56,684 bases of DNA from Segetibacter aerophilus (lineage in GTDB: Bacteria; Bacteroidota; Bacteroidia; Chitinophagales; Chitinophagaceae), in contig NZ_BJYT01000021.1 in the NCBI RefSeq assembly GCF_007991655.1, positions 1 to 56,684 on the forward strand. The letters run 5' to 3'. Positions 1-56,684 of this stretch are shown piece after piece. The position numbers were made by a program, and so were the translations under genes. The notes under the pieces are model-generated. The model was not told the DNA's origin. It saw only the letters and a list, made by a program, of their open reading frames with translations, and made no database searches. How positions within the stretch are numbered: the stretch's first letter is position 1; the number at the start of each line of letters is the position of its first letter.

Positions 1-149
1 CCGACTAACAATATTTCTAAACCTGAGTAACATCTATTTCATTTCTTAACGCCTGAACTGGTAATTTTCTTAACGCCTTTTCTATGAGGTCGTTTCGAAT
101 ACCTTCCATCCAAAACATTTTTACTGCCCAGGTAAAAGACTCTTGACAA

Positions 150-277
150 CAGTTCTTGCATAAGGGACATCAGCCGCTTGGGTGCCCAGCGAAGCGAAGG
201 CATTTCGAAACATTGCGTAGCAGTTTCGAAAACAAGCGGGTGGAGTCACGTTGCAAGAACGAAGCCCAGCGGCTGGA
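150..277. repeat. Nested inverted-repeat element
   Basis: Three perfect arm pairs are nested in order: GTTCTTGCA (152-160) with TGCAAGAAC (252-260), CCGCTTG (174-180) with CAAGCGG (233-239), and TTTCGAAAC (203-211) with GTTTCGAAA (223-231). A further pair links 171-182 with 265-276 (CAGCCGCTTGGG against CCCAGCGGCTGG, one mismatch) and competes with the second stem. The loop of the central hairpin is 11 bases. The GC content is higher than in the surroundings. It may be a structured RNA, a MITE-like or REP-like mobile repeat, or a protein-binding site; sequence alone does not decide. The arms are seen directly; the role is unknown. Confidence 0.55.
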
Positions 278-349
278 GCTTTTGACAAAAATTAAATGCC
301 TCATAAATACATTTAAACCTCGGTCTAACTAAAAACTGCCGCTTGTACA

Positions 350-385
350 AAAAACAAAAAAAGCCGAACAACACGTGCCCGGCTT
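350..385 (-). terminator. Terminator of the YceI-like gene
   Basis: Read leftward, the stem AAGCCG/CGGCTT (380-385 with 361-366) is followed by a run of Ts at 350-360. It begins 23 bases after the stop codon of the YceI-like gene, as expected for an intrinsic terminator. Confidence 0.65.
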
Positions 386-408
386 ATAGATGACTTTCAG
401 AAAGATCT

Positions 409-1053
409 TTATGCTTTATTCATTTCAACGTTTACAACAAGCTCTACGTCTTTGCTAACAACTAATCCGCCAGCTTCTGTTGCTTTGTCCCATTTAAGAT
501 TGTAATCGAAACGGTTGATGGTTGTTTTTGCTTTGAAGCCAGCTTTGGTTTTGCCCATATTAAGAGCAGTTCCACCAAAAGTAACATCGAAAACAACCGG
601 TTTAGTTACGTCGCGAATGGTAAGATTACCAGCAAGCTTGTACTTGTTGCCGCCAGCGGGTGTGAAAGAAGTACTCTGGAACTTCATTGCGGGAAATTTT
701 TCTGCATTGAAAAAATCGTCGCTTTTCAAATGCTTATCACGCATTTCATTCTCTGTATTAATCGAATTTACGTCAACAGTAAAGTTGATCTTAGCATCAG
801 AAAAATCGTTCTTAGCGTTTTCCATATTGCCATCAAACATTTTAAAGTTGCCTTCTACTTCCGATACCACAAGATGCGTTACAGAAAACTTCACGTTTGA
901 ATGCGATTTGTCAATTACCCATTTTCCTGCCTCGCCTGGCAAGGATACAAAAAACTCATCTTTTGCCGCATCAAGATTTTTTGAAGGAGTAAAAGCCGAA
1001 GTTGCTACTACAAGTGCAGCAATAGCTAAAGATGCTGTAAAAAACTTTTTCAT
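409..1053 (-). CDS. YceI-like family protein, exported
   Basis: A 214-residue protein with an N-terminal signal peptide (hydrophobic residues 5-21, then SAFTPSK) and a YceI-like domain over about residues 44-212. Family hallmarks visible are the opening WVIDKSHSNVKFSVTHL, the middle KFPAMKFQSTSF and the strand LTIRDVTKPVVFDVTFGG. YceI proteins are secreted lipocalin-like beta-barrels; crystallised members bind isoprenoid quinones or other hydrophobic ligands. The ligand here is unknown and a stress-response role is only inferred from relatives. The start is set by the signal peptide. A good promoter lies about 50 bases upstream and a terminator directly downstream, so it is probably transcribed alone. 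Confidence 0.9.
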   Translation of the reverse strand: MKKFFTASLAIAALVVATSAFTPSKNLDAAKDEFFVSLPGEAGKWVIDKSHSNVKFSVTHLVVSEVEGNFKMFDGNMENAKNDFSDAKINFTVDVNSINTENEMRDKHLKSDDFFNAEKFPAMKFQSTSFTPAGGNKYKLAGNLTIRDVTKPVVFDVTFGGTALNMGKTKAGFKAKTTINRFDYNLKWDKATEAGGLVVSKDVELVVNVEMNKA

Positions 1054-1100
1054 AATGTTTACCTGTTTTTCAGAGTTTTATTAAGGAGTTAAATAGGTTT

Positions 1101-1129
1101 CAAAAATATCAGTAACATGGTGGCGCAAA
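1101..1129 (-). promoter_or_regulatory. Bacteroidota-type promoter of the YceI-like gene
   Basis: On the minus strand TTTG (1126-1129) is followed after 17 bases by TATTTTTG (1101-1108), which matches the Bacteroidota primary sigma consensus of a -33 TTTG and a -7 TAnnTTTG. Transcription would start about 40 bases before the YceI-like ATG at 1053. The spacing is slightly short compared with the usual 19 or so. Confidence 0.5.
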
Positions 1130-1244
1130 TCAGCTAAGAGACCAAAGGAAGAAATGTTGCGACGAAAGTGAAAAAAAACGGTAAGTGAGCAGACTACGTC
1201 AGCAGGTTTTGCAAATGGATCGACTATATCATGCTTTAAAAGAA

Positions 1245-2384
1245 TTATAACCGCTGTTGCAGAACAGGCACGACATCATTTTTCCAGCTTGTAAAACAGT
1301 CTTGTAAAATATGCTTTCTTGCCTCTTTCACCAGCCACAGGTAAAAGGCGAGGTTGTGTATGCTTGCCAACTGCAAACCCAGAATTTCATTTGCAACAAA
1401 CAAGTGCCTCATGTACGCCTTGCTGTAGTATTGACTCACTTCGTTCGGGAGCTGATTATCAATTACTGAGAAGTCTTTCGCCCACTTGAGGTTTTTTATG
1501 TTGATTACTCCTCGCGTGGTAAACAACATTCCATTCCTTCCGTTGCGGGTGGGCATTACGCAGTCAAACATGTCAATTCCAAGATCAATACATTCAAGAA
1601 TGTTCCAGGGGGTGCCGACGCCCATAAGGTAACGGGGCTTGTTCTCCGGAAGTTCTTCACAACACAACGCTGTAAACTCGTACATCATTTCCATTGGTTC
1701 GCCTACGCTCAATCCGCCAATGGCGTTTCCTGTAGCATCTTTTGAGGCTATGTATTGGCATGATGCTGTACGAAGATCTTTATAAGTCCCTCCCTGAACT
1801 ATTGGAAAGAGATTTTGAGTGTAGCCATATTTTGAAGGAGTGGCATTAAAATGAGTGAAACACCTGTCGAGCCAGCGGTGAGTTAACTCCATGCTGTCCT
1901 TCGCATATTTGTATTCGCTCGGATAAGGAGGACATTCATCAAAAGCCATCATAATGTCGGCGCCAATCGTCCGCTCGATATCCATTACTTTTTCGGGAGT
2001 AAATAAATGCTTGCCTCCATCTATGTGAGATTGAAACATCACTCCCTCTTCATTTATCTTTCGATTGGCTGCCAGAGAAAAAACCTGGTAGCCACCACTG
2101 TCAGTCAAAATAGGACGATGCCATCCGTTGAATTTATGCAGTCCACCTGCTGCTTCTAACACTTCAAGTCCAGGCCTTAGGTATAGATGATAAGTATTGC
2201 CGAGGATTATTTGCGCATGCACATCATTATATAACTGCTGTTGGGTAACCGCTTTAACGCTTCCAACAGTACCAACGGGCATAAAGATGGGGGTTTCAAT
2301 TTCACCGTGGTCTGTTGTTATTTTTCCCGCTCTTGCCTTTGAATGCTGCTGGGTATGTGTAAGTTCAAATTGTAATGCCGGCAT
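1245..2384 (-). CDS. tgt: Queuine/preQ1 tRNA-guanine transglycosylase
   Basis: A full-length, 379-residue TGT that exchanges guanine-34 in GUN-anticodon tRNAs for a queuosine precursor. Seen directly: the N-terminal FELTHTQQHSKARAGKITT, the substrate-pocket stretch LTDSGGYQVFSLAANRK, GGLSVGEP, and GIDMFDCVMPTRNGR carrying the nucleophile Asp region. The bacterial zinc motif C-x-C-x2-C expected before the conserved Y-S-K-A-Y-M-R-H-L segment is missing: that stretch reads DNQLPNEVSQYY and has no cysteine, although the C-terminal His-bearing helix (SIHNLAFYLWLVKEAR) is kept. From memory this loss is shared by Bacteroidota TGTs, so I do not read it as decay. A palindrome spans the start codon. 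Confidence 0.95.
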   Translation of the reverse strand: MPALQFELTHTQQHSKARAGKITTDHGEIETPIFMPVGTVGSVKAVTQQQLYNDVHAQIILGNTYHLYLRPGLEVLEAAGGLHKFNGWHRPILTDSGGYQVFSLAANRKINEEGVMFQSHIDGGKHLFTPEKVMDIERTIGADIMMAFDECPPYPSEYKYAKDSMELTHRWLDRCFTHFNATPSKYGYTQNLFPIVQGGTYKDLRTASCQYIASKDATGNAIGGLSVGEPMEMMYEFTALCCEELPENKPRYLMGVGTPWNILECIDLGIDMFDCVMPTRNGRNGMLFTTRGVINIKNLKWAKDFSVIDNQLPNEVSQYYSKAYMRHLFVANEILGLQLASIHNLAFYLWLVKEARKHILQDCFTSWKNDVVPVLQQRL

Positions 2385-2399
2385 AAGCCGGCAAAAGTA
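2376..2399 (-). promoter_or_regulatory. -7 box and palindrome at the tgt start
   Basis: On the minus strand TACTTTTG (2392-2399) matches the TAnnTTTG -7 consensus and sits only 7 bases before the tgt ATG, so the mRNA could be nearly leaderless. Overlapping it is a perfect 7-base inverted repeat, TGCCGGC-TTAT-GCCGGCA (2376-2393), whose loop contains the AT of the start codon. The two readings conflict: a leaderless transcript would lack the 5' arm, in which case the palindrome could only act as DNA. Confidence 0.35.
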
Positions 2400-2463
2400 G
2401 GGAAATGACCTCCCTTAAAAAAGCTTTGGGTGGCATAACAAATGTTTAAAATTACTTCTGGTA

Positions 2464-4047
2464 CTATGGATGTTTTTTGCCATAAATCCAAAAATCTTCA
2501 TCAGGTACTGTCGAATGAATTGTTGGAGAGTATATCAGTTCGTAACCGATTGAGTTGATTGCAGAGTCACTTTTTCGTCCGTTAAAGACCATTGTTTCTA
2601 TCTCATCCCTTAAAGCAATTTTGTAAATGTCTCGGTTGCTGCGAGGTTTCCTCTTATCATTAAACTTAATAAAACTGCCGTAACCATTAATAGTCGGATA
2701 ATAAATCTCATTTATTCCTGCATAGTGCAGTAACGCCATCCCTTCAAAATCTGGATGAAGGACGATCTTATTATTATTCCTACCAGTTTTAACGAGAAAA
2801 GCTGCAGCTTCTTTTGCTCCTGAAAAAGGATATTTAACCTCATACACATGAACGATAACAGAGGCAGCAAACTGTGTTAGCAGCAAGAGGAAAAAAAGAT
2901 AATTAAAATAAGTAGTGGGCTTTCCTTCTGATTTAGACGATGCGTTGTAAAGCCATACACTTAGCAGCAGCAGAACAAAAAAGGCTCCGGTGTGCCTTAG
3001 GAGTCCCCGGTCAAAAATGAAGTACATAAATAAAAGCAGGGCGACAAAAGAGCTGGTAAACAACCAAAAGACGGGACGTGATTGTTTGTACCAAGTATAA
3101 AGCGCCAGGACAAGCATACAAATTGTTAGCAGTTGTGGTACGTAGAAAACCAGTTTGTTTAAAAAAGAACTTTTAAAATAATTGCTTTCGAAGATACTGG
3201 TGCCCCAATACTTGTTTTCTTTTAAGGGCGCAGGCAGATAGAACAAGGCGTTGGAAACCTCCTTCGAAATTTTGCCCATTCTTTTAAAATTAACATTAGC
3301 CGCCACGGTTAACTTTGGTCTTCTGTCTGTTGGAGCCACCAATTGTAATAAGGCAATGGTTAGGAAGATTACGAATACAATTCCCGAGATATAAAAAAGC
3401 TTTGACTTGTAAGAAGAAGGTTTATTGAGAGGAAACGTGCTGGCAAAAAAATACATAAATAAGCAGCAGCTTATAATGGTTGCATAAATGTTACTATTTG
3501 CCGCGATGCCAACCATTATTGCTGTTAGTACAATAGAGCTTTTTGACTTGCTTTTATTAAAAACACAAATTGAGAGGAATAACAGAAAGATGCCAATCGA
3601 ATAGTTTCTACTTATAGCTAAGTATTCAAATGACAGGAAGTACGAAAAACATAAAAGGAATTTCTCGAAAAAAGAAAATGGTGAGTAAAAGATGATAAGC
3701 GCTGCAACTGATAAACCAATGAGAAGATGAACTACCTGTATGGTATAGATGGAAGGGACAAGATGGTATGCGATAAATAATATTAAATGCCACAGAATAG
3801 GATGCCCCTCATAGCGCACATTTTGCCAAAGCTCACTCAGATCTTTACTATCCCTCGCTAAAAGAAATGCCTGCGATTCATCCCTCCACATTTCGTGATG
3901 ATAAATGGTAGTTGCGCCAACAATACAACATCCAAGGAACAGGAGAAAAAGAAACAGACCACTATGTTTTCTTGACAGGGTGTCAACATCCAGCAGAAGT
4001 TTGGAGAACAATTCAATCAATTTTGGTAAAGTAAAAATCTTCTGCAA
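2464..4047 (-). CDS. GT-C fold membrane glycosyltransferase-like protein (GT39-like)
   Basis: A 527-residue integral membrane protein with about 10-12 hydrophobic helices. The first periplasmic loop after helix 1 reads HHEMWRDESQAFLLARD, a pattern typical of ArnT/PMT-type GT-C enzymes, which use lipid-linked sugar donors; the acidic DE pair there is the likely catalytic or metal site. The following YEGHPILWHLILF is also family-typical. The C-terminal 120 residues form a soluble domain. The acceptor and donor are unknown; lipid or protein mannosylation are options. It is separated from tgt by about 80 bases and is probably its own unit. Its 5' end overlaps a remnant reading frame on the other strand by 13 bases. 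Confidence 0.75.
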   Translation of the reverse strand: MQKIFTLPKLIELFSKLLLDVDTLSRKHSGLFLFLLFLGCCIVGATTIYHHEMWRDESQAFLLARDSKDLSELWQNVRYEGHPILWHLILFIAYHLVPSIYTIQVVHLLIGLSVAALIIFYSPFSFFEKFLLCFSYFLSFEYLAISRNYSIGIFLLFLSICVFNKSKSKSSIVLTAIMVGIAANSNIYATIISCCLFMYFFASTFPLNKPSSYKSKLFYISGIVFVIFLTIALLQLVAPTDRRPKLTVAANVNFKRMGKISKEVSNALFYLPAPLKENKYWGTSIFESNYFKSSFLNKLVFYVPQLLTICMLVLALYTWYKQSRPVFWLFTSSFVALLLFMYFIFDRGLLRHTGAFFVLLLLSVWLYNASSKSEGKPTTYFNYLFFLLLLTQFAASVIVHVYEVKYPFSGAKEAAAFLVKTGRNNNKIVLHPDFEGMALLHYAGINEIYYPTINGYGSFIKFNDKRKPRSNRDIYKIALRDEIETMVFNGRKSDSAINSIGYELIYSPTIHSTVPDEDFWIYGKKHP

Positions 4048-4208
4048 AAAACCTTCAAACTGAGCAGCGAGAAACAGCTAAAGGTTTTGCAGCTACAAAT
4101 GTAGCTGCCCTTTATTATGCTTCGCTCACTACAAGAAAATTGAATGAAGTAACCATTGCTTACTCACGATATTACCAAGGGAATGTAGGTGAGCAACTAT
4201 TAAAATAA
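4035..4208 (+). pseudogene. C-terminal remnant of an unrecognised gene
   Basis: An open frame of 57 codons with no ATG, GTG or TTG in its first two thirds ends at TAA 4206-4208. Its translation is protein-like (it includes TAKGFAATNVAALYYASL and ends in QGNVGEQLLK), while its 5' end is cut off by a stop at 4032 and by the start of the opposite GT-C gene. It looks like the surviving 3' end of a gene whose front was replaced. I do not recognise the family, and chance cannot be excluded. Confidence 0.25.
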
Positions 4209-4246
4209 GATGGTTTTTAGTATTTTCGAAAGTAAGAGCATTCTTT

Positions 4247-4399
4247 ATGGAGCCAACCGAATTTCGGAAACTAAATGTAGACCTGCCGCTGGAACCGATC
4301 ACCAACGATCGGCCATGGTTAGTTGTCGGCTGGCTGGTTGCGTGTTTGTTTTTTATTCTTGTTGTTTGTGCCTACCTGAAGTACAAGGGATTGTTGTAA
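4247..4399 (+). CDS. Small single-pass membrane protein (50 aa)
   Basis: ATG 4247 to TAA 4397-4399 encodes 50 residues: a soluble N-terminus (starting MEPTEFRKLNVDLPLEP), then the membrane segment PWLVVGWLVACLFFILVVC at about residues 23-41, and the short basic tail AYLKYKGLL. The layout (acidic/polar head, one clean helix, YLKYKG anchor) looks like a genuine small membrane protein and not a shadow frame. A purine-rich AAGTAAGAG lies about 8 bases upstream of the start. It converges on the NmrA-type gene with 8 bases between the stops. No family recognised. Confidence 0.45.
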   Translation: MEPTEFRKLNVDLPLEPITNDRPWLVVGWLVACLFFILVVCAYLKYKGLL

Positions 4400-4407
4400 C
4401 AACCCAC

Positions 4408-5358
4408 TTATCCAACCGGTATTTGCTGACCATACTTTTGAAGCCAACTGCTAAAAGATGCAAGATCGCTATTCAAACTTTTTGAAAATCCGATATCCCT
4501 TTTCTTGTTGAAGTCATCAGAAAAATCATGGTTGAATTGAAACATATTACCAAGATCATCTGCTCCTGGAAAGCCAAAGCTTCTAAACACTTCAGGTGGT
4601 ATCTGATTGTACCCGATTTCTTGACCAAGTGCGTTCGTTAATGCTTGCGCCATTTCATTCCCGCTCAAATGGTCTCCGGCAATACCAACCGTTTTACCAA
4701 CCAGTTCACCTCCTCTTTTAAAGATTCCATAGGCGCATTTTCCAATATCTTCAGCTGCAATCATGGCAAGTTTCCTATCTCCCATAGGCAGTGTTATTGC
4801 CAGTCGCCCGTCCTCCCCTTTCTTTGGCCCCATCCCGAAATAAATGAAATTATCGTAGTAAAAAGATGTTAGTAGAAACGTTGTTGGAACCCCTGCTTCA
4901 GTAAAAAATTTATTCGATTCCCCTTTAGCATCGAAGTGAGGAACTTTGTATTTTCCCATTAGCGTGGGCATTCGATCATCGGTCAGTGGTACATACTCTC
5001 GGGTGTCCTCCAACGTTGACCAAATTGCATGCTTTAGCCCGGCTTCTTTTGCTGCGAGTGCCATGGCTTTTGCTTCGTCCATTTCTCTTTCTGCTGACAT
5101 GTGGGCCCAGAAAAAAGTTACGAAGTATGCACCATAAGCGCCATTTAAAGACTCCTTTAAAAATGCCGGGTCGTCAATATCGCCTGTTACTATCTCGGCT
5201 CCTTTTTGGGCCAGCTGTTGTGCTTTATCTGAATTTGCATCACGGGTAACTGCACGAACAGTAAATTCGGTATTCGGATCGTTTAGAATTGCGTGAGCTA
5301 ACCCGCCGCCCTGCGCACCGGTTGCACCAAAAACGGTAATGATTTTTTTGTCTTGCAT
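4408..5358 (-). CDS. NmrA/HSCARG-type NAD(P)-binding protein
   Basis: A 316-residue atypical short-chain dehydrogenase. The N-terminus ITVFGATGAQGGGLAHAIL is the GxxGxxG dinucleotide motif of NmrA/HSCARG proteins, followed by VRAVTRD at the end of the second strand, where NADP phosphate is bound. The usual SDR Tyr-x3-Lys catalytic pair is not evident, as in NmrA itself, which senses redox state and does not catalyse a reaction. C-terminal features such as GNEMAQALTNALGQEIGYNQIPPEVF match the family. It is either an NADP(H) sensor or an oxidoreductase on a small aldehyde or quinone. It has a 190-base gap to the response regulator and is likely a single-gene unit. Confidence 0.85.
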   Translation of the reverse strand: MQDKKIITVFGATGAQGGGLAHAILNDPNTEFTVRAVTRDANSDKAQQLAQKGAEIVTGDIDDPAFLKESLNGAYGAYFVTFFWAHMSAEREMDEAKAMALAAKEAGLKHAIWSTLEDTREYVPLTDDRMPTLMGKYKVPHFDAKGESNKFFTEAGVPTTFLLTSFYYDNFIYFGMGPKKGEDGRLAITLPMGDRKLAMIAAEDIGKCAYGIFKRGGELVGKTVGIAGDHLSGNEMAQALTNALGQEIGYNQIPPEVFRSFGFPGADDLGNMFQFNHDFSDDFNKKRDIGFSKSLNSDLASFSSWLQKYGQQIPVG

Positions 5359-5546
5359 AAATTAATTTTTAAGGCCTGATGGTTGGTAAGTAGTTTTTGA
5401 AACATTAAGATAAAAACAATAATTAATCAAACAAACCCTCCGCTAGTTCGAACAGGATTAGGCACTTTTTGTTGTTTCTGTAATAATGCTATTTGATTGG
5501 AGACGGATGAGGGATTGGTACGAGCTATTAAATAGAGTGTAAAGTA

Positions 5547-6197
5547 TTAGGTGACTATACCGTTTTTCAAAGCAAACATTACCAGACCCGCGGTATTTCT
5601 TACACCCACCTTTTCAATCAACCTGGTTCGAATACCCTCAACTGATCGTGGACTTAAGAATAAGTCTTTCCCCATTTCTGTAGCGGTTTTTTCTTCACAA
5701 ATTAACTTGAGAACCTGCAACTCGCGTTCGGTGAATTCAACATCCTTGTTGAAAGATGGTTTTATGTTGCCCTTTAATACAAGTCTTTTCAACAACGCTT
5801 TATTTACCAAATCATTAAAGTAATAACCGTTTTCGTGCACAGCGTAAATCGATTTTCTTATTTCATCTGCGTCTGCATTTTTTAGCAGGTAACCATTTGC
5901 ACCATTCTCCATTAGATGAATGATAAATTTGTCATCGTCATACATTGTTACCACAAGCACTTTCGATGAATTGAAACTTTTACGAACCTCCTTTGTAGCT
6001 TCAACGCCGTCCATCACAGGCATTTTCAAGTCCATGATAATCACATCAACGGCAGTACTCCTCATCCCAGTCAACAAGTCTTCGCCGTTATCAGCTTCTA
6101 GAACTACTTCCAAATTATCGTCTGCACCTAAACCAACCTTTAAACCATCCCGGTAGATCTTATAGTCATCTGCTATTGCAATCTTTATTTTCTTCAT
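5547..6197 (-). CDS. NarL/FixJ-type response regulator
   Basis: A 216-residue regulator: receiver domain at about 1-120 with acidic pocket D10/D11, phosphoacceptor D56 (VIIMDLKMP), T84 and K106, then a LuxR-type helix-turn-helix at about 148-212 (FTERELQVLKLICEEKTATEMGK...). It is the last gene of a four-gene leftward operon; its ATG overlaps the stop of the histidine kinase by 4 bases (ATGA), so the two are almost certainly a cognate pair with coupled translation. The kinase is of the HisKA_3 type that normally partners NarL-type regulators. Target genes cannot be read from sequence. Confidence 0.93.
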   Translation of the reverse strand: MKKIKIAIADDYKIYRDGLKVGLGADDNLEVVLEADNGEDLLTGMRSTAVDVIIMDLKMPVMDGVEATKEVRKSFNSSKVLVVTMYDDDKFIIHLMENGANGYLLKNADADEIRKSIYAVHENGYYFNDLVNKALLKRLVLKGNIKPSFNKDVEFTERELQVLKLICEEKTATEMGKDLFLSPRSVEGIRTRLIEKVGVRNTAGLVMFALKNGIVT

Positions 6198-7000
6198 GTT
6201 GCTGTTGTGTTTATTGGTACGTTTATTCTAATTCGATAGCCGTCTGCCTCAGAAAAAAATTCTATTTTGCCTCTAAGCAATATCACCCGGTTCATTATAT
6301 TTTTCAAGCCCAGCCCATCCTTATTATATCGCAATTCTTCAAACTGCTGTTGAGTCAACCCGATACCGGTATGGAAGATTGTGATCTCAAGAATGTGGTT
6401 TTGATACGTTGAACTTACCAATATTTCATCCGCCTTTGAATGCTTTAAAATATTATTAAGCAGTTCTTGCACCATCCGGTAAATACTGATATCATTCTCT
6501 GCATTTAGGGTTGTATAACTGTCATCCAAACGGGTTGTTGCTTTGATGATACTGCCTTCAATTGTCTTCTTAACAAAATGGCGGATTGCTTCATTGAGCC
6601 CAAATTCTTTCAAAATGTTGGAGTGGAGATTATGTGATATTCCGCGTACTTTTTGAATTCCCTCATCAAGCAATTCCTTGCCTTTTTCATGAAGTTGCTT
6701 ACCACGTTCGTCAAGAAGACTAGCATTGATACCCTGTAGGTGTAATTTAGAAGAGGAAAGTATTGCACCAACTTCGTCATGTAAAGCTTCGGCGATTCGG
6801 TGGCGTTCTGTTTCCTCGCTGCGAATAGCAGCTTCGATTAATTGGTTTTGTTGTCGCTCGTGCAGTTCCTGCATATCTCGCTGGTACTTTAATTTCTTCC
6901 TCTGAGTAATAATAAAAGCAAGTAAAAAGCTAAAAAAGAACAAAAGCATTACAACAACGAAAACATACAATTTCCATTCGAGCGAACTATTTTGAAACAT
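6194..7000 (-). CDS. Membrane histidine kinase, HisKA_3 type (copy 1 of module)
   Basis: Start chosen at ATG 7000 (268 residues), since the same start is conserved in the paralogous junction at 21148; an upstream ATG at 7024 would add 8 residues. One transmembrane helix (about residues 8-32), a short basic coiled coil (QRKKLKYQRDMQELHERQQ), the HisKA_3 phosphoacceptor box EETERHRIAEALHDEVG (His74) and the N-box MVQELLNNILKHSKAD. The G1 box reads HTGIG where DxGxG is usual, so the adenine-binding Asp is replaced by His; the later GLGLKNIMNR box is intact. There is no sensor domain of its own: sensing presumably comes from the membrane and lipoprotein genes upstream, which it overlaps by 14 bases. 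Confidence 0.88.
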   Translation of the reverse strand: MFQNSSLEWKLYVFVVVMLLFFFSFLLAFIITQRKKLKYQRDMQELHERQQNQLIEAAIRSEETERHRIAEALHDEVGAILSSSKLHLQGINASLLDERGKQLHEKGKELLDEGIQKVRGISHNLHSNILKEFGLNEAIRHFVKKTIEGSIIKATTRLDDSYTTLNAENDISIYRMVQELLNNILKHSKADEILVSSTYQNHILEITIFHTGIGLTQQQFEELRYNKDGLGLKNIMNRVILLRGKIEFFSEADGYRIRINVPINTTAT

Positions 7001-7637
7001 AAAAAGCTTTTGCAATAAACACACAAAAAAATAACAGTGCTACTTTTGGAATTTGCCACATTTGTACAGCAAAGGCTGTATTTTGATAAAAAGCAGAATC
7101 ATAAAAAATATAAACGGCAAAAGTGGTGACAATGAAAATACTCAATCCTGTTACAATCCAAAAAGAGGGATCTTTAATAAAGGAAGTTTGTTCTTCCTTA
7201 AGAATATAGATATAATACTGAAGGCATAGAAACAATAAAATGATTGTTTCTGTAAGGCGTAAAGTTGTACTTATTTTTTCCTTGTAAAAAGATTCTAGAA
7301 AAAGAAAGTTTATAATTACAAATATTATAAATAAAATGGGTAACATAAATTTAATTCGACTAAGAAAACGTTGTTTTAGCAACAGGAAAAACAGGCTGAA
7401 GAGTAAAAGTCTGATTATAGAGTCTATATTGTAGAGGGCTACGTTATTATGCCACGGCAAACTATAGCCGTACAACTTCTGATTTGAAATAAGATTACTT
7501 ATAAGGTTAAGAATAAAGGCTATTACAACATACAGCTTTACAGGAGTAAAAATGCTCCTCTTTCTTCTAGCTATTACGATAAAAAATAAGGGTATCAAAA
7601 AAGGCCAAACTTCTAACCAAGAAAGAATAAAGATCAT
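6987..7637 (-). CDS. Polytopic membrane protein of signalling module (copy 1)
   Basis: Start at ATG 7637, which overlaps the lipoprotein stop in an ATGA junction and gives 216 residues; ATG 7673 would add 12. About six to seven transmembrane helices in a mostly hydrophobic chain. Conserved with the paralog at 20481-21167: LSWLEVWPFLIPLF near the start (LDWSEVWAILIPLF in the other), ALYNIDSIIRLLLF (PIYNIHSLVRFGCF), FWIVTGLSIFIV (FWVVTGLSIFVV) and the C-terminal AKAFYVSK (AKAFYVPARN). No known domain recognised. Placement between a lipoprotein and a sensor-less kinase suggests it is the membrane receptor or relay. Confidence 0.7.
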   Translation of the reverse strand: MIFILSWLEVWPFLIPLFFIVIARRKRSIFTPVKLYVVIAFILNLISNLISNQKLYGYSLPWHNNVALYNIDSIIRLLLFSLFFLLLKQRFLSRIKFMLPILFIIFVIINFLFLESFYKEKISTTLRLTETIILLFLCLQYYIYILKEEQTSFIKDPSFWIVTGLSIFIVTTFAVYIFYDSAFYQNTAFAVQMWQIPKVALLFFCVFIAKAFYVSK

Positions 7638-8212
7638 TGTTCTAGCATTGTTGCACATACCATAGGTGGACAAGGATCTATTTCTATTGCTTGCGCAAAA
7701 TAAACCTTTTTAGCATCCGCGTCATAAGGTGAAATTGAATAGGTTAAGTGCAAGTGATCACGTGTTGAAATCATAGGCTTGAAGTAGAGGCCCCCGAATG
7801 TTTTATCCTTGTTATTTTTTTGAAAAGCATCTTTGATTTTAATAATTGTTTTAATTGGAAGCGGAATATTTCCAAAGGCTACGGGACTAGTTATGATGGT
7901 GTCTTTACTTTCAAAATTTTTAAGAGTGTCAGGCTTGTTAGAATTTTCATAAGAACCATCATTTTTCTCTGCATAGGAAATAGAACTGAACCTACTTTGT
8001 TTACTTACGATATTTGAGTTAAATACATTTATTACTAAAAATCGATATTGCACAGTGTCAAGCCAGGGATTGATCTGACTAGCTTCATAAATCAAATCTT
8101 TAAATTTTGGTGATTCATTACAAGAACTAAAGGCCAGCAGTATTGATATTAATGCTAGGACTACACCTAAACTTCTATTGTTTTTAATGATTAGGCTGTT
8201 TACATTATCCAT
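7634..8212 (-). CDS. Predicted lipoprotein of signalling module (copy 1)
   Basis: 192 residues with a lipoprotein signal peptide (hydrophobic 15-28, lipobox LAFSSC, Cys31). The mature part is of unknown function. Its C-terminal half resembles the 170-residue secreted protein at 19765-20277: both carry G-[NH]-[IL]-x-L-P-[IL]-x-T-[IM]-I and end in [AK]A-[IV]-E-[IF]-D followed by P-x-PP. First gene of the operon lipoprotein, membrane protein, kinase, regulator, with every junction overlapping (4, 14 and 4 bases). It is probably the periplasmic or surface ligand-facing part. The homology is judged by eye and is remote. Confidence 0.65.
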   Translation of the reverse strand: MDNVNSLIIKNNRSLGVVLALISILLAFSSCNESPKFKDLIYEASQINPWLDTVQYRFLVINVFNSNIVSKQSRFSSISYAEKNDGSYENSNKPDTLKNFESKDTIITSPVAFGNIPLPIKTIIKIKDAFQKNNKDKTFGGLYFKPMISTRDHLHLTYSISPYDADAKKVYFAQAIEIDPCPPMVCATMLEQ

Positions 8213-8534
8213 CTTTTCAGTTTTTTGTTTTTTACTAATTATTCTAAATGTTGTGTATTTAACGTGCGATAAACTTATCTGAAACTTAGCGACTCTCTCG
8301 CATAATAAGTGATCTGCTTACTATTATCATTACTCTTCTAATGTAATTCTCACTTTTCTCATTTCAAAGCTTTTGATAATATAATTGCGTATTTCTACGC
8401 AGCTTCTATAAATGAAAATTTACGGAGATGTTAGCGCGACTTAACAGTATCCTTACCTGACTTTTTTTATTAGTACATCCTACCTTGATATCGGCCGTAG
8501 TAAAGGCAAAATTTGTTGTATAAATAATCAGTTT
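8213..8534. other. AT-rich intergenic region
   Basis: A 322-base region between the leftward signalling operon and the rightward DUF2652 gene. It must hold divergent promoters, but I see no strong match to TTTG/TAnnTTTG on either strand, and no repeat or stable hairpin. Confidence 0.4.
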
Positions 8535-8687
8535 ATGTACAGCAAACTTCTCTTCTTCGCTCGCTTTCTTTTATTCTTATGTGCAACGGCCTTAATTAAC
8601 CCAAATGATACCGTTGTTACTATCAGTAGAATATTTACAGCCTGCAAGTCCGTGTACTGTTTGCTTACGGCTGACTCCAAACCCTAA
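8535..8687 (+). CDS. Possible small exported peptide (50 aa)
   Basis: ATG 8535 to TAA 8685-8687, 50 codons. The first 20 residues (MYSKLLFFARFLLFLCATAL) look like a signal or anchor; the rest is polar with two cysteines. It lies 24 bases before the DUF2652 start and could be a leader or partner peptide. No family is recognised and the size allows a chance frame. Confidence 0.28.
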   Translation: MYSKLLFFARFLLFLCATALINPNDTVVTISRIFTACKSVYCLLTADSKP

Positions 8688-8711
8688 ACCCGAATCTCAA
8701 AAAATATTCAC

Positions 8712-9329
8712 ATGAACGGCTTAATCATAATTCCAGACATTACCGGCTTTACCAATTTTGTAAAAAACACAAATATTGATCTAGGTGTATCTGTTATTTC
8801 TGACCTGTTGAATGAGGTTATTGACAGTAATCCCTTAGACATTGAGATTTCTGAAATTGAAGGCGACGCAATTCTGTTTTACAAATTAGGAAAACCTTTG
8901 TGCGTAAAACAAGTATTTGCTGGTTTAAAAACCATGTATGATGCTTTCAATAGCAAGTTCGAAACTTTGAAAAACACCTATAACCTTCAGGAGAGTCTAT
9001 CTCTTAAATTCATAGTTCACTACGGCGAAATACACCTTTGCAATATCAGGGGTTTTAAAAACCTGTTTGGTCAAACAGTTATTGAGGCCCATTGCTTGCT
9101 TAAGAACGGAGAAGGCAACTCTGATTATATTCTAATCACCGACGACTATCTTGAGGCTTTGGAACAGAATGTTTCAGTAGTACACTCAGTTGCATGGAGA
9201 TATTCAACTTCCGTTTCTCAATCCTTCTGCGGTTTGAGGCAAATCAAGTACAGTTTCTATAATCTGGCAATGCCTAATAATGGAAAGAACAATTGTCATT
9301 ACACATCTCAGAGACAACTAGCCCTATAA
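8712..9329 (+). CDS. DUF2652 protein, class III cyclase-like
   Basis: 205 residues matching DUF2652, a Bacteroidota family related to class III adenylate/guanylate cyclases. The first metal-binding Asp lies in IIPDITGFTNF (Asp9) and the second in ISEIEGDAILFYK (Asp59), so the two-metal site looks complete. The segment where active cyclases carry G-x-x-V-N-x-A-x-R reads FGQTVIEAHCLLKN: the transition-state Asn and Arg are absent. It may therefore bind a nucleotide without cyclising it, or use other residues. No regulatory domain is attached. A terminator follows at 9476-9514. Confidence 0.8.
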   Translation: MNGLIIIPDITGFTNFVKNTNIDLGVSVISDLLNEVIDSNPLDIEISEIEGDAILFYKLGKPLCVKQVFAGLKTMYDAFNSKFETLKNTYNLQESLSLKFIVHYGEIHLCNIRGFKNLFGQTVIEAHCLLKNGEGNSDYILITDDYLEALEQNVSVVHSVAWRYSTSVSQSFCGLRQIKYSFYNLAMPNNGKNNCHYTSQRQLAL

Positions 9330-9475
9330 TAAGGTATGCATGTGTATAGTCTTTATCACTTTTTTATATCCCTTTGTTTGGCAACATTTAGAAACAAATC
9401 ATCCAAGTGTTTACCCGTTTTATAAACCGATTAATTTCTTTTCTAAATAGAGAATGTTAGTATATTGCTAATGCT

Positions 9476-9514
9476 AAAAAAGAGGCCTGGAAAAGTATTC
9501 CAGCCTCTTTTTTC
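9476..9514 (+). terminator. Intrinsic terminator
   Basis: AAAAAAGAGGCCTGGAA pairs with TTCCAGCCTCTTTTTT (one bulged C) around a 5-6 base loop and ends in a T-run. It separates the DUF2652 gene from the sugar-oxidation cluster; being A/T-flanked on both sides it could work in either direction. Confidence 0.75.
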
Positions 9515-9562
9515 TAACGTTTGATCTTATTCATTTAAAAAAGACAACTAACTTTTCTTGCC

Positions 9563-10945
9563 ATGAGTTATTCACCAATCGACCGCCGCCATTTTATAAA
9601 AGGAGCAACTGCTACCCTCGCCCTTTCAGCACTTCAAGCAAATGGAATGAACTTTCGCGCACCTGGCAAAACATGGTCAGTTGCCTTAATTGGAACAGGC
9701 TGGTACGGCAAGAGTGACCTCTTTCGTTTAATCCAGGTCGCACCTGTTGAAGTGGTTGCGCTTTGCGATGTAGATAAAAATATGATGGAGGGCGCCGCAC
9801 AGTTGGTAAGTCAGCGCCAAAAGTCTAAGAACCGCCCTAAGTTATACGGTGATTATCGCAAGATGCTGGCAGAAAATAAACTCGATATTGTACTCATCGG
9901 AACACCCGACCACTGGCATGCACTTCAGGCAATCGATGCAATGAAAGCGGGCGCACACGTTTACGTGCAAAAACCAATTAGTGTAGATGTGATCGAAGGC
10001 GAGGCTATGGTCGCTGCAGCTCGCAAATATAACAGGGTTGTTCAGGTAGGCACACAACGAAAAAGTACTCCCCACTTGATTGATGCGAAAAAGAATATAG
10101 TTGATGCAGGCCTGCTTGGCAAAATATCGCATGTCGAAATGTGCTGCTATTTCCATATGCGCGCTAATGGTAATCCTGCTGTTCAGCCCGTGCCTGCATT
10201 TTTAGATTACGAGACGTGGACAGGTCCGGCTCCTATGAGGCCCTATGACGGTTTGCCCCACGTTCGCTGGTGGAGGACTTTCATGGAATATGGCAACGGC
10301 ATTATGGGTGATATGTGCGTGCATATGTTCGACACGGTTCGTTGGATGCTAAAGCTTGGGTGGCCAAAACGTATCAGTTCTACCGGTGGAATTTATGTGC
10401 AGAAAGATGGCAAGTCAAATATAGCCGACACCCAATCTGCTCTTTTTGAGTACGACGGTCTAAACTGCGTTTGGCAACACCGTAGCTGGGGCACTCCTGC
10501 TAATCCTGACTACCCGTGGTCTTTTACTATTTACGGTGAAAAAGGCACCCTAATTGCCTCAACTATGCAGTACGATTTTATTCCTGTCGACGAAAAAAGT
10601 GGAAGCAAGGTGCACAAAGATGTTGTCTACGAAAAAGAGAAATATCCTGAGGATGTAACAGAGCCGACCGAACCTAAGATAGAATTGAATGCCGCGCCAG
10701 CAACTCGCCTGCACATGCTGGATTTTCTTACAGCGATCGAAAAAGGAGGCCGGCCAGTAGCGGACATAGAGCAAGGGCATATTTCTACCGCAAGCTGCAT
10801 TTTGGCGAACATGTCGATGAAGGTTGGCAGACCGCTCGTTTATGATCCCCAAAAGCGACAAATTGTAAATGACCCTGAAGCAAATGCGTTGTTGAAAAGG
10901 CCCTATCGTTCTCCCTACGTTCATCCCGATCCAAACCAGGTATAA
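9563..10945 (+). CDS. Gfo/Idh/MocA-family oxidoreductase, Tat-exported
   Basis: 460 residues. A twin-arginine signal (DRRHFIKGATATLALSAL, residues 7-24) precedes a Rossmann domain (VALIGTGWYG, VVALCDVDK, IGTPDHWHALQAIDAM) and the catalytic-loop motif VQKPISV with Lys137 (QKP in place of the common EKP). The second domain holds GDMCVHMFDTVRWM, the usual GD..H...D substrate site. The family oxidises or reduces sugars using NAD(P); Tat export of a folded cofactor-bound enzyme fits a periplasmic role with a tightly held cofactor, as known for glucose-fructose oxidoreductase. First gene of a co-directional five-gene cluster. The substrate is unknown. Confidence 0.9.
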   Translation: MSYSPIDRRHFIKGATATLALSALQANGMNFRAPGKTWSVALIGTGWYGKSDLFRLIQVAPVEVVALCDVDKNMMEGAAQLVSQRQKSKNRPKLYGDYRKMLAENKLDIVLIGTPDHWHALQAIDAMKAGAHVYVQKPISVDVIEGEAMVAAARKYNRVVQVGTQRKSTPHLIDAKKNIVDAGLLGKISHVEMCCYFHMRANGNPAVQPVPAFLDYETWTGPAPMRPYDGLPHVRWWRTFMEYGNGIMGDMCVHMFDTVRWMLKLGWPKRISSTGGIYVQKDGKSNIADTQSALFEYDGLNCVWQHRSWGTPANPDYPWSFTIYGEKGTLIASTMQYDFIPVDEKSGSKVHKDVVYEKEKYPEDVTEPTEPKIELNAAPATRLHMLDFLTAIEKGGRPVADIEQGHISTASCILANMSMKVGRPLVYDPQKRQIVNDPEANALLKRPYRSPYVHPDPNQV

Positions 10946-11020
10946 GGGTTTTTTGAAGGTTTTTTAAAAATCAGCATAAAAAAGAACATTTCTTTTTAGC
11001 CCGGCGGAGGCGCACTATTT

Positions 11021-11050
11021 AACATCGTTGCGTCGCACTCTTGTACTTTT
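11021..11050 (+). repeat. GYGTCRC intergenic repeat, copy 1
   Basis: AACATCGTTGCGTCGCAC followed by TCTTGTACTTTTT. Best-preserved copy of a dispersed intergenic repeat (others at 15683, 22363, 29936, 30742, 35526, 42029, 47251 and 55922). Core form GCGTCGC. Confidence 0.7.
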
Positions 11051-11118
11051 TCTTTTTACTCGTCAGCGATAATAGTCTTTAAATCATCAAAAGTACCAGC
11101 ACAACCAGGTGGAGTAAT

Positions 11119-13680
11119 ATGTTTAAGCGAGTCTACAATATTTGCTTGTTTTTCGCCATACTCTTGGGTCTCGTCTGCTTCATTAATCCATTAAATTCAA
11201 ATCAGACGGATGAAGAACCTTCTCCTCCCCGTTCACCCCAGCAAGAACTTGCAACTTTTCAGACAGAACCGGGTCTGGAAGTTCAGTTAGTTGCTTCAGA
11301 GCCAATGGTACAAGATCCTGTCGTAACTACTTTTGATGCTGACGGCCGAATGTGGGTTGTTGAGATGCGGGGATTTATGGCCGACGTTGAAGGAACCGGC
11401 GAGAAAGAACGGATAGGCCGAATATCAGTGCTGCAGGATATAAACGGCGATGGGCAAATGGACTCAAGCACAATTTACCTCGATAGCCTCGTTATGCCCC
11501 GGGCTCTTGCAATCGTCAAGGGCGGAGCCCTTGTTACCGAAAACGGTTCTCTCTGGCTCACCCAGGATCTAAACAATGACCTAAAAGCTGATACCAAAAC
11601 TTTAATTGACTCTGCTTACGCCGGCAGCCCGCTACCAGAACACTCAGGCAACGGGTTATGGCGCGGAGTAGACAACTGGTATTACAACGCCAAGTCCCGC
11701 TTTAGATATCAATTGTCTAATGGAGTTTGGCAACGGGACAGTACCGAGTTTCGAGGCCAATGGGGAATAAGTCACGACGACGAGGGCCGCCTCATTTATA
11801 ATTACAACTGGTCCCAGCTTCATGCCGACCTGGTTCCACCTAATTATCTTTCACGTAACAAAAATCATAAGCCTACCACAGGCATCGACCACGGCTTAAC
11901 AGTAGACCGCAGAGTTTACCCAATACGACCCAACCCCGCAGTTAACCGCGGTTATATTCCTGGTACACTAGACAAACAAGGACGATTATTGGAATTCACT
12001 GCTGCCTGTTCTCCCCTATTTTATCGAGGCATAGCTCTACCCAAAGAATACTACGGCAACGTGTTTGTCTGCGAACCTTCGGGAAACCTGATCAAAAGGA
12101 ACATCGTTGAGGAAAACGGCTTTCTTCTTTCTGCTCACGATCCTCATCCCGGCAAAGAATTTCTTGCTTCAACCGATGAACGGTTTCGTCCCGTTCAATT
12201 ATCGACCGGCCCTGATGGCGCTTTATACATCACCGATATGTACCGGGGATTAGTGCAACATGCTGCCTATATCACCCCATACCTACGTGAGCAAACCATT
12301 AATCGCAAACTTGTCCAGCCTATTCATCGTGGTCGAATCTGGAGGATCGTAGCCAAAAACTGGAAGGCTGCGAATGCGAAAAAGTTGTCTGCTGCCTCAA
12401 ACGAGGAATTGATCAACCAACTATCTAATCCGGACGGCTGGCACCGCGACATGGCGCAAAGATTACTTGTAGAGCGCAACGACAAGGATGTCGAACCTGC
12501 CTTAACCAATCTTGCTTTAAAAGGAAAGAATAACCTGGGCCGTTTCCATGCCCTTTGGACGCTGCAAGGCTTACACCTTGTTCAGCCTGACTTGCTTCTG
12601 CAACTTGTTTCAGATCCAGTCGCTATTATACAGGCTACTGCCTTAAGACTGATCGAACCTTTTGCCAAAGCGGATAAAAATGTTAGGTTGAAGCTGGAAA
12701 GGACACTGGTGCAACAATGGCAAAAGGCGTCCCTTAAACCAATACTTCAAATAGCGCTCACCTCACAGGTACTAGACTCCACTACATCCTTTCCACTGTT
12801 GGCTGGTATTACCGGAAGACATGTTAGTTTCCCTTTAATTCGTGATGCAGTTATTAGTAGTCTTGAGAACAGGGAACTAAGCTTTTTAAAACACCTTTGG
12901 AAAAATGCGGAATGGCAAAAGCAGGATCCTTCAAAAGAAATTTTTCTTGAAATGTTGGCGACTGCCATTATGCATAAAAAAAATCCCAATGAACTAACTA
13001 CTCTGTTCGCTATGCTGGATGAGCGAAAAGCGCAACCAGGCTGGAGACAAAAAGCAATATTGACTGGGCTTTCAATGGGTGGGGGCGAGAACAATTCACA
13101 GCCCGTGAGGCTGCCAGTTCCGCCTTCAATTCTTACAAACTCAACTATTAAAATACCAGCCAATCGGCTTGCAGCCTTAACGTCTTTGTTTGAATGGCCG
13201 GGCCACATCGTGGATAAAATCAAAGCAACTTCGAAGAATATTCTAAATGAAGAACAGCAGCAGTTGTTTGCGCAGGGACGTCAGCACTACCTTACTACTT
13301 GTGCCGGTTGTCACGGAACAGATGGTGCCGGCATGAAACGTTTTGCTCCACCTCTTGCCGGTTCTGACTGGGTTGTAGGAGATGAGAAAAGATTAGCCCT
13401 AATTGTTTTGCACGGTATGGAGGGAGCAGTAGAAGTTGCGGGAAAAAAGTACGATGCTCCTGAAATCTTACCTGTCATGCCTGCACATTCTACTATGGAT
13501 GATGCAGCCATCACGGCTATTTTAACTTACATCAGAAACGAATGGGGAAACAACGCAGGCCCGATTGGTAAGCGTACTGTCGGAACCACGAGAAACACGA
13601 CACAAGGCCGGGTAGTACCATGGAAAGCAGCGGAATTAAAAAAGTATGTGTTAGAAACCAAAGTTCAGGAAAGCAAATAA
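11119..13680 (+). CDS. PVC-type membrane-bound dehydrogenase with C-terminal cytochrome c
   Basis: 853 residues. An N-terminal membrane/signal helix (about 5-25), then a beta-propeller-like dehydrogenase domain to about 420 (FDADGRMWVVEMRGF, GLWRGVDNWYYNAKSRFRY, TGPDGALYITDMYRG), an alpha-helical repeat segment at about 430-690 (HEAT-like), and a cytochrome c domain with TCAGCHG (Cys728, Cys731, His732) and distal Met787 in PVMPAHS. The family is common in Planctomycetes and sugar-using Bacteroidota and is thought to pass electrons from periplasmic oxidation to the respiratory chain; the substrate is not established. Stop and next start are 6 bases apart, so it is co-translated with the TIM-barrel gene. 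Confidence 0.85.
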   Translation: MFKRVYNICLFFAILLGLVCFINPLNSNQTDEEPSPPRSPQQELATFQTEPGLEVQLVASEPMVQDPVVTTFDADGRMWVVEMRGFMADVEGTGEKERIGRISVLQDINGDGQMDSSTIYLDSLVMPRALAIVKGGALVTENGSLWLTQDLNNDLKADTKTLIDSAYAGSPLPEHSGNGLWRGVDNWYYNAKSRFRYQLSNGVWQRDSTEFRGQWGISHDDEGRLIYNYNWSQLHADLVPPNYLSRNKNHKPTTGIDHGLTVDRRVYPIRPNPAVNRGYIPGTLDKQGRLLEFTAACSPLFYRGIALPKEYYGNVFVCEPSGNLIKRNIVEENGFLLSAHDPHPGKEFLASTDERFRPVQLSTGPDGALYITDMYRGLVQHAAYITPYLREQTINRKLVQPIHRGRIWRIVAKNWKAANAKKLSAASNEELINQLSNPDGWHRDMAQRLLVERNDKDVEPALTNLALKGKNNLGRFHALWTLQGLHLVQPDLLLQLVSDPVAIIQATALRLIEPFAKADKNVRLKLERTLVQQWQKASLKPILQIALTSQVLDSTTSFPLLAGITGRHVSFPLIRDAVISSLENRELSFLKHLWKNAEWQKQDPSKEIFLEMLATAIMHKKNPNELTTLFAMLDERKAQPGWRQKAILTGLSMGGGENNSQPVRLPVPPSILTNSTIKIPANRLAALTSLFEWPGHIVDKIKATSKNILNEEQQQLFAQGRQHYLTTCAGCHGTDGAGMKRFAPPLAGSDWVVGDEKRLALIVLHGMEGAVEVAGKKYDAPEILPVMPAHSTMDDAAITAILTYIRNEWGNNAGPIGKRTVGTTRNTTQGRVVPWKAAELKKYVLETKVQESK

Positions 13681-13686
13681 ACTGTC

Positions 13687-14814
13687 ATGAATATGTTCAA
13701 AGTAATGAAAGATGATATACCGGAACTGCCGTTGCACAACACGAACAATAGAGTAATAGACAGGCGTTCATTTCTGCAGAAGTCAAGCCTTGGAGCGGCT
13801 GCACTGCTATTACCTAAACTACCTCGCTTTGCAAAAGAAACTGCGATGGGAATTGTGGTACATTCCTACGGTTTCCGATGGAACTTAAAAGTTGAAAGTC
13901 AAAAATATCGGGGCTTTGCTAACGCCCTAGAATTAATGGAGCATTGTCACCAAATAGGAGCCGGAGGCACACAAGTCGTCGTCAGCAATTGGACAAATGA
14001 CTTCTCAAAAAAAGTTAGAAGCAGCCAGGAAAAGCTCGGGCTTTACCTGGAAGGATCAGTCGGTGTACCAAAAAACGCAACGGACCTGTCACGTTTTGAA
14101 CAAGACGTTATCAATGCAAAAGACGCAGGCATGCAGGTATTAAGAACAGTTTGTTCGAGTGGCCGCCGCTACGAAACCTATCATTCCGCCGAGGCTTTTC
14201 AGCAACTTCAAAAAAATGCCTTGATTTCGTTAAAACTAGCAGAACCGGTTTTAAGGAAACACAAGATGAAACTGGCTGTTGAAAATCACAAAGACTGGCG
14301 GGCACCTGAATTAGAACGAATGATGAAGCAAGTGAACAGTGAGTGGATCGGCGTAACGCTTGATTTTGGTAACAGCATTTCCCTGCTTGAAGACCCAATG
14401 AATGTTATTCAGACACTTGCTCCCTATGCCTTTTCTACCCATGTAAAAGACATGGCTCTGGAAGAATATGCAGACGGCTTCCTGCTATCAGAAGTTCCTT
14501 TAGGAAAAGGTATTCTCGATTTGCCTCGTATTATTAGTATTTGCCGAAAATACAATCCAAACGTTACTTTCAGCCTTGAGATGATTACAAGGGATCCATT
14601 GGAAATTCCATGTTTCAAGAATGAGTATTGGGAAACGTTTGGCGACGTACCGGGCTCAGACCTGGCAAGAACAATGCGAATGGTGCGACAAAACAAAAGT
14701 GCTACTCCCCTGCCACGTGTCTCCCAACTTAGTGCTGAAGAAAAGTTAGCCGCAGAAGAGCAAAATATACTAGCCTGCCTGGATTATAGCAGAAATACAT
14801 TAGGCCTCAAATAA
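13687..14814 (+). CDS. Sugar phosphate isomerase/epimerase-like TIM barrel, Tat signal
   Basis: 375 residues with a twin-arginine-type leader (DRRSFLQKSSLGAAALLLP, about residues 25-43) ahead of an AP-endonuclease-2/xylose-isomerase-like TIM barrel. A complete metal site is visible: Glu in LAVENHKDW, Asp in GVTLDFGNS, His in FSTHVKDM and Glu in TFSLEMIT. In this fold such sites epimerise or isomerise keto-sugars. The export signal places it with the Gfo/Idh/MocA enzyme outside the cytoplasm. The leader has an unusually long n-region, so a later start (for instance the second or third Met) is possible. Confidence 0.85.
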   Translation: MNMFKVMKDDIPELPLHNTNNRVIDRRSFLQKSSLGAAALLLPKLPRFAKETAMGIVVHSYGFRWNLKVESQKYRGFANALELMEHCHQIGAGGTQVVVSNWTNDFSKKVRSSQEKLGLYLEGSVGVPKNATDLSRFEQDVINAKDAGMQVLRTVCSSGRRYETYHSAEAFQQLQKNALISLKLAEPVLRKHKMKLAVENHKDWRAPELERMMKQVNSEWIGVTLDFGNSISLLEDPMNVIQTLAPYAFSTHVKDMALEEYADGFLLSEVPLGKGILDLPRIISICRKYNPNVTFSLEMITRDPLEIPCFKNEYWETFGDVPGSDLARTMRMVRQNKSATPLPRVSQLSAEEKLAAEEQNILACLDYSRNTLGLK

Positions 14815-14844
14815 CTCCAACATAATAAGCTCTAAAAACAATTC

Positions 14845-15630
14845 ATGGATAAAGAAGTACTCCCGGGAATTAAACAATTTGATCTTAATGGCAAGTCCGC
14901 TATTATAACCGGCGGCTCAAAGGGTCTCGGCTTGGCGATGGCAGCAGGATTGGCTTCCGCCGGAGCCAATATCATGCTCGTTAATCGTAACGCAGAGGAA
15001 GGAACCCGTGCTGTAGAAGAATTAACGGCCGACTTTGGCATTAAAGCAATTTCCTTTCCGGCCGATATTACCAGTCAGGAACAAACCGAGGCAATGGCCT
15101 TAGCGGCTATGGATGCTTTTGGAAAAATTGATATCCTTATCAACAGTGCCGGCATCAATATCAGGGGTGCAATAGATGAAGTTAGTCCCGCAGATTTCAA
15201 CAAGGTTTTAGAAGTAAATGTAAACGGCACGTGGCTTTCCTGCCGAGCAGTCACTCCCTTTATGAAGAAAGCTAATAAGGGAAGTATCATTAATCTCGCC
15301 AGTACGCTCGGCCTTGTAGGCTTATCCAATCGTACGCCCTATACCGCTAGTAAAGGAGCAGTTGTACAAATGACACGGGCACTCGCCCTTGAATTGGCGC
15401 CTTTCAATATTAATGTGAATGCCATCTGCCCGGGACCGTTTTTAACTGAAATGAATATGCCCATTGCTGATACTGAAGAAGGTAAAAAATTTGTGGTAGG
15501 CGCAACTGCTTTGGGTCGTTGGGGAGAAATGCGGGAAATCCAGGGAGCAGCAATATTTCTTGCAAGTGATGCGGGCAGTTACATGGTCGGCTCGATGCTT
15601 ACGGTGGACGGTGGCTGGACGGCGCGGTAA
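14845..15630 (+). CDS. SDR oxidoreductase, gluconate 5-dehydrogenase-like
   Basis: 261 residues, classical short-chain dehydrogenase: TGGSKGLGLAMA cofactor loop, NSAGIN, NLASTLG catalytic Ser, YTASK (Tyr166/Lys170) and the C-terminal GSMLTVDGGW. The opening FDLNGKSAIITGG resembles gluconate 5-dehydrogenase and 2-deoxy-gluconate 3-dehydrogenase proteins. It has no signal peptide and therefore acts in the cytoplasm, presumably on the sugar acid imported by the MFS transporter that follows. It lies 30 bases after the TIM-barrel gene. Specificity is an inference from similarity and context. Confidence 0.88.
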   Translation: MDKEVLPGIKQFDLNGKSAIITGGSKGLGLAMAAGLASAGANIMLVNRNAEEGTRAVEELTADFGIKAISFPADITSQEQTEAMALAAMDAFGKIDILINSAGINIRGAIDEVSPADFNKVLEVNVNGTWLSCRAVTPFMKKANKGSIINLASTLGLVGLSNRTPYTASKGAVVQMTRALALELAPFNINVNAICPGPFLTEMNMPIADTEEGKKFVVGATALGRWGEMREIQGAAIFLASDAGSYMVGSMLTVDGGWTAR

Positions 15631-15682
15631 GCTTTAAGCAGTATTATAAAGTGATTTTGAGGCGGCCTTTATAACTCCCCTC

Positions 15683-15712
15683 AACATCGTTGCGTCGCAC
15701 TCTTGAACTTTT
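15683..15712 (+). repeat. GYGTCRC intergenic repeat, copy 2
   Basis: AACATCGTTGCGTCGCAC followed by TCTTGAACTT, nearly identical to copy 1. It lies between the SDR and MFS genes. An in-frame TTG inside it (15703) could mislead gene callers into extending the MFS gene into the repeat. Confidence 0.7.
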
Positions 15713-15774
15713 TTAACCATATTCTGCAAAATGCCAAAACCAAATACATAACCTCCACTCACCCAAAACAACTA

Positions 15775-17109
15775 ATGGAACAACCAATCGGCAAAAGCAA
15801 AAAGACCAGGATTCGATACGCCATGTTAGGCCTTGTCTTTATTAACGTAATGATTAATTACCTCGACCGTAGCAACCTGTCTGTCGCCGCTGCTTCCCTT
15901 AGTAAAGATCTGGAGCTATCTACTGTACAGATGGGTTTAATATTTTCAGCTTTCGGCTGGAGCTATGCACTACTCCAAATTCCCGGTGGATTAATAGCCG
16001 ATCGCTTTGGACCAAGAATTTTATACGCCTTTTGTCTAATTACCTGGTCCATTACCACTCTTTTACAAGGTTTTGCACGTGGCTTCGTCGGTCTTTTCGG
16101 ACTTCGCCTTGCTACCGGTGCTTTCGAAGCACCTTGTTATCCCATCAACAACCGCATTGTTACTAGCTGGTTTCCAAACCAGGAAAGGGCTTCAGCAATC
16201 GCTTTATACGTATCGGGCCAGTTTATAGGTTTGGCTTTTTTTACCCCTGTTTTGGTAACTATCCAATATTACTTTGGTTGGCAGGGATTGTTTATCACTA
16301 CCGGTTTAATCGGCTTACTCTGGGGATTTATCTGGTATTTCTTTTACCGTGACCCGCTTGAACATAAACGAGTAAACGCAGAGGAGCTTGACTACATAGA
16401 AAAAGGAGGTGGTTTAATATCAGGGAAAAAAGATAACCCTGCCCAGCCATCTATTTGGAAATGGGTCAATATAAAACAAGTCTTTTCTAACCGAACTCTA
16501 TGGGGAGTCTACATTGGCCAGTTTTCTTTAAATGCGATGCTTTGGTTTTTTCTGACATGGTTTCCTACTTACCTTGTCAAATACCGCGGCTTCAACTTTT
16601 TAAAATCAGGCTACCTTGCCTCTATCCCTTTTCTCGCAGCCTGCGCTGGCTTACTCATCTCCGGCTTCTTATCTGACTACCTTATACGAAAAGGCAAATC
16701 AATTGGAGTAGCACGAAAAACGCCGATCATTATCGGCCTCATCATTTCTATCAGTATCGTTGGAGCTAATTACAGCAACGATGCCGCTTCAATTATCTTC
16801 TTTATGGCACTGGCTTTTTTCGGCGCAGGAATGGGCTTGATCTCTTGGGTATTTGTTTCCATCTTGTCACCGAAACACCTCATCGGGTTAACTGGAGGGG
16901 TTTTTAATTTCATGGGCAACCTTGCTTCTATTGTGGTACCTATTGTAATTGGCTTCCTGGTGAAAGGAGGTGACTTTAAACCGGCATTGGTTTTTATAGG
17001 CGTAATTGCACTGATAGGCGCATGCTCTTATATTTTTCTGGTGGGTAAAATAGAGCAGGCTCCGGCAACGAATGAAGAAGTAAAAAGTAAAAATCCGCTA
17101 GAGGTTTAG
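15775..17109 (+). CDS. MFS transporter, anion:cation symporter (hexuronate/aldonate) type
   Basis: 444 residues from ATG 15775. A TTG at 15703 lies inside an intergenic repeat and would add 24 non-conserved residues, so I reject it. Twelve transmembrane helices; after helix 1, NYLDRSNLSVAAASLSKDL is the signature of the ACS family (ExuT, GudP, DgoT, sialin), and GGLIADRFGPR is the MFS loop 2-3 motif. ACS members import hexuronates, aldonates, glucarate or phthalate with protons. Together with the upstream SDR it suggests uptake of a sugar acid. It converges with the DUF5706 gene with 28 bases between the stops and no visible terminator. Confidence 0.9.
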   Translation: MEQPIGKSKKTRIRYAMLGLVFINVMINYLDRSNLSVAAASLSKDLELSTVQMGLIFSAFGWSYALLQIPGGLIADRFGPRILYAFCLITWSITTLLQGFARGFVGLFGLRLATGAFEAPCYPINNRIVTSWFPNQERASAIALYVSGQFIGLAFFTPVLVTIQYYFGWQGLFITTGLIGLLWGFIWYFFYRDPLEHKRVNAEELDYIEKGGGLISGKKDNPAQPSIWKWVNIKQVFSNRTLWGVYIGQFSLNAMLWFFLTWFPTYLVKYRGFNFLKSGYLASIPFLAACAGLLISGFLSDYLIRKGKSIGVARKTPIIIGLIISISIVGANYSNDAASIIFFMALAFFGAGMGLISWVFVSILSPKHLIGLTGGVFNFMGNLASIVVPIVIGFLVKGGDFKPALVFIGVIALIGACSYIFLVGKIEQAPATNEEVKSKNPLEV

Positions 17110-17137
17110 AGAATAGAAGTATTGTTTCATTCAGTAA

Positions 17138-18373
17138 TTAGTAAACATGAATTAAAGCAGCTATCGTAAATGCTATTACGGACACTGCAATTCCAAACAT
17201 GAAAATGCTATAAGAGATTCTCAGCAACTTGTATTTCCTCCCGAGCACCTTGCCTTGCCAATAAGTGTCCTTAATCAAACTTCCATATAAAAAGTATCGG
17301 TCTTCCATCATTTTCCTCATCCCATAATCATATTCCTTTAGTTCCATATTGTAGAAGCTGCCGTAGAACAATAAATTAACGGACTTGTTTTCCACTTGCT
17401 CCGGCGTAAAGACGCCTCTGGTCGCCTTTGGCCTGGTTGCCAAAATGGAATAGATAATGGTAGCAACATTTGTCAGCAATAAGATAATCGTCGGAAAGAT
17501 GAGGTACCTGTAATTATCCAATTTTCCGATGATCAGTCCCAGTATTGCCGACATGATAATTGAGTTGACTGAGATCATAATATGGGCTTTGTTATCAGCC
17601 ATCATACTTATTTTCTGACTGTTCGAAGAAGTTACCCTGAACATCGTTTCTATACCCCGGGTCGGCTTCTTATCAGGATTGTTAGGCTTTTTATTTCTAC
17701 CTGGAATCGTTTGCTCCGCCGGCCCTTCATCTGTATCGTCGGCAGCAACTGGTTCCGGTTCTGCTGCAAACGATTTTTCCGCTTGTTTACTTTTTAGCCT
17801 GTTTAGATTTTCCTCTTTTGTTTTGTTCAAAAGCGTTGTACAGTAATCGGTAAGAAAATGATGACTTTCCATCATTTTGATAATTTCTGCACGCCATTCA
17901 TGACCTCCTATTTTGTGGTTTTTAACTCCCTCTAGTTCCTTTCTAAGCAGCTTCTGGTCTTCTTTAAAATGTGCACTTCCCAGCCAAAACGTATTTACGT
18001 CACAAAGAATTTTTGCAGGCAAGCCAGTAGCATCGCCCGGCTTTCTCGTTGAGACAATACATTTTTTAATTTCGTTTATATCCTCTTCCGTCGCTCCACT
18101 GCTTTTTAAAAAGTTTTCAGCTATTTCTGCACTCTTTGTTTCGTAAGCCTCCAAAATTCCAGTTAGATAGCCCGTTTTATGAAACCAGGCTGAAGCGCAA
18201 ACAATAAAAAATAAGCGGTCATCTAGTTTGTAATGCCTCGCAATTTTTTCTGCAATAAATGCAACTTCTTTTGCTCGCGCATAGGTACTAAAAACAATTC
18301 TTTCGTCTGCATGCTGAGCATAAAACGCAGCAGTGTATTCTTCAACCTTTTTTAATAGCTTACTGTAATTCAT
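17138..18373 (-). CDS. HD-like/DUF5706 protein (Pycsar effector family)
   Basis: 411 residues in two parts. Residues 25-185 resemble the HD phosphohydrolase domain that accompanies DUF5706 in Bacteroidota, but the HD dyad in ASAWFHKTGYL is His65-Lys66, the first metal His position (around 31-36) is not His, and only the later CDVNTFWLGS Asp125 is kept, so hydrolysis is unlikely. After an acidic/proline linker (about 195-245), residues 250-411 form DUF5706: SQKISMMADNKAHIMISVNS, then two transmembrane helices (275-310), and a further helix at about 388-408. DUF5706 is the membrane part of Pycsar effectors, gated by cyclic pyrimidine nucleotides. No cyclase is adjacent. Confidence 0.8.
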   Translation of the reverse strand: MNYSKLLKKVEEYTAAFYAQHADERIVFSTYARAKEVAFIAEKIARHYKLDDRLFFIVCASAWFHKTGYLTGILEAYETKSAEIAENFLKSSGATEEDINEIKKCIVSTRKPGDATGLPAKILCDVNTFWLGSAHFKEDQKLLRKELEGVKNHKIGGHEWRAEIIKMMESHHFLTDYCTTLLNKTKEENLNRLKSKQAEKSFAAEPEPVAADDTDEGPAEQTIPGRNKKPNNPDKKPTRGIETMFRVTSSNSQKISMMADNKAHIMISVNSIIMSAILGLIIGKLDNYRYLIFPTIILLLTNVATIIYSILATRPKATRGVFTPEQVENKSVNLLFYGSFYNMELKEYDYGMRKMMEDRYFLYGSLIKDTYWQGKVLGRKYKLLRISYSIFMFGIAVSVIAFTIAALIHVY

Positions 18374-18664
18374 ATCAGTGCGGTGTCTGTTAAACGCTTA
18401 TCAAGCATCCTCTAATATATTCTATTTTTTCGACTCTAATAACTTGTCCAAAGTACTTAGACTGCTTAAATAACCCGTGCAAAATTTTTATCGTCGGGCA
18501 AAATTCCTTATTACTTTGAAGTGCAAAAACGAGTTCTTATATTGATGCCGACGTATAGGAATTTGAAGGCATAGGCTATTCTAAGATGAATGCTAATTGA
18601 TACAACGTAACGAAAGAACGAGACCACCATACTCACAATGCTTCTATCTGATAAATTTTTTCCC

Positions 18665-19768
18665 ATGAAAATATTTTTATTGGCATTAGCTTTTTCGAGC
18701 TGGATCTTCTATGCTGCCAACTATCATAAACACTTCGAAAAGAATTTCCCTCCTTACGAATCTTTCAATTCGACAACAACGGGCCTTTTTGAAACAGATG
18801 ATGTATTGGACATTAAACTAAGTGGAAGTCTACGTGAAATTTTTGGTGATCGTACCGAAAACGCAAAGTACCGTCCTATAGTTGTTTCTTATGCTTCAAA
18901 AGACAGCGGTGAAATTACTGTTGCCGCTGAAGCGAAAACTCGCGGCCATTTTCGCAAGACTGTCGGAAACTGTTCATACCCTCCTCTTATGCTTCATTTT
19001 ATAAAAAACGCAACTTTTAAGTCTTCTGTCTTTAACGACCAGGCAAAACTTAAATTGGTAATGCCCTGCCAGGGAGATGAATATGTTGTAAGGGAATGGA
19101 TGGTTTATCGCATTTATAATTTAATTACCCCAAAAAGCTTTAAAGCACGACTCGTTCGTATAGAGTTGGAGGATACAAAAAAGAAAAAGAAGACATCACC
19201 TTTTTATGGTATCCTACTGGAGGAAGAGCAACAGATGGCAAAAAGAAACCGGTCAGTTTTGATAGATAAACAAATGCTGAAACCTCAGCAAATCGACGAG
19301 ACAAATTTTCTAACAATGGCTGTGTTTGAATACCTTATTGGTAACACAGACTGGTCCGTGCAATACCAGCAGAACGTAAGATTATTGCTGCAAGACTCTA
19401 CCGCTTTCCCAAACGCTGTGCCTTACGATTTTGACCATGCAGGCCTGGTCAATGCACCATATGCGAAACCTGCGGAAGAGCTTCAAATGTATTCAGTTGT
19501 AGAACGGCGGTTCCGGGGATACTGTGTGCCAAATATGAAAAAATTCGATGAAGTAATTTCTGTTTTTAAACGTTTAAAAAAGGACATCTACAGCCTCTAT
19601 ACCGATTGTCCGCTCTTAGATGCAGGTTATATAAAAGCTACAAAAAAATACTTCGATGAATTTTATGCCACCATTAATAATGGCAAGGCGATGCAAAAAG
19701 AGTTTTCTTACCCATGCGATGAAAATGGAACGGGCAATGTTGTTATTAAAGGTCTCCGAAAAAACTAA
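18665..19768 (+). CDS. Secreted protein of unknown function, possible kinase-like fold
   Basis: 367 residues from ATG 18665 (ATG 18638 would add 9); the later start places a signal peptide (MKIFLLALAFSSWIFYA) at the N-terminus. Visible blocks: KTRGHFRKTVGNCSYPPLML (about 95-115), KLVMPCQGDEYVVREWMVYR, FYGILLEEEQQMA, EYLIGNTDWSV and VPYDFDHAGLVNA. The combination of an EEE segment, GNTDWS and PYDFD is reminiscent of CotH/HipA-like kinase folds, where Glu, Asn/Asp and DxD bind ATP and metal. I would not assign kinase activity on this alone. It is divergent from the DUF5706 gene and converges with a 4-base stop overlap on the next gene. Confidence 0.55.
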   Translation: MKIFLLALAFSSWIFYAANYHKHFEKNFPPYESFNSTTTGLFETDDVLDIKLSGSLREIFGDRTENAKYRPIVVSYASKDSGEITVAAEAKTRGHFRKTVGNCSYPPLMLHFIKNATFKSSVFNDQAKLKLVMPCQGDEYVVREWMVYRIYNLITPKSFKARLVRIELEDTKKKKKTSPFYGILLEEEQQMAKRNRSVLIDKQMLKPQQIDETNFLTMAVFEYLIGNTDWSVQYQQNVRLLLQDSTAFPNAVPYDFDHAGLVNAPYAKPAEELQMYSVVERRFRGYCVPNMKKFDEVISVFKRLKKDIYSLYTDCPLLDAGYIKATKKYFDEFYATINNGKAMQKEFSYPCDENGTGNVVIKGLRKN

Positions 19769-20277
19769 TAAGGAGGAGACGGATTTAAATCGAATTCAAT
19801 AACCGCTTTTGCAGAAAGAAAGGCGTTTTCTTCCTTGGCTACCCTGTTACTAAAACGATAACTCACATAGTCGAGCATCTCACCGTCTTTCTTGCACTTT
19901 TTGGGAGTTAAAACATAATTTTCAGATCCGTCGACATTCCTTTCAATCATTGTCTCAAGTGGCAGCCTAAGGTGTCCAAGGGAGAGGTTTTTTAATGATC
20001 TTGGTTTAGCGGCCATGGAATCCAAAGTGATCAAACCGCCCAATTTGTTATCATTGCCATCGTAAGCATAGCCTGTTAAAATATAGCTTTTGCTATTTAC
20101 CTGCTTAAAAGAAAAATCAAAGTATTTGAATGACGGGTAGCTGTTAAGAATATTTTTTACAGTACTTCCTCGCAGAGTTACAATGCAATAACTATCCTTA
20201 TCCCCCTGACTAAAAGAGGTCATAAAAAAACATAAGAAAAACATTGAGAGGAATACGGGTATTAATAATTTCTTCAT
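19765..20277 (-). CDS. Small secreted protein of signalling module (copy 2)
   Basis: 170 residues with a signal peptide cleaved near SFSQG (residue 23). Unknown family. Motif order G-H-L-R-L-P-L-E-T-M-I in the middle and the C-terminal AKAVIEFDLNPSPPY resemble the lipoprotein at 7634-8212 (GNIPLPIKTII and AQAIEIDPCPPM). It is transcribed divergently from the membrane-protein/kinase pair 204 bases away, whereas copy 1 is in the same operon. It has no lipobox cysteine, so it is probably periplasmic or secreted. Four conserved-looking CxC or KKCKKD features are too weak to interpret. Confidence 0.6.
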   Translation of the reverse strand: MKKLLIPVFLSMFFLCFFMTSFSQGDKDSYCIVTLRGSTVKNILNSYPSFKYFDFSFKQVNSKSYILTGYAYDGNDNKLGGLITLDSMAAKPRSLKNLSLGHLRLPLETMIERNVDGSENYVLTPKKCKKDGEMLDYVSYRFSNRVAKEENAFLSAKAVIEFDLNPSPPY

Positions 20278-20480
20278 GCTCGAGTATTTGTTTTAGATAA
20301 GGTTTAGGAAGTAAGGTCGACAAAAAATTCAATGAATACTACAAGTAACAGAGTTTTACGTAAATATGCAAGAGCTACAAACGAAACTTGCTATATTACT
20401 TGTGATAAGAAAGTAACCAATCCAAATAGTTGCAGTTCTAATTTCTCAATCCTAATTTGAGAAGTCTTTACGACTCACTT

Positions 20481-21167
20481 ATGAAACATCTAAACTTCAG
20501 CACGCTTCTCAAGCAGGTATTGGACTGGTCTGAGGTTTGGGCAATACTGATACCATTATTCATATTACGTATAACACATAAAAAACAGCCATTTTATTTA
20601 AAGCCCGTCATAACATATTTATGGCTGGCACTTGTAATGAACCTCCTGGTGGACGTTGTCGGAGATTTTAAAGCCTACCTTCCAAGCTGGGCGCAAAGCA
20701 ATAATCCCATCTATAATATTCATTCATTGGTGAGGTTTGGCTGTTTTAGCTACTTTTTTATTTTATTGCGAAAATCACTGGCAACAAGATTTAAAAAAAT
20801 TATCCTCTGGACATTTGTTGTATTTATCATTGTCAACTTCTTTTTCTTCGAAACGTTCTTTAACCCGCGGCATCTTAGCGGAGATCTTTTAGCAGTCGAG
20901 GCTTATCTTTTACTGATTTGTTGCATGCAATATTACCTGTCGCAATTGCGCCAGAACGAGGAAGGCATTTCAGAGGATGCTGACTTTTGGGTGGTAACGG
21001 GCCTGAGTATTTTTGTAGTAATAAATTTCTTTCTCTTCCTGTTTTATGTTCCTATGATTACTGAGAATCCTGCGCTGGCTGATAAAATGTGGGATATTCA
21101 CAATGTTGCCTACATCATTTTTTGTATTTTAATAGCTAAAGCTTTTTATGTACCTGCTCGCAATTGA
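20481..21167 (+). CDS. Polytopic membrane protein of signalling module (copy 2)
   Basis: 228 residues from ATG 20481; a TTG at 20457 would add 8 residues and is less likely. Six to seven transmembrane helices. Clear paralog of 6987-7637 along its whole length: LDWSEVWAILIPLF, NPIYNIHSLVRFGCFSYFF, DFWVVTGLSIFVVINFF, FCILIAKAFYVPARN. Its 3' end overlaps the kinase start by 20 bases, as in copy 1, so the pair is translationally coupled. Conserved charged residues sit in the loop after helix 2 and in the C-terminal tail. The function is unrecognised; a receptor role is inferred from the fixed partnership. Confidence 0.7.
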   Translation: MKHLNFSTLLKQVLDWSEVWAILIPLFILRITHKKQPFYLKPVITYLWLALVMNLLVDVVGDFKAYLPSWAQSNNPIYNIHSLVRFGCFSYFFILLRKSLATRFKKIILWTFVVFIIVNFFFFETFFNPRHLSGDLLAVEAYLLLICCMQYYLSQLRQNEEGISEDADFWVVTGLSIFVVINFFLFLFYVPMITENPALADKMWDIHNVAYIIFCILIAKAFYVPARN

Positions 21168-22209
21168 TCTTGAATACCGGGTTATCATTGGCATTTCAGC
21201 TATGGTAATCCTCTTTACCAGTTTCATTATTTCTTTTGTTATAAGCCATCGAAAAAAGCTTCAGTACCACAAAGACTTGCACATCCTGCACCAGGAGCAA
21301 CAACGAATGCTAACCGAACAAAATGAATTGCTCGAAAAAGGAGTACAACAAAGAACCGCAGAATTATCAAAGCAAAAAGAAGAGCTTGAAAAAACAATTT
21401 CTCATCTTAAACTAACACAGGCCCAATTAATACAAGTAGAAAAGATGGCCTCACTAGGGCAACTTACAGCGGGCATCGCACACGAAATTCAAAACCCTTT
21501 AAACTTCGTCAACAATTTTTCTGAAGTAAGCACAGAATTGGTTGAGGAAATGGAAGAAGCTTTAAAAAAGGATTCGAAAGAAGAGGCAGTAACCATTGCT
21601 ACCGACCTTAAAGAAAACCTTAGAAAAATAGCCCATCATGGAAAACGTGCAGATGTTATTGTAAAAGGAATGCTTCAGCATACTCAAATAAGCACTGGAA
21701 AAAAAGAGCTGGTAAGAATTAATGAATTGGCAAATGAATACCTAAGGATAACGTACAACGGTTTTTCTCTAAAGGATAAATCTTTCTATGCAGTTATAGA
21801 AACGGATTTTGATGAACGTATAGGAAAGGTTGAAGTGGTGCCGCAGGATATTGGAAGGGTACTCCTGAACCTGTTCAACAACGCCTTTTATGCTGTTATC
21901 GAAAAGAAAAGACAATTGAACGGAAGCTTTGAACCAATAGTGGCAGTAAAAACAAAAATGGGAAAATCGGGATCCACGGATAAGGCCGAAACAATTTCAA
22001 TTATCGTGAGGGACAATGGTTGTGGCATTTCTTCTAAACTCGTTCATAAAATATTTCAACCATTCTTTACAACAAAACCAACAGGGCAAGGAACAGGTCT
22101 GGGATTGTCAATTAGTTACGATATAGTAAAAGCGCACGGCGGAGAATTAATCGTTGAAACTGAAGAAGGCAAATACTCCTCCTTTGAAATTTTATTACCG
22201 CTCAAATAA
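21148..22209 (+). CDS. Membrane histidine kinase (copy 2 of module)
   Basis: 353 residues: one transmembrane helix at about 11-33, then SHRKKLQYHKDLHILHQEQQ, matching TQRKKLKYQRDMQELHERQQ in copy 1, a coiled coil to about 98, the phosphoacceptor box [19 protein letters not shown] (His112), an N-box with Asn241 to Asn245 (LLNLFNNAFYAV), DNGCG (Asp289), FQPFFTTK and GTGLGLS. It is complete for kinase activity. Only the N-terminal membrane anchor is shared with copy 1; the catalytic half is a different (HisKA/HATPase) class, so the module has changed kinase core. No response regulator is adjacent. Confidence 0.92.
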   Translation: MYLLAIDLEYRVIIGISAMVILFTSFIISFVISHRKKLQYHKDLHILHQEQQRMLTEQNELLEKGVQQRTAELSKQKEELEKTISHLKLTQAQLIQVEKMASLGQLTAGIAHEIQNPLNFVNNFSEVSTELVEEMEEALKKDSKEEAVTIATDLKENLRKIAHHGKRADVIVKGMLQHTQISTGKKELVRINELANEYLRITYNGFSLKDKSFYAVIETDFDERIGKVEVVPQDIGRVLLNLFNNAFYAVIEKKRQLNGSFEPIVAVKTKMGKSGSTDKAETISIIVRDNGCGISSKLVHKIFQPFFTTKPTGQGTGLGLSISYDIVKAHGGELIVETEEGKYSSFEILLPLK

Positions 22210-22362
22210 TATTGCTTGAACCGTTGTGTCTGCACATACACCTTTGCCGCCGATTGAAAAAGGACTGAGAATTAGAATGTAAGGAACCGTTGAAAGGCAA
22301 AAAGGTAAGACATCATCTTTATTTACTGCTCCTGTTTTGCATGTTTGACGAATAAAGGTGAT

Positions 22363-22390
22363 AAGTATAAGGGTGTGACACAACGATGTT
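22363..22390 (-). repeat. GYGTCRC intergenic repeat, copy 3
   Basis: Reverse-strand reading: AACATCGTTGTGTCACAC then CCTTATACTT. The core is GTGTCAC, i.e. both sides of the dyad are changed relative to GCGTCGC. Lies between two histidine-kinase genes. Confidence 0.65.
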
Positions 22391-22498
22391 GAAATTGGTT
22401 TCGACGTTGGTAAAACAAAAATTTGTTTTCTATACAAGCCTTAAGAGTCTTGCTCCTTGGTTTAATTGAAATCGGTTTGCTCAATAGGAATTTTTTTT

Positions 22499-24697
22499 AT
22501 GGTGAAAGTTTACATATTACTGTTATTTATTTTCCCACTGGATTTGTTTGCCCAGCTGTCCATTCCTCCTGCCTATACGATTGATTCAGATACTGCACAT
22601 TCTAAAATCCTGGATAGAAGTAATTGGCAAATGCTGGAAGATACAAGTGGTGGTAAGTGGACTATCAGCGAAGTAAGCGGTTCAGCTATTTCTAATCTTT
22701 TTCATGAAGAAATTGAGGGAGGTGAAAAACTTAATTCTCCTGTTAATACTTATTGGATCCGGTTTAAATTGAAGAGTAATTTATCCCGGATCGCAAACTT
22801 GTCTTTGCAACAAAAAAGCGCTTACGCTGATTTTTACGTTGCACGATCTGATGGGAAATGGATACATAAAACAACGGGGTATAATACGCCCTGGAGTGAC
22901 CGGGACGGATACAAATTGGTGACCGCTGTTCCAATTATTGTAAAGCCGGGCGAAGAGGTGACTGTATACGAAAAGGTAGTTTTTGACTACCGGGCTACCA
23001 GGCCACAACCACTTGAAGCAAGATTTGTTTTTACTGAAAAGCTAGTGCAGGATATTTATATTGAGAATGACACTTTTCTGTTCAAAACTATTCTTGGATC
23101 ATTCTTTATAGGCCTGCTGTTTTTCGCTGCCGTGTTTAATTTTTTCTTTTTCCTGGTGGTTCGTGAGAGGGTTTATCTCTACTACTCACTCTGCCTTTTG
23201 GTCGGAACGGTAAACGAATACCATACTATTTACTACCACGTTTTTTTTAGAGATCATCCTTATCTTTTGAATACAAACCTCATATTTTTCCTGGTACTTG
23301 TCAACTACTTCGCCATTCAAATGGAGAGGCATTTTCTTAATACTTTCACTCGTTTGCCACGGTGGGATAAATTTTTGCAAGCATCTGTTTTTTTTCAGTT
23401 TGCAGCTGCATTGGTTATTTATTTTATTGGTCCCCACCTTGCTAATAGCACAGATATTATTTTATGGAAAGTATGGGATTGGATACAGGGAATTGTCTTG
23501 ATTAGCATACTTACAACGTTTCTGTTATTTATCAGAAAGCGAGACAAGGCAGCCAGGCAATTCATTATTGCTTGTCTTCCAGTGGCAACCGTCTGGATGG
23601 TGAATTATATAATTATTCATGGCACCAACAGCTCGATCGCTGCAGAGTGGAACATGTATTACGACAGGATTGAACTGCTATGCATTTCATCGCTCGTTAT
23701 TATTTTATCATGGTTATTGTTTGACAGGTATAACACTCTGCGAAAAGAAAATGCGGAGCGGGCTCTTTTAAACGAACGGCTGGCAAAAGAAAAAGAGATA
23801 GAAAGAAGCCAGCTAATTGCGCAGCAAAAAGTGGTTTTAGAAGAAGAAGTTGCAGCTCGAACTGCGGAATTGAAGCAATCACTGGCAGACTTGAAAGCAG
23901 CAGAAAAACAGTTGATACAAAGAGAGAAAATGGCGTCGCTGGGAGAACTGACCGCGGGCATCGCTCACGAAATACAAAACCCATTAAACTTCGTAAACAA
24001 TTTCTCTGAAGTAAGTGCTGAACTACTCGAAGAATTACGGTCCGGTCCCTTAGCAACGCTACAAGACGGATTTAAATCAGAAGCCGATGATGTAGTCGCC
24101 GACCTCACCGCCAATCTCCATAAAATAAAACATCACGGCAAGCGGGCTGAGTCAATTGTAAAAGCAATGCTTCAACACTCAAGTAGCATTACCGGTAAGA
24201 AAGAAATCACAGACATTAATTTGCTTGTCGATGAATATCTGCATGTAAGCTATAGCGGCATGGAGGCAAAAGACAAAACATTTAATGTAAAGCTGGTTAC
24301 TGATTATGATGAAAGCATAGGAAAAATAGAAGTAGTTCAACAGGATATTGGACGGGTTTTGCTCAACTTGTATAACAACGCATTCTATGCGGTCAGCGAA
24401 AAAAAGAGAGCTATAAACGTTCAAACTGCTGAGATATACCAACCAACCGTTTTAGTAAGTACAAAAAAAATAACCGGGCGTGTGAAAATTTGTGTAAGAG
24501 ACAACGGTGTAGGTATTCCGGAGGAGATTGTTGACAAAATCTTCCAGCCATTCTTTACCACTAAACCTACGGGACAAGGAACGGGTTTAGGTTTATCGTT
24601 GAGCTACGACATTTTGAAAGCAAATGAAGGAGAGATTAAAGTGGAAACAAAAGAAGGTGAATACAGCGAGTTTATTATTGAGCTTCCTTTAAAATAG
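22499..24697 (+). CDS. 7TMR-DISM sensor histidine kinase
   Basis: 732 residues from ATG 22499 (a TTG at 22466 would put 11 residues before the signal peptide [19 protein letters not shown]). Periplasmic domain at about 20-190 fits 7TMR-DISMED2 ([10 protein letters not shown]..., [23 protein letters not shown]), followed by a seven-helix 7TMR-DISM membrane domain at about 200-400, a coiled coil, HisKA with His490 ([18 protein letters not shown]), and HATPase with [25 protein letters not shown] and GTGLGLS. 7TMR-DISM receptors are thought to sense carbohydrates or other small ligands. Its kinase core is very close to the upstream copy-2 kinase, indicating tandem duplication and domain shuffling. 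Confidence 0.92.
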
Positions 24698-24849
24698 AGT
24701 TCGTTCCTATATGCCCTGCTGAATTCAACCTGCTGAAAAACAACACTCCTCTAAAACAATCCTCAAGCATCTCCTTCCTCCTCCATGTCTCTTACTATGT
24801 TTATCTTTAACCTTTTTTAACAGGCTTTTTCTAAAATTAAATAATCAGC

Positions 24850-25401
24850 ATGGCAGATAGAGATCTTCAAAACACAGCCTTGATAACACCTTTAGTGGGA
24901 ATAATTATGGGAAGCGACAGTGACCTGCCAGTTATGAAAGCTGCGGCTGATGTTTTAAAAGATTTTGCAATTCCATTTGAGTTAACAGTGGTGTCGGCAC
25001 ACCGAACACCTTTAAGAATGGTGGAATACGCAAAGGCGGCAAGGGAAAGAGGCTTGAAAGTTATCATTGCTGGTGCCGGTGGCGCAGCACATTTACCAGG
25101 AATGGTAGCGGCCATTACTCCGCTGCCTGTTATCGGGGTTCCCGTAAAATCTTCTAACAGTATTGATGGATGGGACTCTATCTTATCCATACTACAAATG
25201 CCAAACGGGGTACCAGTTGCAACGGTTGCCTTGAACGCTTCAAAGAATGCCGGAATTCTTGCTGCAAAAATGATTGCGTTAAGTGACGAAGTTGTATCAC
25301 GAAAATTGATTGATTTTATGGCTTCTCAAGAAAAGTCGGTGAATGAAAAAATCACTTTTCTTTTGAATGAAGGATGGCCTAATGAATTTGATAAACTCTA
25401 A
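24850..25401 (+). CDS. purE: N5-carboxyaminoimidazole ribonucleotide mutase
   Basis: 183 residues, class I PurE: moves the carboxyl group of N5-CAIR to give CAIR in de novo purine synthesis, acting as an octamer in the cytosol. Motifs [17 protein letters not shown], the catalytic SAHRTP loop with its His, [14 protein letters not shown] and GVPVKSS are intact. No purK neighbour in the window. A strong bidirectional terminator follows within 40 bases of the stop. Upstream TATCTTTA at about 24801-24808 is close to a -7 box. Confidence 0.97.
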
Positions 25402-25440
25402 TAGCAAGCTTAGGAACAGGTAGATTTTGATTAAAAGAAA

Positions 25441-25471
25441 AAGCCGCTTAAAAGTAAGCGGCTTCAATTTT
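25441..25471. terminator. Bidirectional terminator between purE and 25484-25843
   Basis: Perfect 10-base stem AAGCCGCTTA/TAAGCGGCTT (25441-25450 and 25455-25464), loop AAAG. T-rich on the + side and A-rich before it, so it can end both convergent genes. Confidence 0.85.
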
Positions 25472-25483
25472 TAGCTTGTTAAC

Positions 25484-25843
25484 TTAAGGTTGTTTGTCTT
25501 TAAGTCCACTCTCCTCCACGTAGTGGCGGTGGCCTTTCTTGTCAACCCAGTAGTACTTCGACTCGTTTGTAATGTAGATAGTTTCGCCACCGGGACCAGC
25601 TTTACCTTCATACGTTTTATCTACTATTTCCGATTGACCTTTAGAAGCTACTTCTGCAGTTTTTTTACCCGCGGCACTAGCGCCTTTTGAAACTGCGCGT
25701 CCTGTAGCTTTAGCGCTTTTCTTTATAAAACGACCTGTAGCCTTAGCGTCTTTTTTAATTTCCTGTCCCACTGTTTTATCTTCTTCCTGTGCATTTGCAA
25801 AAGAAAAGGTTAGTAAGAAAATAGCAACAAATACCTTTTTCAT
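25484..25843 (-). CDS. Small secreted lysine-rich protein
   Basis: 119 residues: signal peptide (MKKVFVAIFLLTFSFANAQ), then a lysine/alanine-rich helix with repeated units of the type K-x-A-K-A-T-G-R (about residues 30-70), then a compact C-terminus GGETIYITNESKYYWVDKKGHRHYV. The middle resembles LEA- or histone-H1-like low-complexity helices. The family is not recognised; a cell-envelope or DNA/poly-anion-binding role would be speculation. Shares a terminator with purE. Confidence 0.65.
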   Translation of the reverse strand: MKKVFVAIFLLTFSFANAQEEDKTVGQEIKKDAKATGRFIKKSAKATGRAVSKGASAAGKKTAEVASKGQSEIVDKTYEGKAGPGGETIYITNESKYYWVDKKGHRHYVEESGLKDKQP

Positions 25844-26012
25844 AATTAAGAGATTTAATGAATGAATACTCTGCTACTGTCTAAAATTATACCAACCCTT
25901 AAAACTTGTGCAGGAGTATTCGAGTGAATATCATTAGAAACTAATTTCTACCTTCTTCATTTAATATTTATCTTAGTATCAACTTATTGTGTATTTATAC
26001 CGGCCTGTTTAT

Positions 26013-26462
26013 ATGAAAAATTTATTTCAACCTGAAGCGCTAGAGGAGATAAAACAAAGGATGCAAAAGCTGCAGCCGAATACAGAAAGACTATGGGGAA
26101 AGATGGAAGTTGCTCAAATGCTGGCACATTGCAGCGCAGCAATGGAAGTAGCGGTAGGTGACAAACATCCTCCAAGAATATTTATTGGTCGTCTGATAGG
26201 ACCCTTTATAAAGTCAGTTTTTACAAATGAAAAACCTCTACGAAAAAGCACCCCAACCGACAAGAGTTTCCTGGTGATTGATCAGCGGAATTTTGAGAAA
26301 GAAAAATCGCGATTGCTAGAGTTGGTGGAGCGGTTTTCAAAAGGTGGCCCTCAAAAAGTAACCACGCACCCTCACTCTTCTTTTGGAAAACTTACTCCAG
26401 TAGAGTGGAGTACAGGAATGTACAAACATCTGGATCATCACCTCCGTCAATTTGGGGTCTGA
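26013..26462 (+). CDS. DUF1569 protein (DinB-like fold)
   Basis: 149 residues from ATG 26013 (a GTG at 25989 would add 8). Matches DUF1569: WGKMEVAQMLAHCSAAMEVA at about 31-50 and the closing HSSFGKLTPVEWSTGMYKHLDHHLRQFG. Three metal-type histidines (the one in LAHC and two in KHLDHHL) are placed as in DinB/YfiT four-helix proteins, which bind a metal and often use a thiol cofactor. Activity unknown. Followed at once by a strong terminator. Confidence 0.8.
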   Translation: MKNLFQPEALEEIKQRMQKLQPNTERLWGKMEVAQMLAHCSAAMEVAVGDKHPPRIFIGRLIGPFIKSVFTNEKPLRKSTPTDKSFLVIDQRNFEKEKSRLLELVERFSKGGPQKVTTHPHSSFGKLTPVEWSTGMYKHLDHHLRQFGV

Positions 26463-26483
26463 CTTTTACTTCCGTCGTAAAAG

Positions 26484-26518
26484 CTAAAAAGATGCAAACT
26501 TAAAATTTGCATCTTTTT
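26484..26518. terminator. Intrinsic terminator
   Basis: AAAAAGATGCAAA pairs perfectly with TTTGCATCTTTTT around a short CTTAAAA loop, 25 bases after the DUF1569 stop. Being symmetrical it can also serve the leftward small gene at 26531-26701. Confidence 0.85.
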
Positions 26519-26530
26519 AATTTACACCGG

Positions 26531-26701
26531 TTATTTCTTTTGCTCTGTCGGCTCATCTTGTTCCATTCCCGGTTCCCTATCGACTTTTTTCCCTTTTAGA
26601 TCATCGGTAGTCAATTTGTTTTCGTCCTGTTTTCCGGGATCGTTTTGCTTGTTTTTTTCGTCGCTTTGTCCGTAATCCTGGTTATCGTTGGAGAGTGGCA
26701 T
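26531..26701 (-). CDS. Small hydrophilic protein (56 aa)
   Basis: Start taken at ATG 26701 (56 residues, MPLSNDNQDYGQSDEKNK...), because the upstream extension to 26752 is hydrophobic, Cys-rich and unlike the rest. Almost entirely charged or polar, rich in Asp, Glu, Lys and Gln with no predicted fold; such proteins are common in Bacteroidota, and their function is unknown. The next gene upstream on the same strand starts at 27217 and ends at 26768, so the two could be co-transcribed. Confidence 0.5.
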   Translation of the reverse strand: MPLSNDNQDYGQSDEKNKQNDPGKQDENKLTTDDLKGKKVDREPGMEQDEPTEQKK

Positions 26702-26767
26702 ATCTATATTTTTAATTGTTATAATGAAACAACAAAAACAATTATGCCACATAAAAGGTAGAAAATA

Positions 26768-27217
26768 CTAATCTTCAGTCACCACAAAATTCTCCATTGC
26801 AGGTTTCCCCTTGTGCTGCCAATTAATAGCGCCGATTTTTTTAACTACCTGCACCATCCCATCGAAATTATTAGGCTTAACTACAAACAGGTTAGCACCT
26901 TTTTGATAGCTTGCTTCAATGATTTTTGAATTTGTGGTGGTAGAATAAATAATTAAAGGAAGTGAGGTGAATTCAGGGTAACTTCTTATTTCTGCAAGCG
27001 CCTCAAGTCCATCTTTATGAGGCATATTTATGTCGATAATAACAACGTCAGGCAGAGGTTTATTTTTAAGAAAAGACAAAAGACTATTGCCGTCATTAGC
27101 ATGAGACAAAACTATGTTCAGGTCTGAATGTTCTAAAGCCTCATTAAACAAATATGATTCATCTGAATCGTCATCGGCAAATAAAATATGTAGGGGCGCT
27201 ATCTCTTCTGTTTTCAC
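26768..27217 (-). CDS. Single-domain response regulator
   Basis: 149 residues, receiver domain only: DDD at 16-18 within ILFADDDSDE, phosphoacceptor Asp62 (VVIIDINMPHKDG), Ser92/Thr93 and Lys114 (FVVKPNN). It is of the Rcp1-like type that lacks an output domain and usually works in a phosphorelay or by protein binding. The closest orphan kinases are the two at 21148-22209 and 22499-24697, which have no regulator beside them; a partnership is possible but not shown by the sequence. Confidence 0.88.
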   Translation of the reverse strand: MKTEEIAPLHILFADDDSDESYLFNEALEHSDLNIVLSHANDGNSLLSFLKNKPLPDVVIIDINMPHKDGLEALAEIRSYPEFTSLPLIIYSTTTNSKIIEASYQKGANLFVVKPNNFDGMVQVVKKIGAINWQHKGKPAMENFVVTED

Positions 27218-27375
27218 TTATATTGGGGGTATGTATTAAGGTTTTAACACGGATAATTGGACGGCAAATTAAATTCATTTTTATTTAACAAATGGAAAAA
27301 AGATGATTGAGTATTGGAATTAAGGCAGTACGGCAAAGAAAAAATAGACTTGGGTTAAAATAATATTGAAATGAG

Positions 27376-28521
27376 TTATGATTGAATGGAACTAAACCAG
27401 TCAAGAAACTGCTTTCCAATACTTTGATAGTTGAACTTGTTTCGGGTCTGCAAAGAAATAGCGAGCGGGTCAAATTGCTGATGCTGCCGTATCATTAGTA
27501 GTATTTTCGCAGCAAGTGCTTTTACATTTTCACTCTGCACAAAAACACCATTAAAATTGTCTTTGATTAATTCCCTCGTCACTTCCAAATCACTTACAAT
27601 TACTGGTAGCCCGCACGCGTTTGCTTCTATAATTACACACCCAAAGGTTTCGTGCCTGGTAAAAAATACGAACACGTCGCTTTGCTGCATTATCTCCGCT
27701 ACCTCCTGGTAATTTCTCTCATTCCACAAAGTGACATTCGCCCCCAAACCGAGCTCATTTATCAGCTCGTTTATTGAGTTAGGTAAGGGACCTACAAGAT
27801 TCAAAGTAAAATGAGGAGTTCCCTTTTTCACTTCTGCAAATGCCTCCAACATTCCTTCAACATTTTTTTGAGGGGCCATATTTGACACGTGTACAAAAGT
27901 TACCCTTTCATTAGATATCTCATGGTTGTAGTAAAACAAACTGGAGTCAACTACATTAGGAATCACCACTGCTGCCTTATCGAGAACGAGTTTACTTTTT
28001 AATGTATTTGCCAAATAATGAGAAACTGCATGAAACGAGGCGCTGTGGTGAAATACCCACTTAAACATTGCTTTTCTAGCCCGCTTCATCTGATCAAACC
28101 TACCATCTACATACAGCGTCGACTGCTCAGAAACTATATAGGGAACTTTATAAAACACCTTTATAACGAAGCCGACAATCTGATTTTTCTGCAAAACATA
28201 CAACTGCGTTAGGCTGATTTTTTCTTCCCTGTTTAGAGCTTTGAATGTTTTGAGGCAGTAATAGTTGTAACTGATAAAAGATAAAAGATTGTCGATCCAT
28301 TCGATAGAGCTGAAAGATGGATAGTAATAATAGATTTCAGTAAGAGCACCTTTTTGAATAGTTACAATATCCTTTTTTTTAACAGATCTATCTTTTATCG
28401 GAAACACCACCGATACTTTGCAAAACTGCGAGACGGCGTACATGTGTCTTTGAATGAAATCGCCGCTTAACTTATCAATCTTACTTGGATACCAACCCGG
28501 AAAGACCACAATGTGCATCAC
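27376..28521 (-). CDS. Glycosyltransferase family 4 protein
   Basis: 381 residues with a GT-B fold. The N-terminal PGWYPSKIDKLSGDFIQRHM is typical of GT4 enzymes acting in surface-polysaccharide synthesis; the C-terminal nucleotide-sugar site reads FFTRHETFGCVIIEANACGLPVI, carrying the E-x7-E motif. Its ATG overlaps the stop of the flippase gene by 4 bases (ATGA), so both are one operon: polysaccharide repeat-unit assembly followed by export. Sugar specificity cannot be told. Confidence 0.88.
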   Translation of the reverse strand: MMHIVVFPGWYPSKIDKLSGDFIQRHMYAVSQFCKVSVVFPIKDRSVKKKDIVTIQKGALTEIYYYYPSFSSIEWIDNLLSFISYNYYCLKTFKALNREEKISLTQLYVLQKNQIVGFVIKVFYKVPYIVSEQSTLYVDGRFDQMKRARKAMFKWVFHHSASFHAVSHYLANTLKSKLVLDKAAVVIPNVVDSSLFYYNHEISNERVTFVHVSNMAPQKNVEGMLEAFAEVKKGTPHFTLNLVGPLPNSINELINELGLGANVTLWNERNYQEVAEIMQQSDVFVFFTRHETFGCVIIEANACGLPVIVSDLEVTRELIKDNFNGVFVQSENVKALAAKILLMIRQHQQFDPLAISLQTRNKFNYQSIGKQFLDWFSSIQS

Positions 28522-29825
28522 TTTGAATTTGGAGAACGATTAGCAATAAGGGAAGTATAAGTTTTTAGTTTGAACGTTTCTGACGTAAAAATGTCTTTCC
28601 AGCCAATGGTTGCCTGCTGCATAAATAACAGCAAAGAAACTATAAAAGCAGTTGTGTAACCTAAAGAACTAACCAGGGCTGCACCGGTAATGCCCATTCT
28701 TTTTATTAAAACTACATCCCCGATTAAAACAATCACAAGCCCCGCACTCGTACTGATCACGTTGTAGGCGGGTTTGTTTTTAGCACCAAAAAAAGCAGCT
28801 ATAATAATATGCATCGACAAGAAAAGAATACCGGGCAACAGCACGAGAAACGGGACATACATTTCATCAAACGTCTTTCCAAACAGCCATAAAAAAACAG
28901 GACTGCTAAACAAATAAGATGCAATGATTATAATAATGTATAACGGAACAAACAGCGTAATCATCCGAACGATGTACTTCACCATGTTGGCATTTTCACC
29001 TTTCGCCGCTTGCGGGTAAACGGCACTTGCAATGATCGAAGGAATAATCAAAAACAACTGCCCCATCTTGGAAACCTGCACATAATTACCCAACGATTTT
29101 GCAGAGCACCATGCTTCTACAAAAAGATAGTCAACACGATTGATGAGGTAGTAAGCAATGTTGGCAAACAAAGCAATTACCGCAAATCGAAAAAGCATTT
29201 TATATTCCTGCAAAGTAGGTAGTTGCAACTTGCTGACGGGTGAATACAGGGTCAGGTATAATATTGCGAGGCCAAGACCCTGCAGTATAAATTGAAGGAA
29301 ATAAATGTAGAGGAATTGCTCCCGGTTAAGGCCCATAAAGCCCTTGGCAAAAAACGGGACCAGTATAATGACAATCACGTTTATTGCGCTCATCAAAATA
29401 TTAGGCACAGCATAATTTTGCCTGGCATAAAACAAAGAGGTAAAAAAATTATTCAGCGAGATGCCGAAAGTGTAAGCAACGCCGGCTACCAAAAGAAACA
29501 GATAATCCGAGGTAATAAAATGCTGGCTGATTAAAAACATGGTACAGCCAACACTAAAAATGGCTACAATAAAAGGCCAGATGATGGAAACCAGCGCGAG
29601 CTTGTTTCCCGAGATCTGGTTGCTTGCACTAAAATAAGTCATGCTGGAATCCAGGCTCACCCCTCCTATCAAGACTACCAGGAAAAAATTATTTGAGATA
29701 AAATAAATCCAGCCGCTTTGTGGTGCTTCATAAATCCTGGCGATGCAAACGTTGAGAAGTAGTGTGGTAATAAAATAAATCCCCCTCCACAGAAAACTGT
29801 CCAGCAAAGCCTTTTTCATAGCCAA
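28518..29825 (-). CDS. Wzx-type polysaccharide flippase (MOP superfamily)
   Basis: 435 residues, about 12 transmembrane helices. The RGIYFITTLLLNVCIARIY start with an early Arg, and the AWCSAKSLGNYVQVSKMGQLF segment between helices, are typical of oligosaccharide flippases that move undecaprenyl-linked repeat units across the inner membrane. Upstream partner of the GT4 gene. No polymerase or initiating transferase lies nearby, so this is a partial surface-glycan locus or supplies a dispersed pathway. Confidence 0.82.
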   Translation of the reverse strand: MAMKKALLDSFLWRGIYFITTLLLNVCIARIYEAPQSGWIYFISNNFFLVVLIGGVSLDSSMTYFSASNQISGNKLALVSIIWPFIVAIFSVGCTMFLISQHFITSDYLFLLVAGVAYTFGISLNNFFTSLFYARQNYAVPNILMSAINVIVIILVPFFAKGFMGLNREQFLYIYFLQFILQGLGLAILYLTLYSPVSKLQLPTLQEYKMLFRFAVIALFANIAYYLINRVDYLFVEAWCSAKSLGNYVQVSKMGQLFLIIPSIIASAVYPQAAKGENANMVKYIVRMITLFVPLYIIIIIASYLFSSPVFLWLFGKTFDEMYVPFLVLLPGILFLSMHIIIAAFFGAKNKPAYNVISTSAGLVIVLIGDVVLIKRMGITGAALVSSLGYTTAFIVSLLLFMQQATIGWKDIFTSETFKLKTYTSLIANRSPNSK

Positions 29826-29935
29826 ATGTAGGGAAAAGCTGTTTGGGCGTTTAGGTCGGATACCCTTGCTATCCGACTTAACCCTATAAAAGATTTTCTT
29901 TTTTGGTCACAAACACCAGCTCATTGTGCTGCCCT

Positions 29936-29960
29936 GGTTGTGTCACTCTCTTCAACTTGT
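29936..29960 (+). repeat. GYGTCRC intergenic repeat, copy 4
   Basis: GGTTGTGTCACTCTCTTCAA then CTTGT: lacks the AACATC head but keeps GTTGTGTCAC and the tail. It lies between the divergent flippase and protein-glutaminase-like genes. Confidence 0.5.
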
Positions 29961-30047
29961 AGCACAATGGTTTGCAATCTCTATCGTGTTACAGAAAGAT
30001 TTCACGCAAAACTATTATGTCCACCGTAAAGTATCTTAGCGACGAAT

Positions 30048-30722
30048 ATGGTAAAAGACCTAATTATTAAAACACTCTTTGTTGACTCTTTATCCGATGA
30101 AATAGATACCGGTGAAGGTGTTTCAATAGAGGATGCAACCCACCTTTTCACATTTTTCAAAAACTGTTCTCTTTTCCGTTGGAGTGATGCAAATAACGAT
30201 TGCGAAGACAGGGCTAATGCAATCTGCATTCTACTCGATAGCTGGAATATTCCGAATTATAAGGGTTGGGTCTTCAGTGGTTATGTGTTTAGGAAGATTG
30301 GCTTTCTAAAAAACATGTGGAAATACCACGTAGCAGCAGCTATCCCTGTAGTGGAAGGAAATGAAGTAAACATTTACGTGATCGATCCGGCAACGCTCGA
30401 TGCATTGATGAAAGTGGAAGACTGGGCTGCTAATGTAACAGACAACCCGCAGAGCTACCACCTTGTGAAACGAGGAACTACTTATATTTTTCCAGCCAAC
30501 ATAAGGAAAGACAAATGGTACGACCGAAACAAGCGAAATTATAACTGGACAATTCAGGGCCTCTCAGGAATTAACGGCGTCTCCACTAAGGGGAAAGCGC
30601 AACTTCGCTTCAACAAGAAGCGGGTATTGAAGACAAGACATTTGTTTAATGAATTAAGAAAGACAAAGCCTACTTTTTTAAGTCCTGCCATACATCAGTT
30701 TACCGGGCAGGAGAATGGCTGA
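30048..30722 (+). CDS. Protein-glutaminase-like domain protein, cytosolic
   Basis: 224 residues. A Cys-His-Asp triad is visible in the order and spacing of bacterial protein-glutaminase (Gln deamidase): Cys52 in NNDCEDRANAICILL, His94 in MWKYHVAAAIPV and Asp113 in IYVIDPATL. Protein-glutaminases convert protein-bound Gln to Glu; the known Chryseobacterium enzyme is a secreted pro-enzyme, but here there is no signal peptide or pro-region, and a basic C-terminal tail (about 180-224) is present. The substrate could be an endogenous protein. It is a stand-alone gene followed by a partial repeat copy. Confidence 0.6.
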   Translation: MVKDLIIKTLFVDSLSDEIDTGEGVSIEDATHLFTFFKNCSLFRWSDANNDCEDRANAICILLDSWNIPNYKGWVFSGYVFRKIGFLKNMWKYHVAAAIPVVEGNEVNIYVIDPATLDALMKVEDWAANVTDNPQSYHLVKRGTTYIFPANIRKDKWYDRNKRNYNWTIQGLSGINGVSTKGKAQLRFNKKRVLKTRHLFNELRKTKPTFLSPAIHQFTGQENG

Positions 30723-30741
30723 TAGTTTTGTTACTGTAACA

Positions 30742-30754
30742 GTGTGCGACGCAA
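30742..30754 (-). repeat. GYGTCRC intergenic repeat, partial copy 5
   Basis: Only the core survives: read on the minus strand TTGCGTCGCACAC. It begins 20 bases after the stop of the protein-glutaminase-like gene. Confidence 0.4.
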
Positions 30755-30963
30755 GAGAATCTCATTAGGATTACTAATGCCGGTAACAATAATTCTTATT
30801 CAAAAACACAAATTGTTTTAACCTTTTTCGCCCTAATTTTTGAAAAGGCAAAAGTTGGCTTACCCTTCTTCCCTTCGTCACGAAAATCACATAATCTTCT
30901 AAAGATTTCATTATCTGCCTATCATCATAGACCTTTGCCACCGGTTAAATTAAAATAATTAAG

Positions 30964-31845
30964 ATGGCTGGAATACTTGACCTTGTTGGCAATACACCGA
31001 TAGTTGAATTACAAAAAATACCGACCAATAAGGCGGTTACAATTTATGCGAAGCTGGAGGGAAATAATCCTGGCGGAAGTGTAAAAGACCGTGCTGCCTA
31101 TGGTATGATAAAAGGGGCGATTGACCGCGGAGAAATTAAACCAGGCATTAAACTGATTGAAGCAACTAGTGGCAATACCGGTATTGCACTTGCCCTTATT
31201 GCTAGCTTATTCGATGTTGAAATAGAAATTGTAATGCCTGAAGATGCGACTCGCGAAAGGGTATTAACCATGCAGGCTTTTGGCGCAAAAGTGATTTTAA
31301 CGCCTAAGTCTCAATCGATGGAAGGCGCTATCGATTATGCCGCAGCACAGGTTGAAAAAGGGGGCTACCTAATGTTAAACCAATTTGGCAACCCGGATAA
31401 TCACGCTATGCATCACAAAACGACGGGGCCTGAAATCTGGCGCGATACCGATGGAAAGGTGACCCATTTTGTTTCAGCTATGGGAACAACAGGAACAATT
31501 ATGGGCGTGTCGGAATTTTTAAAAGAGAAGAACAGTGATATCCAGATAGTCGGCTGCCAGCCAAGCGAGGGCTCGCATATACCGGGAATAAGAAAGTGGC
31601 AGGACGCGTATTTGCCGAAAATATTTAAGAAAGAAAGGATAGACCGCATTATAGAAGTTGATGAAAAAGATGCCCGGGCAATGACAAAAAGGCTAGCTCG
31701 TGAAGAAGGCATTTTTTCCGGCATGAGTAGCGGCGGAGCAGTGCACGCCGCAATTGAACTGTCGAAAGAACTGAGTTCCGGAGTTATTGTTTGCATCATC
31801 TGCGACCGTGGCGACCGGTATTTGTCTTCGGACTTATTCGACTAG
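30964..31845 (+). CDS. cysM: Cysteine synthase B
   Basis: 293 residues, fold type II PLP enzyme making L-cysteine from O-acetylserine (CysM can also take thiosulfate or phosphoserine). NPGGSVKDRAAYGMI holds the PLP lysine Lys41; EATSGNTGIALA binds the substrate carboxylate; AMGTTGTIMGVSEFL is the PLP phosphate loop. GEIKPGIKLIEATSGNTG and the shorter length favour CysM over CysK. The end CIICDRGDRYLSSDLF is typical. No sulfur genes adjacent. Confidence 0.93.
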   Translation: MAGILDLVGNTPIVELQKIPTNKAVTIYAKLEGNNPGGSVKDRAAYGMIKGAIDRGEIKPGIKLIEATSGNTGIALALIASLFDVEIEIVMPEDATRERVLTMQAFGAKVILTPKSQSMEGAIDYAAAQVEKGGYLMLNQFGNPDNHAMHHKTTGPEIWRDTDGKVTHFVSAMGTTGTIMGVSEFLKEKNSDIQIVGCQPSEGSHIPGIRKWQDAYLPKIFKKERIDRIIEVDEKDARAMTKRLAREEGIFSGMSSGGAVHAAIELSKELSSGVIVCIICDRGDRYLSSDLFD

Positions 31846-32046
31846 GAGTTGTGAGTAATAAGTTTTGAGTTTGAAGTTTTGAGTTTTGAGTTTAAAGTTT
31901 CAAGTTTCAAGTTTTTGCGTCTGAACTTTTGTTTAGGAAAAGTAGAAGGGTATTTGAAACATTATTCATTATTCATTATTCATTCAATAATCAACCTGTT
32001 CCTCCCTCACTTAAAACTTACCACTTACCACTTACAACTCACAACT
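31846..32046. repeat. Low-complexity phrase repeats bounded by an inverted repeat
   Basis: The cysM-bcr interval is made of recurring short phrases: four to six copies of a GTTTTGAGTTT/AGTTTCAAGTTT-like unit (31859-31917), three tandem ATTATTC-type units (31968-31983), then CTTACCACTTACCACTTAC (32016-32034). Outer ends are inverted: GTTGTGAGT (31848-31856) and ACTCACAAC (32037-32045), with AAGTTTTGAG against CTTAAAACTT inside. It looks like slippage-prone filler that could fold into a long imperfect hairpin. No gene. Confidence 0.6.
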
Positions 32047-32086
32047 AACATCCTCTTTTGGCACAATTTTAAAACTGTAGCTCTGC

Positions 32087-33328
32087 ATGAAGGGAAGGGA
32101 AAAATTTAAACTTATTTTGATATTGGGCCTCTTGTCTGCAATTGGTCCGTTTTCAATTGATATGTACCTACCGGGGTTTCCTTCTATTGCTGCGGACCTG
32201 CATACGACTGTCGCAAAAATCTCATTATCACTTTCAAGCTTTTTCATAGGTATTTCGTTTGGGCAGATGTTGTACGGCCCGTTGCTCGACCGGTATGGAC
32301 GAAAAAGACCTTTATACTTGGGATTAACCGCGTATTTCATCGCTTCTGTTGGCTGTACAATAGCTACTTCCGCCGACCAGTTGATATGGCTACGATTGCT
32401 GCAGGCTCTGGGCAGTTGTTCGGGCATGGTAGCATCGAGGGCAATGGTACGTGACCTTTTTCCTGTAAATGAGAATGCAAAGGTCTTCTCGCTGCTTATG
32501 CTTGTTGTTGGCGTCTCGCCCATTATTGCACCAACCTTAGGCGGCTATTTGAGCTCAGAATTTAGCTGGCACTACGTGTTCGCGGTATTGTCGGTCATGT
32601 CCGCATTAATACTTTTAGCTGTACACTTTTACTTGCCGGAAAGCAGGAAACCGGACCCTAACTTTTCGCTAAAGCCAAAACCTATAATCAATGGTTTTTT
32701 AAGTGTTGCGAAAGAGCCACAATTTTATACCTATGCGTTGGCTGGTTCCATTGCATCGGCTGGTTTGTATGCATACATTTCCGGATCACCTTCTGTTTTT
32801 ATGGAGTTGTATAAAGTAACTGAAAAACAATACGGTTGGATCTTCGCAATGGTGGCCATTGGGCTCATCACTTCAAGTCAGCTTAACACAGTTATGTTGA
32901 GAAAATATAAAAGTGAACAAATAGTGGTGATAGCACTGTTGTGTCAATCCGTTATTGGAGCGTTGCTGGTAACCGGAACTATCTTTGAATATCTAGGGCT
33001 TTACATGACGGTTGTTTTATGCTTTCTTTTCCTTAGTTGCCAGGGCTTTACTTTCCCTAACACGTCTGCCCTATCATTGGCACCTTTTTCTAAAACTGCC
33101 GGCAGTGCATCAGCTTTGTTAGGAAGCGTGCAAATGGGGATAGGAGCTTTTACTTCAGCACTTGTAAGTTATTTAACTAACGGAACCGCAATACCAATGA
33201 CTGGTGTGATGGCTTGCTGCGCTTTAACTGCATTTATGATATTAGTCGTAGGCGGTAGAATAATCCGGAGCAAAATGTCTGTAGAGCAAGCGCAACAAGA
33301 GTCCGCCGAAATGCTTGTTACCTCTTAA
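32087..33328 (+). CDS. Bcr/CflA-family multidrug efflux MFS transporter
   Basis: 413 residues, 12 transmembrane helices. ILGLLSAIGPFSIDMYLPGFPSI in helix 1 with the conserved Asp, then GQMLYGPLLDRYGRKRPLYLG (loop 2-3 motif), and LLQALGSCSGMVASRAMVRDLF (motif B) are diagnostic of the DHA1 Bcr/CflA branch exporting bicyclomycin, chloramphenicol or other drugs by proton antiport. The substrate here is unknown. Its stop overlaps the convergent DUF2243 gene by 4 bases. Confidence 0.9.
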   Translation: MKGREKFKLILILGLLSAIGPFSIDMYLPGFPSIAADLHTTVAKISLSLSSFFIGISFGQMLYGPLLDRYGRKRPLYLGLTAYFIASVGCTIATSADQLIWLRLLQALGSCSGMVASRAMVRDLFPVNENAKVFSLLMLVVGVSPIIAPTLGGYLSSEFSWHYVFAVLSVMSALILLAVHFYLPESRKPDPNFSLKPKPIINGFLSVAKEPQFYTYALAGSIASAGLYAYISGSPSVFMELYKVTEKQYGWIFAMVAIGLITSSQLNTVMLRKYKSEQIVVIALLCQSVIGALLVTGTIFEYLGLYMTVVLCFLFLSCQGFTFPNTSALSLAPFSKTAGSASALLGSVQMGIGAFTSALVSYLTNGTAIPMTGVMACCALTAFMILVVGGRIIRSKMSVEQAQQESAEMLVTS

Positions 33329-33807
33329 GTACTTTTATGTGTGCTTTCAAAATCCTCGCCCTTGCGCCTTTTAGAAATTAGTAACCCGACAACAATAAAA
33401 AGAATTGACAAACCGAGGAAACCTAAATTCCATAATTGCTTATCAGGTGTTATTTCTCTCACGTTGTGCAATTTCAAAAGCTGGTGATCTGCTATTCCCT
33501 CCAATAAATTAAATAATCCCCAACCAAATAGCATTCCTCCGGCAAGTAGGTTTCCTGAACGGTTTATATCTTTTCGACGCAATAATTTCCAAAGTAAAAT
33601 AACGCCTGTTATTGTAACAAGTAGCGTGAAGGCATGAAAGATTCCATCCCAAAACATATTTACACTTTTACCAATGTAGGTTGTTGCAGGAATTTTATTA
33701 GACAGCATCTCGTGCCACTGCAATATTTGATGCAGGACAATTCCATCAATAAAACCTCCTAACCCTATACCTAAAACAGTTGCAGCGGCCATTAGGAAAA
33801 GCAGCAA
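33325..33807 (-). CDS. DUF2243 membrane protein
   Basis: 160 residues, four transmembrane helices. The N-terminal GIGLGGFIDGIVLHQILQWHEMLS, with two His residues in the first helix region, and the later GWGLFNLLEGIADHQLLKLH are the DUF2243 signature. The paired His/Asp motifs look like metal or haem ligands, but the function of the family is not established. The 5' end overlaps the small gene 33746-34018 by about 60 bases in another frame. Confidence 0.85.
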   Translation of the reverse strand: MLLFLMAAATVLGIGLGGFIDGIVLHQILQWHEMLSNKIPATTYIGKSVNMFWDGIFHAFTLLVTITGVILLWKLLRRKDINRSGNLLAGGMLFGWGLFNLLEGIADHQLLKLHNVREITPDKQLWNLGFLGLSILFIVVGLLISKRRKGEDFESTHKST

Positions 33808-34018
33808 CAGCGGCCCTATGGGTTTTTAACGAAAAAGAAGAAATGACGGCAACAACAAAAGCCAACGCTATAAAAGGCAAAAGGATAATAAAAAGGTTTG
33901 GATAAAAAGTACTGTCAAAAATTGCTTCCCTTATTTCCTTATTGCAATTGACACAAGCTGAGGCTTTGCTACCTATAAAACACAGGGTAAAAAAGGCAAA
34001 AGGTTTAATTGCTTTCAT
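33746..34018 (-). CDS. Small exported/membrane protein paired with DUF2243
   Basis: 90 residues: signal-like N-terminus (KPFAFFTLCFIGSKASA), then CVNCNKEIREAIFDSTFYPN and one transmembrane helix (about 42-63), and a basic tail. The ACVNCNKEIR segment with a C-x2-C pair suggests a metal or thiol site. The last third lies over the DUF2243 start, an unusually long overlap, so the true C-terminus may be slightly different. Order and overlap suggest the two proteins are made together. Confidence 0.55.
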   Translation of the reverse strand: MKAIKPFAFFTLCFIGSKASACVNCNKEIREAIFDSTFYPNLFIILLPFIALAFVVAVISSFSLKTHRAAVAAFPNGRCNCFRYRVRRFY

Positions 34019-34123
34019 TAATATACTGGTTAATTGAACATCACTATTATACGTTTATATTCAAAAATTTAACCAAGTGTGTACTGAGTAATAGGGAATA
34101 AAACAACAAGTCATCTTCGAAGT

Positions 34124-35494
34124 CTACTTCAGGTAGTGGCTTGCATATTGAATAAAAGTCTCCCAGTTGGGGCCCGTCGTGTGACCGCCACTATGCTGGC
34201 GAAACGCTACTTCTCCATCTACCAAAGGGGTTTCGATTGGTGGAAATTCAGTGGTACCTAAATCTTTTTTACCCAAAAGCTTATATACCGGTCCCGCATG
34301 AACACCTCCTAAAAACATTCCTTTTGCGTCTATCCACTGGCCCTCTACTTTTGGGGATCCTGAACTGATAAAGACGGGACGTGGCGCGCACAAAGCGACC
34401 AGCTCGTGCGCATCGACAGGTAAATCATTGGGTGTTAAAGGGCCAACATATTTTATAAAGTTTCCGGCAAACCAGTGATATTCTCCCGATGAAGCAAGGT
34501 TCTCCACCTGCTCGCCAAATACGCGTCTAAGTATTTTTGCACCACCCGCGCCTGACGATCCTATAAATGCAATGGCAAAACGAGGTTCGTAGGCCATTGC
34601 AACAAGAGCAGCTTTACCATACCTTGAAAGACCTTCAATGCCTAATTTTTTTGTATCAACCGCTTTGTCTGTCTCATAATAATCAATTGCACGACTTGCA
34701 CCCCACGCCCACGCTTTTAAAGTACCCCAATCATCTGGTTTACGTGGCTGCCCTTTGTTGACCAGTCCGATAATGCCTTGGGTTAAACCTGCACCATTGT
34801 CTGCCTGGAAACTTGTCGGAACGATGACTGCACAACCCCAGCCTTTTTCCAAGAGCTGTTCCTGCCAATTTTTTACAACGGGAGTTCCAGCGGGAGGAGG
34901 AGGCATTCTAAAACCGGGAGGAAATACAAAACCAAATTCAGTAATTACAGGAACCGGCCCTTTTGCATTGGTGGGCGTGGTTAACGTAAGCTGTATGTCA
35001 ACAGTAGTTTTTGGATAGGCTGAGTTATCGACATGGCCCAACAAATATTTTGTAATGGCTTTTATATCTCCAATAGTCGTATCCGCTGTTCGTGTCACCT
35101 CCCATCTTACTTTCGGCGTTTTTGCAGGTACCCGGCCGTATACTTCACGATCAAAATCTTCTACTATTTCCGCTCGGCGGTGCGACCACCACATTTTTGC
35201 TGTAGTAACTTTTTTGCCATTTTTTAGTACTAAGGGATCGGGAAGCGTAGTATAAGGTGTTGCTTTTGCCTCATCACTATTAGCAGCATTGGGCGCTTGC
35301 GGATTACCAGATGGACCGGGCCGTGTAGAAGTTATATGCAACTGGTCGAGCATATTTTGATAATCCTGCTGTGTGCTCTTTTGCATCGCACGCATCATAC
35401 TATCTCTCCTGATGCTGTCGGCAGGGGAACGCTGAGTTTGGGCAGAAGCTGCAGTAACAGTACACAACGCAACGAGGCAAGTAACAATTTTCAT
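34124..35494 (-). CDS. CE15-type glucuronoyl esterase
   Basis: 456 residues with a signal peptide (cleavage near ASAQTQ). The nucleophile elbow GLSRYGKAAL (Ser290) is the G-x-S-R-x-G-K signature of CE15 4-O-methylglucuronoyl esterases, which cut ester links between xylan glucuronate and lignin; His434 or His438 in RQHSGGHTTGPNW is the triad His. A Gln/Ser/Pro-rich linker (about 20-80) follows the signal. It is transcribed leftward behind the SGNH esterase gene and opposite the GH67-GH43 arm, so it belongs to the glucuronoxylan locus. Confidence 0.88.
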   Translation of the reverse strand: MKIVTCLVALCTVTAASAQTQRSPADSIRRDSMMRAMQKSTQQDYQNMLDQLHITSTRPGPSGNPQAPNAANSDEAKATPYTTLPDPLVLKNGKKVTTAKMWWSHRRAEIVEDFDREVYGRVPAKTPKVRWEVTRTADTTIGDIKAITKYLLGHVDNSAYPKTTVDIQLTLTTPTNAKGPVPVITEFGFVFPPGFRMPPPPAGTPVVKNWQEQLLEKGWGCAVIVPTSFQADNGAGLTQGIIGLVNKGQPRKPDDWGTLKAWAWGASRAIDYYETDKAVDTKKLGIEGLSRYGKAALVAMAYEPRFAIAFIGSSGAGGAKILRRVFGEQVENLASSGEYHWFAGNFIKYVGPLTPNDLPVDAHELVALCAPRPVFISSGSPKVEGQWIDAKGMFLGGVHAGPVYKLLGKKDLGTTEFPPIETPLVDGEVAFRQHSGGHTTGPNWETFIQYASHYLK

Positions 35495-35525
35495 TTTTTT
35501 GATTTCAATATGTGATAGAATGTGG

Positions 35526-35540
35526 AAGGGTGCGACGCAA
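35526..35540 (-). repeat. GYGTCRC intergenic repeat, partial copy 6
   Basis: Minus-strand reading TTGCGTCGCACCCTT in the 90-base gap between the two leftward esterase genes; head missing. Confidence 0.45.
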
Positions 35541-35584
35541 GTAAAGATTGGTAGAATTACTTAAGCTTGCTATATGAAAAATCT

Positions 35585-37528
35585 CTAATGATCCGTCCTA
35601 AAGGGCGATGCAGGCAGACCTTCCTTATTATATAAATTTGCCCCGTCAGGATTATCAGCCCAGGCATAACGAACGAACATTGGGTTTGTAATGTGATCAC
35701 TCCACACCACCACTTTATCGCCTTCAATTTTCGCTGTGGCCCATACAAACTTTTTGTCGGCACCTGCAATTTCAACACGGTATAGTTCTTCGCCATCATT
35801 GGCTATTAGTCCACCGCCAACATGATCAAACGTGAGAACAATCTTATTACCTTCTATTGCTGCTGCCTTAAAAAGCGGACCGGAAGGTACAACTGCACCA
35901 TCGTGATAAGCAACTTTCATAGCTGCCAATGCTAAACGGTCGCCTACTTCTTTTTTTCTGTCGGGATGAATATCGTTCCACTCGCCCAGGTCAATCGCTA
36001 CAGCCATACCGGTATTTTGAACAGATAAAGTTTTTAACTGAGCTTCCCTCAATACTGCCCACGGACTCTCAGAAGGTACATATTGAACTTCCTGGAAGTT
36101 GGGAAGTTGTACATACAAGAATGGAAGATCAGGTTGTTTCCACTTGCTCCTCCAATCAGCTATCAGCCCGGGAAGAAGCTTGTCATACTCGGCAGCATTA
36201 TTTATATTCGATTCTCCCTGGTACCACAAAACACCCTTAATGGTAAAGTTGTTGACGGGAGCAGCCATCGCATTATATAGCGACGTGGGCTGATTTTGTG
36301 CAGATATGCCACCTCCACCCCCAACTCCTTGTCGTGTATAGACTTCACCTACTTTATATTGCCATGTTCCCTTCAGATCAATTGTATCGCTCCCGGCGGA
36401 GAGGTAATAAGGTTTATCAGGCACAAATCCTCCTTTGCCAAAATTGTTTAGGACCCGAATGACAAACACATTCTTCCCGGGCTTGAGCACCCCTGCCGGT
36501 AATGCATATCTTCTTTGAGGATACATATAAGTTGTATTGCCGGCAAGCTTACCATTTACATATAAAAAGTCCGCATCTACAATTCTGCCAAGAGCAATTT
36601 TTGCAGGCTTGCCAATCATAGAAATCGGCACATCTATTTCACGTCTATACCAAACTGCGCCGTCTAAATCTTTTATGCCCTGGTCTTCCCAATACCCGGG
36701 GATGTTGATAGTATGCCAACCCTTAGGAATATAGCCTGAATCGTACCATCGCTTAGCGGCTAACAAGCCTTTGTCTTGCTGGCGCTGAGGAGTATTTGCA
36801 TTGGCTGCAGAAGCTTTCCTGTTTAGCCCATTGACATAAGCTGTATCCTTGTTTTTTTCAATTGTGGAAATAATGGTCGGAAAATCTTTAAACCCTTCTT
36901 CACTCGTCCAGGCTTCGATAGGTGTGCCGCCGACGCTGGCATTAATCAGCCCAATTGGAACGTGATATTTTTCGTAAATAGCTTTGGCGAAAAAGTATGC
37001 AACCGCTGAAAATTGAAGCACATCTTTTGGGTTAGCGGATTTCCAGGAACCCATTGGTAAATCCTCCTTTGGACCTTTTAGATCAGTTAATGTAGGAATC
37101 CAAAAATGCCTGATTGCACTAAAATTTGCCTGCGCTATTTCATTTGCGTATCTCTCTTTATGCAGATCCATCTGGTGCACCATATTTGATTGCCCCGAAC
37201 AAAACCAGACGTCACCAACTAGTATATTACTGAGGGTGATATGGTTTGTTGCATCAATGTTCATTGTGTATGGGCCGCCGGCCTTTAAGGGTGCTAATAC
37301 AACCTTCCACTTGCCATCCTCTCCCGCCTTCGTTTTATACTTTCTGCCATTAAAGGTTATGGTTACGGTTTCATTATTATCTGCCCAACCCCAAATGTTT
37401 ACTTTGCTATCTCTTTGCAAGACCATACTATCCCGGACAAGCATGGGAAGTTTGACTGCAGAAAAAGTTGAACTGGCAACTATTAAGCATCCTGCCAACA
37501 CTAACAACCGGCATACTTTATTTCTCAT
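35585..37528 (-). CDS. Sialate O-acetylesterase-family carbohydrate esterase
   Basis: 647 residues from ATG 37528 (ATG 37549 would add 7 before the signal peptide MRNKVCRLLVLAGCLIVASS). N-terminal beta domain (LRDSMVLQRDSKVNIWGWA-like region at about 25-110), then an SGNH hydrolase with nucleophile Ser in WFCSGQSNMVH, NASVGGTPIEAW, an inserted jelly-roll (about 230-370), WYQGESN and DLGEWNDIHPDRK carrying the catalytic Asp/His. The family removes acetyl groups from sialate but in xylan loci acts on acetylated xylan; context favours the latter. First gene of the leftward arm, 90 bases before CE15. Confidence 0.85.
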   Translation of the reverse strand: MRNKVCRLLVLAGCLIVASSTFSAVKLPMLVRDSMVLQRDSKVNIWGWADNNETVTITFNGRKYKTKAGEDGKWKVVLAPLKAGGPYTMNIDATNHITLSNILVGDVWFCSGQSNMVHQMDLHKERYANEIAQANFSAIRHFWIPTLTDLKGPKEDLPMGSWKSANPKDVLQFSAVAYFFAKAIYEKYHVPIGLINASVGGTPIEAWTSEEGFKDFPTIISTIEKNKDTAYVNGLNRKASAANANTPQRQQDKGLLAAKRWYDSGYIPKGWHTINIPGYWEDQGIKDLDGAVWYRREIDVPISMIGKPAKIALGRIVDADFLYVNGKLAGNTTYMYPQRRYALPAGVLKPGKNVFVIRVLNNFGKGGFVPDKPYYLSAGSDTIDLKGTWQYKVGEVYTRQGVGGGGGISAQNQPTSLYNAMAAPVNNFTIKGVLWYQGESNINNAAEYDKLLPGLIADWRSKWKQPDLPFLYVQLPNFQEVQYVPSESPWAVLREAQLKTLSVQNTGMAVAIDLGEWNDIHPDRKKEVGDRLALAAMKVAYHDGAVVPSGPLFKAAAIEGNKIVLTFDHVGGGLIANDGEELYRVEIAGADKKFVWATAKIEGDKVVVWSDHITNPMFVRYAWADNPDGANLYNKEGLPASPFRTDH

Positions 37529-37834
37529 ATCTACTTTAGATAAAAACATGAAACCAAAATTTTTGAAATTTAAAACGCAATAAAAACACCAGGAACTTTG
37601 GAAGTGCCAGGTTGCTGGAAACCTAAACTACCCAGATAGAGACACTTCGACGTCTACTCAACCGACTGCAAAATATTTTGTTTTTCGTCGCATTGATTGT
37701 TTTGTCACGGTTCGTCTCTATAAAGGCAATACAAATAAAGACCAAATAATTAAATGCAACCGATCGCAGCAATAATTGTAAATGTGTTTACTTTAGCGCC
37801 TCTCATCTAAAATACCTTGTACTACGTCCATTAT
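37529..37834. other. Divergent regulatory region of the xylan locus
   Basis: About 300 bases between the leftward esterase arm and the rightward GH67 arm. It must contain both promoters. I see TACTTTAG at 37790-37797 (one mismatch to TAnnTTTG) before GH67, but no clear -33 box, and no obvious operator palindrome. No gene. Confidence 0.35.
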
Positions 37835-39988
37835 ATGAAAGAGTTTTTGTGCGCTTGTTTATTTCTTATTGCAATGCCCTCAGCGAAGGCGGATGACGGA
37901 TACAGGCTCTGGCTGCGATACGAGTTAGTAAATAATTCAACTTTGCTAAGTAACTATCGCAATGCTGTTACATCTGTTTACTTGCCGGGAACCTCGCCTT
38001 CGTTACTGGCAGCGAAGGATGAATTACAAATGGGACTGGAAGGACTATTAGGCAAAAAGGTTTCTTTTCAAAATACCCTTGCAAACGCGCAGTTGGTTGT
38101 AGGCACTCCGGCAAGCTCTTCTCAAATTGCAGCGCTTCCATTATCAAATCAGTTGTCTAAAGCCGGAGATGAAGGATTTGTGATTGTTTCGACCACGCGA
38201 TCCCAAAAGAAAATTATAGCAATCGCGGCGAATACTGATATCGGCGTGCTTTATGGTGTCTTTCATTTTTTGCGATTGATGCAAACGCAACAAAACATCC
38301 AACACCTTGCAGTTACTTCTGCCCCTAAAACAAAATATCGCTTAATTGACCACTGGGATAATCTTAACCGCACCGTTGAAAGAGGTTATGCAGGGTTTTC
38401 CATCTGGAACTGGCACACTCTTCCCCGTTATATCGACCAGCGGTATATTGACTATGCACGGGCAAATGCTTCCATTGGTATTAACGGAGTGGTAGTAACA
38501 AACGTGAATGCCAACGCTTTGATCCTTACAAAAGAATACCTTGAAAAAGTAGCAGCTTTGGCAAACGTCTTTCGCCCCTATGGCATCAAAATATATTTAA
38601 CCGGGCGATTTAGCGCTCCAATCGAAATAGGGAAATTGAAAACCGCCGACCCTTTAAATGCCGAAGTAAGGCAGTGGTGGAAAAACAAGATCGATGAGAT
38701 CTATACCAACATTCCCGATTTTGGTGGTTTTTTAATCAAAGCAAATTCAGAAGGACAGCCGGGACCGCAAGATTATAAGAGAACACATGCAGATGGAGCA
38801 AACATGTTTGCTGAAGCCCTTGCACCTCACAAAGGAATAGTGATGTGGCGGGCTTTTGTATATAGCAATGAAAGTCCGGAAGACCGTTTAAAACAAGCCT
38901 ACGCCGAGTTTAAACCACTCGATGGAAAGTTCAACAACAACGTAGCTATCCAGGTAAAAAACGGCCCGCTCGATTTTCAACCCCGCGAACCTTTTTCTCC
39001 CCTTTTTGGCGCTATGCCTAAAACGCCCTTGTTTATAGAATACCAACTCACGCAGGAATATTTAGGCTTTTCTACCCATCTTGTTTTTATGGCGCCCTTG
39101 TTTAAGGAGGTCCTAAATGCAGACACCTATGAAAAGGGCAAAGGGTCAACGGTGGCTAAAGTATTAGACGGATCATTGGATGGGCAGGCTCTAACAGGAA
39201 TGGCAGGAGTGGCTAACATAGGAAATGACATCAACTGGACGGGTCATCCTTTTGGGCAAGCTAACTGGTACACGTTGGGTCGACTGGCCTGGGATCACCA
39301 GTTATCGTCTGCCCAAATTGCGAATGAATGGGTGAGACAAACTTTTGGAAATAGCAAACCTCTTGTTGACACAGTCGAAAAAATGATGCTGTCTTCCCGC
39401 GAAGCAATGGTAAATTATATGACTCCACTGGGACTTCATCACATCATGGGTTATGGCCATCATTATGGTCCCGCCCCGTGGTTTGATAAAGCTTCACGGG
39501 CTGATTGGAATCCTGTTTATTTCCATAAGGCAGACTCTATCGGCATTGGATTTGACAGAACTGCCAACGGCACCAATTACTTATCTCAATACGCTCCTGA
39601 GGTCAGGAAGCAGTTTGAAGATATCAACACTTGTCCGGAAGAATATTTGCTCTGGTTTCACCACGTTTCATGGAAACATACTATGAAGTCGGGTAGAAAT
39701 TTATGGGAGGAGTTGTGCTATAGGTATTATGCGGGAGTAGATTCAGTTCGCGTGATGCAAAAGGAATGGAACAGCCTCGAAAAATTGGTGGACAAACAAA
39801 GGTTTAACCAGGTAAAAATGTTGTTAGCTGTGCAGGAAAAAGAAGCAGTTTGGTGGAGAAATTCCTGCCTGTTGTATTTTCAAACATTTTCAAAAATGCC
39901 AATTCCGCCGAGTTATGAAAAGCCGGATCAGACATTGGAATATTATAAGAACCTGAACTTTCCATTTGCGCCGGGAAACGGGCGTTAG
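37835..39988 (+). CDS. Alpha-glucuronidase, GH67
   Basis: 717 residues from ATG 37835 (a TTG at 37817 would add 6 in front of the signal peptide MKEFLCACLFLIAMPSAKA). GH67 removes (4-O-methyl)glucuronic acid from the non-reducing end of xylo-oligosaccharides. The acid is Glu306 in IKANSEGQPGPQ and the two bases are Asp380 (NGPLDFQPREP) and Glu408 (EYQLTQEYLGF), with the spacing seen in characterised enzymes. Full length with N-terminal GH67N domain (20-150) and C-terminal domain. The signal peptide places it in the periplasm. It opens the rightward operon GH67-CE4-GH10-GH43. Confidence 0.95.
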   Translation: MKEFLCACLFLIAMPSAKADDGYRLWLRYELVNNSTLLSNYRNAVTSVYLPGTSPSLLAAKDELQMGLEGLLGKKVSFQNTLANAQLVVGTPASSSQIAALPLSNQLSKAGDEGFVIVSTTRSQKKIIAIAANTDIGVLYGVFHFLRLMQTQQNIQHLAVTSAPKTKYRLIDHWDNLNRTVERGYAGFSIWNWHTLPRYIDQRYIDYARANASIGINGVVVTNVNANALILTKEYLEKVAALANVFRPYGIKIYLTGRFSAPIEIGKLKTADPLNAEVRQWWKNKIDEIYTNIPDFGGFLIKANSEGQPGPQDYKRTHADGANMFAEALAPHKGIVMWRAFVYSNESPEDRLKQAYAEFKPLDGKFNNNVAIQVKNGPLDFQPREPFSPLFGAMPKTPLFIEYQLTQEYLGFSTHLVFMAPLFKEVLNADTYEKGKGSTVAKVLDGSLDGQALTGMAGVANIGNDINWTGHPFGQANWYTLGRLAWDHQLSSAQIANEWVRQTFGNSKPLVDTVEKMMLSSREAMVNYMTPLGLHHIMGYGHHYGPAPWFDKASRADWNPVYFHKADSIGIGFDRTANGTNYLSQYAPEVRKQFEDINTCPEEYLLWFHHVSWKHTMKSGRNLWEELCYRYYAGVDSVRVMQKEWNSLEKLVDKQRFNQVKMLLAVQEKEAVWWRNSCLLYFQTFSKMPIPPSYEKPDQTLEYYKNLNFPFAPGNGR

Positions 39989-40040
39989 GGTGAGAGGAGT
40001 AAAACGGCTATTGAATCAAACAAAACGACGGACCAGAAAA

Positions 40041-40829
40041 ATGCAACAAATATTCTTACTCATTCTTATCTCGTGTATCGCTTCAGGCTCTTTTGCCCAA
40101 AACGGAAGGTTATGGAACAACCGCAAATGTGCTGTCTCCTTAACATACGACGATGCTATAAATGTTGATCTCGACAATGTAATTCCTGCTTTAGACTCAG
40201 TGGGCCTCAAGGGTTCTTTTTATCTATCCGGCTACTCCGGAGCCTTATCCGCAAGGATCGATGAGTGGAGATCAATTGCAAAAAACGGTCATGAACTAGG
40301 CAACCACACGCTTTACCATCCATGCGCAGGTGGTCCGGGAAGAAGTTTTGTAACGCCGGACTACGACTTAAACAGGTATACTTTCCGCAGGTTAGTTGAC
40401 GAGATCAAAATGACCAATACTTTACTTAAAGCAATAGACGGAAAAACAAAAAGAACTTTTGCTTATCCCTGCGGTGATACTAAAATCGGTGACTCATCTT
40501 ATGTAGATCTTTTAAAAAATGACTTTGTTGCAGCAAGAGGAACTGTTGCGCGAATGCCTGCAATAAAACAAATTGATCCATACAATATCGAATGCTATGT
40601 TATCAACGGAGAGACCGGCGACCAGCTTATCTCGCTAGTCAAAAAGGCAATGGAAACAAACACACTGCTTGTCTTTCTTTTTCACGGAGTGGGCGGCGGC
40701 CATAGCCTTAATGTTTCTTTACAAGCGCATAGCCAGCTTTTACATTTCTTAAAACAAAATCAAAAAGACGTTTGGACTGCTCCAATGATCGACATTGCAG
40801 GGTACGTAAAGGACTACAACAAGAAATAA
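40041..40829 (+). CDS. Polysaccharide deacetylase, CE4
   Basis: 262 residues from ATG 40041; an earlier ATG at 39966 overlaps GH67 and adds a basic extension ahead of the signal peptide MQQIFLLILISCIASGSFAQ, so I reject it. NodB-type motifs: SLTYDDA (Asp37/Asp38), HELGNHTLYHP (metal His89 and His93), RTFAYPCGDT and LFHGVGGG. CE4 enzymes deacetylate chitin, peptidoglycan or xylan; flanking GH67 and GH10 genes argue for acetyl-xylan. Short 52-base spacing to GH67. Confidence 0.88.
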   Translation: MQQIFLLILISCIASGSFAQNGRLWNNRKCAVSLTYDDAINVDLDNVIPALDSVGLKGSFYLSGYSGALSARIDEWRSIAKNGHELGNHTLYHPCAGGPGRSFVTPDYDLNRYTFRRLVDEIKMTNTLLKAIDGKTKRTFAYPCGDTKIGDSSYVDLLKNDFVAARGTVARMPAIKQIDPYNIECYVINGETGDQLISLVKKAMETNTLLVFLFHGVGGGHSLNVSLQAHSQLLHFLKQNQKDVWTAPMIDIAGYVKDYNKK

Positions 40830-40897
40830 TCGAAGAGTTACATTTCGGGGAAAGTGAAAAACATATCTAAAAACATTAAAACTACAATTAGCCAATT

Positions 40898-41992
40898 TTG
40901 AAGAACAAATTTTTAAGCGCTACAATCATTCTAAGCATCGTTGCTGCTTCCTGTAGTTCGCAACGCGCTGCCACTACGACCGCCGCAAACAAGGGATTGA
41001 AAGATTACTATAGAAGTTTTTTCCCTGTAGGAGTAGCAGTCGCCCCTAGAAACCTGGCAGGCGATGAAGCACAATTAATTTTGCGCGAGTTTAATAGTCT
41101 TACGCCTGAGAATGCGATGAAGATGGGCCCGATCCATCCACAGGAAGACAAGTATAACTGGGCGGACGCCGATTCAATTGTAAATTTTGCGCAACGGCAT
41201 GGATTAAAGGTTAGGGGCCATAATTTGTGCTGGCATAGCCAGGCTCCGCGCTGGATGTTTACAGATAAGGAAGGTAAAACGGTTTCAAAGGAAGTTTTGC
41301 TACAACGCCTAAAGGATCATATTACAACTGTTGTAAACAGGTACAAAGGAAAATTATACGCGTGGGATGTGGTTAATGAAGCCATTTCAGACGCCCCGGA
41401 CGAATACCTCCGAAACTCAGAATGGTTAAAAATCTGTGGCGAAGAATATATTGCCAAAGCCTTTCAATATGCGCATGAAGTAGATCCTGATGCAGTCTTA
41501 TTTTATAACGACTACAACGAAATAAGCCCGGTAAAAAGAGAAAAGATTTACAAGCTTGTAAAAGGATTGAAAGACGCAGGCGTGCCGATTCATGGAGTTG
41601 GCCTGCAGGGACATTGGGCAGTGAACGAACCTTCACAAGGACAGCTGGATAGTACGATCAAAAGGTTTGCAGACCTTGGACTAAAAGTGCAGGTGACGGA
41701 ATTAGACATTTCCGTTTACCCGAAAGAACACAACGCAAGGCAAAGGCAGGCTAATGATAACGACACCAGTTTCACTCCACAAAAAGAACAGAAACAACTC
41801 GAGGTGTACAAAATGAGCTTCGACCTTTTTAGAAAATACCGCAATGTTATGTCTGGTGTTACTTTCTGGAATATTTCTGACAGAAGCAGCTGGCTTGATG
41901 ACTTTCCTGTTCGAAACCGTAAAGACTATCCGCTGCTGTTCGACAGAAATTTAAAACCGAAGAAAGTGTATGGGGAGGTTGTAAACTTTTAA
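40898..41992 (+). CDS. Endo-1,4-beta-xylanase, GH10 lipoprotein
   Basis: 364 residues. The start must be TTG 40898: a stop lies three codons upstream, the signal peptide (KNKFLSATIILSIVAAS) begins right there, and the next ATG is deep in the catalytic domain. Lipobox AASC with Cys19. Catalytic acid/base Glu161 (WDVVNEAI), nucleophile Glu268 (QVTELDIS), plus HNLCWHSQAPRWM and GVTFWNISDRSSWLDDFP. It cleaves the xylan backbone; lipidation suggests outer-membrane or periplasmic anchoring. Third gene of the rightward arm, 68 bases after CE4. Confidence 0.95.
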   Translation: MKNKFLSATIILSIVAASCSSQRAATTTAANKGLKDYYRSFFPVGVAVAPRNLAGDEAQLILREFNSLTPENAMKMGPIHPQEDKYNWADADSIVNFAQRHGLKVRGHNLCWHSQAPRWMFTDKEGKTVSKEVLLQRLKDHITTVVNRYKGKLYAWDVVNEAISDAPDEYLRNSEWLKICGEEYIAKAFQYAHEVDPDAVLFYNDYNEISPVKREKIYKLVKGLKDAGVPIHGVGLQGHWAVNEPSQGQLDSTIKRFADLGLKVQVTELDISVYPKEHNARQRQANDNDTSFTPQKEQKQLEVYKMSFDLFRKYRNVMSGVTFWNISDRSSWLDDFPVRNRKDYPLLFDRNLKPKKVYGEVVNF

Positions 41993-42028
41993 GGGCATTT
42001 TTGGTACAAGCTTAATAATACAATTGGG

Positions 42029-42051
42029 CATCGTTGCGTCGCACTTCGTTC
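42029..42051 (+). repeat. GYGTCRC intergenic repeat, copy 7
   Basis: CATCGTTGCGTCGCACTTCG then TTC, between GH10 and GH43. Head and core are intact; the tail is diverged. Confidence 0.6.
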
Positions 42052-42115
42052 ATCGGCAAATCTTTTATCACCTTACTTTCAACCTATTTCTAACAATTAA
42101 AGTTTTTCTTTAAAT

Positions 42116-43195
42116 ATGATCAATCGTACAAAACTCTGCTCGACCGTGGTTGCCGTTTCCGCTCTATTGGCCGCTACTACTAACCTCGATGCACAAAAAG
42201 CTTTTAACAGCAGCGATCACTACTTAGCTCAACCTTTAATAAAAAATATTTATACCGCGGATCCTTCAGCCCATGTTTTTAAGGGCAAGATCTACATTTA
42301 TCCTTCCCACGATGTCGAAGCAGGCGTAAAAGAAAATGACAATGGAGATCATTTTGATATGCGTGATTATCATATCCTTTCAATGTCGAGCATACCAGGA
42401 AAAGTTACAGACCATGGCGTTGCATTAAGCGTTAAAGACATTTCCTGGGCGGGGCGTCAACTATGGGCGCCTGATGCAGCTTATAAGAATGGAACTTATT
42501 ACCTCTATTTTCCTGTTAAGGATAAACAGGATGTTTTTAAAATTGGGGTAGCAACAAGCAAATCACCAACGGGCCCTTTCAAGGCGCAGCCCAAACCAAT
42601 CGAGGGCAGCTTCAGTATCGACCCTGCTGTTTTTACTGATACAGATGGTAACTCGTACATGTATTTCGGCGGCATCTGGGGCGGGCAACTGCAAAGGTGG
42701 TCCAATGGAAAATATGATGAAAACGGATCGAAAACAGACCTTGGAAAAGCAGACGAACCAGCGCTCACTGCTAAAGTAGCGAAGATGAGCAAAAACATGC
42801 TGGAGTTTGATGGCCCTGTAAGAGATGTTCAAATTGTTGACAAAGAAGGCAAGCCTTTATTAACGAAAGATCATAACCGACGCTTTTTCGAAGGAGGTTG
42901 GATGCACAAATACAAAGGGAAATATTACTTCTCGTATTCTACCGGCGATACACATTTATTGGCCTATGCTATTGGAGACAACCCCTTTGGACCGTTTACT
43001 TACGAAGGTATTTTTATGAATCCTGTAGAGGGATGGACAACGCACCACTCGATAGTAGAGTTTAAAGGAAAATGGTACATCTTTTACCACGACACACAAT
43101 TGTCAGGAAAAACTCACTTGAGAAATATAAAAGTGGCCGAGCTAAAACACAATGCTGACGGCACGATTTCGATGGTAGAGACTTACAAGAAATAA
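42116..43195 (+). CDS. Glycoside hydrolase family 43 (beta-xylosidase/arabinofuranosidase type)
   Basis: 359 residues with a signal peptide (about 1-26). Five-bladed propeller of GH43: general base Asp49 (YTADPSAHVF), pKa-tuning Asp169 (SIDPAVFTD) and general acid Glu259 (FFEGGWMHKY). Members act on xylo-oligosaccharides or arabinose side chains; the exact activity is open. Last gene of the rightward xylan arm and closed by a strong terminator. A GYGTCRC repeat lies in the gap to GH10. Confidence 0.93.
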   Translation: MINRTKLCSTVVAVSALLAATTNLDAQKAFNSSDHYLAQPLIKNIYTADPSAHVFKGKIYIYPSHDVEAGVKENDNGDHFDMRDYHILSMSSIPGKVTDHGVALSVKDISWAGRQLWAPDAAYKNGTYYLYFPVKDKQDVFKIGVATSKSPTGPFKAQPKPIEGSFSIDPAVFTDTDGNSYMYFGGIWGGQLQRWSNGKYDENGSKTDLGKADEPALTAKVAKMSKNMLEFDGPVRDVQIVDKEGKPLLTKDHNRRFFEGGWMHKYKGKYYFSYSTGDTHLLAYAIGDNPFGPFTYEGIFMNPVEGWTTHHSIVEFKGKWYIFYHDTQLSGKTHLRNIKVAELKHNADGTISMVETYKK

Positions 43196-43211
43196 TTTGA
43201 CTATACCTAAA

Positions 43212-43257
43212 TAAAAGAGCCCATTGCAAATCAAAAAAATTGCAATGGGCTCTTTTA
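43212..43257 (+). terminator. Strong terminator of the xylan operon
   Basis: A perfect 18-base stem, TAAAAGAGCCCATTGCAA with TTGCAATGGGCTCTTTTA, 10-base loop, ending in ATTT. It starts 17 bases after the GH43 stop. The symmetry allows leftward termination too. Confidence 0.9.
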
Positions 43258-43273
43258 TTTAGAAAAATAGAAT

Positions 43274-43294
43274 AGCGCTAAATGAAATTAGCGC
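43274..43294 (-). terminator. Terminator of small leftward ORF
   Basis: GCGCTAA/TTAGCGC stem with a 6-base loop (43275-43281 and 43288-43294); on the minus strand it is followed by TATTCTATTTTT. It begins 6 bases after the stop of the 32-residue ORF at 43301-43399. Confidence 0.5.
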
Positions 43295-43300
43295 GGCTTA

Positions 43301-43399
43301 TTATTGTTGGCACAACAAGCGATAATACTCTAATAATTCCTTCAGTGAAATTCCAATGGAGCTAACTTCCGCAGCTTCATAATAATAATCTTCCGGCAT
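43301..43399 (-). CDS. Possible 32-residue small protein
   Basis: ATG 43399 to TAA 43301-43303: an acidic N-terminus (MPEDYYYEAAEVSSIG) and an amphipathic helix (ISLKELLEYYRLLCQQ). It is immediately followed by its own hairpin plus T-rich tract on the same strand, which argues for a real short transcript independent of the CDF gene upstream. No family recognised; could instead be part of a small RNA. Confidence 0.35.
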   Translation of the reverse strand: MPEDYYYEAAEVSSIGISLKELLEYYRLLCQQ

Positions 43400-43497
43400 T
43401 TAATCTCGTTTCGATAGAAACGCAAAAGCTTTTGAAATTATTATTCTATTTGAAAAAAGTAAGCAATTCTATTCAAAGTAGTAGTTGATGCAATTGC

Positions 43498-44412
43498 TCA
43501 ACAATTAGTAACTACGCAAGGGTCATCCGCAAATTCTGTTTCAATCGTCATATGCTGAATGTTCATGTGCAACAAGCGGTGCTTTAATTCATCTTTTACC
43601 GCTTTGACCCCTTTTTTGTCGATAGTTGTATCAAGTACTAGGTGGACGGTCATCGCATTTTCACTTGTGCTCAGCGCCCATACATGTATGTGGTGAATAT
43701 TTTTTATCCCTGCAATTTTTAGCGCTTCTGTTTTTATCTTTTCAAGATCTATGTTTTTTGGGACGCCATCCAGTGAAAGCCTTAAACTGTCTTTAAGCAA
43801 CTTCCAGGTACTACCTAAAATAACCAGGGCAATAACAATACTTATTACGGGGTCAATCCAAAACCAATTGGTATACATCATCACTATACCTCCGACAACA
43901 ATACCTGCACTCACTGCAGCGTCAGCCATTAAATGCAAATAAGCGCTCTTGATATTAAGATCGTTCTCTTTATTCTTGAAGAATAACAGCGCTGTAATAA
44001 AATTGATAGCGATACCAATGCCTGCAACAATTGCAATGGTCTTTCCAGGTAAAGGTTCAGGATTATTAAAGCGATGAAGGGCCTCATAAATAATAGCTCC
44101 TATCGAAATCAGCAAAACGGCCCCATTAAACAACGCCACCAGGATGGTCGTCTTGCGATAGCCGTAAGTGTATCTCGGATTCGACTTAACCTTCATTAAC
44201 CTAAAGGCCAATAAAGAAAGGGCGAGGCTTCCTACGTCCACTAGGTTGTGTCCTGCATCTGACAATAAAGAGAGCGATTTTACCGACAGGCCAACAACTA
44301 CCTCTATTACAACAAATAAAAAATTAAGTACTATGCCAATAACAAATGAACTATTTACATTGGTAAGAACAATGCTGTGACTATGATCGTGATGTGAATG
44401 GTTGTGTTCCAT
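43498..44412 (-). CDS. Cation diffusion facilitator (zinc-type efflux)
   Basis: 304 residues from ATG 44412 (MEHNHSHHDHSH...); a TTG at 44433 is less likely. His-rich N-terminus, six transmembrane helices, metal site residues in SLLSDAGHNLVDVGSL (helix 2) and LHLMADAAVSAGIV (helix 5), and a cytosolic ferredoxin-like C-terminal domain (HHIHVWALSTSENAMTVHLVL). Of the CzcD/ZitB group exporting Zn2+, possibly Co2+ or Cd2+, in exchange for protons. Single-gene unit. Confidence 0.92.
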   Translation of the reverse strand: MEHNHSHHDHSHSIVLTNVNSSFVIGIVLNFLFVVIEVVVGLSVKSLSLLSDAGHNLVDVGSLALSLLAFRLMKVKSNPRYTYGYRKTTILVALFNGAVLLISIGAIIYEALHRFNNPEPLPGKTIAIVAGIGIAINFITALLFFKNKENDLNIKSAYLHLMADAAVSAGIVVGGIVMMYTNWFWIDPVISIVIALVILGSTWKLLKDSLRLSLDGVPKNIDLEKIKTEALKIAGIKNIHHIHVWALSTSENAMTVHLVLDTTIDKKGVKAVKDELKHRLLHMNIQHMTIETEFADDPCVVTNC

Positions 44413-44514
44413 GAATGAATGCAATAGTATCAAAATTAATGATTTACTATTAGCAAGAAAGGTGTTGTCTTATGCACCAGGAGGAACTGAAATACTTATG
44501 AATGATGCCAAATA

Positions 44515-45078
44515 TCATTCGGTTGTTGGATGACTGAGGACTTTGCTGTGCATAGAAAAAGTAAATGCTTCGATCAATTCTTCAATTGCAGCCAATGTTA
44601 TTTTATCAGTGATTTCCGAACTGTAATTAATTTTCGTTTTCGCAAATGAAATTAATAATTGAGACTTCTCTCCTACTTCGGCCTCAATCATTTGCAGGGT
44701 ACCTAACAACGACTCATGTGCTTTTGCGCCGGAGGTAGCCGCTGTAATGAGGGCAACAGGTTTATGTGACAACTCGCAAGAAGAGACCAACCAATCGAGC
44801 GCATTTTTTAAAGAACCTGGTACTCCTAATGCATATTCAGGCGTACAAATCAGCACTCCGTCTGATTCTACTATTAACCTTCGAAACTCGGCAACTTCAC
44901 TCGGCGGAGTATCGGTATCTAAGTCGGGATTAAAATGCGGTAACGCGGCTAGCGAAGGATACATGTTAATCTCAAAGCTTTGATTGCCCAAAGCGGCAAC
45001 GGCCTCAATGAAGTTTAGATTGGTTGACTTGCTTCTTGTACTTCCGCATAAGGCTAACACTTTTTTTCTCTCTGGCAT
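44515..45078 (-). CDS. NADPH-dependent FMN reductase family protein
   Basis: 187 residues, flavodoxin-like fold: LALCGSTRSKSTNLNFIEA is the FMN phosphate loop, GVLICTPEYALGVPGSLKNALDWL the isoalloxazine-binding segment. Related to azo/chromate/quinone reductases (ChrR, YieF). Cytosolic, probably a dimer; the physiological acceptor is unknown. Alone between the CDF and T9SS genes. Confidence 0.9.
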   Translation of the reverse strand: MPERKKVLALCGSTRSKSTNLNFIEAVAALGNQSFEINMYPSLAALPHFNPDLDTDTPPSEVAEFRRLIVESDGVLICTPEYALGVPGSLKNALDWLVSSCELSHKPVALITAATSGAKAHESLLGTLQMIEAEVGEKSQLLISFAKTKINYSSEITDKITLAAIEELIEAFTFSMHSKVLSHPTTE

Positions 45079-45218
45079 ATAAAAACATTTGCAGAGATTG
45101 AATATACAATGAAGCCGTTATTTCCAACAAAACTTATCTGCTTGAAAACTGGCCTCGGAGTTAGAAATCTTAGATACGATGTTGAACAAGGGTCTGTGTA
45201 TTTGATCCATCAAAATTC

Positions 45219-45851
45219 CTATTGTAATATGACCTGCTTATTGATTCTTGTATCGCCATTAGTTAGCTGTAGAAAGTACATCCCGTGACCAAGATTTTGA
45301 GGAAGATTAATAGTTTGTGTTATTGATCCCTCCAACAAATCCAAAGAACGGGCAAAGACTTTTTGTCCCGAATTACTGTACAGGCTAATCGCGTACTTTC
45401 CGCTGCTAATATTATTTAATTGCAAATTGAGAACGCCTCGCTGCACTGGGTTAGGAAGTATTCTAAGATCAGTTCGTCCGACTCCCCTGTCAACCTGTAT
45501 GATGTTGCTGAAAGTTTCACGTCCATCCTTGCTGAGAGTACGTAAGCGATAATAATTAAGGCCTTCAACTGGTGTAGCATCTAAAAAAGAATACCGATAG
45601 GTACCGGCATAATTTTGAGCTACAAGATTTCCAATATTTGTAAAAGATGAGCCGTTTGCGCTTTTCTGAATTTCGTGGCTCTCCGCGTCGGCTTCATACA
45701 TAGCTATCCACCCTAATTGAACTGCATTTCCTTTTTGCTGTGCTTCGAAGTTGCTGAGCAAATTTGCACTTTGTCGTTGAGCAACGCTAAAAACTGGCAG
45801 CGACACTGAACAAAATATCAAAGAGGCGATTAGTAAAAAAGTATTTTTCAT
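45219..45851 (-). CDS. Secreted protein with type A T9SS sorting domain
   Basis: 210 residues: signal peptide (to about 24), a fibronectin/Ig-like domain at about 30-125 (AVQLGWIAMYEADAESHEIQKS..., YSFLDATPVEGLNYYRLRT), and a C-terminal sorting domain at about 130-210 (ILPNPVQRGVLNLQL ... GMYFLQLTNGDTRINKQVIL). The sorting domain directs export by the type IX secretion system. There is no catalytic domain, so it may be an adhesin-like or truncated cargo. A GMYFLQL/KQVI(L) ending is the usual type A form. Confidence 0.88.
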   Translation of the reverse strand: MKNTFLLIASLIFCSVSLPVFSVAQRQSANLLSNFEAQQKGNAVQLGWIAMYEADAESHEIQKSANGSSFTNIGNLVAQNYAGTYRYSFLDATPVEGLNYYRLRTLSKDGRETFSNIIQVDRGVGRTDLRILPNPVQRGVLNLQLNNISSGKYAISLYSNSGQKVFARSLDLLEGSITQTINLPQNLGHGMYFLQLTNGDTRINKQVILQ

Positions 45852-46112
45852 AAAATACCAGTTTGTTACAATTCGAGTAATGCAACTTGCATGCCTTTTT
45901 TATTTTATACGAATCGGTTTTAGAGAGAATTTGAAGACTTGGAAAGCTGTTTTTTCTTGGTAACAAATTGGAGAGCTTTTATGATAACCAGAAAAATTGC
46001 TTCAAAAACCTTTAAAACTGTAACACCCGAATATGAAATTTTGGAGGCCTGATTTTTTTACGTCAAAGAGCTGAAAACTTCATCATGCTTAAGGGTACAA
46101 ATAGATAATCGT

Positions 46113-46120
46113 TACTTTTG
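46113..46120 (+). promoter_or_regulatory. -7 promoter box upstream of aldo/keto reductase
   Basis: TACTTTTG matches TAnnTTTG and ends 20 bases before the ATG at 46141; no clear -33 TTTG at the right distance. Confidence 0.35.
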
Positions 46121-46140
46121 AGCTTAAATATCAATAACAT

Positions 46141-47136
46141 ATGTCGTCATACACGCCTTCAGCAGAAAGATATAAAACAATGGAATACCGACGTTGTGGA
46201 AAAAGTGGTTTATTGCTACCGGCAATATCACTTGGACTTTGGCACAACTTCGGCGACGTCGATGATTATAAAAACTGCCGTAAAATTTTGCAGCATGCAT
46301 TTGATAGCGGCATCACGCACTTTGACCTTGCAAACAATTACGGACCTCCTCCCGGATCCGCCGAAGAAAATTTTGGGCATATCCTTAAAAAAGATTTCGA
46401 GGGCTACAGGGATGAGATGATTATCTCTTCGAAAGCCGGTTACAAAATGTGGGAAGGGCCTTACGGAGAATGGGGTTCAAAAAAATACTTAGTATCGAGC
46501 CTTGACCAAAGTCTAAAAAGAATGAGGCTTGACTATGTAGATATTTTTTATAGCCATCGTCCCGACCCTTCCACGCCTTTAGAGGAAACGATGGGTGCTC
46601 TTGACCTGATTGTAAGGCAAGGAAAAGCCCTCTACGTTGGTATATCTAACTACCAGGCGCCGGAAGCAGAAAGGGCGATGCAAATTCTGAAAGAGCTGGG
46701 AACGCCGTGCATCATACATCAGCCTAAATACTCTATGTTCGAGCGTTGGGTTGAAGGAGGGTTGCTAGACTTGCTTGAACGGGAAGGTGTTGGATGTATA
46801 CCCTTTTCGCCTCTTGCGCAGGGGTTGCTGACTAATAAATATTTAAAAGGAATACCTGAAGATTCACGTGCGGCTAAACCAACCGGATTTTTACAGGAGA
46901 ACCAGGTAACACCTGAGACCGTAGATAAAATTGCAAGATTAAATTACATAGCGCAGGAGCGAGGCCAGACGCTTGCGCAAATGGCCCTTTCGTGGCTGCT
47001 AAAAGACGATCGCATTACTTCCGTCCTTATAGGCGTAAGTAAGGTGGAGCAATTAGAAGACTGCCTTGAGTCTTATTCGAGAACTATTTTTACGCAGGAA
47101 GAATTGGACAGGATTGAACATATCTTGGGTCAATAA
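46141..47136 (+). CDS. Aldo/keto reductase, YghZ/GPR type
   Basis: 331 residues, AKR14-like. Catalytic tetrad Asp62/Tyr67 (FDLANNYGPPPGSAEENFG), Lys98 (IISSKAGY) and His139 (IFYSHRPDP). The GPPPGSAEENFG segment is diagnostic for the L-glyceraldehyde 3-phosphate reductase group (YghZ/GPR), which also reduces methylglyoxal and uses NADPH. Cytosolic, stand-alone gene; a weak stem before TTTTTG at 47157-47195 may terminate it. Confidence 0.92.
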   Translation: MSSYTPSAERYKTMEYRRCGKSGLLLPAISLGLWHNFGDVDDYKNCRKILQHAFDSGITHFDLANNYGPPPGSAEENFGHILKKDFEGYRDEMIISSKAGYKMWEGPYGEWGSKKYLVSSLDQSLKRMRLDYVDIFYSHRPDPSTPLEETMGALDLIVRQGKALYVGISNYQAPEAERAMQILKELGTPCIIHQPKYSMFERWVEGGLLDLLEREGVGCIPFSPLAQGLLTNKYLKGIPEDSRAAKPTGFLQENQVTPETVDKIARLNYIAQERGQTLAQMALSWLLKDDRITSVLIGVSKVEQLEDCLESYSRTIFTQEELDRIEHILGQ

Positions 47137-47250
47137 ACGTAGGTAAGAAAAAACAGAAGTCCCATCAGTCATTGATAGATTGCTGGGATTTTTGTTTTTA
47201 GCAAAGACCTCTGCGAGTATTTTCCTTTCGGGAAAAAGGTTAATAAAGTT

Positions 47251-47281
47251 TTACAAGTACAAGTGAGTGACACAACGATGT
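47251..47281 (-). repeat. GYGTCRC intergenic repeat, copy 8
   Basis: Minus-strand reading ACATCGTTGTGTCACTCACT then TGTACTTGTAA: complete head, GTGTCAC core and tail. It lies between the aldo/keto reductase and DUF1259 genes. Confidence 0.68.
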
Positions 47282-47393
47282 ACAATAAAGTAACGAGGGC
47301 TGACGAAGTAATAATAAAAACTTTCAAAAAATTTTAAATGAATGTTTTGCTGTCAATTCTAAACCTCTACTTTCAACCAATAAAAGCACAATA

Positions 47394-48359
47394 ATGAAAA
47401 AAACACATAAAATGTTTAGGTGGTCCCTCCTTTTTGTTACTATAATGGCAACGAATGCCATAGAAAGTTATTCGCAGGTGAAGGGAAAAGGCAGCGCAAT
47501 GAAACTTGCGACGCTTGATACATCAGCTATTGAACGTGTAATGGGGATGAAAGGAAAATCAAATAATGGCGAGTACAAAATCACTGTTCCCCAAAACGAT
47601 TTAGACGTAAAGGTTGACGGCTTTAAGATTATTCCTGCTATGGGTTTAGGTACCTGGGTCGCCTTTACACCTTCGCCTGACGGAGCTATGGTAATGGGAG
47701 ACATTATTATTACCGAAACTGACTTAAAACCAGTGCAACAGGAAATTATTAGGCAAGGTTTGACAAGTACTGCTATCCACAATCATTTCGTACGCAATCA
47801 TCCTAATATAATGTTTATGCATATGGGCGGTTCTGGGAGTACAGAAGCAATGGCACAAAAAGCAAAGGCAGTATTAGATAAAGTGAGAGAAGTGCGTGGT
47901 GGCGATCCTTCAAAAGGTACGGCGTCATCGGAAGCAGTGAGCAATTCACTTGATACCAAAAAATTGGATAAAATCATTGGTAGTAAGGCTGAAATGACGA
48001 AGGGGGTTTATAAATACACAATTGGCCGGCCCGATGTTGATTTAAAAGAACACGGGGTAAAAGTGACAACTTTCCTTGGATTTAATACATGGGCCGCCTT
48101 TCAGGGCACACCAGACAAGGCTGCAGTAGCGGGAGATTTTACAATGTTGGAAAATGAAGTTGAGCCAGTACTTAAAGCACTCATTGAGAATGGAATTGAA
48201 GTGGTTGCTTTACACAACCATATGGTGCATGAACAACCGCGTATTTTCTTTTTACATTATTGGGGAGTGGGGCCAGCTGAACAACTGGCAAAAGGTTTGC
48301 GTGCTGCGTTAGACCAAACAGGCAAAAAACAAGCAGCTCCGATGAATATGAAAATGTAG
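47394..48359 (+). CDS. DUF1259 protein with two repeats (LppY/LpqO-like)
   Basis: 321 residues with a signal peptide (to about residue 27). Two copies of the DUF1259 unit at about 40-165 and 190-310; each has the pattern [ALT]-H-N-H followed by P-x-[IF]-[MF]-F-[ML]-H (AIHNHFVRNHPNIMFMHMGG and ALHNHMVHEQPRIFFLHYWG). The clustered histidines suggest a metal site per repeat. Related to mycobacterial LppY/LpqO lipoproteins of unknown function. Transcribed alone; a good terminator follows. Confidence 0.85.
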   Translation: MKKTHKMFRWSLLFVTIMATNAIESYSQVKGKGSAMKLATLDTSAIERVMGMKGKSNNGEYKITVPQNDLDVKVDGFKIIPAMGLGTWVAFTPSPDGAMVMGDIIITETDLKPVQQEIIRQGLTSTAIHNHFVRNHPNIMFMHMGGSGSTEAMAQKAKAVLDKVREVRGGDPSKGTASSEAVSNSLDTKKLDKIIGSKAEMTKGVYKYTIGRPDVDLKEHGVKVTTFLGFNTWAAFQGTPDKAAVAGDFTMLENEVEPVLKALIENGIEVVALHNHMVHEQPRIFFLHYWGVGPAEQLAKGLRAALDQTGKKQAAPMNMKM

Positions 48360-48383
48360 TTGCGACCAGTTGAAATTTATAAC

Positions 48384-48416
48384 AAAATGCTATTCTGAAA
48401 AGAGTAGCATTTTTTG
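48384..48416 (+). terminator. Terminator of the DUF1259 gene
   Basis: A 12-base stem, AAAATGCTATTC with GAGTAGCATTTT (one wobble), TGAAAA loop, ending in TTTTTTG, 24 bases after the stop. Confidence 0.8.
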
Positions 48417-48453
48417 TAGAAGTTGGTGTAACAATCGAATCGCAAAACTCCTT

Positions 48454-48699
48454 TTACTTTTTTGATAGTCGCGAAATCAGCACGAATAATGATCCTGCAA
48501 GTATTCCGATGATTGACGCTTTCATCAAAATAATCCATGGAAAGCCATTTCCTTTAAAAGAATAAAGGCCTGCGATTATTAAACCGACAATCAATCCTCC
48601 TGCAAGGCCGCCCCAGACGGCATTTTTGTTTTTTGAAAAAAGCACCAATAATATTAGGGAGATACCTCCGAGTATATTCCAGATGTTAAGTGTCAGCAT
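48454..48699 (-). CDS. Small membrane protein (81 aa)
   Basis: 81 residues with three predicted transmembrane helices (about 5-22, 27-47, 53-77), glycine-rich middle helix (WGGLAGGLIVGLIIAGLY) and a basic C-terminus SRLSKK. Small glycine-zipper-like membrane proteins of this kind are common in Bacteroidota; the function is not known. Confidence 0.6.
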   Translation of the reverse strand: MLTLNIWNILGGISLILLVLFSKNKNAVWGGLAGGLIVGLIIAGLYSFKGNGFPWIILMKASIIGILAGSLFVLISRLSKK

Positions 48700-49079
48700 T
48701 GTTTACTGTAGAATTATAACTTTTAAAATGGCGGCAAGCAACGGCATAAAGACGGGAAAGAGTATTTTAACTATGTACAATTTCATCAACAAAAAGTAGC
48801 GTATAACAGACAGTACAAACTGTTAGACGGCAATTTTCTATCAACCGCATAACGTACTAGCTCTTACAACTACTGTTTCATCTCATCTATCTCAACAACC
48901 ATTCCGAGCAAAGAGAAATTTCGTCGTAACTCTTTTCGCTCTAAAAATTTTTATGCATCTTTTTAATTCGGCTTTTAGCACTTTTAAAAGTTCAGTATTT
49001 ATTTTATTTTGACGGAAGCTTTAAGAATAACGCTGTTTAGATCAAGGTTCTAACAACATCTACTTTTAAATTTAAAAAT
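48700..49079. other. Intergenic region, divergent promoters
   Basis: 380 bases between the small membrane gene and the methyltransferase. No ORF of interest, and no terminator or repeat. It contains a 12-base palindrome ACTTTTAAAAGT and an AT-rich stretch before the methyltransferase start, but no clean -33/-7 pair. Confidence 0.35.
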
Positions 49080-49946
49080 ATGGAAACAACTACTCCCCAA
49101 TTCGATGCAGCCAAGTACAAAAATACGACGCGTGACCAATGGCAATCGGCAGCAGAAGCATGGTACAGGTGGAGTGATACACTGCATCAATGGCTTGGTC
49201 CTGCAACAGAAAAAATGTTGGAGATGGCTGGTATTACAACCGGTCAACGAGTACTTGACGTTGCTGCGGGAGCAGGTGAACAATCTATCACCGCAGCAAA
49301 AAGAGTTGGTTCTTCCGGCTATGTTCTGGCCACTGATATTTCTTCGAATATTTTGGAATATGCCCAAAAAATGGCTGAACAGGCGGAGGTGAAAAACATT
49401 GAAACCAAAGTAATGGACGGGGAAAATTTAACTGTACATGACGAAAACTTCGACGCTGTTATTTCGAGGGTAGGTCTTATTTATTTTCCTGATCAACAGA
49501 AAGCTTTGAAGGAAATGTTGCGGGTTTTGAAGCCAGGGGGTAAAGTGGCAGCAATTGTGTATTCAACCCCTGACAAGAATAAATTTTTCTCAGTACCTGT
49601 TTCTATTATTCGCACTCGGGCCAAGTTGCCTCCTCCTCTATCTGGCCAACCAGGACCATTTAGCTTAGGAGCGGAAGGCGTTATTGAAAAAGCCTTTTTA
49701 CAAGCGGGTTTTAAAAATGTACAAGCAGAACGTATCAACTCTCCCCTTCGTCTTTCATCAGCAGCAGAGTGTGTTCGCTTTGAAAAGGAGTCTTTTGGCG
49801 CGCTACATCAAATGTTGAGTGGGCTACCAGACGCCGAGAAAGAATCAGTATGGGAAGAAATTGAAATGGAACTAAAACAATTCGAATCAGAAAGGGGATT
49901 TGAAGGCCCATGCGAAATGATCGTGGCAGTAGGAGAAAAAATATAA
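49080..49946 (+). CDS. Class I SAM-dependent methyltransferase
   Basis: 288 residues with a Rossmann methyltransferase core: motif I VLDVAAGAGEQSITAA, motif II VLATDISSNILEYA, then KVMDGENLTVHDENFDAVISRVGLIYF and MLRVLKPGGKVAAIVY. Resembles UbiE/arsenite-type or small-molecule methyltransferases (Methyltransf_11/25), but no substrate motif stands out. Soluble. No co-directional partner within 450 bases, so context gives no substrate. Confidence 0.85.
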   Translation: METTTPQFDAAKYKNTTRDQWQSAAEAWYRWSDTLHQWLGPATEKMLEMAGITTGQRVLDVAAGAGEQSITAAKRVGSSGYVLATDISSNILEYAQKMAEQAEVKNIETKVMDGENLTVHDENFDAVISRVGLIYFPDQQKALKEMLRVLKPGGKVAAIVYSTPDKNKFFSVPVSIIRTRAKLPPPLSGQPGPFSLGAEGVIEKAFLQAGFKNVQAERINSPLRLSSAAECVRFEKESFGALHQMLSGLPDAEKESVWEEIEMELKQFESERGFEGPCEMIVAVGEKI

Positions 49947-50070
49947 CGGGATCAAAGATTTATTAAAGTACTGCAGTTGAATGGAGCATCGCCACGAGAA
50001 TGCCATCAACGATCATTTGCGCAATTATAAAAAAGCTGGTAAAAAGGTTCCTAGTTTCATTAGCTGCAAT

Positions 50071-50328
50071 CTACAAAACCAGGTACACTTTCCCCTGTCC
50101 TTCGGTAACCTCGTATGTTTTAATTTTTTCTGTTGCGGGCCCTGCTTTAACCGCGCCGGTCTTTACGTCAAACTGTGTTCCGTGCCATGGGCATTGAATG
50201 GTACCGCAGATCATGGCACCACCGGCAAGAGATCCGCCCTTGTGAGAACAGCGATCGTCGAAAGCAACAAAACCTTGTTCCGTCCGGGCAACTACGATTC
50301 GCTTGTCTTTTGCATGGATCAGTTTCAT
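50071..50328 (-). CDS. Rieske [2Fe-2S] domain protein, short N-terminus
   Basis: 85 residues with the Rieske cluster motifs C-x-H (DRCSHKGGSL) and C-x2-H (QCPWHGTQFD), so both His ligands and both Cys ligands are present. The sequence starts at KRIVVARTE, lacking the first beta-strands usual in ferredoxin-type Rieske proteins. In-frame codons upstream (reading ...CHSSFGNNQ before Met1) look like a continuation, but a TAA immediately after an upstream ATG (at about 50370) closes the frame, so the family N-terminus may have been lost by a nonsense change. Likely a soluble electron carrier; partner unknown. Confidence 0.8.
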   Translation of the reverse strand: MKLIHAKDKRIVVARTEQGFVAFDDRCSHKGGSLAGGAMICGTIQCPWHGTQFDVKTGAVKAGPATEKIKTYEVTEGQGKVYLVL

Positions 50329-50412
50329 CTGGTTATTGCCAAAAGAGCTATGGCACTCTTTTTACATGTTAATTTTTTATAATTTCTAATAGCATAGTAA
50401 TTAAAAAGACTT

Positions 50413-51522
50413 ATGAGAAAATTTACATCAATACAAAAGAATAATGAAGTTATCACTTATCTGCTCACATATACTAGTCATTGCTTAGGGCTTAAATCGT
50501 TTCTCCATAACAAAATTTATTTTCTATCACTGCTGTTCGGCTTTCTATTAGTAAGTTGTTCAACATCGAGACTTAGTCAAAGCGGACAACGAAAAACTGC
50601 AGGTAAAACATTTGTAATAGTGGGCGCTTCGAGTGGCTTTGGGCGCGGTGTGGCAGAAAGGCTGGGCGAATACAAAGCCAACGTAGTGTTAGCTGCACGA
50701 CGAACAGACTTACTGGAGGAAGTAGCTGCTAAGGTTAGGACTAATGGAGGAACGGCGCTTGTAGTTACTATGGATATAAGTAAACCTGAAGATGTGCAAC
50801 GATTAAAAGACTCGGCGCTTAAGCAATTTGGAGATATTGACGTTTGGATAAATATGGCAGGCGTCGGCGCCATTGGTCGCTTTTGGGAAATTCCGATCGA
50901 AGAACAGGCACAAATTGTTGACATCAATCTCAAAGGTTTTATTTATGGCAGTCATGCTGCTATAAACCAGTTTACAAAACAGGGATACGGTGTACTTATC
51001 AATATGGGTTCTATCGAAAGCGAAAACCCCCTGGCTTACCATGCATCATATGCTGCTACCAAAGGTGGAGTGTTGAATTTAGGCGAAGCGATTAACCAGG
51101 AACTGAGGTTGAACGGGCACAAAAACATAAAGGTGGTAACTGTCGAACCTTGGGCTTTTGATACACCTTTTTGGAGACATGCTGCAAATTACAGCGGAGG
51201 CACTCCACGCATGGCTGCTATGGATAATCCGGATAAAGTAGTCAATGCGGTGATCTGGTCATCGCTTCATCCGCGAAAGGAGCTGGCTGTTGCAACAAAG
51301 GCAAAGTTGACCAGGTTTTCACATCATCTGTTCCCTCATACTACAGAAAGAATGTCAGCTAATATTGTTCATAAGTATCAAATAAAAACAGCACCACCAA
51401 CGCCACCAACTTCAGGTTCGGTGTTCAAACCAATGGAAAGCGGCAGAGGGGTTGATGACGGTGTACGTGCAAGAATGAAGGTAGAAAAAAAGCAACTTAA
51501 GATGCAAAAGAAACAGAAGTAA
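50413..51522 (+). CDS. SDR oxidoreductase with lipoprotein signal
   Basis: 369 residues. Residues 34-49 are a hydrophobic helix ending in the lipobox-like LLVSCS (Cys49), then a classical SDR domain: TFVIVGASSGFGRGVAERLG, VVLAARR, NMAGVGAIG, NMGSIES (catalytic Ser) and YHASYAATKGG with the Tyr-x3-Lys pair. The C-terminal 60 residues are Pro/Lys-rich. A membrane- or lipid-anchored SDR outside the cytoplasm is odd, since NAD(P) is not free in the periplasm; the domain could face the cytoplasm if the helix is an uncleaved anchor. The n-region before the helix is long (33 residues). Confidence 0.8.
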   Translation: MRKFTSIQKNNEVITYLLTYTSHCLGLKSFLHNKIYFLSLLFGFLLVSCSTSRLSQSGQRKTAGKTFVIVGASSGFGRGVAERLGEYKANVVLAARRTDLLEEVAAKVRTNGGTALVVTMDISKPEDVQRLKDSALKQFGDIDVWINMAGVGAIGRFWEIPIEEQAQIVDINLKGFIYGSHAAINQFTKQGYGVLINMGSIESENPLAYHASYAATKGGVLNLGEAINQELRLNGHKNIKVVTVEPWAFDTPFWRHAANYSGGTPRMAAMDNPDKVVNAVIWSSLHPRKELAVATKAKLTRFSHHLFPHTTERMSANIVHKYQIKTAPPTPPTSGSVFKPMESGRGVDDGVRARMKVEKKQLKMQKKQK

Positions 51523-51700
51523 TAATTGTAGGAAATATAGAACTATGTGCAAATGAAACTAGGTCTGTCTTGTCAAGTATTCAAGGGATCGTTAATTACA
51601 CTTGACTGGAAGAGTTGTGGATTTAGGTTGGCGATTGTTATGACAGATTGAAGTGTTGTTGGAGATATGGAGGACGAAATTTTTATGAATGTTCAACACT

Positions 51701-52519
51701 TCAATTTGCTCTTTTACCACACTTAATACAAAAAGATTGTCCAGGAGTAATTAGGTTCCCACAATTGATACAAAATTTTTTCTTTTCCGGTAACGGATTT
51801 TTGATTTCAGAATTATTTACAATGCTTGGTGTGCTGGGTTTTTCTGGAATTTGCATTATCATTTCCCAGTTATCAACAAAAGTCTCCCGCGATAGCCCGT
51901 CATTTAAAAATGCCTCGAGATTCCTTATTAGTTTCTTTTCTTTATCACTTGGTTCACTCGTTTTATTTAATAGTATAACAGATGTAGAGTACACCTCTAC
52001 ACTAATAATGCCCCTGTCAAAAAGATCGAACAACTTTTCCCGCTTGGTTTTTATTTGATTGGTCTTTTCTTTCTGTTTCTCATCAACGATTCCTTTTTTT
52101 TCTAATCTACTTTCTGCATTTTTTGGGGGATCACCGATTAGTCTTTTTGCATGCCGAAGAAGATCTTTGAAATCGTCTTTTTCTGTCGGTGTGTTATAAC
52201 TCCAGGTTACAGATTGTATCATGCGAAAGCCTAAAGGAGGGAGTATATTTTTGCTAATCAACACAGGAATAAGTACACCTCTGTCTAATGCTACATTTGC
52301 TTCATCTTTTACGTTTCTTGAATTAACGGAGCGTTCAGACCAAAGAACAAGGACACATTTTGCCTCTCCAAGTTCACTTTCAATTACTTTGTCATAATCC
52401 TCGCCAGCAGGTATATCATGATCCCACCATACTGTCCAGCCTAAGCTATTTAACTGAAGAGCCAGTGCTTTAGCGGGTATAATATCCTCACGTTTATAGC
52501 TTATGAATATATCTGACAT
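51701..52519 (-). CDS. TIR domain protein with C-terminal zinc ribbon
   Basis: 272 residues. TIR domain at about 1-130: DIFISYKREDIIPAKALALQL, WTVWWDHDIPAGEDY, VLVLWSERSVNSRNV and VKDEANVALDRG, where Glu73 corresponds to the catalytic Glu of NAD-cleaving TIRs. A helical SHOCT-like segment follows at about 158-186 (KLFDLFDRGIISVEVYS), then a second helix pair, and a C-terminal zinc ribbon with C-x2-C pairs Cys250/Cys253 and Cys264/Cys267. Bacterial TIR proteins with this Glu hydrolyse NAD in immune or toxin systems, or act as scaffolds. Probably co-transcribed with DUF2085 and a zinc-ribbon membrane protein upstream. Confidence 0.85.
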   Translation of the reverse strand: MSDIFISYKREDIIPAKALALQLNSLGWTVWWDHDIPAGEDYDKVIESELGEAKCVLVLWSERSVNSRNVKDEANVALDRGVLIPVLISKNILPPLGFRMIQSVTWSYNTPTEKDDFKDLLRHAKRLIGDPPKNAESRLEKKGIVDEKQKEKTNQIKTKREKLFDLFDRGIISVEVYSTSVILLNKTSEPSDKEKKLIRNLEAFLNDGLSRETFVDNWEMIMQIPEKPSTPSIVNNSEIKNPLPEKKKFCINCGNLITPGQSFCIKCGKRAN

Positions 52520-52590
52520 ATTGAACTTAAGTAATAATGGGATTGGAAGCTACAATAATGGTGACATGGTTAGCACAGGGAACTATAAAT

Positions 52591-53151
52591 TTATTTTATC
52601 AGAGCTGAAAAATTAGCATCCCTTAGGCACAGTAGAGTGATGATCATGTTCGAAAAGAATAAAACGAAACCTATCGCTACAATTACCGTAAGAAGATGAA
52701 AAATAAAAAGAGAAGTTGTAATAGTTAAGAGAAAAATAAAAGCAGAAGAAATTATTAATGGAACGAAAACATGTAAAAAATTTAGTCCGTTTAAAAGATG
52801 CTTCTCGCTCTCCGCATTTTGAATAAACATTAAAAATAGCGGAAGTGTAATGCCTGTTAGCAATCCTGTTATTGATCGCACTAAAGGAGGAGTAGACCAT
52901 AAAGCGAAAAAATTTGCAACGCCATCAACAAACAGTGGCAAGATTAGTAACGTTAAGATTAAGCCTGCCTTCTTATCGATAAAAAAGTTTATTAGCTGCT
53001 TACTAGAAAAAATATATACATAGGTAGATAGTACACCAAAGTAAAGACCGGCACAGCGAGAGCATAGTGGGAACACTTGCCCTAAACACTGAGGTGACCG
53101 AGAGGGCATTTGGTGGCAAAGAAGGCTAAAGAAGGAATGAAATACATTCAT
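52591..53151 (-). CDS. DUF2085 membrane protein
   Basis: 186 residues: an N-terminal FFSLLCHQMPSRSPQC and PLCSRCAGLYFGVL (C-x-R-C-x-G-x-Y pattern) are the DUF2085 signature, followed by four transmembrane helices (about 28-50, 60-80, 90-112, 125-175). The Cys/His set may hold a metal. Function unknown. It starts 9 bases after the zinc-ribbon gene's stop and 71 bases before the TIR gene. Confidence 0.82.
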   Translation of the reverse strand: MNVFHSFFSLLCHQMPSRSPQCLGQVFPLCSRCAGLYFGVLSTYVYIFSSKQLINFFIDKKAGLILTLLILPLFVDGVANFFALWSTPPLVRSITGLLTGITLPLFLMFIQNAESEKHLLNGLNFLHVFVPLIISSAFIFLLTITTSLFIFHLLTVIVAIGFVLFFSNMIITLLCLRDANFSALIK

Positions 53152-53160
53152 ATAGTTGCA

Positions 53161-53481
53161 TTAGTATCCTGAAGATCCAACTACGCTCGCATACAAACAA
53201 GCCAGGACAAGCCCGCCAATACCAAGATAAAGATAAGTTTTACCAGCAGCCTTCTTTGAGGGATCCTTATCGTTCATCTGGCTTATGCCCAACACTATCC
53301 CAACTATAGGAATAATAAACGAAAGAATTGCCAGCCCTATTTTCGTTCCTTCTGAAGTCGTTGTATTAGTTTGATTCGCTAAGAAGGATTGAGGAATATT
53401 ACCAGCAAGCGCTGTACCGCAGGTCTCGCAAAATTTAGCTTCATCTGGGTTTTGATGGTTGCAGTTGGGACAATTTTTCAT
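53161..53481 (-). CDS. Zinc-ribbon membrane protein (DUF4190-like)
   Basis: 106 residues: a zinc ribbon (MKNCPNCNHQNPDEAKFCETC with C-x2-C pairs at 4/7 and 18/21), a Ser/Thr-rich linker, and two transmembrane helices (about 47-67 and 82-102) separated by NDKDPSKKAAGK, like DUF4190 proteins. The zinc ribbon is of the same class as that ending the TIR protein two genes downstream, which suggests a shared assembly. First gene of the group. Confidence 0.7.
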   Translation of the reverse strand: MKNCPNCNHQNPDEAKFCETCGTALAGNIPQSFLANQTNTTTSEGTKIGLAILSFIIPIVGIVLGISQMNDKDPSKKAAGKTYLYLGIGGLVLACLYASVVGSSGY

Positions 53482-53797
53482 TAGTTAGTTTTTATGGCAA
53501 TGAACAAGTTCTGTGTCAACGGGTTTTAATCAAAAGGAAAATGAATACAATAATTGTTGAAACCTTCTGTTAGCATATTCATCAGTACTTCTATACACAT
53601 ACTTTCTTAAAAGGCCTACATGTTGCGTAAACTTAAATAATATAAATTTTAATTGCAACTGCTTTGGTTGTGTAAAATCATGTCATCCAACAATGTATAA
53701 AGGATTAGAAAGGTTGCAATTTCAATTTTGTTTGTCCTGCCATCATCTCCTTCGTCAGCCACAGATCTTTTCAACGAGGCCATCACTGGTAACATTT
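53482..53797. other. Intergenic region between M13 peptidase and zinc-ribbon gene
   Basis: 316 bases. Holds the 3' flank of the M13 gene and the promoter area of the zinc-ribbon/DUF2085/TIR group. A 48-codon leftward frame (about 53656-53802) was judged a chance reading. No terminator or repeat copy was found. Confidence 0.35.
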
Positions 53798-55810
53798 CTA
53801 CCAAATATGAATCCTGTCCTTTTCAGGTAAATACATACTGTCGCCCGGCTGAACATTGAATGCTTCATGAAAATGCGGGGTATTCATTAAGGGACCATTT
53901 ACACGCCACATAGGGGGCGAGTGCGGATTATTATTGATCCATAAACGGAGGAACTCATCTTTCATCTTTACCCGCCAGATCCGGGCAACAGAAATAAAGA
54001 ACCGTTGGTTAGGTGTATAGCCTCCCACCTTCGTGGTATCTTGCCCTTCTTTGGTCATTTTAAAAGCATCATAAGCAATGGCTACGCCGCCAACGTCTGC
54101 AGCGTTCTCTCCAACTGTCATAGCACCTTTCACATGTACAGTATCCAACACTGTAAACTTATTATACAGGTCAACCACCTGCTGTGTTTTCGCCTTGAAC
54201 TTTGTATAGTCGTCTTTCGTCCACCAGTTTTTTACATTGCCTTCTTTATCAAACTGAGCGCCCTGGTCATCAAAAGCATGTGTTATCTCATGGCCGATGA
54301 CCATACCAATACCACCATAGTTAAGGGCATCATCAGCATTGTTATCAAAGTATGGCGTTTGCAATATGGCTGCAGGAAAAACAATTTCATTGGCAGCAGG
54401 ATTGTAGTAAGCAGTAACGGTTGAAGGCGTAGTAAACCACTCACTTCTGTCAACGGGCTTATTCAATTTTGCCAGTTGAAACTGGTAGTTGTGAGCGGAG
54501 GCTGAAACAATGTTCTCAAAATATTTACCTTTTACAATATTTACGTTGCTATAATCTCTCCACTTATCAGGGTAACCAATTTTTTTGGTCATGGAAAACA
54601 GCTTTTCTTTTGACTTTTGTTTGGTGCTGTCGCTCATCCAATCAAGCTTATCTATTCTTGCAGCCAATGCTTTTTGTAAATTGTTCACCAGTTCCAGCGT
54701 CCGCTTTTTAGCATCTTCAGTGAAATATTTCTTTACATATAATTGTCCAAGTGCTTCACCTAACAATTGATCAACTGCACTTGCCATCTTTTCGCCGCGT
54801 GACTTTTGCATCGCCTGTCCCGTTATTACTTTGTTGAAATCAAAAGCGGCGTCAACAAAAGGTTTACTTAATACGTCTGCATAAGTATTGATAGAATAAG
54901 CTTTCACGTAGATTTTCCAATCCTCAATAGGGATTGATTTTAAAGCCATGTTCAACTTATCGTAATAGGCAAGTTGCGCTACATCTATAGAATCTGTTTT
55001 CGCGCCCAATTCGTTCAAAACGTTTTGCCAGCCGATATTGGGTTGCCGCTTTACAAGTGCTGCGACAGGCATTTTGTTATAGTTAGCGTTTATATCCCGC
55101 AGGTCAATATTCGTCTTATGGGATGATGCAAGTTGTCTATCTATGTTGTAAACAATAGCAGCATTTTTGGCAGCAGTTGCGGTATCGCTGCCTGTAAGTT
55201 GAAAGAGCCTGGCAAGATATGTTCTGTATGCCCGCTGAATGCCAAGGCTGGAAGCATCTGTCTTAAAGTAATAATCCCGCTCAGGCAGACCAATACCAGT
55301 TTGATAAATATGAGCAATATTAAGGCTGCTGTTTTTATTATCAGGTCCTACACCAAAAGCTAAAAAAGAGGTATTAGATGCCTTTGCTTCAGTAGCTGCA
55401 AACCTAATTAAAGAGGCACCATCGCTGATACTGTCTATGCGAGCAAGTAAAGGCCTAATAGGTTCATAACTACGTTTGTCGATTGTAAATGTATCCATGC
55501 CTGATGCATAAAAATCGCCGAGCTTTTGTTCAATGCTTCCCGAAGCATTATTTGCCTTTGCAACACTATCTAATATTCCCTGCAAACGCAGGCGTTGCGG
55601 ATAATTCATAAACATATACGCTCCCACCCCGGACTGTGAAGGAGGTATTTGCGCCGAGTCATACCATCTATGATTGACATACATAAAAAAGTTATTGCCC
55701 GGTTTAAGCGAAGAGTCAATTCCCTGTATCTCTGTTACCGTTGCATCCGGCGTAGTATTACATGCTGCTGCCGAGAACAATACTGCAAAAAGAAATAGTA
55801 ATCTTTTCAT
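53798..55810 (-). CDS. M13-family metallopeptidase, lipoprotein
   Basis: 670 residues from ATG 55810, chosen because MKRLLFLFAVLFSAAAC is a lipoprotein signal (Cys17); an upstream start at 55873 would add 21 non-signal residues. Neprilysin/PepO family: substrate-binding TAYYNPAANEIVFP, zinc motif HEITH (His507, Glu508, His511) and third ligand in GENAADVGG, with a C-terminal RIHIW ending typical of the family. Full length. It degrades peptides in the periplasm or at the surface. Preceded by a repeat copy at 55922. Confidence 0.94.
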   Translation of the reverse strand: MKRLLFLFAVLFSAAACNTTPDATVTEIQGIDSSLKPGNNFFMYVNHRWYDSAQIPPSQSGVGAYMFMNYPQRLRLQGILDSVAKANNASGSIEQKLGDFYASGMDTFTIDKRSYEPIRPLLARIDSISDGASLIRFAATEAKASNTSFLAFGVGPDNKNSSLNIAHIYQTGIGLPERDYYFKTDASSLGIQRAYRTYLARLFQLTGSDTATAAKNAAIVYNIDRQLASSHKTNIDLRDINANYNKMPVAALVKRQPNIGWQNVLNELGAKTDSIDVAQLAYYDKLNMALKSIPIEDWKIYVKAYSINTYADVLSKPFVDAAFDFNKVITGQAMQKSRGEKMASAVDQLLGEALGQLYVKKYFTEDAKKRTLELVNNLQKALAARIDKLDWMSDSTKQKSKEKLFSMTKKIGYPDKWRDYSNVNIVKGKYFENIVSASAHNYQFQLAKLNKPVDRSEWFTTPSTVTAYYNPAANEIVFPAAILQTPYFDNNADDALNYGGIGMVIGHEITHAFDDQGAQFDKEGNVKNWWTKDDYTKFKAKTQQVVDLYNKFTVLDTVHVKGAMTVGENAADVGGVAIAYDAFKMTKEGQDTTKVGGYTPNQRFFISVARIWRVKMKDEFLRLWINNNPHSPPMWRVNGPLMNTPHFHEAFNVQPGDSMYLPEKDRIHIW

Positions 55811-55921
55811 AACGGATGCTTTATAGATTTGGTTTTTTTGTTTGCCGAAGTTAATTGTTCCAATTATTCTCAAATAGAATAAAGATTTGGATCCGTTGGG
55901 TTAGTAATTTTATTGGGCTCC

Positions 55922-55944
55922 GGTTGTGTCACTCACTTTTGCTG
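55922..55944 (+). repeat. GYGTCRC intergenic repeat, copy 9
   Basis: GGTTGTGTCACTCACTTTTG then CTG. Same truncated head as copy 4, GTGTCAC core. About 110 bases upstream of the M13 start, reading opposite to it. Confidence 0.5.
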
Positions 55945-56244
55945 TATAACAATAGGCAGCCAACCGATACACATCAATTTATAACCTAATTGAAGTAATA
56001 TGATTTACATGCTCGTCAATCTTCTGTCTTTAAATTAAACTTAAACGAAGGAAGGAAAAATTTCTTCACAGCTTCTTTGAGGCCCTGTTACGGTTAATAA
56101 TAATAAGAGCGGCAACCACAACGAAGAGAATAACAATAGCCAGCAAAATTTGGGTTTACAGAAAAACACCTTAAAAAAGGTTAAAAGTAAGGTCAAACGC
56201 GCAAGGCTAAAAACAACCAGGAAACAGCGCTCCTCGATGTAGCA

Positions 56245-56274
56245 ATAAAAAACAAAAGCTACCGAAGTAGCTTT
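56245..56274 (-). terminator. Leftward terminator with TTCG tetraloop
   Basis: On the minus strand AAAGCTAC-TTCG-GTAGCTTT (56255-56274) is followed by TGTTTTTTATT. The UUCG loop and T-run make a strong intrinsic terminator for something transcribed leftward from further right. Confidence 0.7.
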
Positions 56275-56295
56275 GCTTTGCAATATTAATTGCTC

Positions 56296-56431
56296 TTATT
56301 GCAGTACTGATAAAACGACTTTGAGTCCATCGACTGTTACTGGCTTGATTTCCCAGACAATAACAGTTGATGCTTACCTGTTCGTTATCGCAACTTGCAG
56401 CAAAGATCTCTTGAATACAAGCACCGGTCAA
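56296..56431 (-). pseudogene. Frame-broken small ORF before terminator
   Basis: Reading leftward, one frame from about 56503 gives DKPKCQIVYSNPLTGACIQE and continues past the second frame, which from about 56370 reads STVIVWEIKPVTVDGLKVVL and stops at 56296, 22 bases before a strong terminator. The pieces look like one small protein interrupted by a +1 shift, and no ATG is in frame. It could be a decayed gene, a sequencing error, or chance. Confidence 0.2.
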
Positions 56432-56592
56432 AGGGTTTGAATAAACGATTTGACATTTAGGCTTATCTAATGCTCTCGTCTTATCCCGTGGATCGATTTG
56501 TATTTACCCCTTAAATGCGGCTAGCTTAAAATAAGTTTCCCCCTTTTCATTAATTAATTAAAGTATTACATTCACTGAACTAACTGATAATC

Positions 56593-56684
56593 ATGAGGAA
56601 ATTTATTACCCGCATCCTTAGCTTTCTTGCCGCATTCCTGCTTCTGTTTAAATTTTCAATTGCTCAAACTGCTTTACCTCTCAA
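56593..56684 (+). CDS. 5' end of a secreted protein (truncated by window edge)
   Basis: ATG 56593 opens a frame that runs off the end of the window. The 30 visible residues form a signal peptide (MRKFITRILSFLAAFLLLFK, then FSIAQTALPL) with a likely cleavage after SIA or IAQ. Nothing of the mature protein is visible, so the function is unknown. Confidence 0.65.
   Translation, partial: MRKFITRILSFLAAFLLLFKFSIAQTALPL

Follow-up and report, generated by a model that had tools for sequence, protein, structure and literature searches.

A repeated module of a small partner protein, a predicted seven-helix membrane protein and a single-helix histidine kinase in Segetibacter aerophilus and other Bacteroidota

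The window, a stretch of 56,684 nucleotides of Segetibacter aerophilus DNA, contains two loci (A and B) encoding a small protein with a predicted export signal, a polytopic membrane protein (MP) and a histidine kinase. This raised the question of whether the two loci are copies of one signalling module and, if so, how kinases with a single membrane helix would receive their input. The genes concerned are the following:

5547–6197, minus strand: locus A response regulator of NarL type, 216 aa (Response_reg and GerE by Pfam; start ATG at 6197)
6194–7000, minus strand: locus A histidine kinase, 268 aa, one membrane helix, HisKA_3 and HATPase_c (Pfam; start ATG at 7000, by reading the sequence)
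6987–7637, minus strand: locus A membrane protein MP-A, 216 aa (start ATG at 7637, by reading the sequence)
7634–8212, minus strand: locus A small partner protein, a 192-aa predicted lipoprotein (ORF)
19765–20277, minus strand: locus B small partner protein, 170 aa, predicted signal peptide (ORF)
20481–21167, plus strand: locus B membrane protein MP-B, 228 aa, seven predicted helices (start ATG at 20481; AlphaFold2 model)
21148–22209, plus strand: locus B histidine kinase, 353 aa, one membrane helix, HisKA and HATPase_c (Pfam; anchor related to that of kinase A)

Both gene arrangements agreed with the original prediction. Locus A had been described as a lipoprotein, an MP, a HisKA_3 kinase and a NarL regulator in one overlapping operon, and all these genes are present on the expected strand. 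Starts in this locus were chosen by reading the sequence and judged likelier than those of the longest ORFs; with them, the MP-A start overlaps the lipoprotein stop by 4 nt (ATGA), MP-A overlaps kinase A by 14 nt, and the regulator overlaps kinase A by 4 nt. The small protein was placed in the lipoprotein class by hydropathy and a lipobox rule (...AFSSC), belongs to family F26 and ends in the tail EIDPCPPMVC. Locus B consists, as had been proposed, of a divergently transcribed secreted protein followed by an MP and a HisKA kinase. Its small protein is also of family F26 (tail EFDLNPSPPY), MP-B and kinase B overlap by 20 nt, and no regulator gene lies 3' of kinase B. Thus, at both loci an MP is followed by a single-helix kinase that qualifies as a two-component kinase by its Pfam domains, and a small protein of F26/F60 type is encoded near the MP.

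MP-A and MP-B are identical at 81 of 213 positions (38%, E 4e-43), which bears out their description as clear paralogs. The S. aerophilus genome contains four MP loci, so that calling the module duplicated was right as regards the repeated three-part set and understated its copy number. An AlphaFold2 model of MP-B (mean pLDDT 89.7, pTM 0.87) predicts helices at residues 6-15/17-32, 38-62, 75-95, 102-123, 134-157, 167-195 and 197-223, that is, a seven-helix bundle. The N-terminus is predicted to lie outside and the C-terminus inside. Lysine plus arginine averaged 8.0 in the loops predicted inside versus 2.8 outside, although inner loop 5 is net acidic. In the close clade, N74, N79, H81, E140, W204 and H207 are conserved on the outer side of the MP. 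Conserved positions occur at the inner side too (Y46, Y152, W170, T173 and G174). None of the MPs and small proteins put through Pfam, NCBIfam and PADLOC was assigned to a named family (PADLOC, run on eight proteins, named nothing). A PDB sequence search with the MP had no match, and a Foldseek structure search returned none at E <= 0.001 (best E 0.42), hence no significant structural match to a GPCR fold.

A family model of the MP matched 84 of 395 sampled Bacteroidota genomes, about a fifth. Sampled loci were drawn from score-ranked lists and not randomly, and from 137 MPs, 7 scoring under 76 bits (a kinase is next in L110 and L093, not in the other five) and all 15 named-record loci were dropped before counting. 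Among the 113 assessable MPs, a kinase lies directly downstream in 98 and a small-family (F26/F60) gene within 3 kb upstream in 93; by the rule used, 15 have no adjacent kinase. A further set of 20 places from the list, for which one place with two stops was passed over, gave a kinase in 18 and, by profile, a small-family gene in 17. Loci L173 and L180 lack a kinase. The idea of a module would have suffered had MPs usually occurred without a partner or kinase, and these counts show the opposite. With the chosen starts, the MP reading frame runs into that of the kinase in 70 of the 98 pairs. A NarL-type regulator comes next in 74 of 87 HisKA_3 modules versus 0 of 11 HisKA modules.

Relatedness of the two secreted proteins, also part of the original prediction, became visible only with whole-family profiles. 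Pairwise BLAST between them gave nothing (E 0.53), and in hhalign the match of protein A on its own to the group of protein B reached a probability of 0.5%. Searched against 8822 ORFs, leave-out profiles recovered protein A at E 1.9e-13 and protein B at E 3e-13 (1.1e-8 and 7.5e-8 with the ends of the training rows removed); the likeness is therefore beyond chance, and both fall in one family. The motif G[NH][IL].LP..T.I was found in both proteins as claimed, whereas the C-terminal motif E[IF]D..P.PP had been mis-spaced, the tails reading EID-PCPP in A and EFD-LN-PSPP in B. A C-terminal proline/cysteine tail occurs in 88 of 102 small proteins versus 37 of 442 other genes. Small proteins range from 90 to 310 aa, and the model of that of locus B (SecB) is folded with moderate confidence (pLDDT 73.5); a fold search with it gave no significant match. 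Before clustering, ten of the upstream rows were taken out by hand because they obviously encoded something else (a kinase, regulators, enzymes and similar proteins). Groups F26 and F60 were linked at a probability of 45% and are therefore not called one family. Export of the partner is predicted at both loci of the window; since 64 of 107 small-family ORFs (duplicates included) have no evident signal peptide by a simple hydropathy rule, an outside partner is not general.

Alignment of the two kinases is confined to 65 N-terminal residues (E 2e-12), the anchor, which contains RKKL.Y..D...L...QQ in both; beyond it the catalytic classes differ, HisKA_3 in A versus HisKA in B, just as had been read from the two sequences. 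Read by eye, the listed kinase N-termini each have a single hydrophobic stretch and lack an outer domain. A profile of the anchor, made from 26 HisKA_3 kinases, matched every HisKA module row: of these 23, counted with duplicates, 22 scored E <= 6.2e-11 and the remaining one 3.8e-6, so that both anchor sets amount to one profile. The same profile matched 79 of 95 HisKA_3 rows in the first set; of the 17 kinases found by profile in the further set, it matched only 7. Kinases occurring with the module have HisKA_3, HisKA or PAS-HisKA hybrid cores, and the kinase of locus L172 is of LytS type, a third class beside HisKA_3 and HisKA.

On an MP tree of 146 rows, kinase class changes six times, five of these changes being forced by starred branches. 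In a tree of the 70 best-scoring MPs, 18 HisKA rows form one clade (SH-aLRT 95). A kinase-core tree of 30 rows, from which the long-branch kinases L124 and L057 were excluded, required eight changes, and 0 of 200 bootstrap trees had one; an AU test did not reject the HisKA cores as one clade (p 0.077). Descent of all HisKA cores from one origin was considered and set aside, as the cores do not form one clade in the 30-row tree and the larger MP tree has six changes, with the AU test not rejecting it. The kinase class behind the MP has been replaced several times, and we leave the number at that. For the small-protein family, a single change suffices on the MP tree (57 labelled rows, support 98); the small protein thus tracks that tree while the kinase class varies. 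The anchor profile spanning classes, the six class changes and the additional LytS-type core together sustain the earlier proposal that the input cassette is kept and the kinase core exchanged. As a donor of core B, the neighbouring gene at 22466–24697, a true 7TMR-DISM kinase by Pfam, was rejected: it is 65% identical, yet other kinases in the genome are 57–65% identical.

Homology, gene order, co-inheritance, kinship of the anchors and differing cores behind them are thus in hand, and we think it rather probable that a detached seven-helix receptor and its small partner drive interchangeable single-helix kinases. Each locus would be one copy of a Bacteroidota two-component module in which the sensor is split from the kinase. 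The MP would be the seven-helix receptor, with its N-terminus outside and its C-terminus inside. Since the kinases have one membrane helix and no outer domain, their input would come from this receptor, presumably by packing of the anchor helix against the MP. The small protein encoded upstream would be the receptor's own partner, serving as co-receptor, protein ligand or regulator and perhaps making contact through its C-terminal proline tail. Receptor and small protein are inherited jointly, and the anchor would act as a plug fitting the receptor, the catalytic core behind it having been replaced several times. The signal of locus A would pass to the co-encoded NarL regulator, and the regulator for locus B would have to be encoded elsewhere. 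We infer the contacts among MP, kinase and small protein, the direction of signalling and the binding of a ligand.

Three other readings of the MP were weighed. It could be a membrane inhibitor resembling LiaF that binds no ligand and keeps the kinase inactive, a block lifted by envelope stress or by the small protein. LiaFSR has the same gene order, with an accessory membrane protein ahead of a HisKA_3 kinase and a NarL-type regulator, and the NCBIfam LiaS model gives kinase A 71.2 bits, which against a cut-off of 450 does not make it a LiaS; we regard such a brake as unlikely, as Pfam finds no LiaF-type domain in MP-A, MP-B or a set of 31 MPs, and seven helices with conserved polar residues on the outer side suggest a receptor. 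Transporters serve as co-sensors of two-component systems, for example UhpC and BceAB, and the MP might likewise work as a transporter or a membrane enzyme, with the small protein or something else as its substrate; the kinase would then read the working state of the MP. Matches to enzyme families are limited to 3 of the 31 MPs (Acyl_transf_3 in two, best E 5.6e-5; BaxI_1 in one, E 0.0015), and over 122 MPs the polar residues do not reach the conservation expected of a catalytic set (best positions W170 0.87, G174 0.89 and N74 0.78; E140 0.56, H207 0.52), which renders this reading quite improbable. We give still less credence to peptide quorum sensing of the Agr type, in which the small protein would be a pheromone precursor processed or exported by the MP and the kinase would sense the product. 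The order small protein, membrane protein, kinase and regulator resembles that of agr, and the conserved proline/cysteine tail would suit a precursor; however, the kinase itself lacks a polytopic sensor, Pfam scans of the MPs gave no AgrB family match, the small proteins measure 90 to 310 aa and that of locus B is modelled as folded, and C148 is kept in just 60% and H207 in 52% of MPs.

The module is widespread and apparently undescribed. In the open-licence PMC literature nothing was recognised as a module of seven-helix receptor, small partner and kinase, and passages of PMC12419801 do not describe one; together with Pfam, NCBIfam and PADLOC this is consistent with, and no proof of, the earlier statement that no such system is described. 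Short single-helix kinases lacking a sensor domain recur in these genomes, and the module suggests a source for that missing input; it also brings in two groups of proteins that have no family entry in Pfam, NCBIfam or PADLOC. As natural experiments have joined one receptor front end to HisKA_3, HisKA, hybrid and LytS-type cores, signalling from receptor to kinase through a bare anchor helix becomes directly testable. A bolder version, of which we are rather doubtful, is a large undescribed Bacteroidota family of stand-alone seven-helix receptors with a GPCR-like layout, switched by the proline tail of the co-encoded small protein and plugging into interchangeable kinases through one standard anchor helix; if true, this would be a modular receptor-effector arrangement in bacteria.

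Among known systems, LiaFSR likewise has a separate membrane protein encoded just 5' of a HisKA_3 kinase and NarL-type regulator; it differs in that the MPs share no Pfam sequence family with LiaF, the model of MP-B has seven helices, the MP is preceded by a small partner gene, and other kinase classes are possible behind it. LiaF is a negative regulator (PMC3543457). QseG-QseE and CpxP-CpxA resemble the module in that a small exported accessory protein is encoded with the kinase. QseE and CpxA have periplasmic domains of their own, whereas here a seven-helix protein stands between small protein and kinase (the small proteins were compared through Pfam and NCBIfam only). QseG activates QseE via the C-terminal domain of QseG (PMC12691602). 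The layout of the MP recalls GPCRs, the 50 PDB matches listed for its fold all being GPCRs or a designed GPCR-like fold; none of these matches is significant, given the E value and the lack of a PDB sequence match stated above and a TM-score <= 0.53 among those listed, where no rhodopsin appears. Sensory rhodopsin, too, is a separate receptor of seven helices that signals through a partner whose membrane helices are simple, but its transducer has two helices and feeds CheA, whereas the module kinase has one. In 7TMR-DISM and LytS/BtsS proteins, seven membrane helices with the N-terminus outside are found as predicted for the MP, and the ligand site of BtsS lies on the periplasmic side (PMC10653868), which supports the receptor reading by analogy only. 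MP-A, MP-B and the 31 MPs match neither the 7TMR-DISM nor the LytS-type Pfam family; in those systems the receptor is fused to its kinase, whereas the MP is encoded by a separate gene.

The gene positions of the original prediction proved correct for both loci. Locus A is a minus-strand operon in which, with starts read from the sequence, every gene overlaps its successor; in locus B, a divergent gap of 203 nt separates the secreted-protein gene from that of the membrane protein (MP).

8212-7634, minus strand, locus A lipoprotein (ORF)
7637-6987, minus strand, locus A MP (start read from sequence)
7000-6194, minus strand, locus A HisKA_3 kinase (start read from sequence; Pfam)
6197-5547, minus strand, locus A NarL-type regulator (start read from sequence; Pfam)
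20277-19765, minus strand, locus B secreted protein (ORF)
20481-21167, plus strand, locus B MP
21148-22209, plus strand, locus B HisKA kinase (Pfam)

The proposed paralogy of the MPs was borne out, MP-A and MP-B sharing 38% identity across 213 positions (E 4e-43). The kinases, as predicted, are alike only in the anchor, the N-terminal one-helix segment (65 N-terminal residues align, E 2e-12; elsewhere only a chance-level scrap), and Pfam places them in different catalytic classes, HisKA_3 in A and HisKA in B. At each locus the kinase start codon, an ATG, falls within the AKAFYV-coding stretch of the MP gene, and the two genes overlap by 14 nt (A) and 20 nt (B); thus, the MP-kinase junction has been kept despite different catalytic cores. 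Directly behind locus B, a 743-aa 7TMR-DISM HisKA kinase (22466-24697, plus strand) has a core that shares 65% identity with the kinase B core, and several HisKA cores of kinase B type also lie close together at ~456-465 kb of contig C1 of the same genome (L154, L155, L157, L160). Locus A adjoins a 205-aa ORF (8712-9329, plus strand) whose start resembles, by eye only, a nucleotide-cyclase-type domain, and locus B a 376-aa ORF (18638-19768, plus strand) with a weak CotH match under the cut-off (E 0.0037).

At E<=1e-5, MP models found matches at family level in 79 of 394 genomes (two-row model), at order level in 103 of 298 (31-row model) and at phylum level in 33 of 395 (31-row model) and 84 of 395 (50-row model); these counts are lower bounds, because only a handful of candidates was scored in each genome. 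Within the own genome, a limit of E<=0.01 gave four MP matches: locus A, locus B, one on contig C8 (130-aa small protein with no evident signal peptide, MP, HisKA_3 kinase, NarL-like regulator) and one on contig C2 (lipoprotein whose tail carries CPP, MP, HisKA kinase). Named relatives (at least 15 loci) include Daejeonella oryzae, Ginsengibacter hankyongi and assemblies labelled Mucilaginibacter, Ferruginibacter and Segetibacter. Pfam named no family for the window MPs and small proteins, 31 plus four further MPs and eight further small proteins, nor did NCBIfam (fewer proteins than Pfam) or PADLOC (eight proteins) for module MPs and small proteins. Weak Pfam matches were Acyl_transf_3 in two of the 31 MPs (best E 5.6e-5) and BaxI_1 in one, and a few NCBIfam models matched far under their cut-offs.

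Gene neighbourhoods were analysed in 100 regions taken best-first from score-ranked lists, with some genomes repeated, so the sampling was not random. They yielded 137 MPs, of which 115 were kept after dropping 15 named loci and seven under 76 bits. A kinase directly follows the MP in 98 of 113 assessable cases (87 HisKA_3, 11 HisKA), the frames overlapping in 70 of the 98; a NarL-type regulator comes next in 74 of the 87 HisKA_3 modules versus none of the 11 HisKA modules. A gene of small-protein groups F26 or F60 lies within 3 kb upstream of the MP in 93 of 113, 82 of them in the same orientation and no more than 360 nt away. Several of the 15 MPs with no adjacent kinase are tandem MPs ahead of one kinase (L111, L124, L103), as though the one kinase took input from several receptors; those of L111 lie at 3463, 4305 and 5146. 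Another, L112, has a module kinase that the distance rule missed. Twenty more regions (the further set) were retrieved with the 50-row model, and none of them had gone into any profile or model; here, profiles detected a small-family gene upstream in 17 and a kinase next in 17; L173 has a similar-looking lipoprotein and L172 a LytS-type kinase, and L173 and L180 have no kinase next to the MP. In L173 the small lipoprotein and MP occupy 3454-4947 (minus strand).

At E<1e-3, a profile of 26 HisKA_3 anchors recovered 79 of 95 HisKA_3 rows and every one of the 23 HisKA module rows (a count with duplicates). It listed five other kinases, two below 1e-3 (the L112 module kinase and, in L053, a HisKA kinase encoded divergently next to a small protein-MP pair), and no further ORF under 1e-3. 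It matched 7 of the 17 profile-found kinases of the further set, so the anchor drifts in distant members. In a 70-MP tree, the 18 HisKA rows form one clade (SH-aLRT 95). A 146-MP tree, which adds C2 and the further set, counts L053 as HisKA and has several long-branched rows, requires six changes of kinase class, five forced by starred branches. Pfam identified HisKA in L053, C2 and L075, PAS-HisKA in L124, PAS-PAS-HisKA-receiver in L174, and a LytS-type His_kinase followed by a LytTR regulator in L172. The latter region (2827-5584, plus strand: small lipoprotein, MP, LytS-type single-helix kinase, LytTR regulator) shows the same front end joined to a third class of kinase. The kinase cores alone leave the number of exchange events unsettled; there is good evidence for different cores behind one kind of receptor and anchor.

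Kinship of the two secreted proteins had also been proposed. Pairwise comparison found no similarity; leave-out profiles searched against 8822 ORFs recovered both window proteins (A, E 1.9e-13; B, E 3e-13), and still did so at 1.1e-8 and 7.5e-8 once the ends of the training rows were removed. Three protein B orthologs were found in the full test at 8.1e-7, 3.5e-6 and 0.0014; the ortholog L035 was not recovered by the end-trimmed profiles (E 7.3). On these sequence profiles, we take A and B to be homologous. Among products encoded before related MPs (ten plainly other proteins taken out by hand), 102 were clustered by single linkage, which can chain: F26 holds 26, including both window proteins, and splits into nine pieces once both ends are cut off; F60 holds 60, among them most of the distant ones; the remaining 16 form smaller groups or singletons. 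PP or CP occurs in the last 45 residues of 88 of 102 distinct small-family ORFs versus 37 of 442 other genes, a partly circular count because the profiles include the tail. On the MP tree of 70 rows, small-protein group changes once (57 labelled rows, support 98). The SecB model (locus B protein; built from six sequences, pLDDT 73.5) folds into two halves with a strand-helix-strands arrangement, and no PDB entry matched it significantly in a fold search.

Both window partners are predicted to be exported. By a hydropathy rule, which misjudges borderline small proteins such as L040, 43 of 107 small-family ORFs (duplicates included) look exported and 64 do not, which argues against the partner being a purely secreted ligand in every member. 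Two or three small-family genes precede one MP in L046, L058, L089 and L049, operons that seem to encode one exported and one non-exported small protein. The partner may act as co-receptor, ligand or inner regulator.

By eye, the N-termini of 111 distinct module kinases show a brief leading segment, a single hydrophobic stretch and nothing like an outer domain, although in at least three (L145, L098, L127) the start rule placed the start downstream of the helix. A kinase built in this way would probably not detect outside signals unaided. The MP is the likely sensor, and the anchor the likely coupling element between MP and kinase. As an input unit for two-component signalling, the module is real and widespread, and it has apparently not been described before.

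AlphaFold2 modelled MP-B with 16 relatives at mean pLDDT 89.7 and pTM 0.87, with helices at 6-15/17-32, 38-62, 75-95, 102-123, 134-157, 167-195 and 197-223, which we read from the model as seven membrane helices. Summed K+R per MP (mean over 122) is 8.0 in loops taken as inside versus 2.8 outside, which favours an outside N-terminus, although loop 5 is net acidic. In 29 close MP rows, N74, Y78, N79, H81, S82, E140, W204 and H207, which their helix positions place at or close to the outer side, are 90-100% conserved, as are inner-side Y46, Y152, W170, T173 and G174; over 122 rows, conservation is 78% for N74, 71% for W204, 56% for E140, 52% for H207, 87% for W170 and 89% for G174. The best 50 of 329 Foldseek rows for MP-B were GPCRs or a designed GPCR-like fold, and no match reached significance: the best E was 0.42, and TM-scores normalised by query length ran from 0.26 to 0.53. 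MP-B resembles GPCRs in layout, not in kinship.
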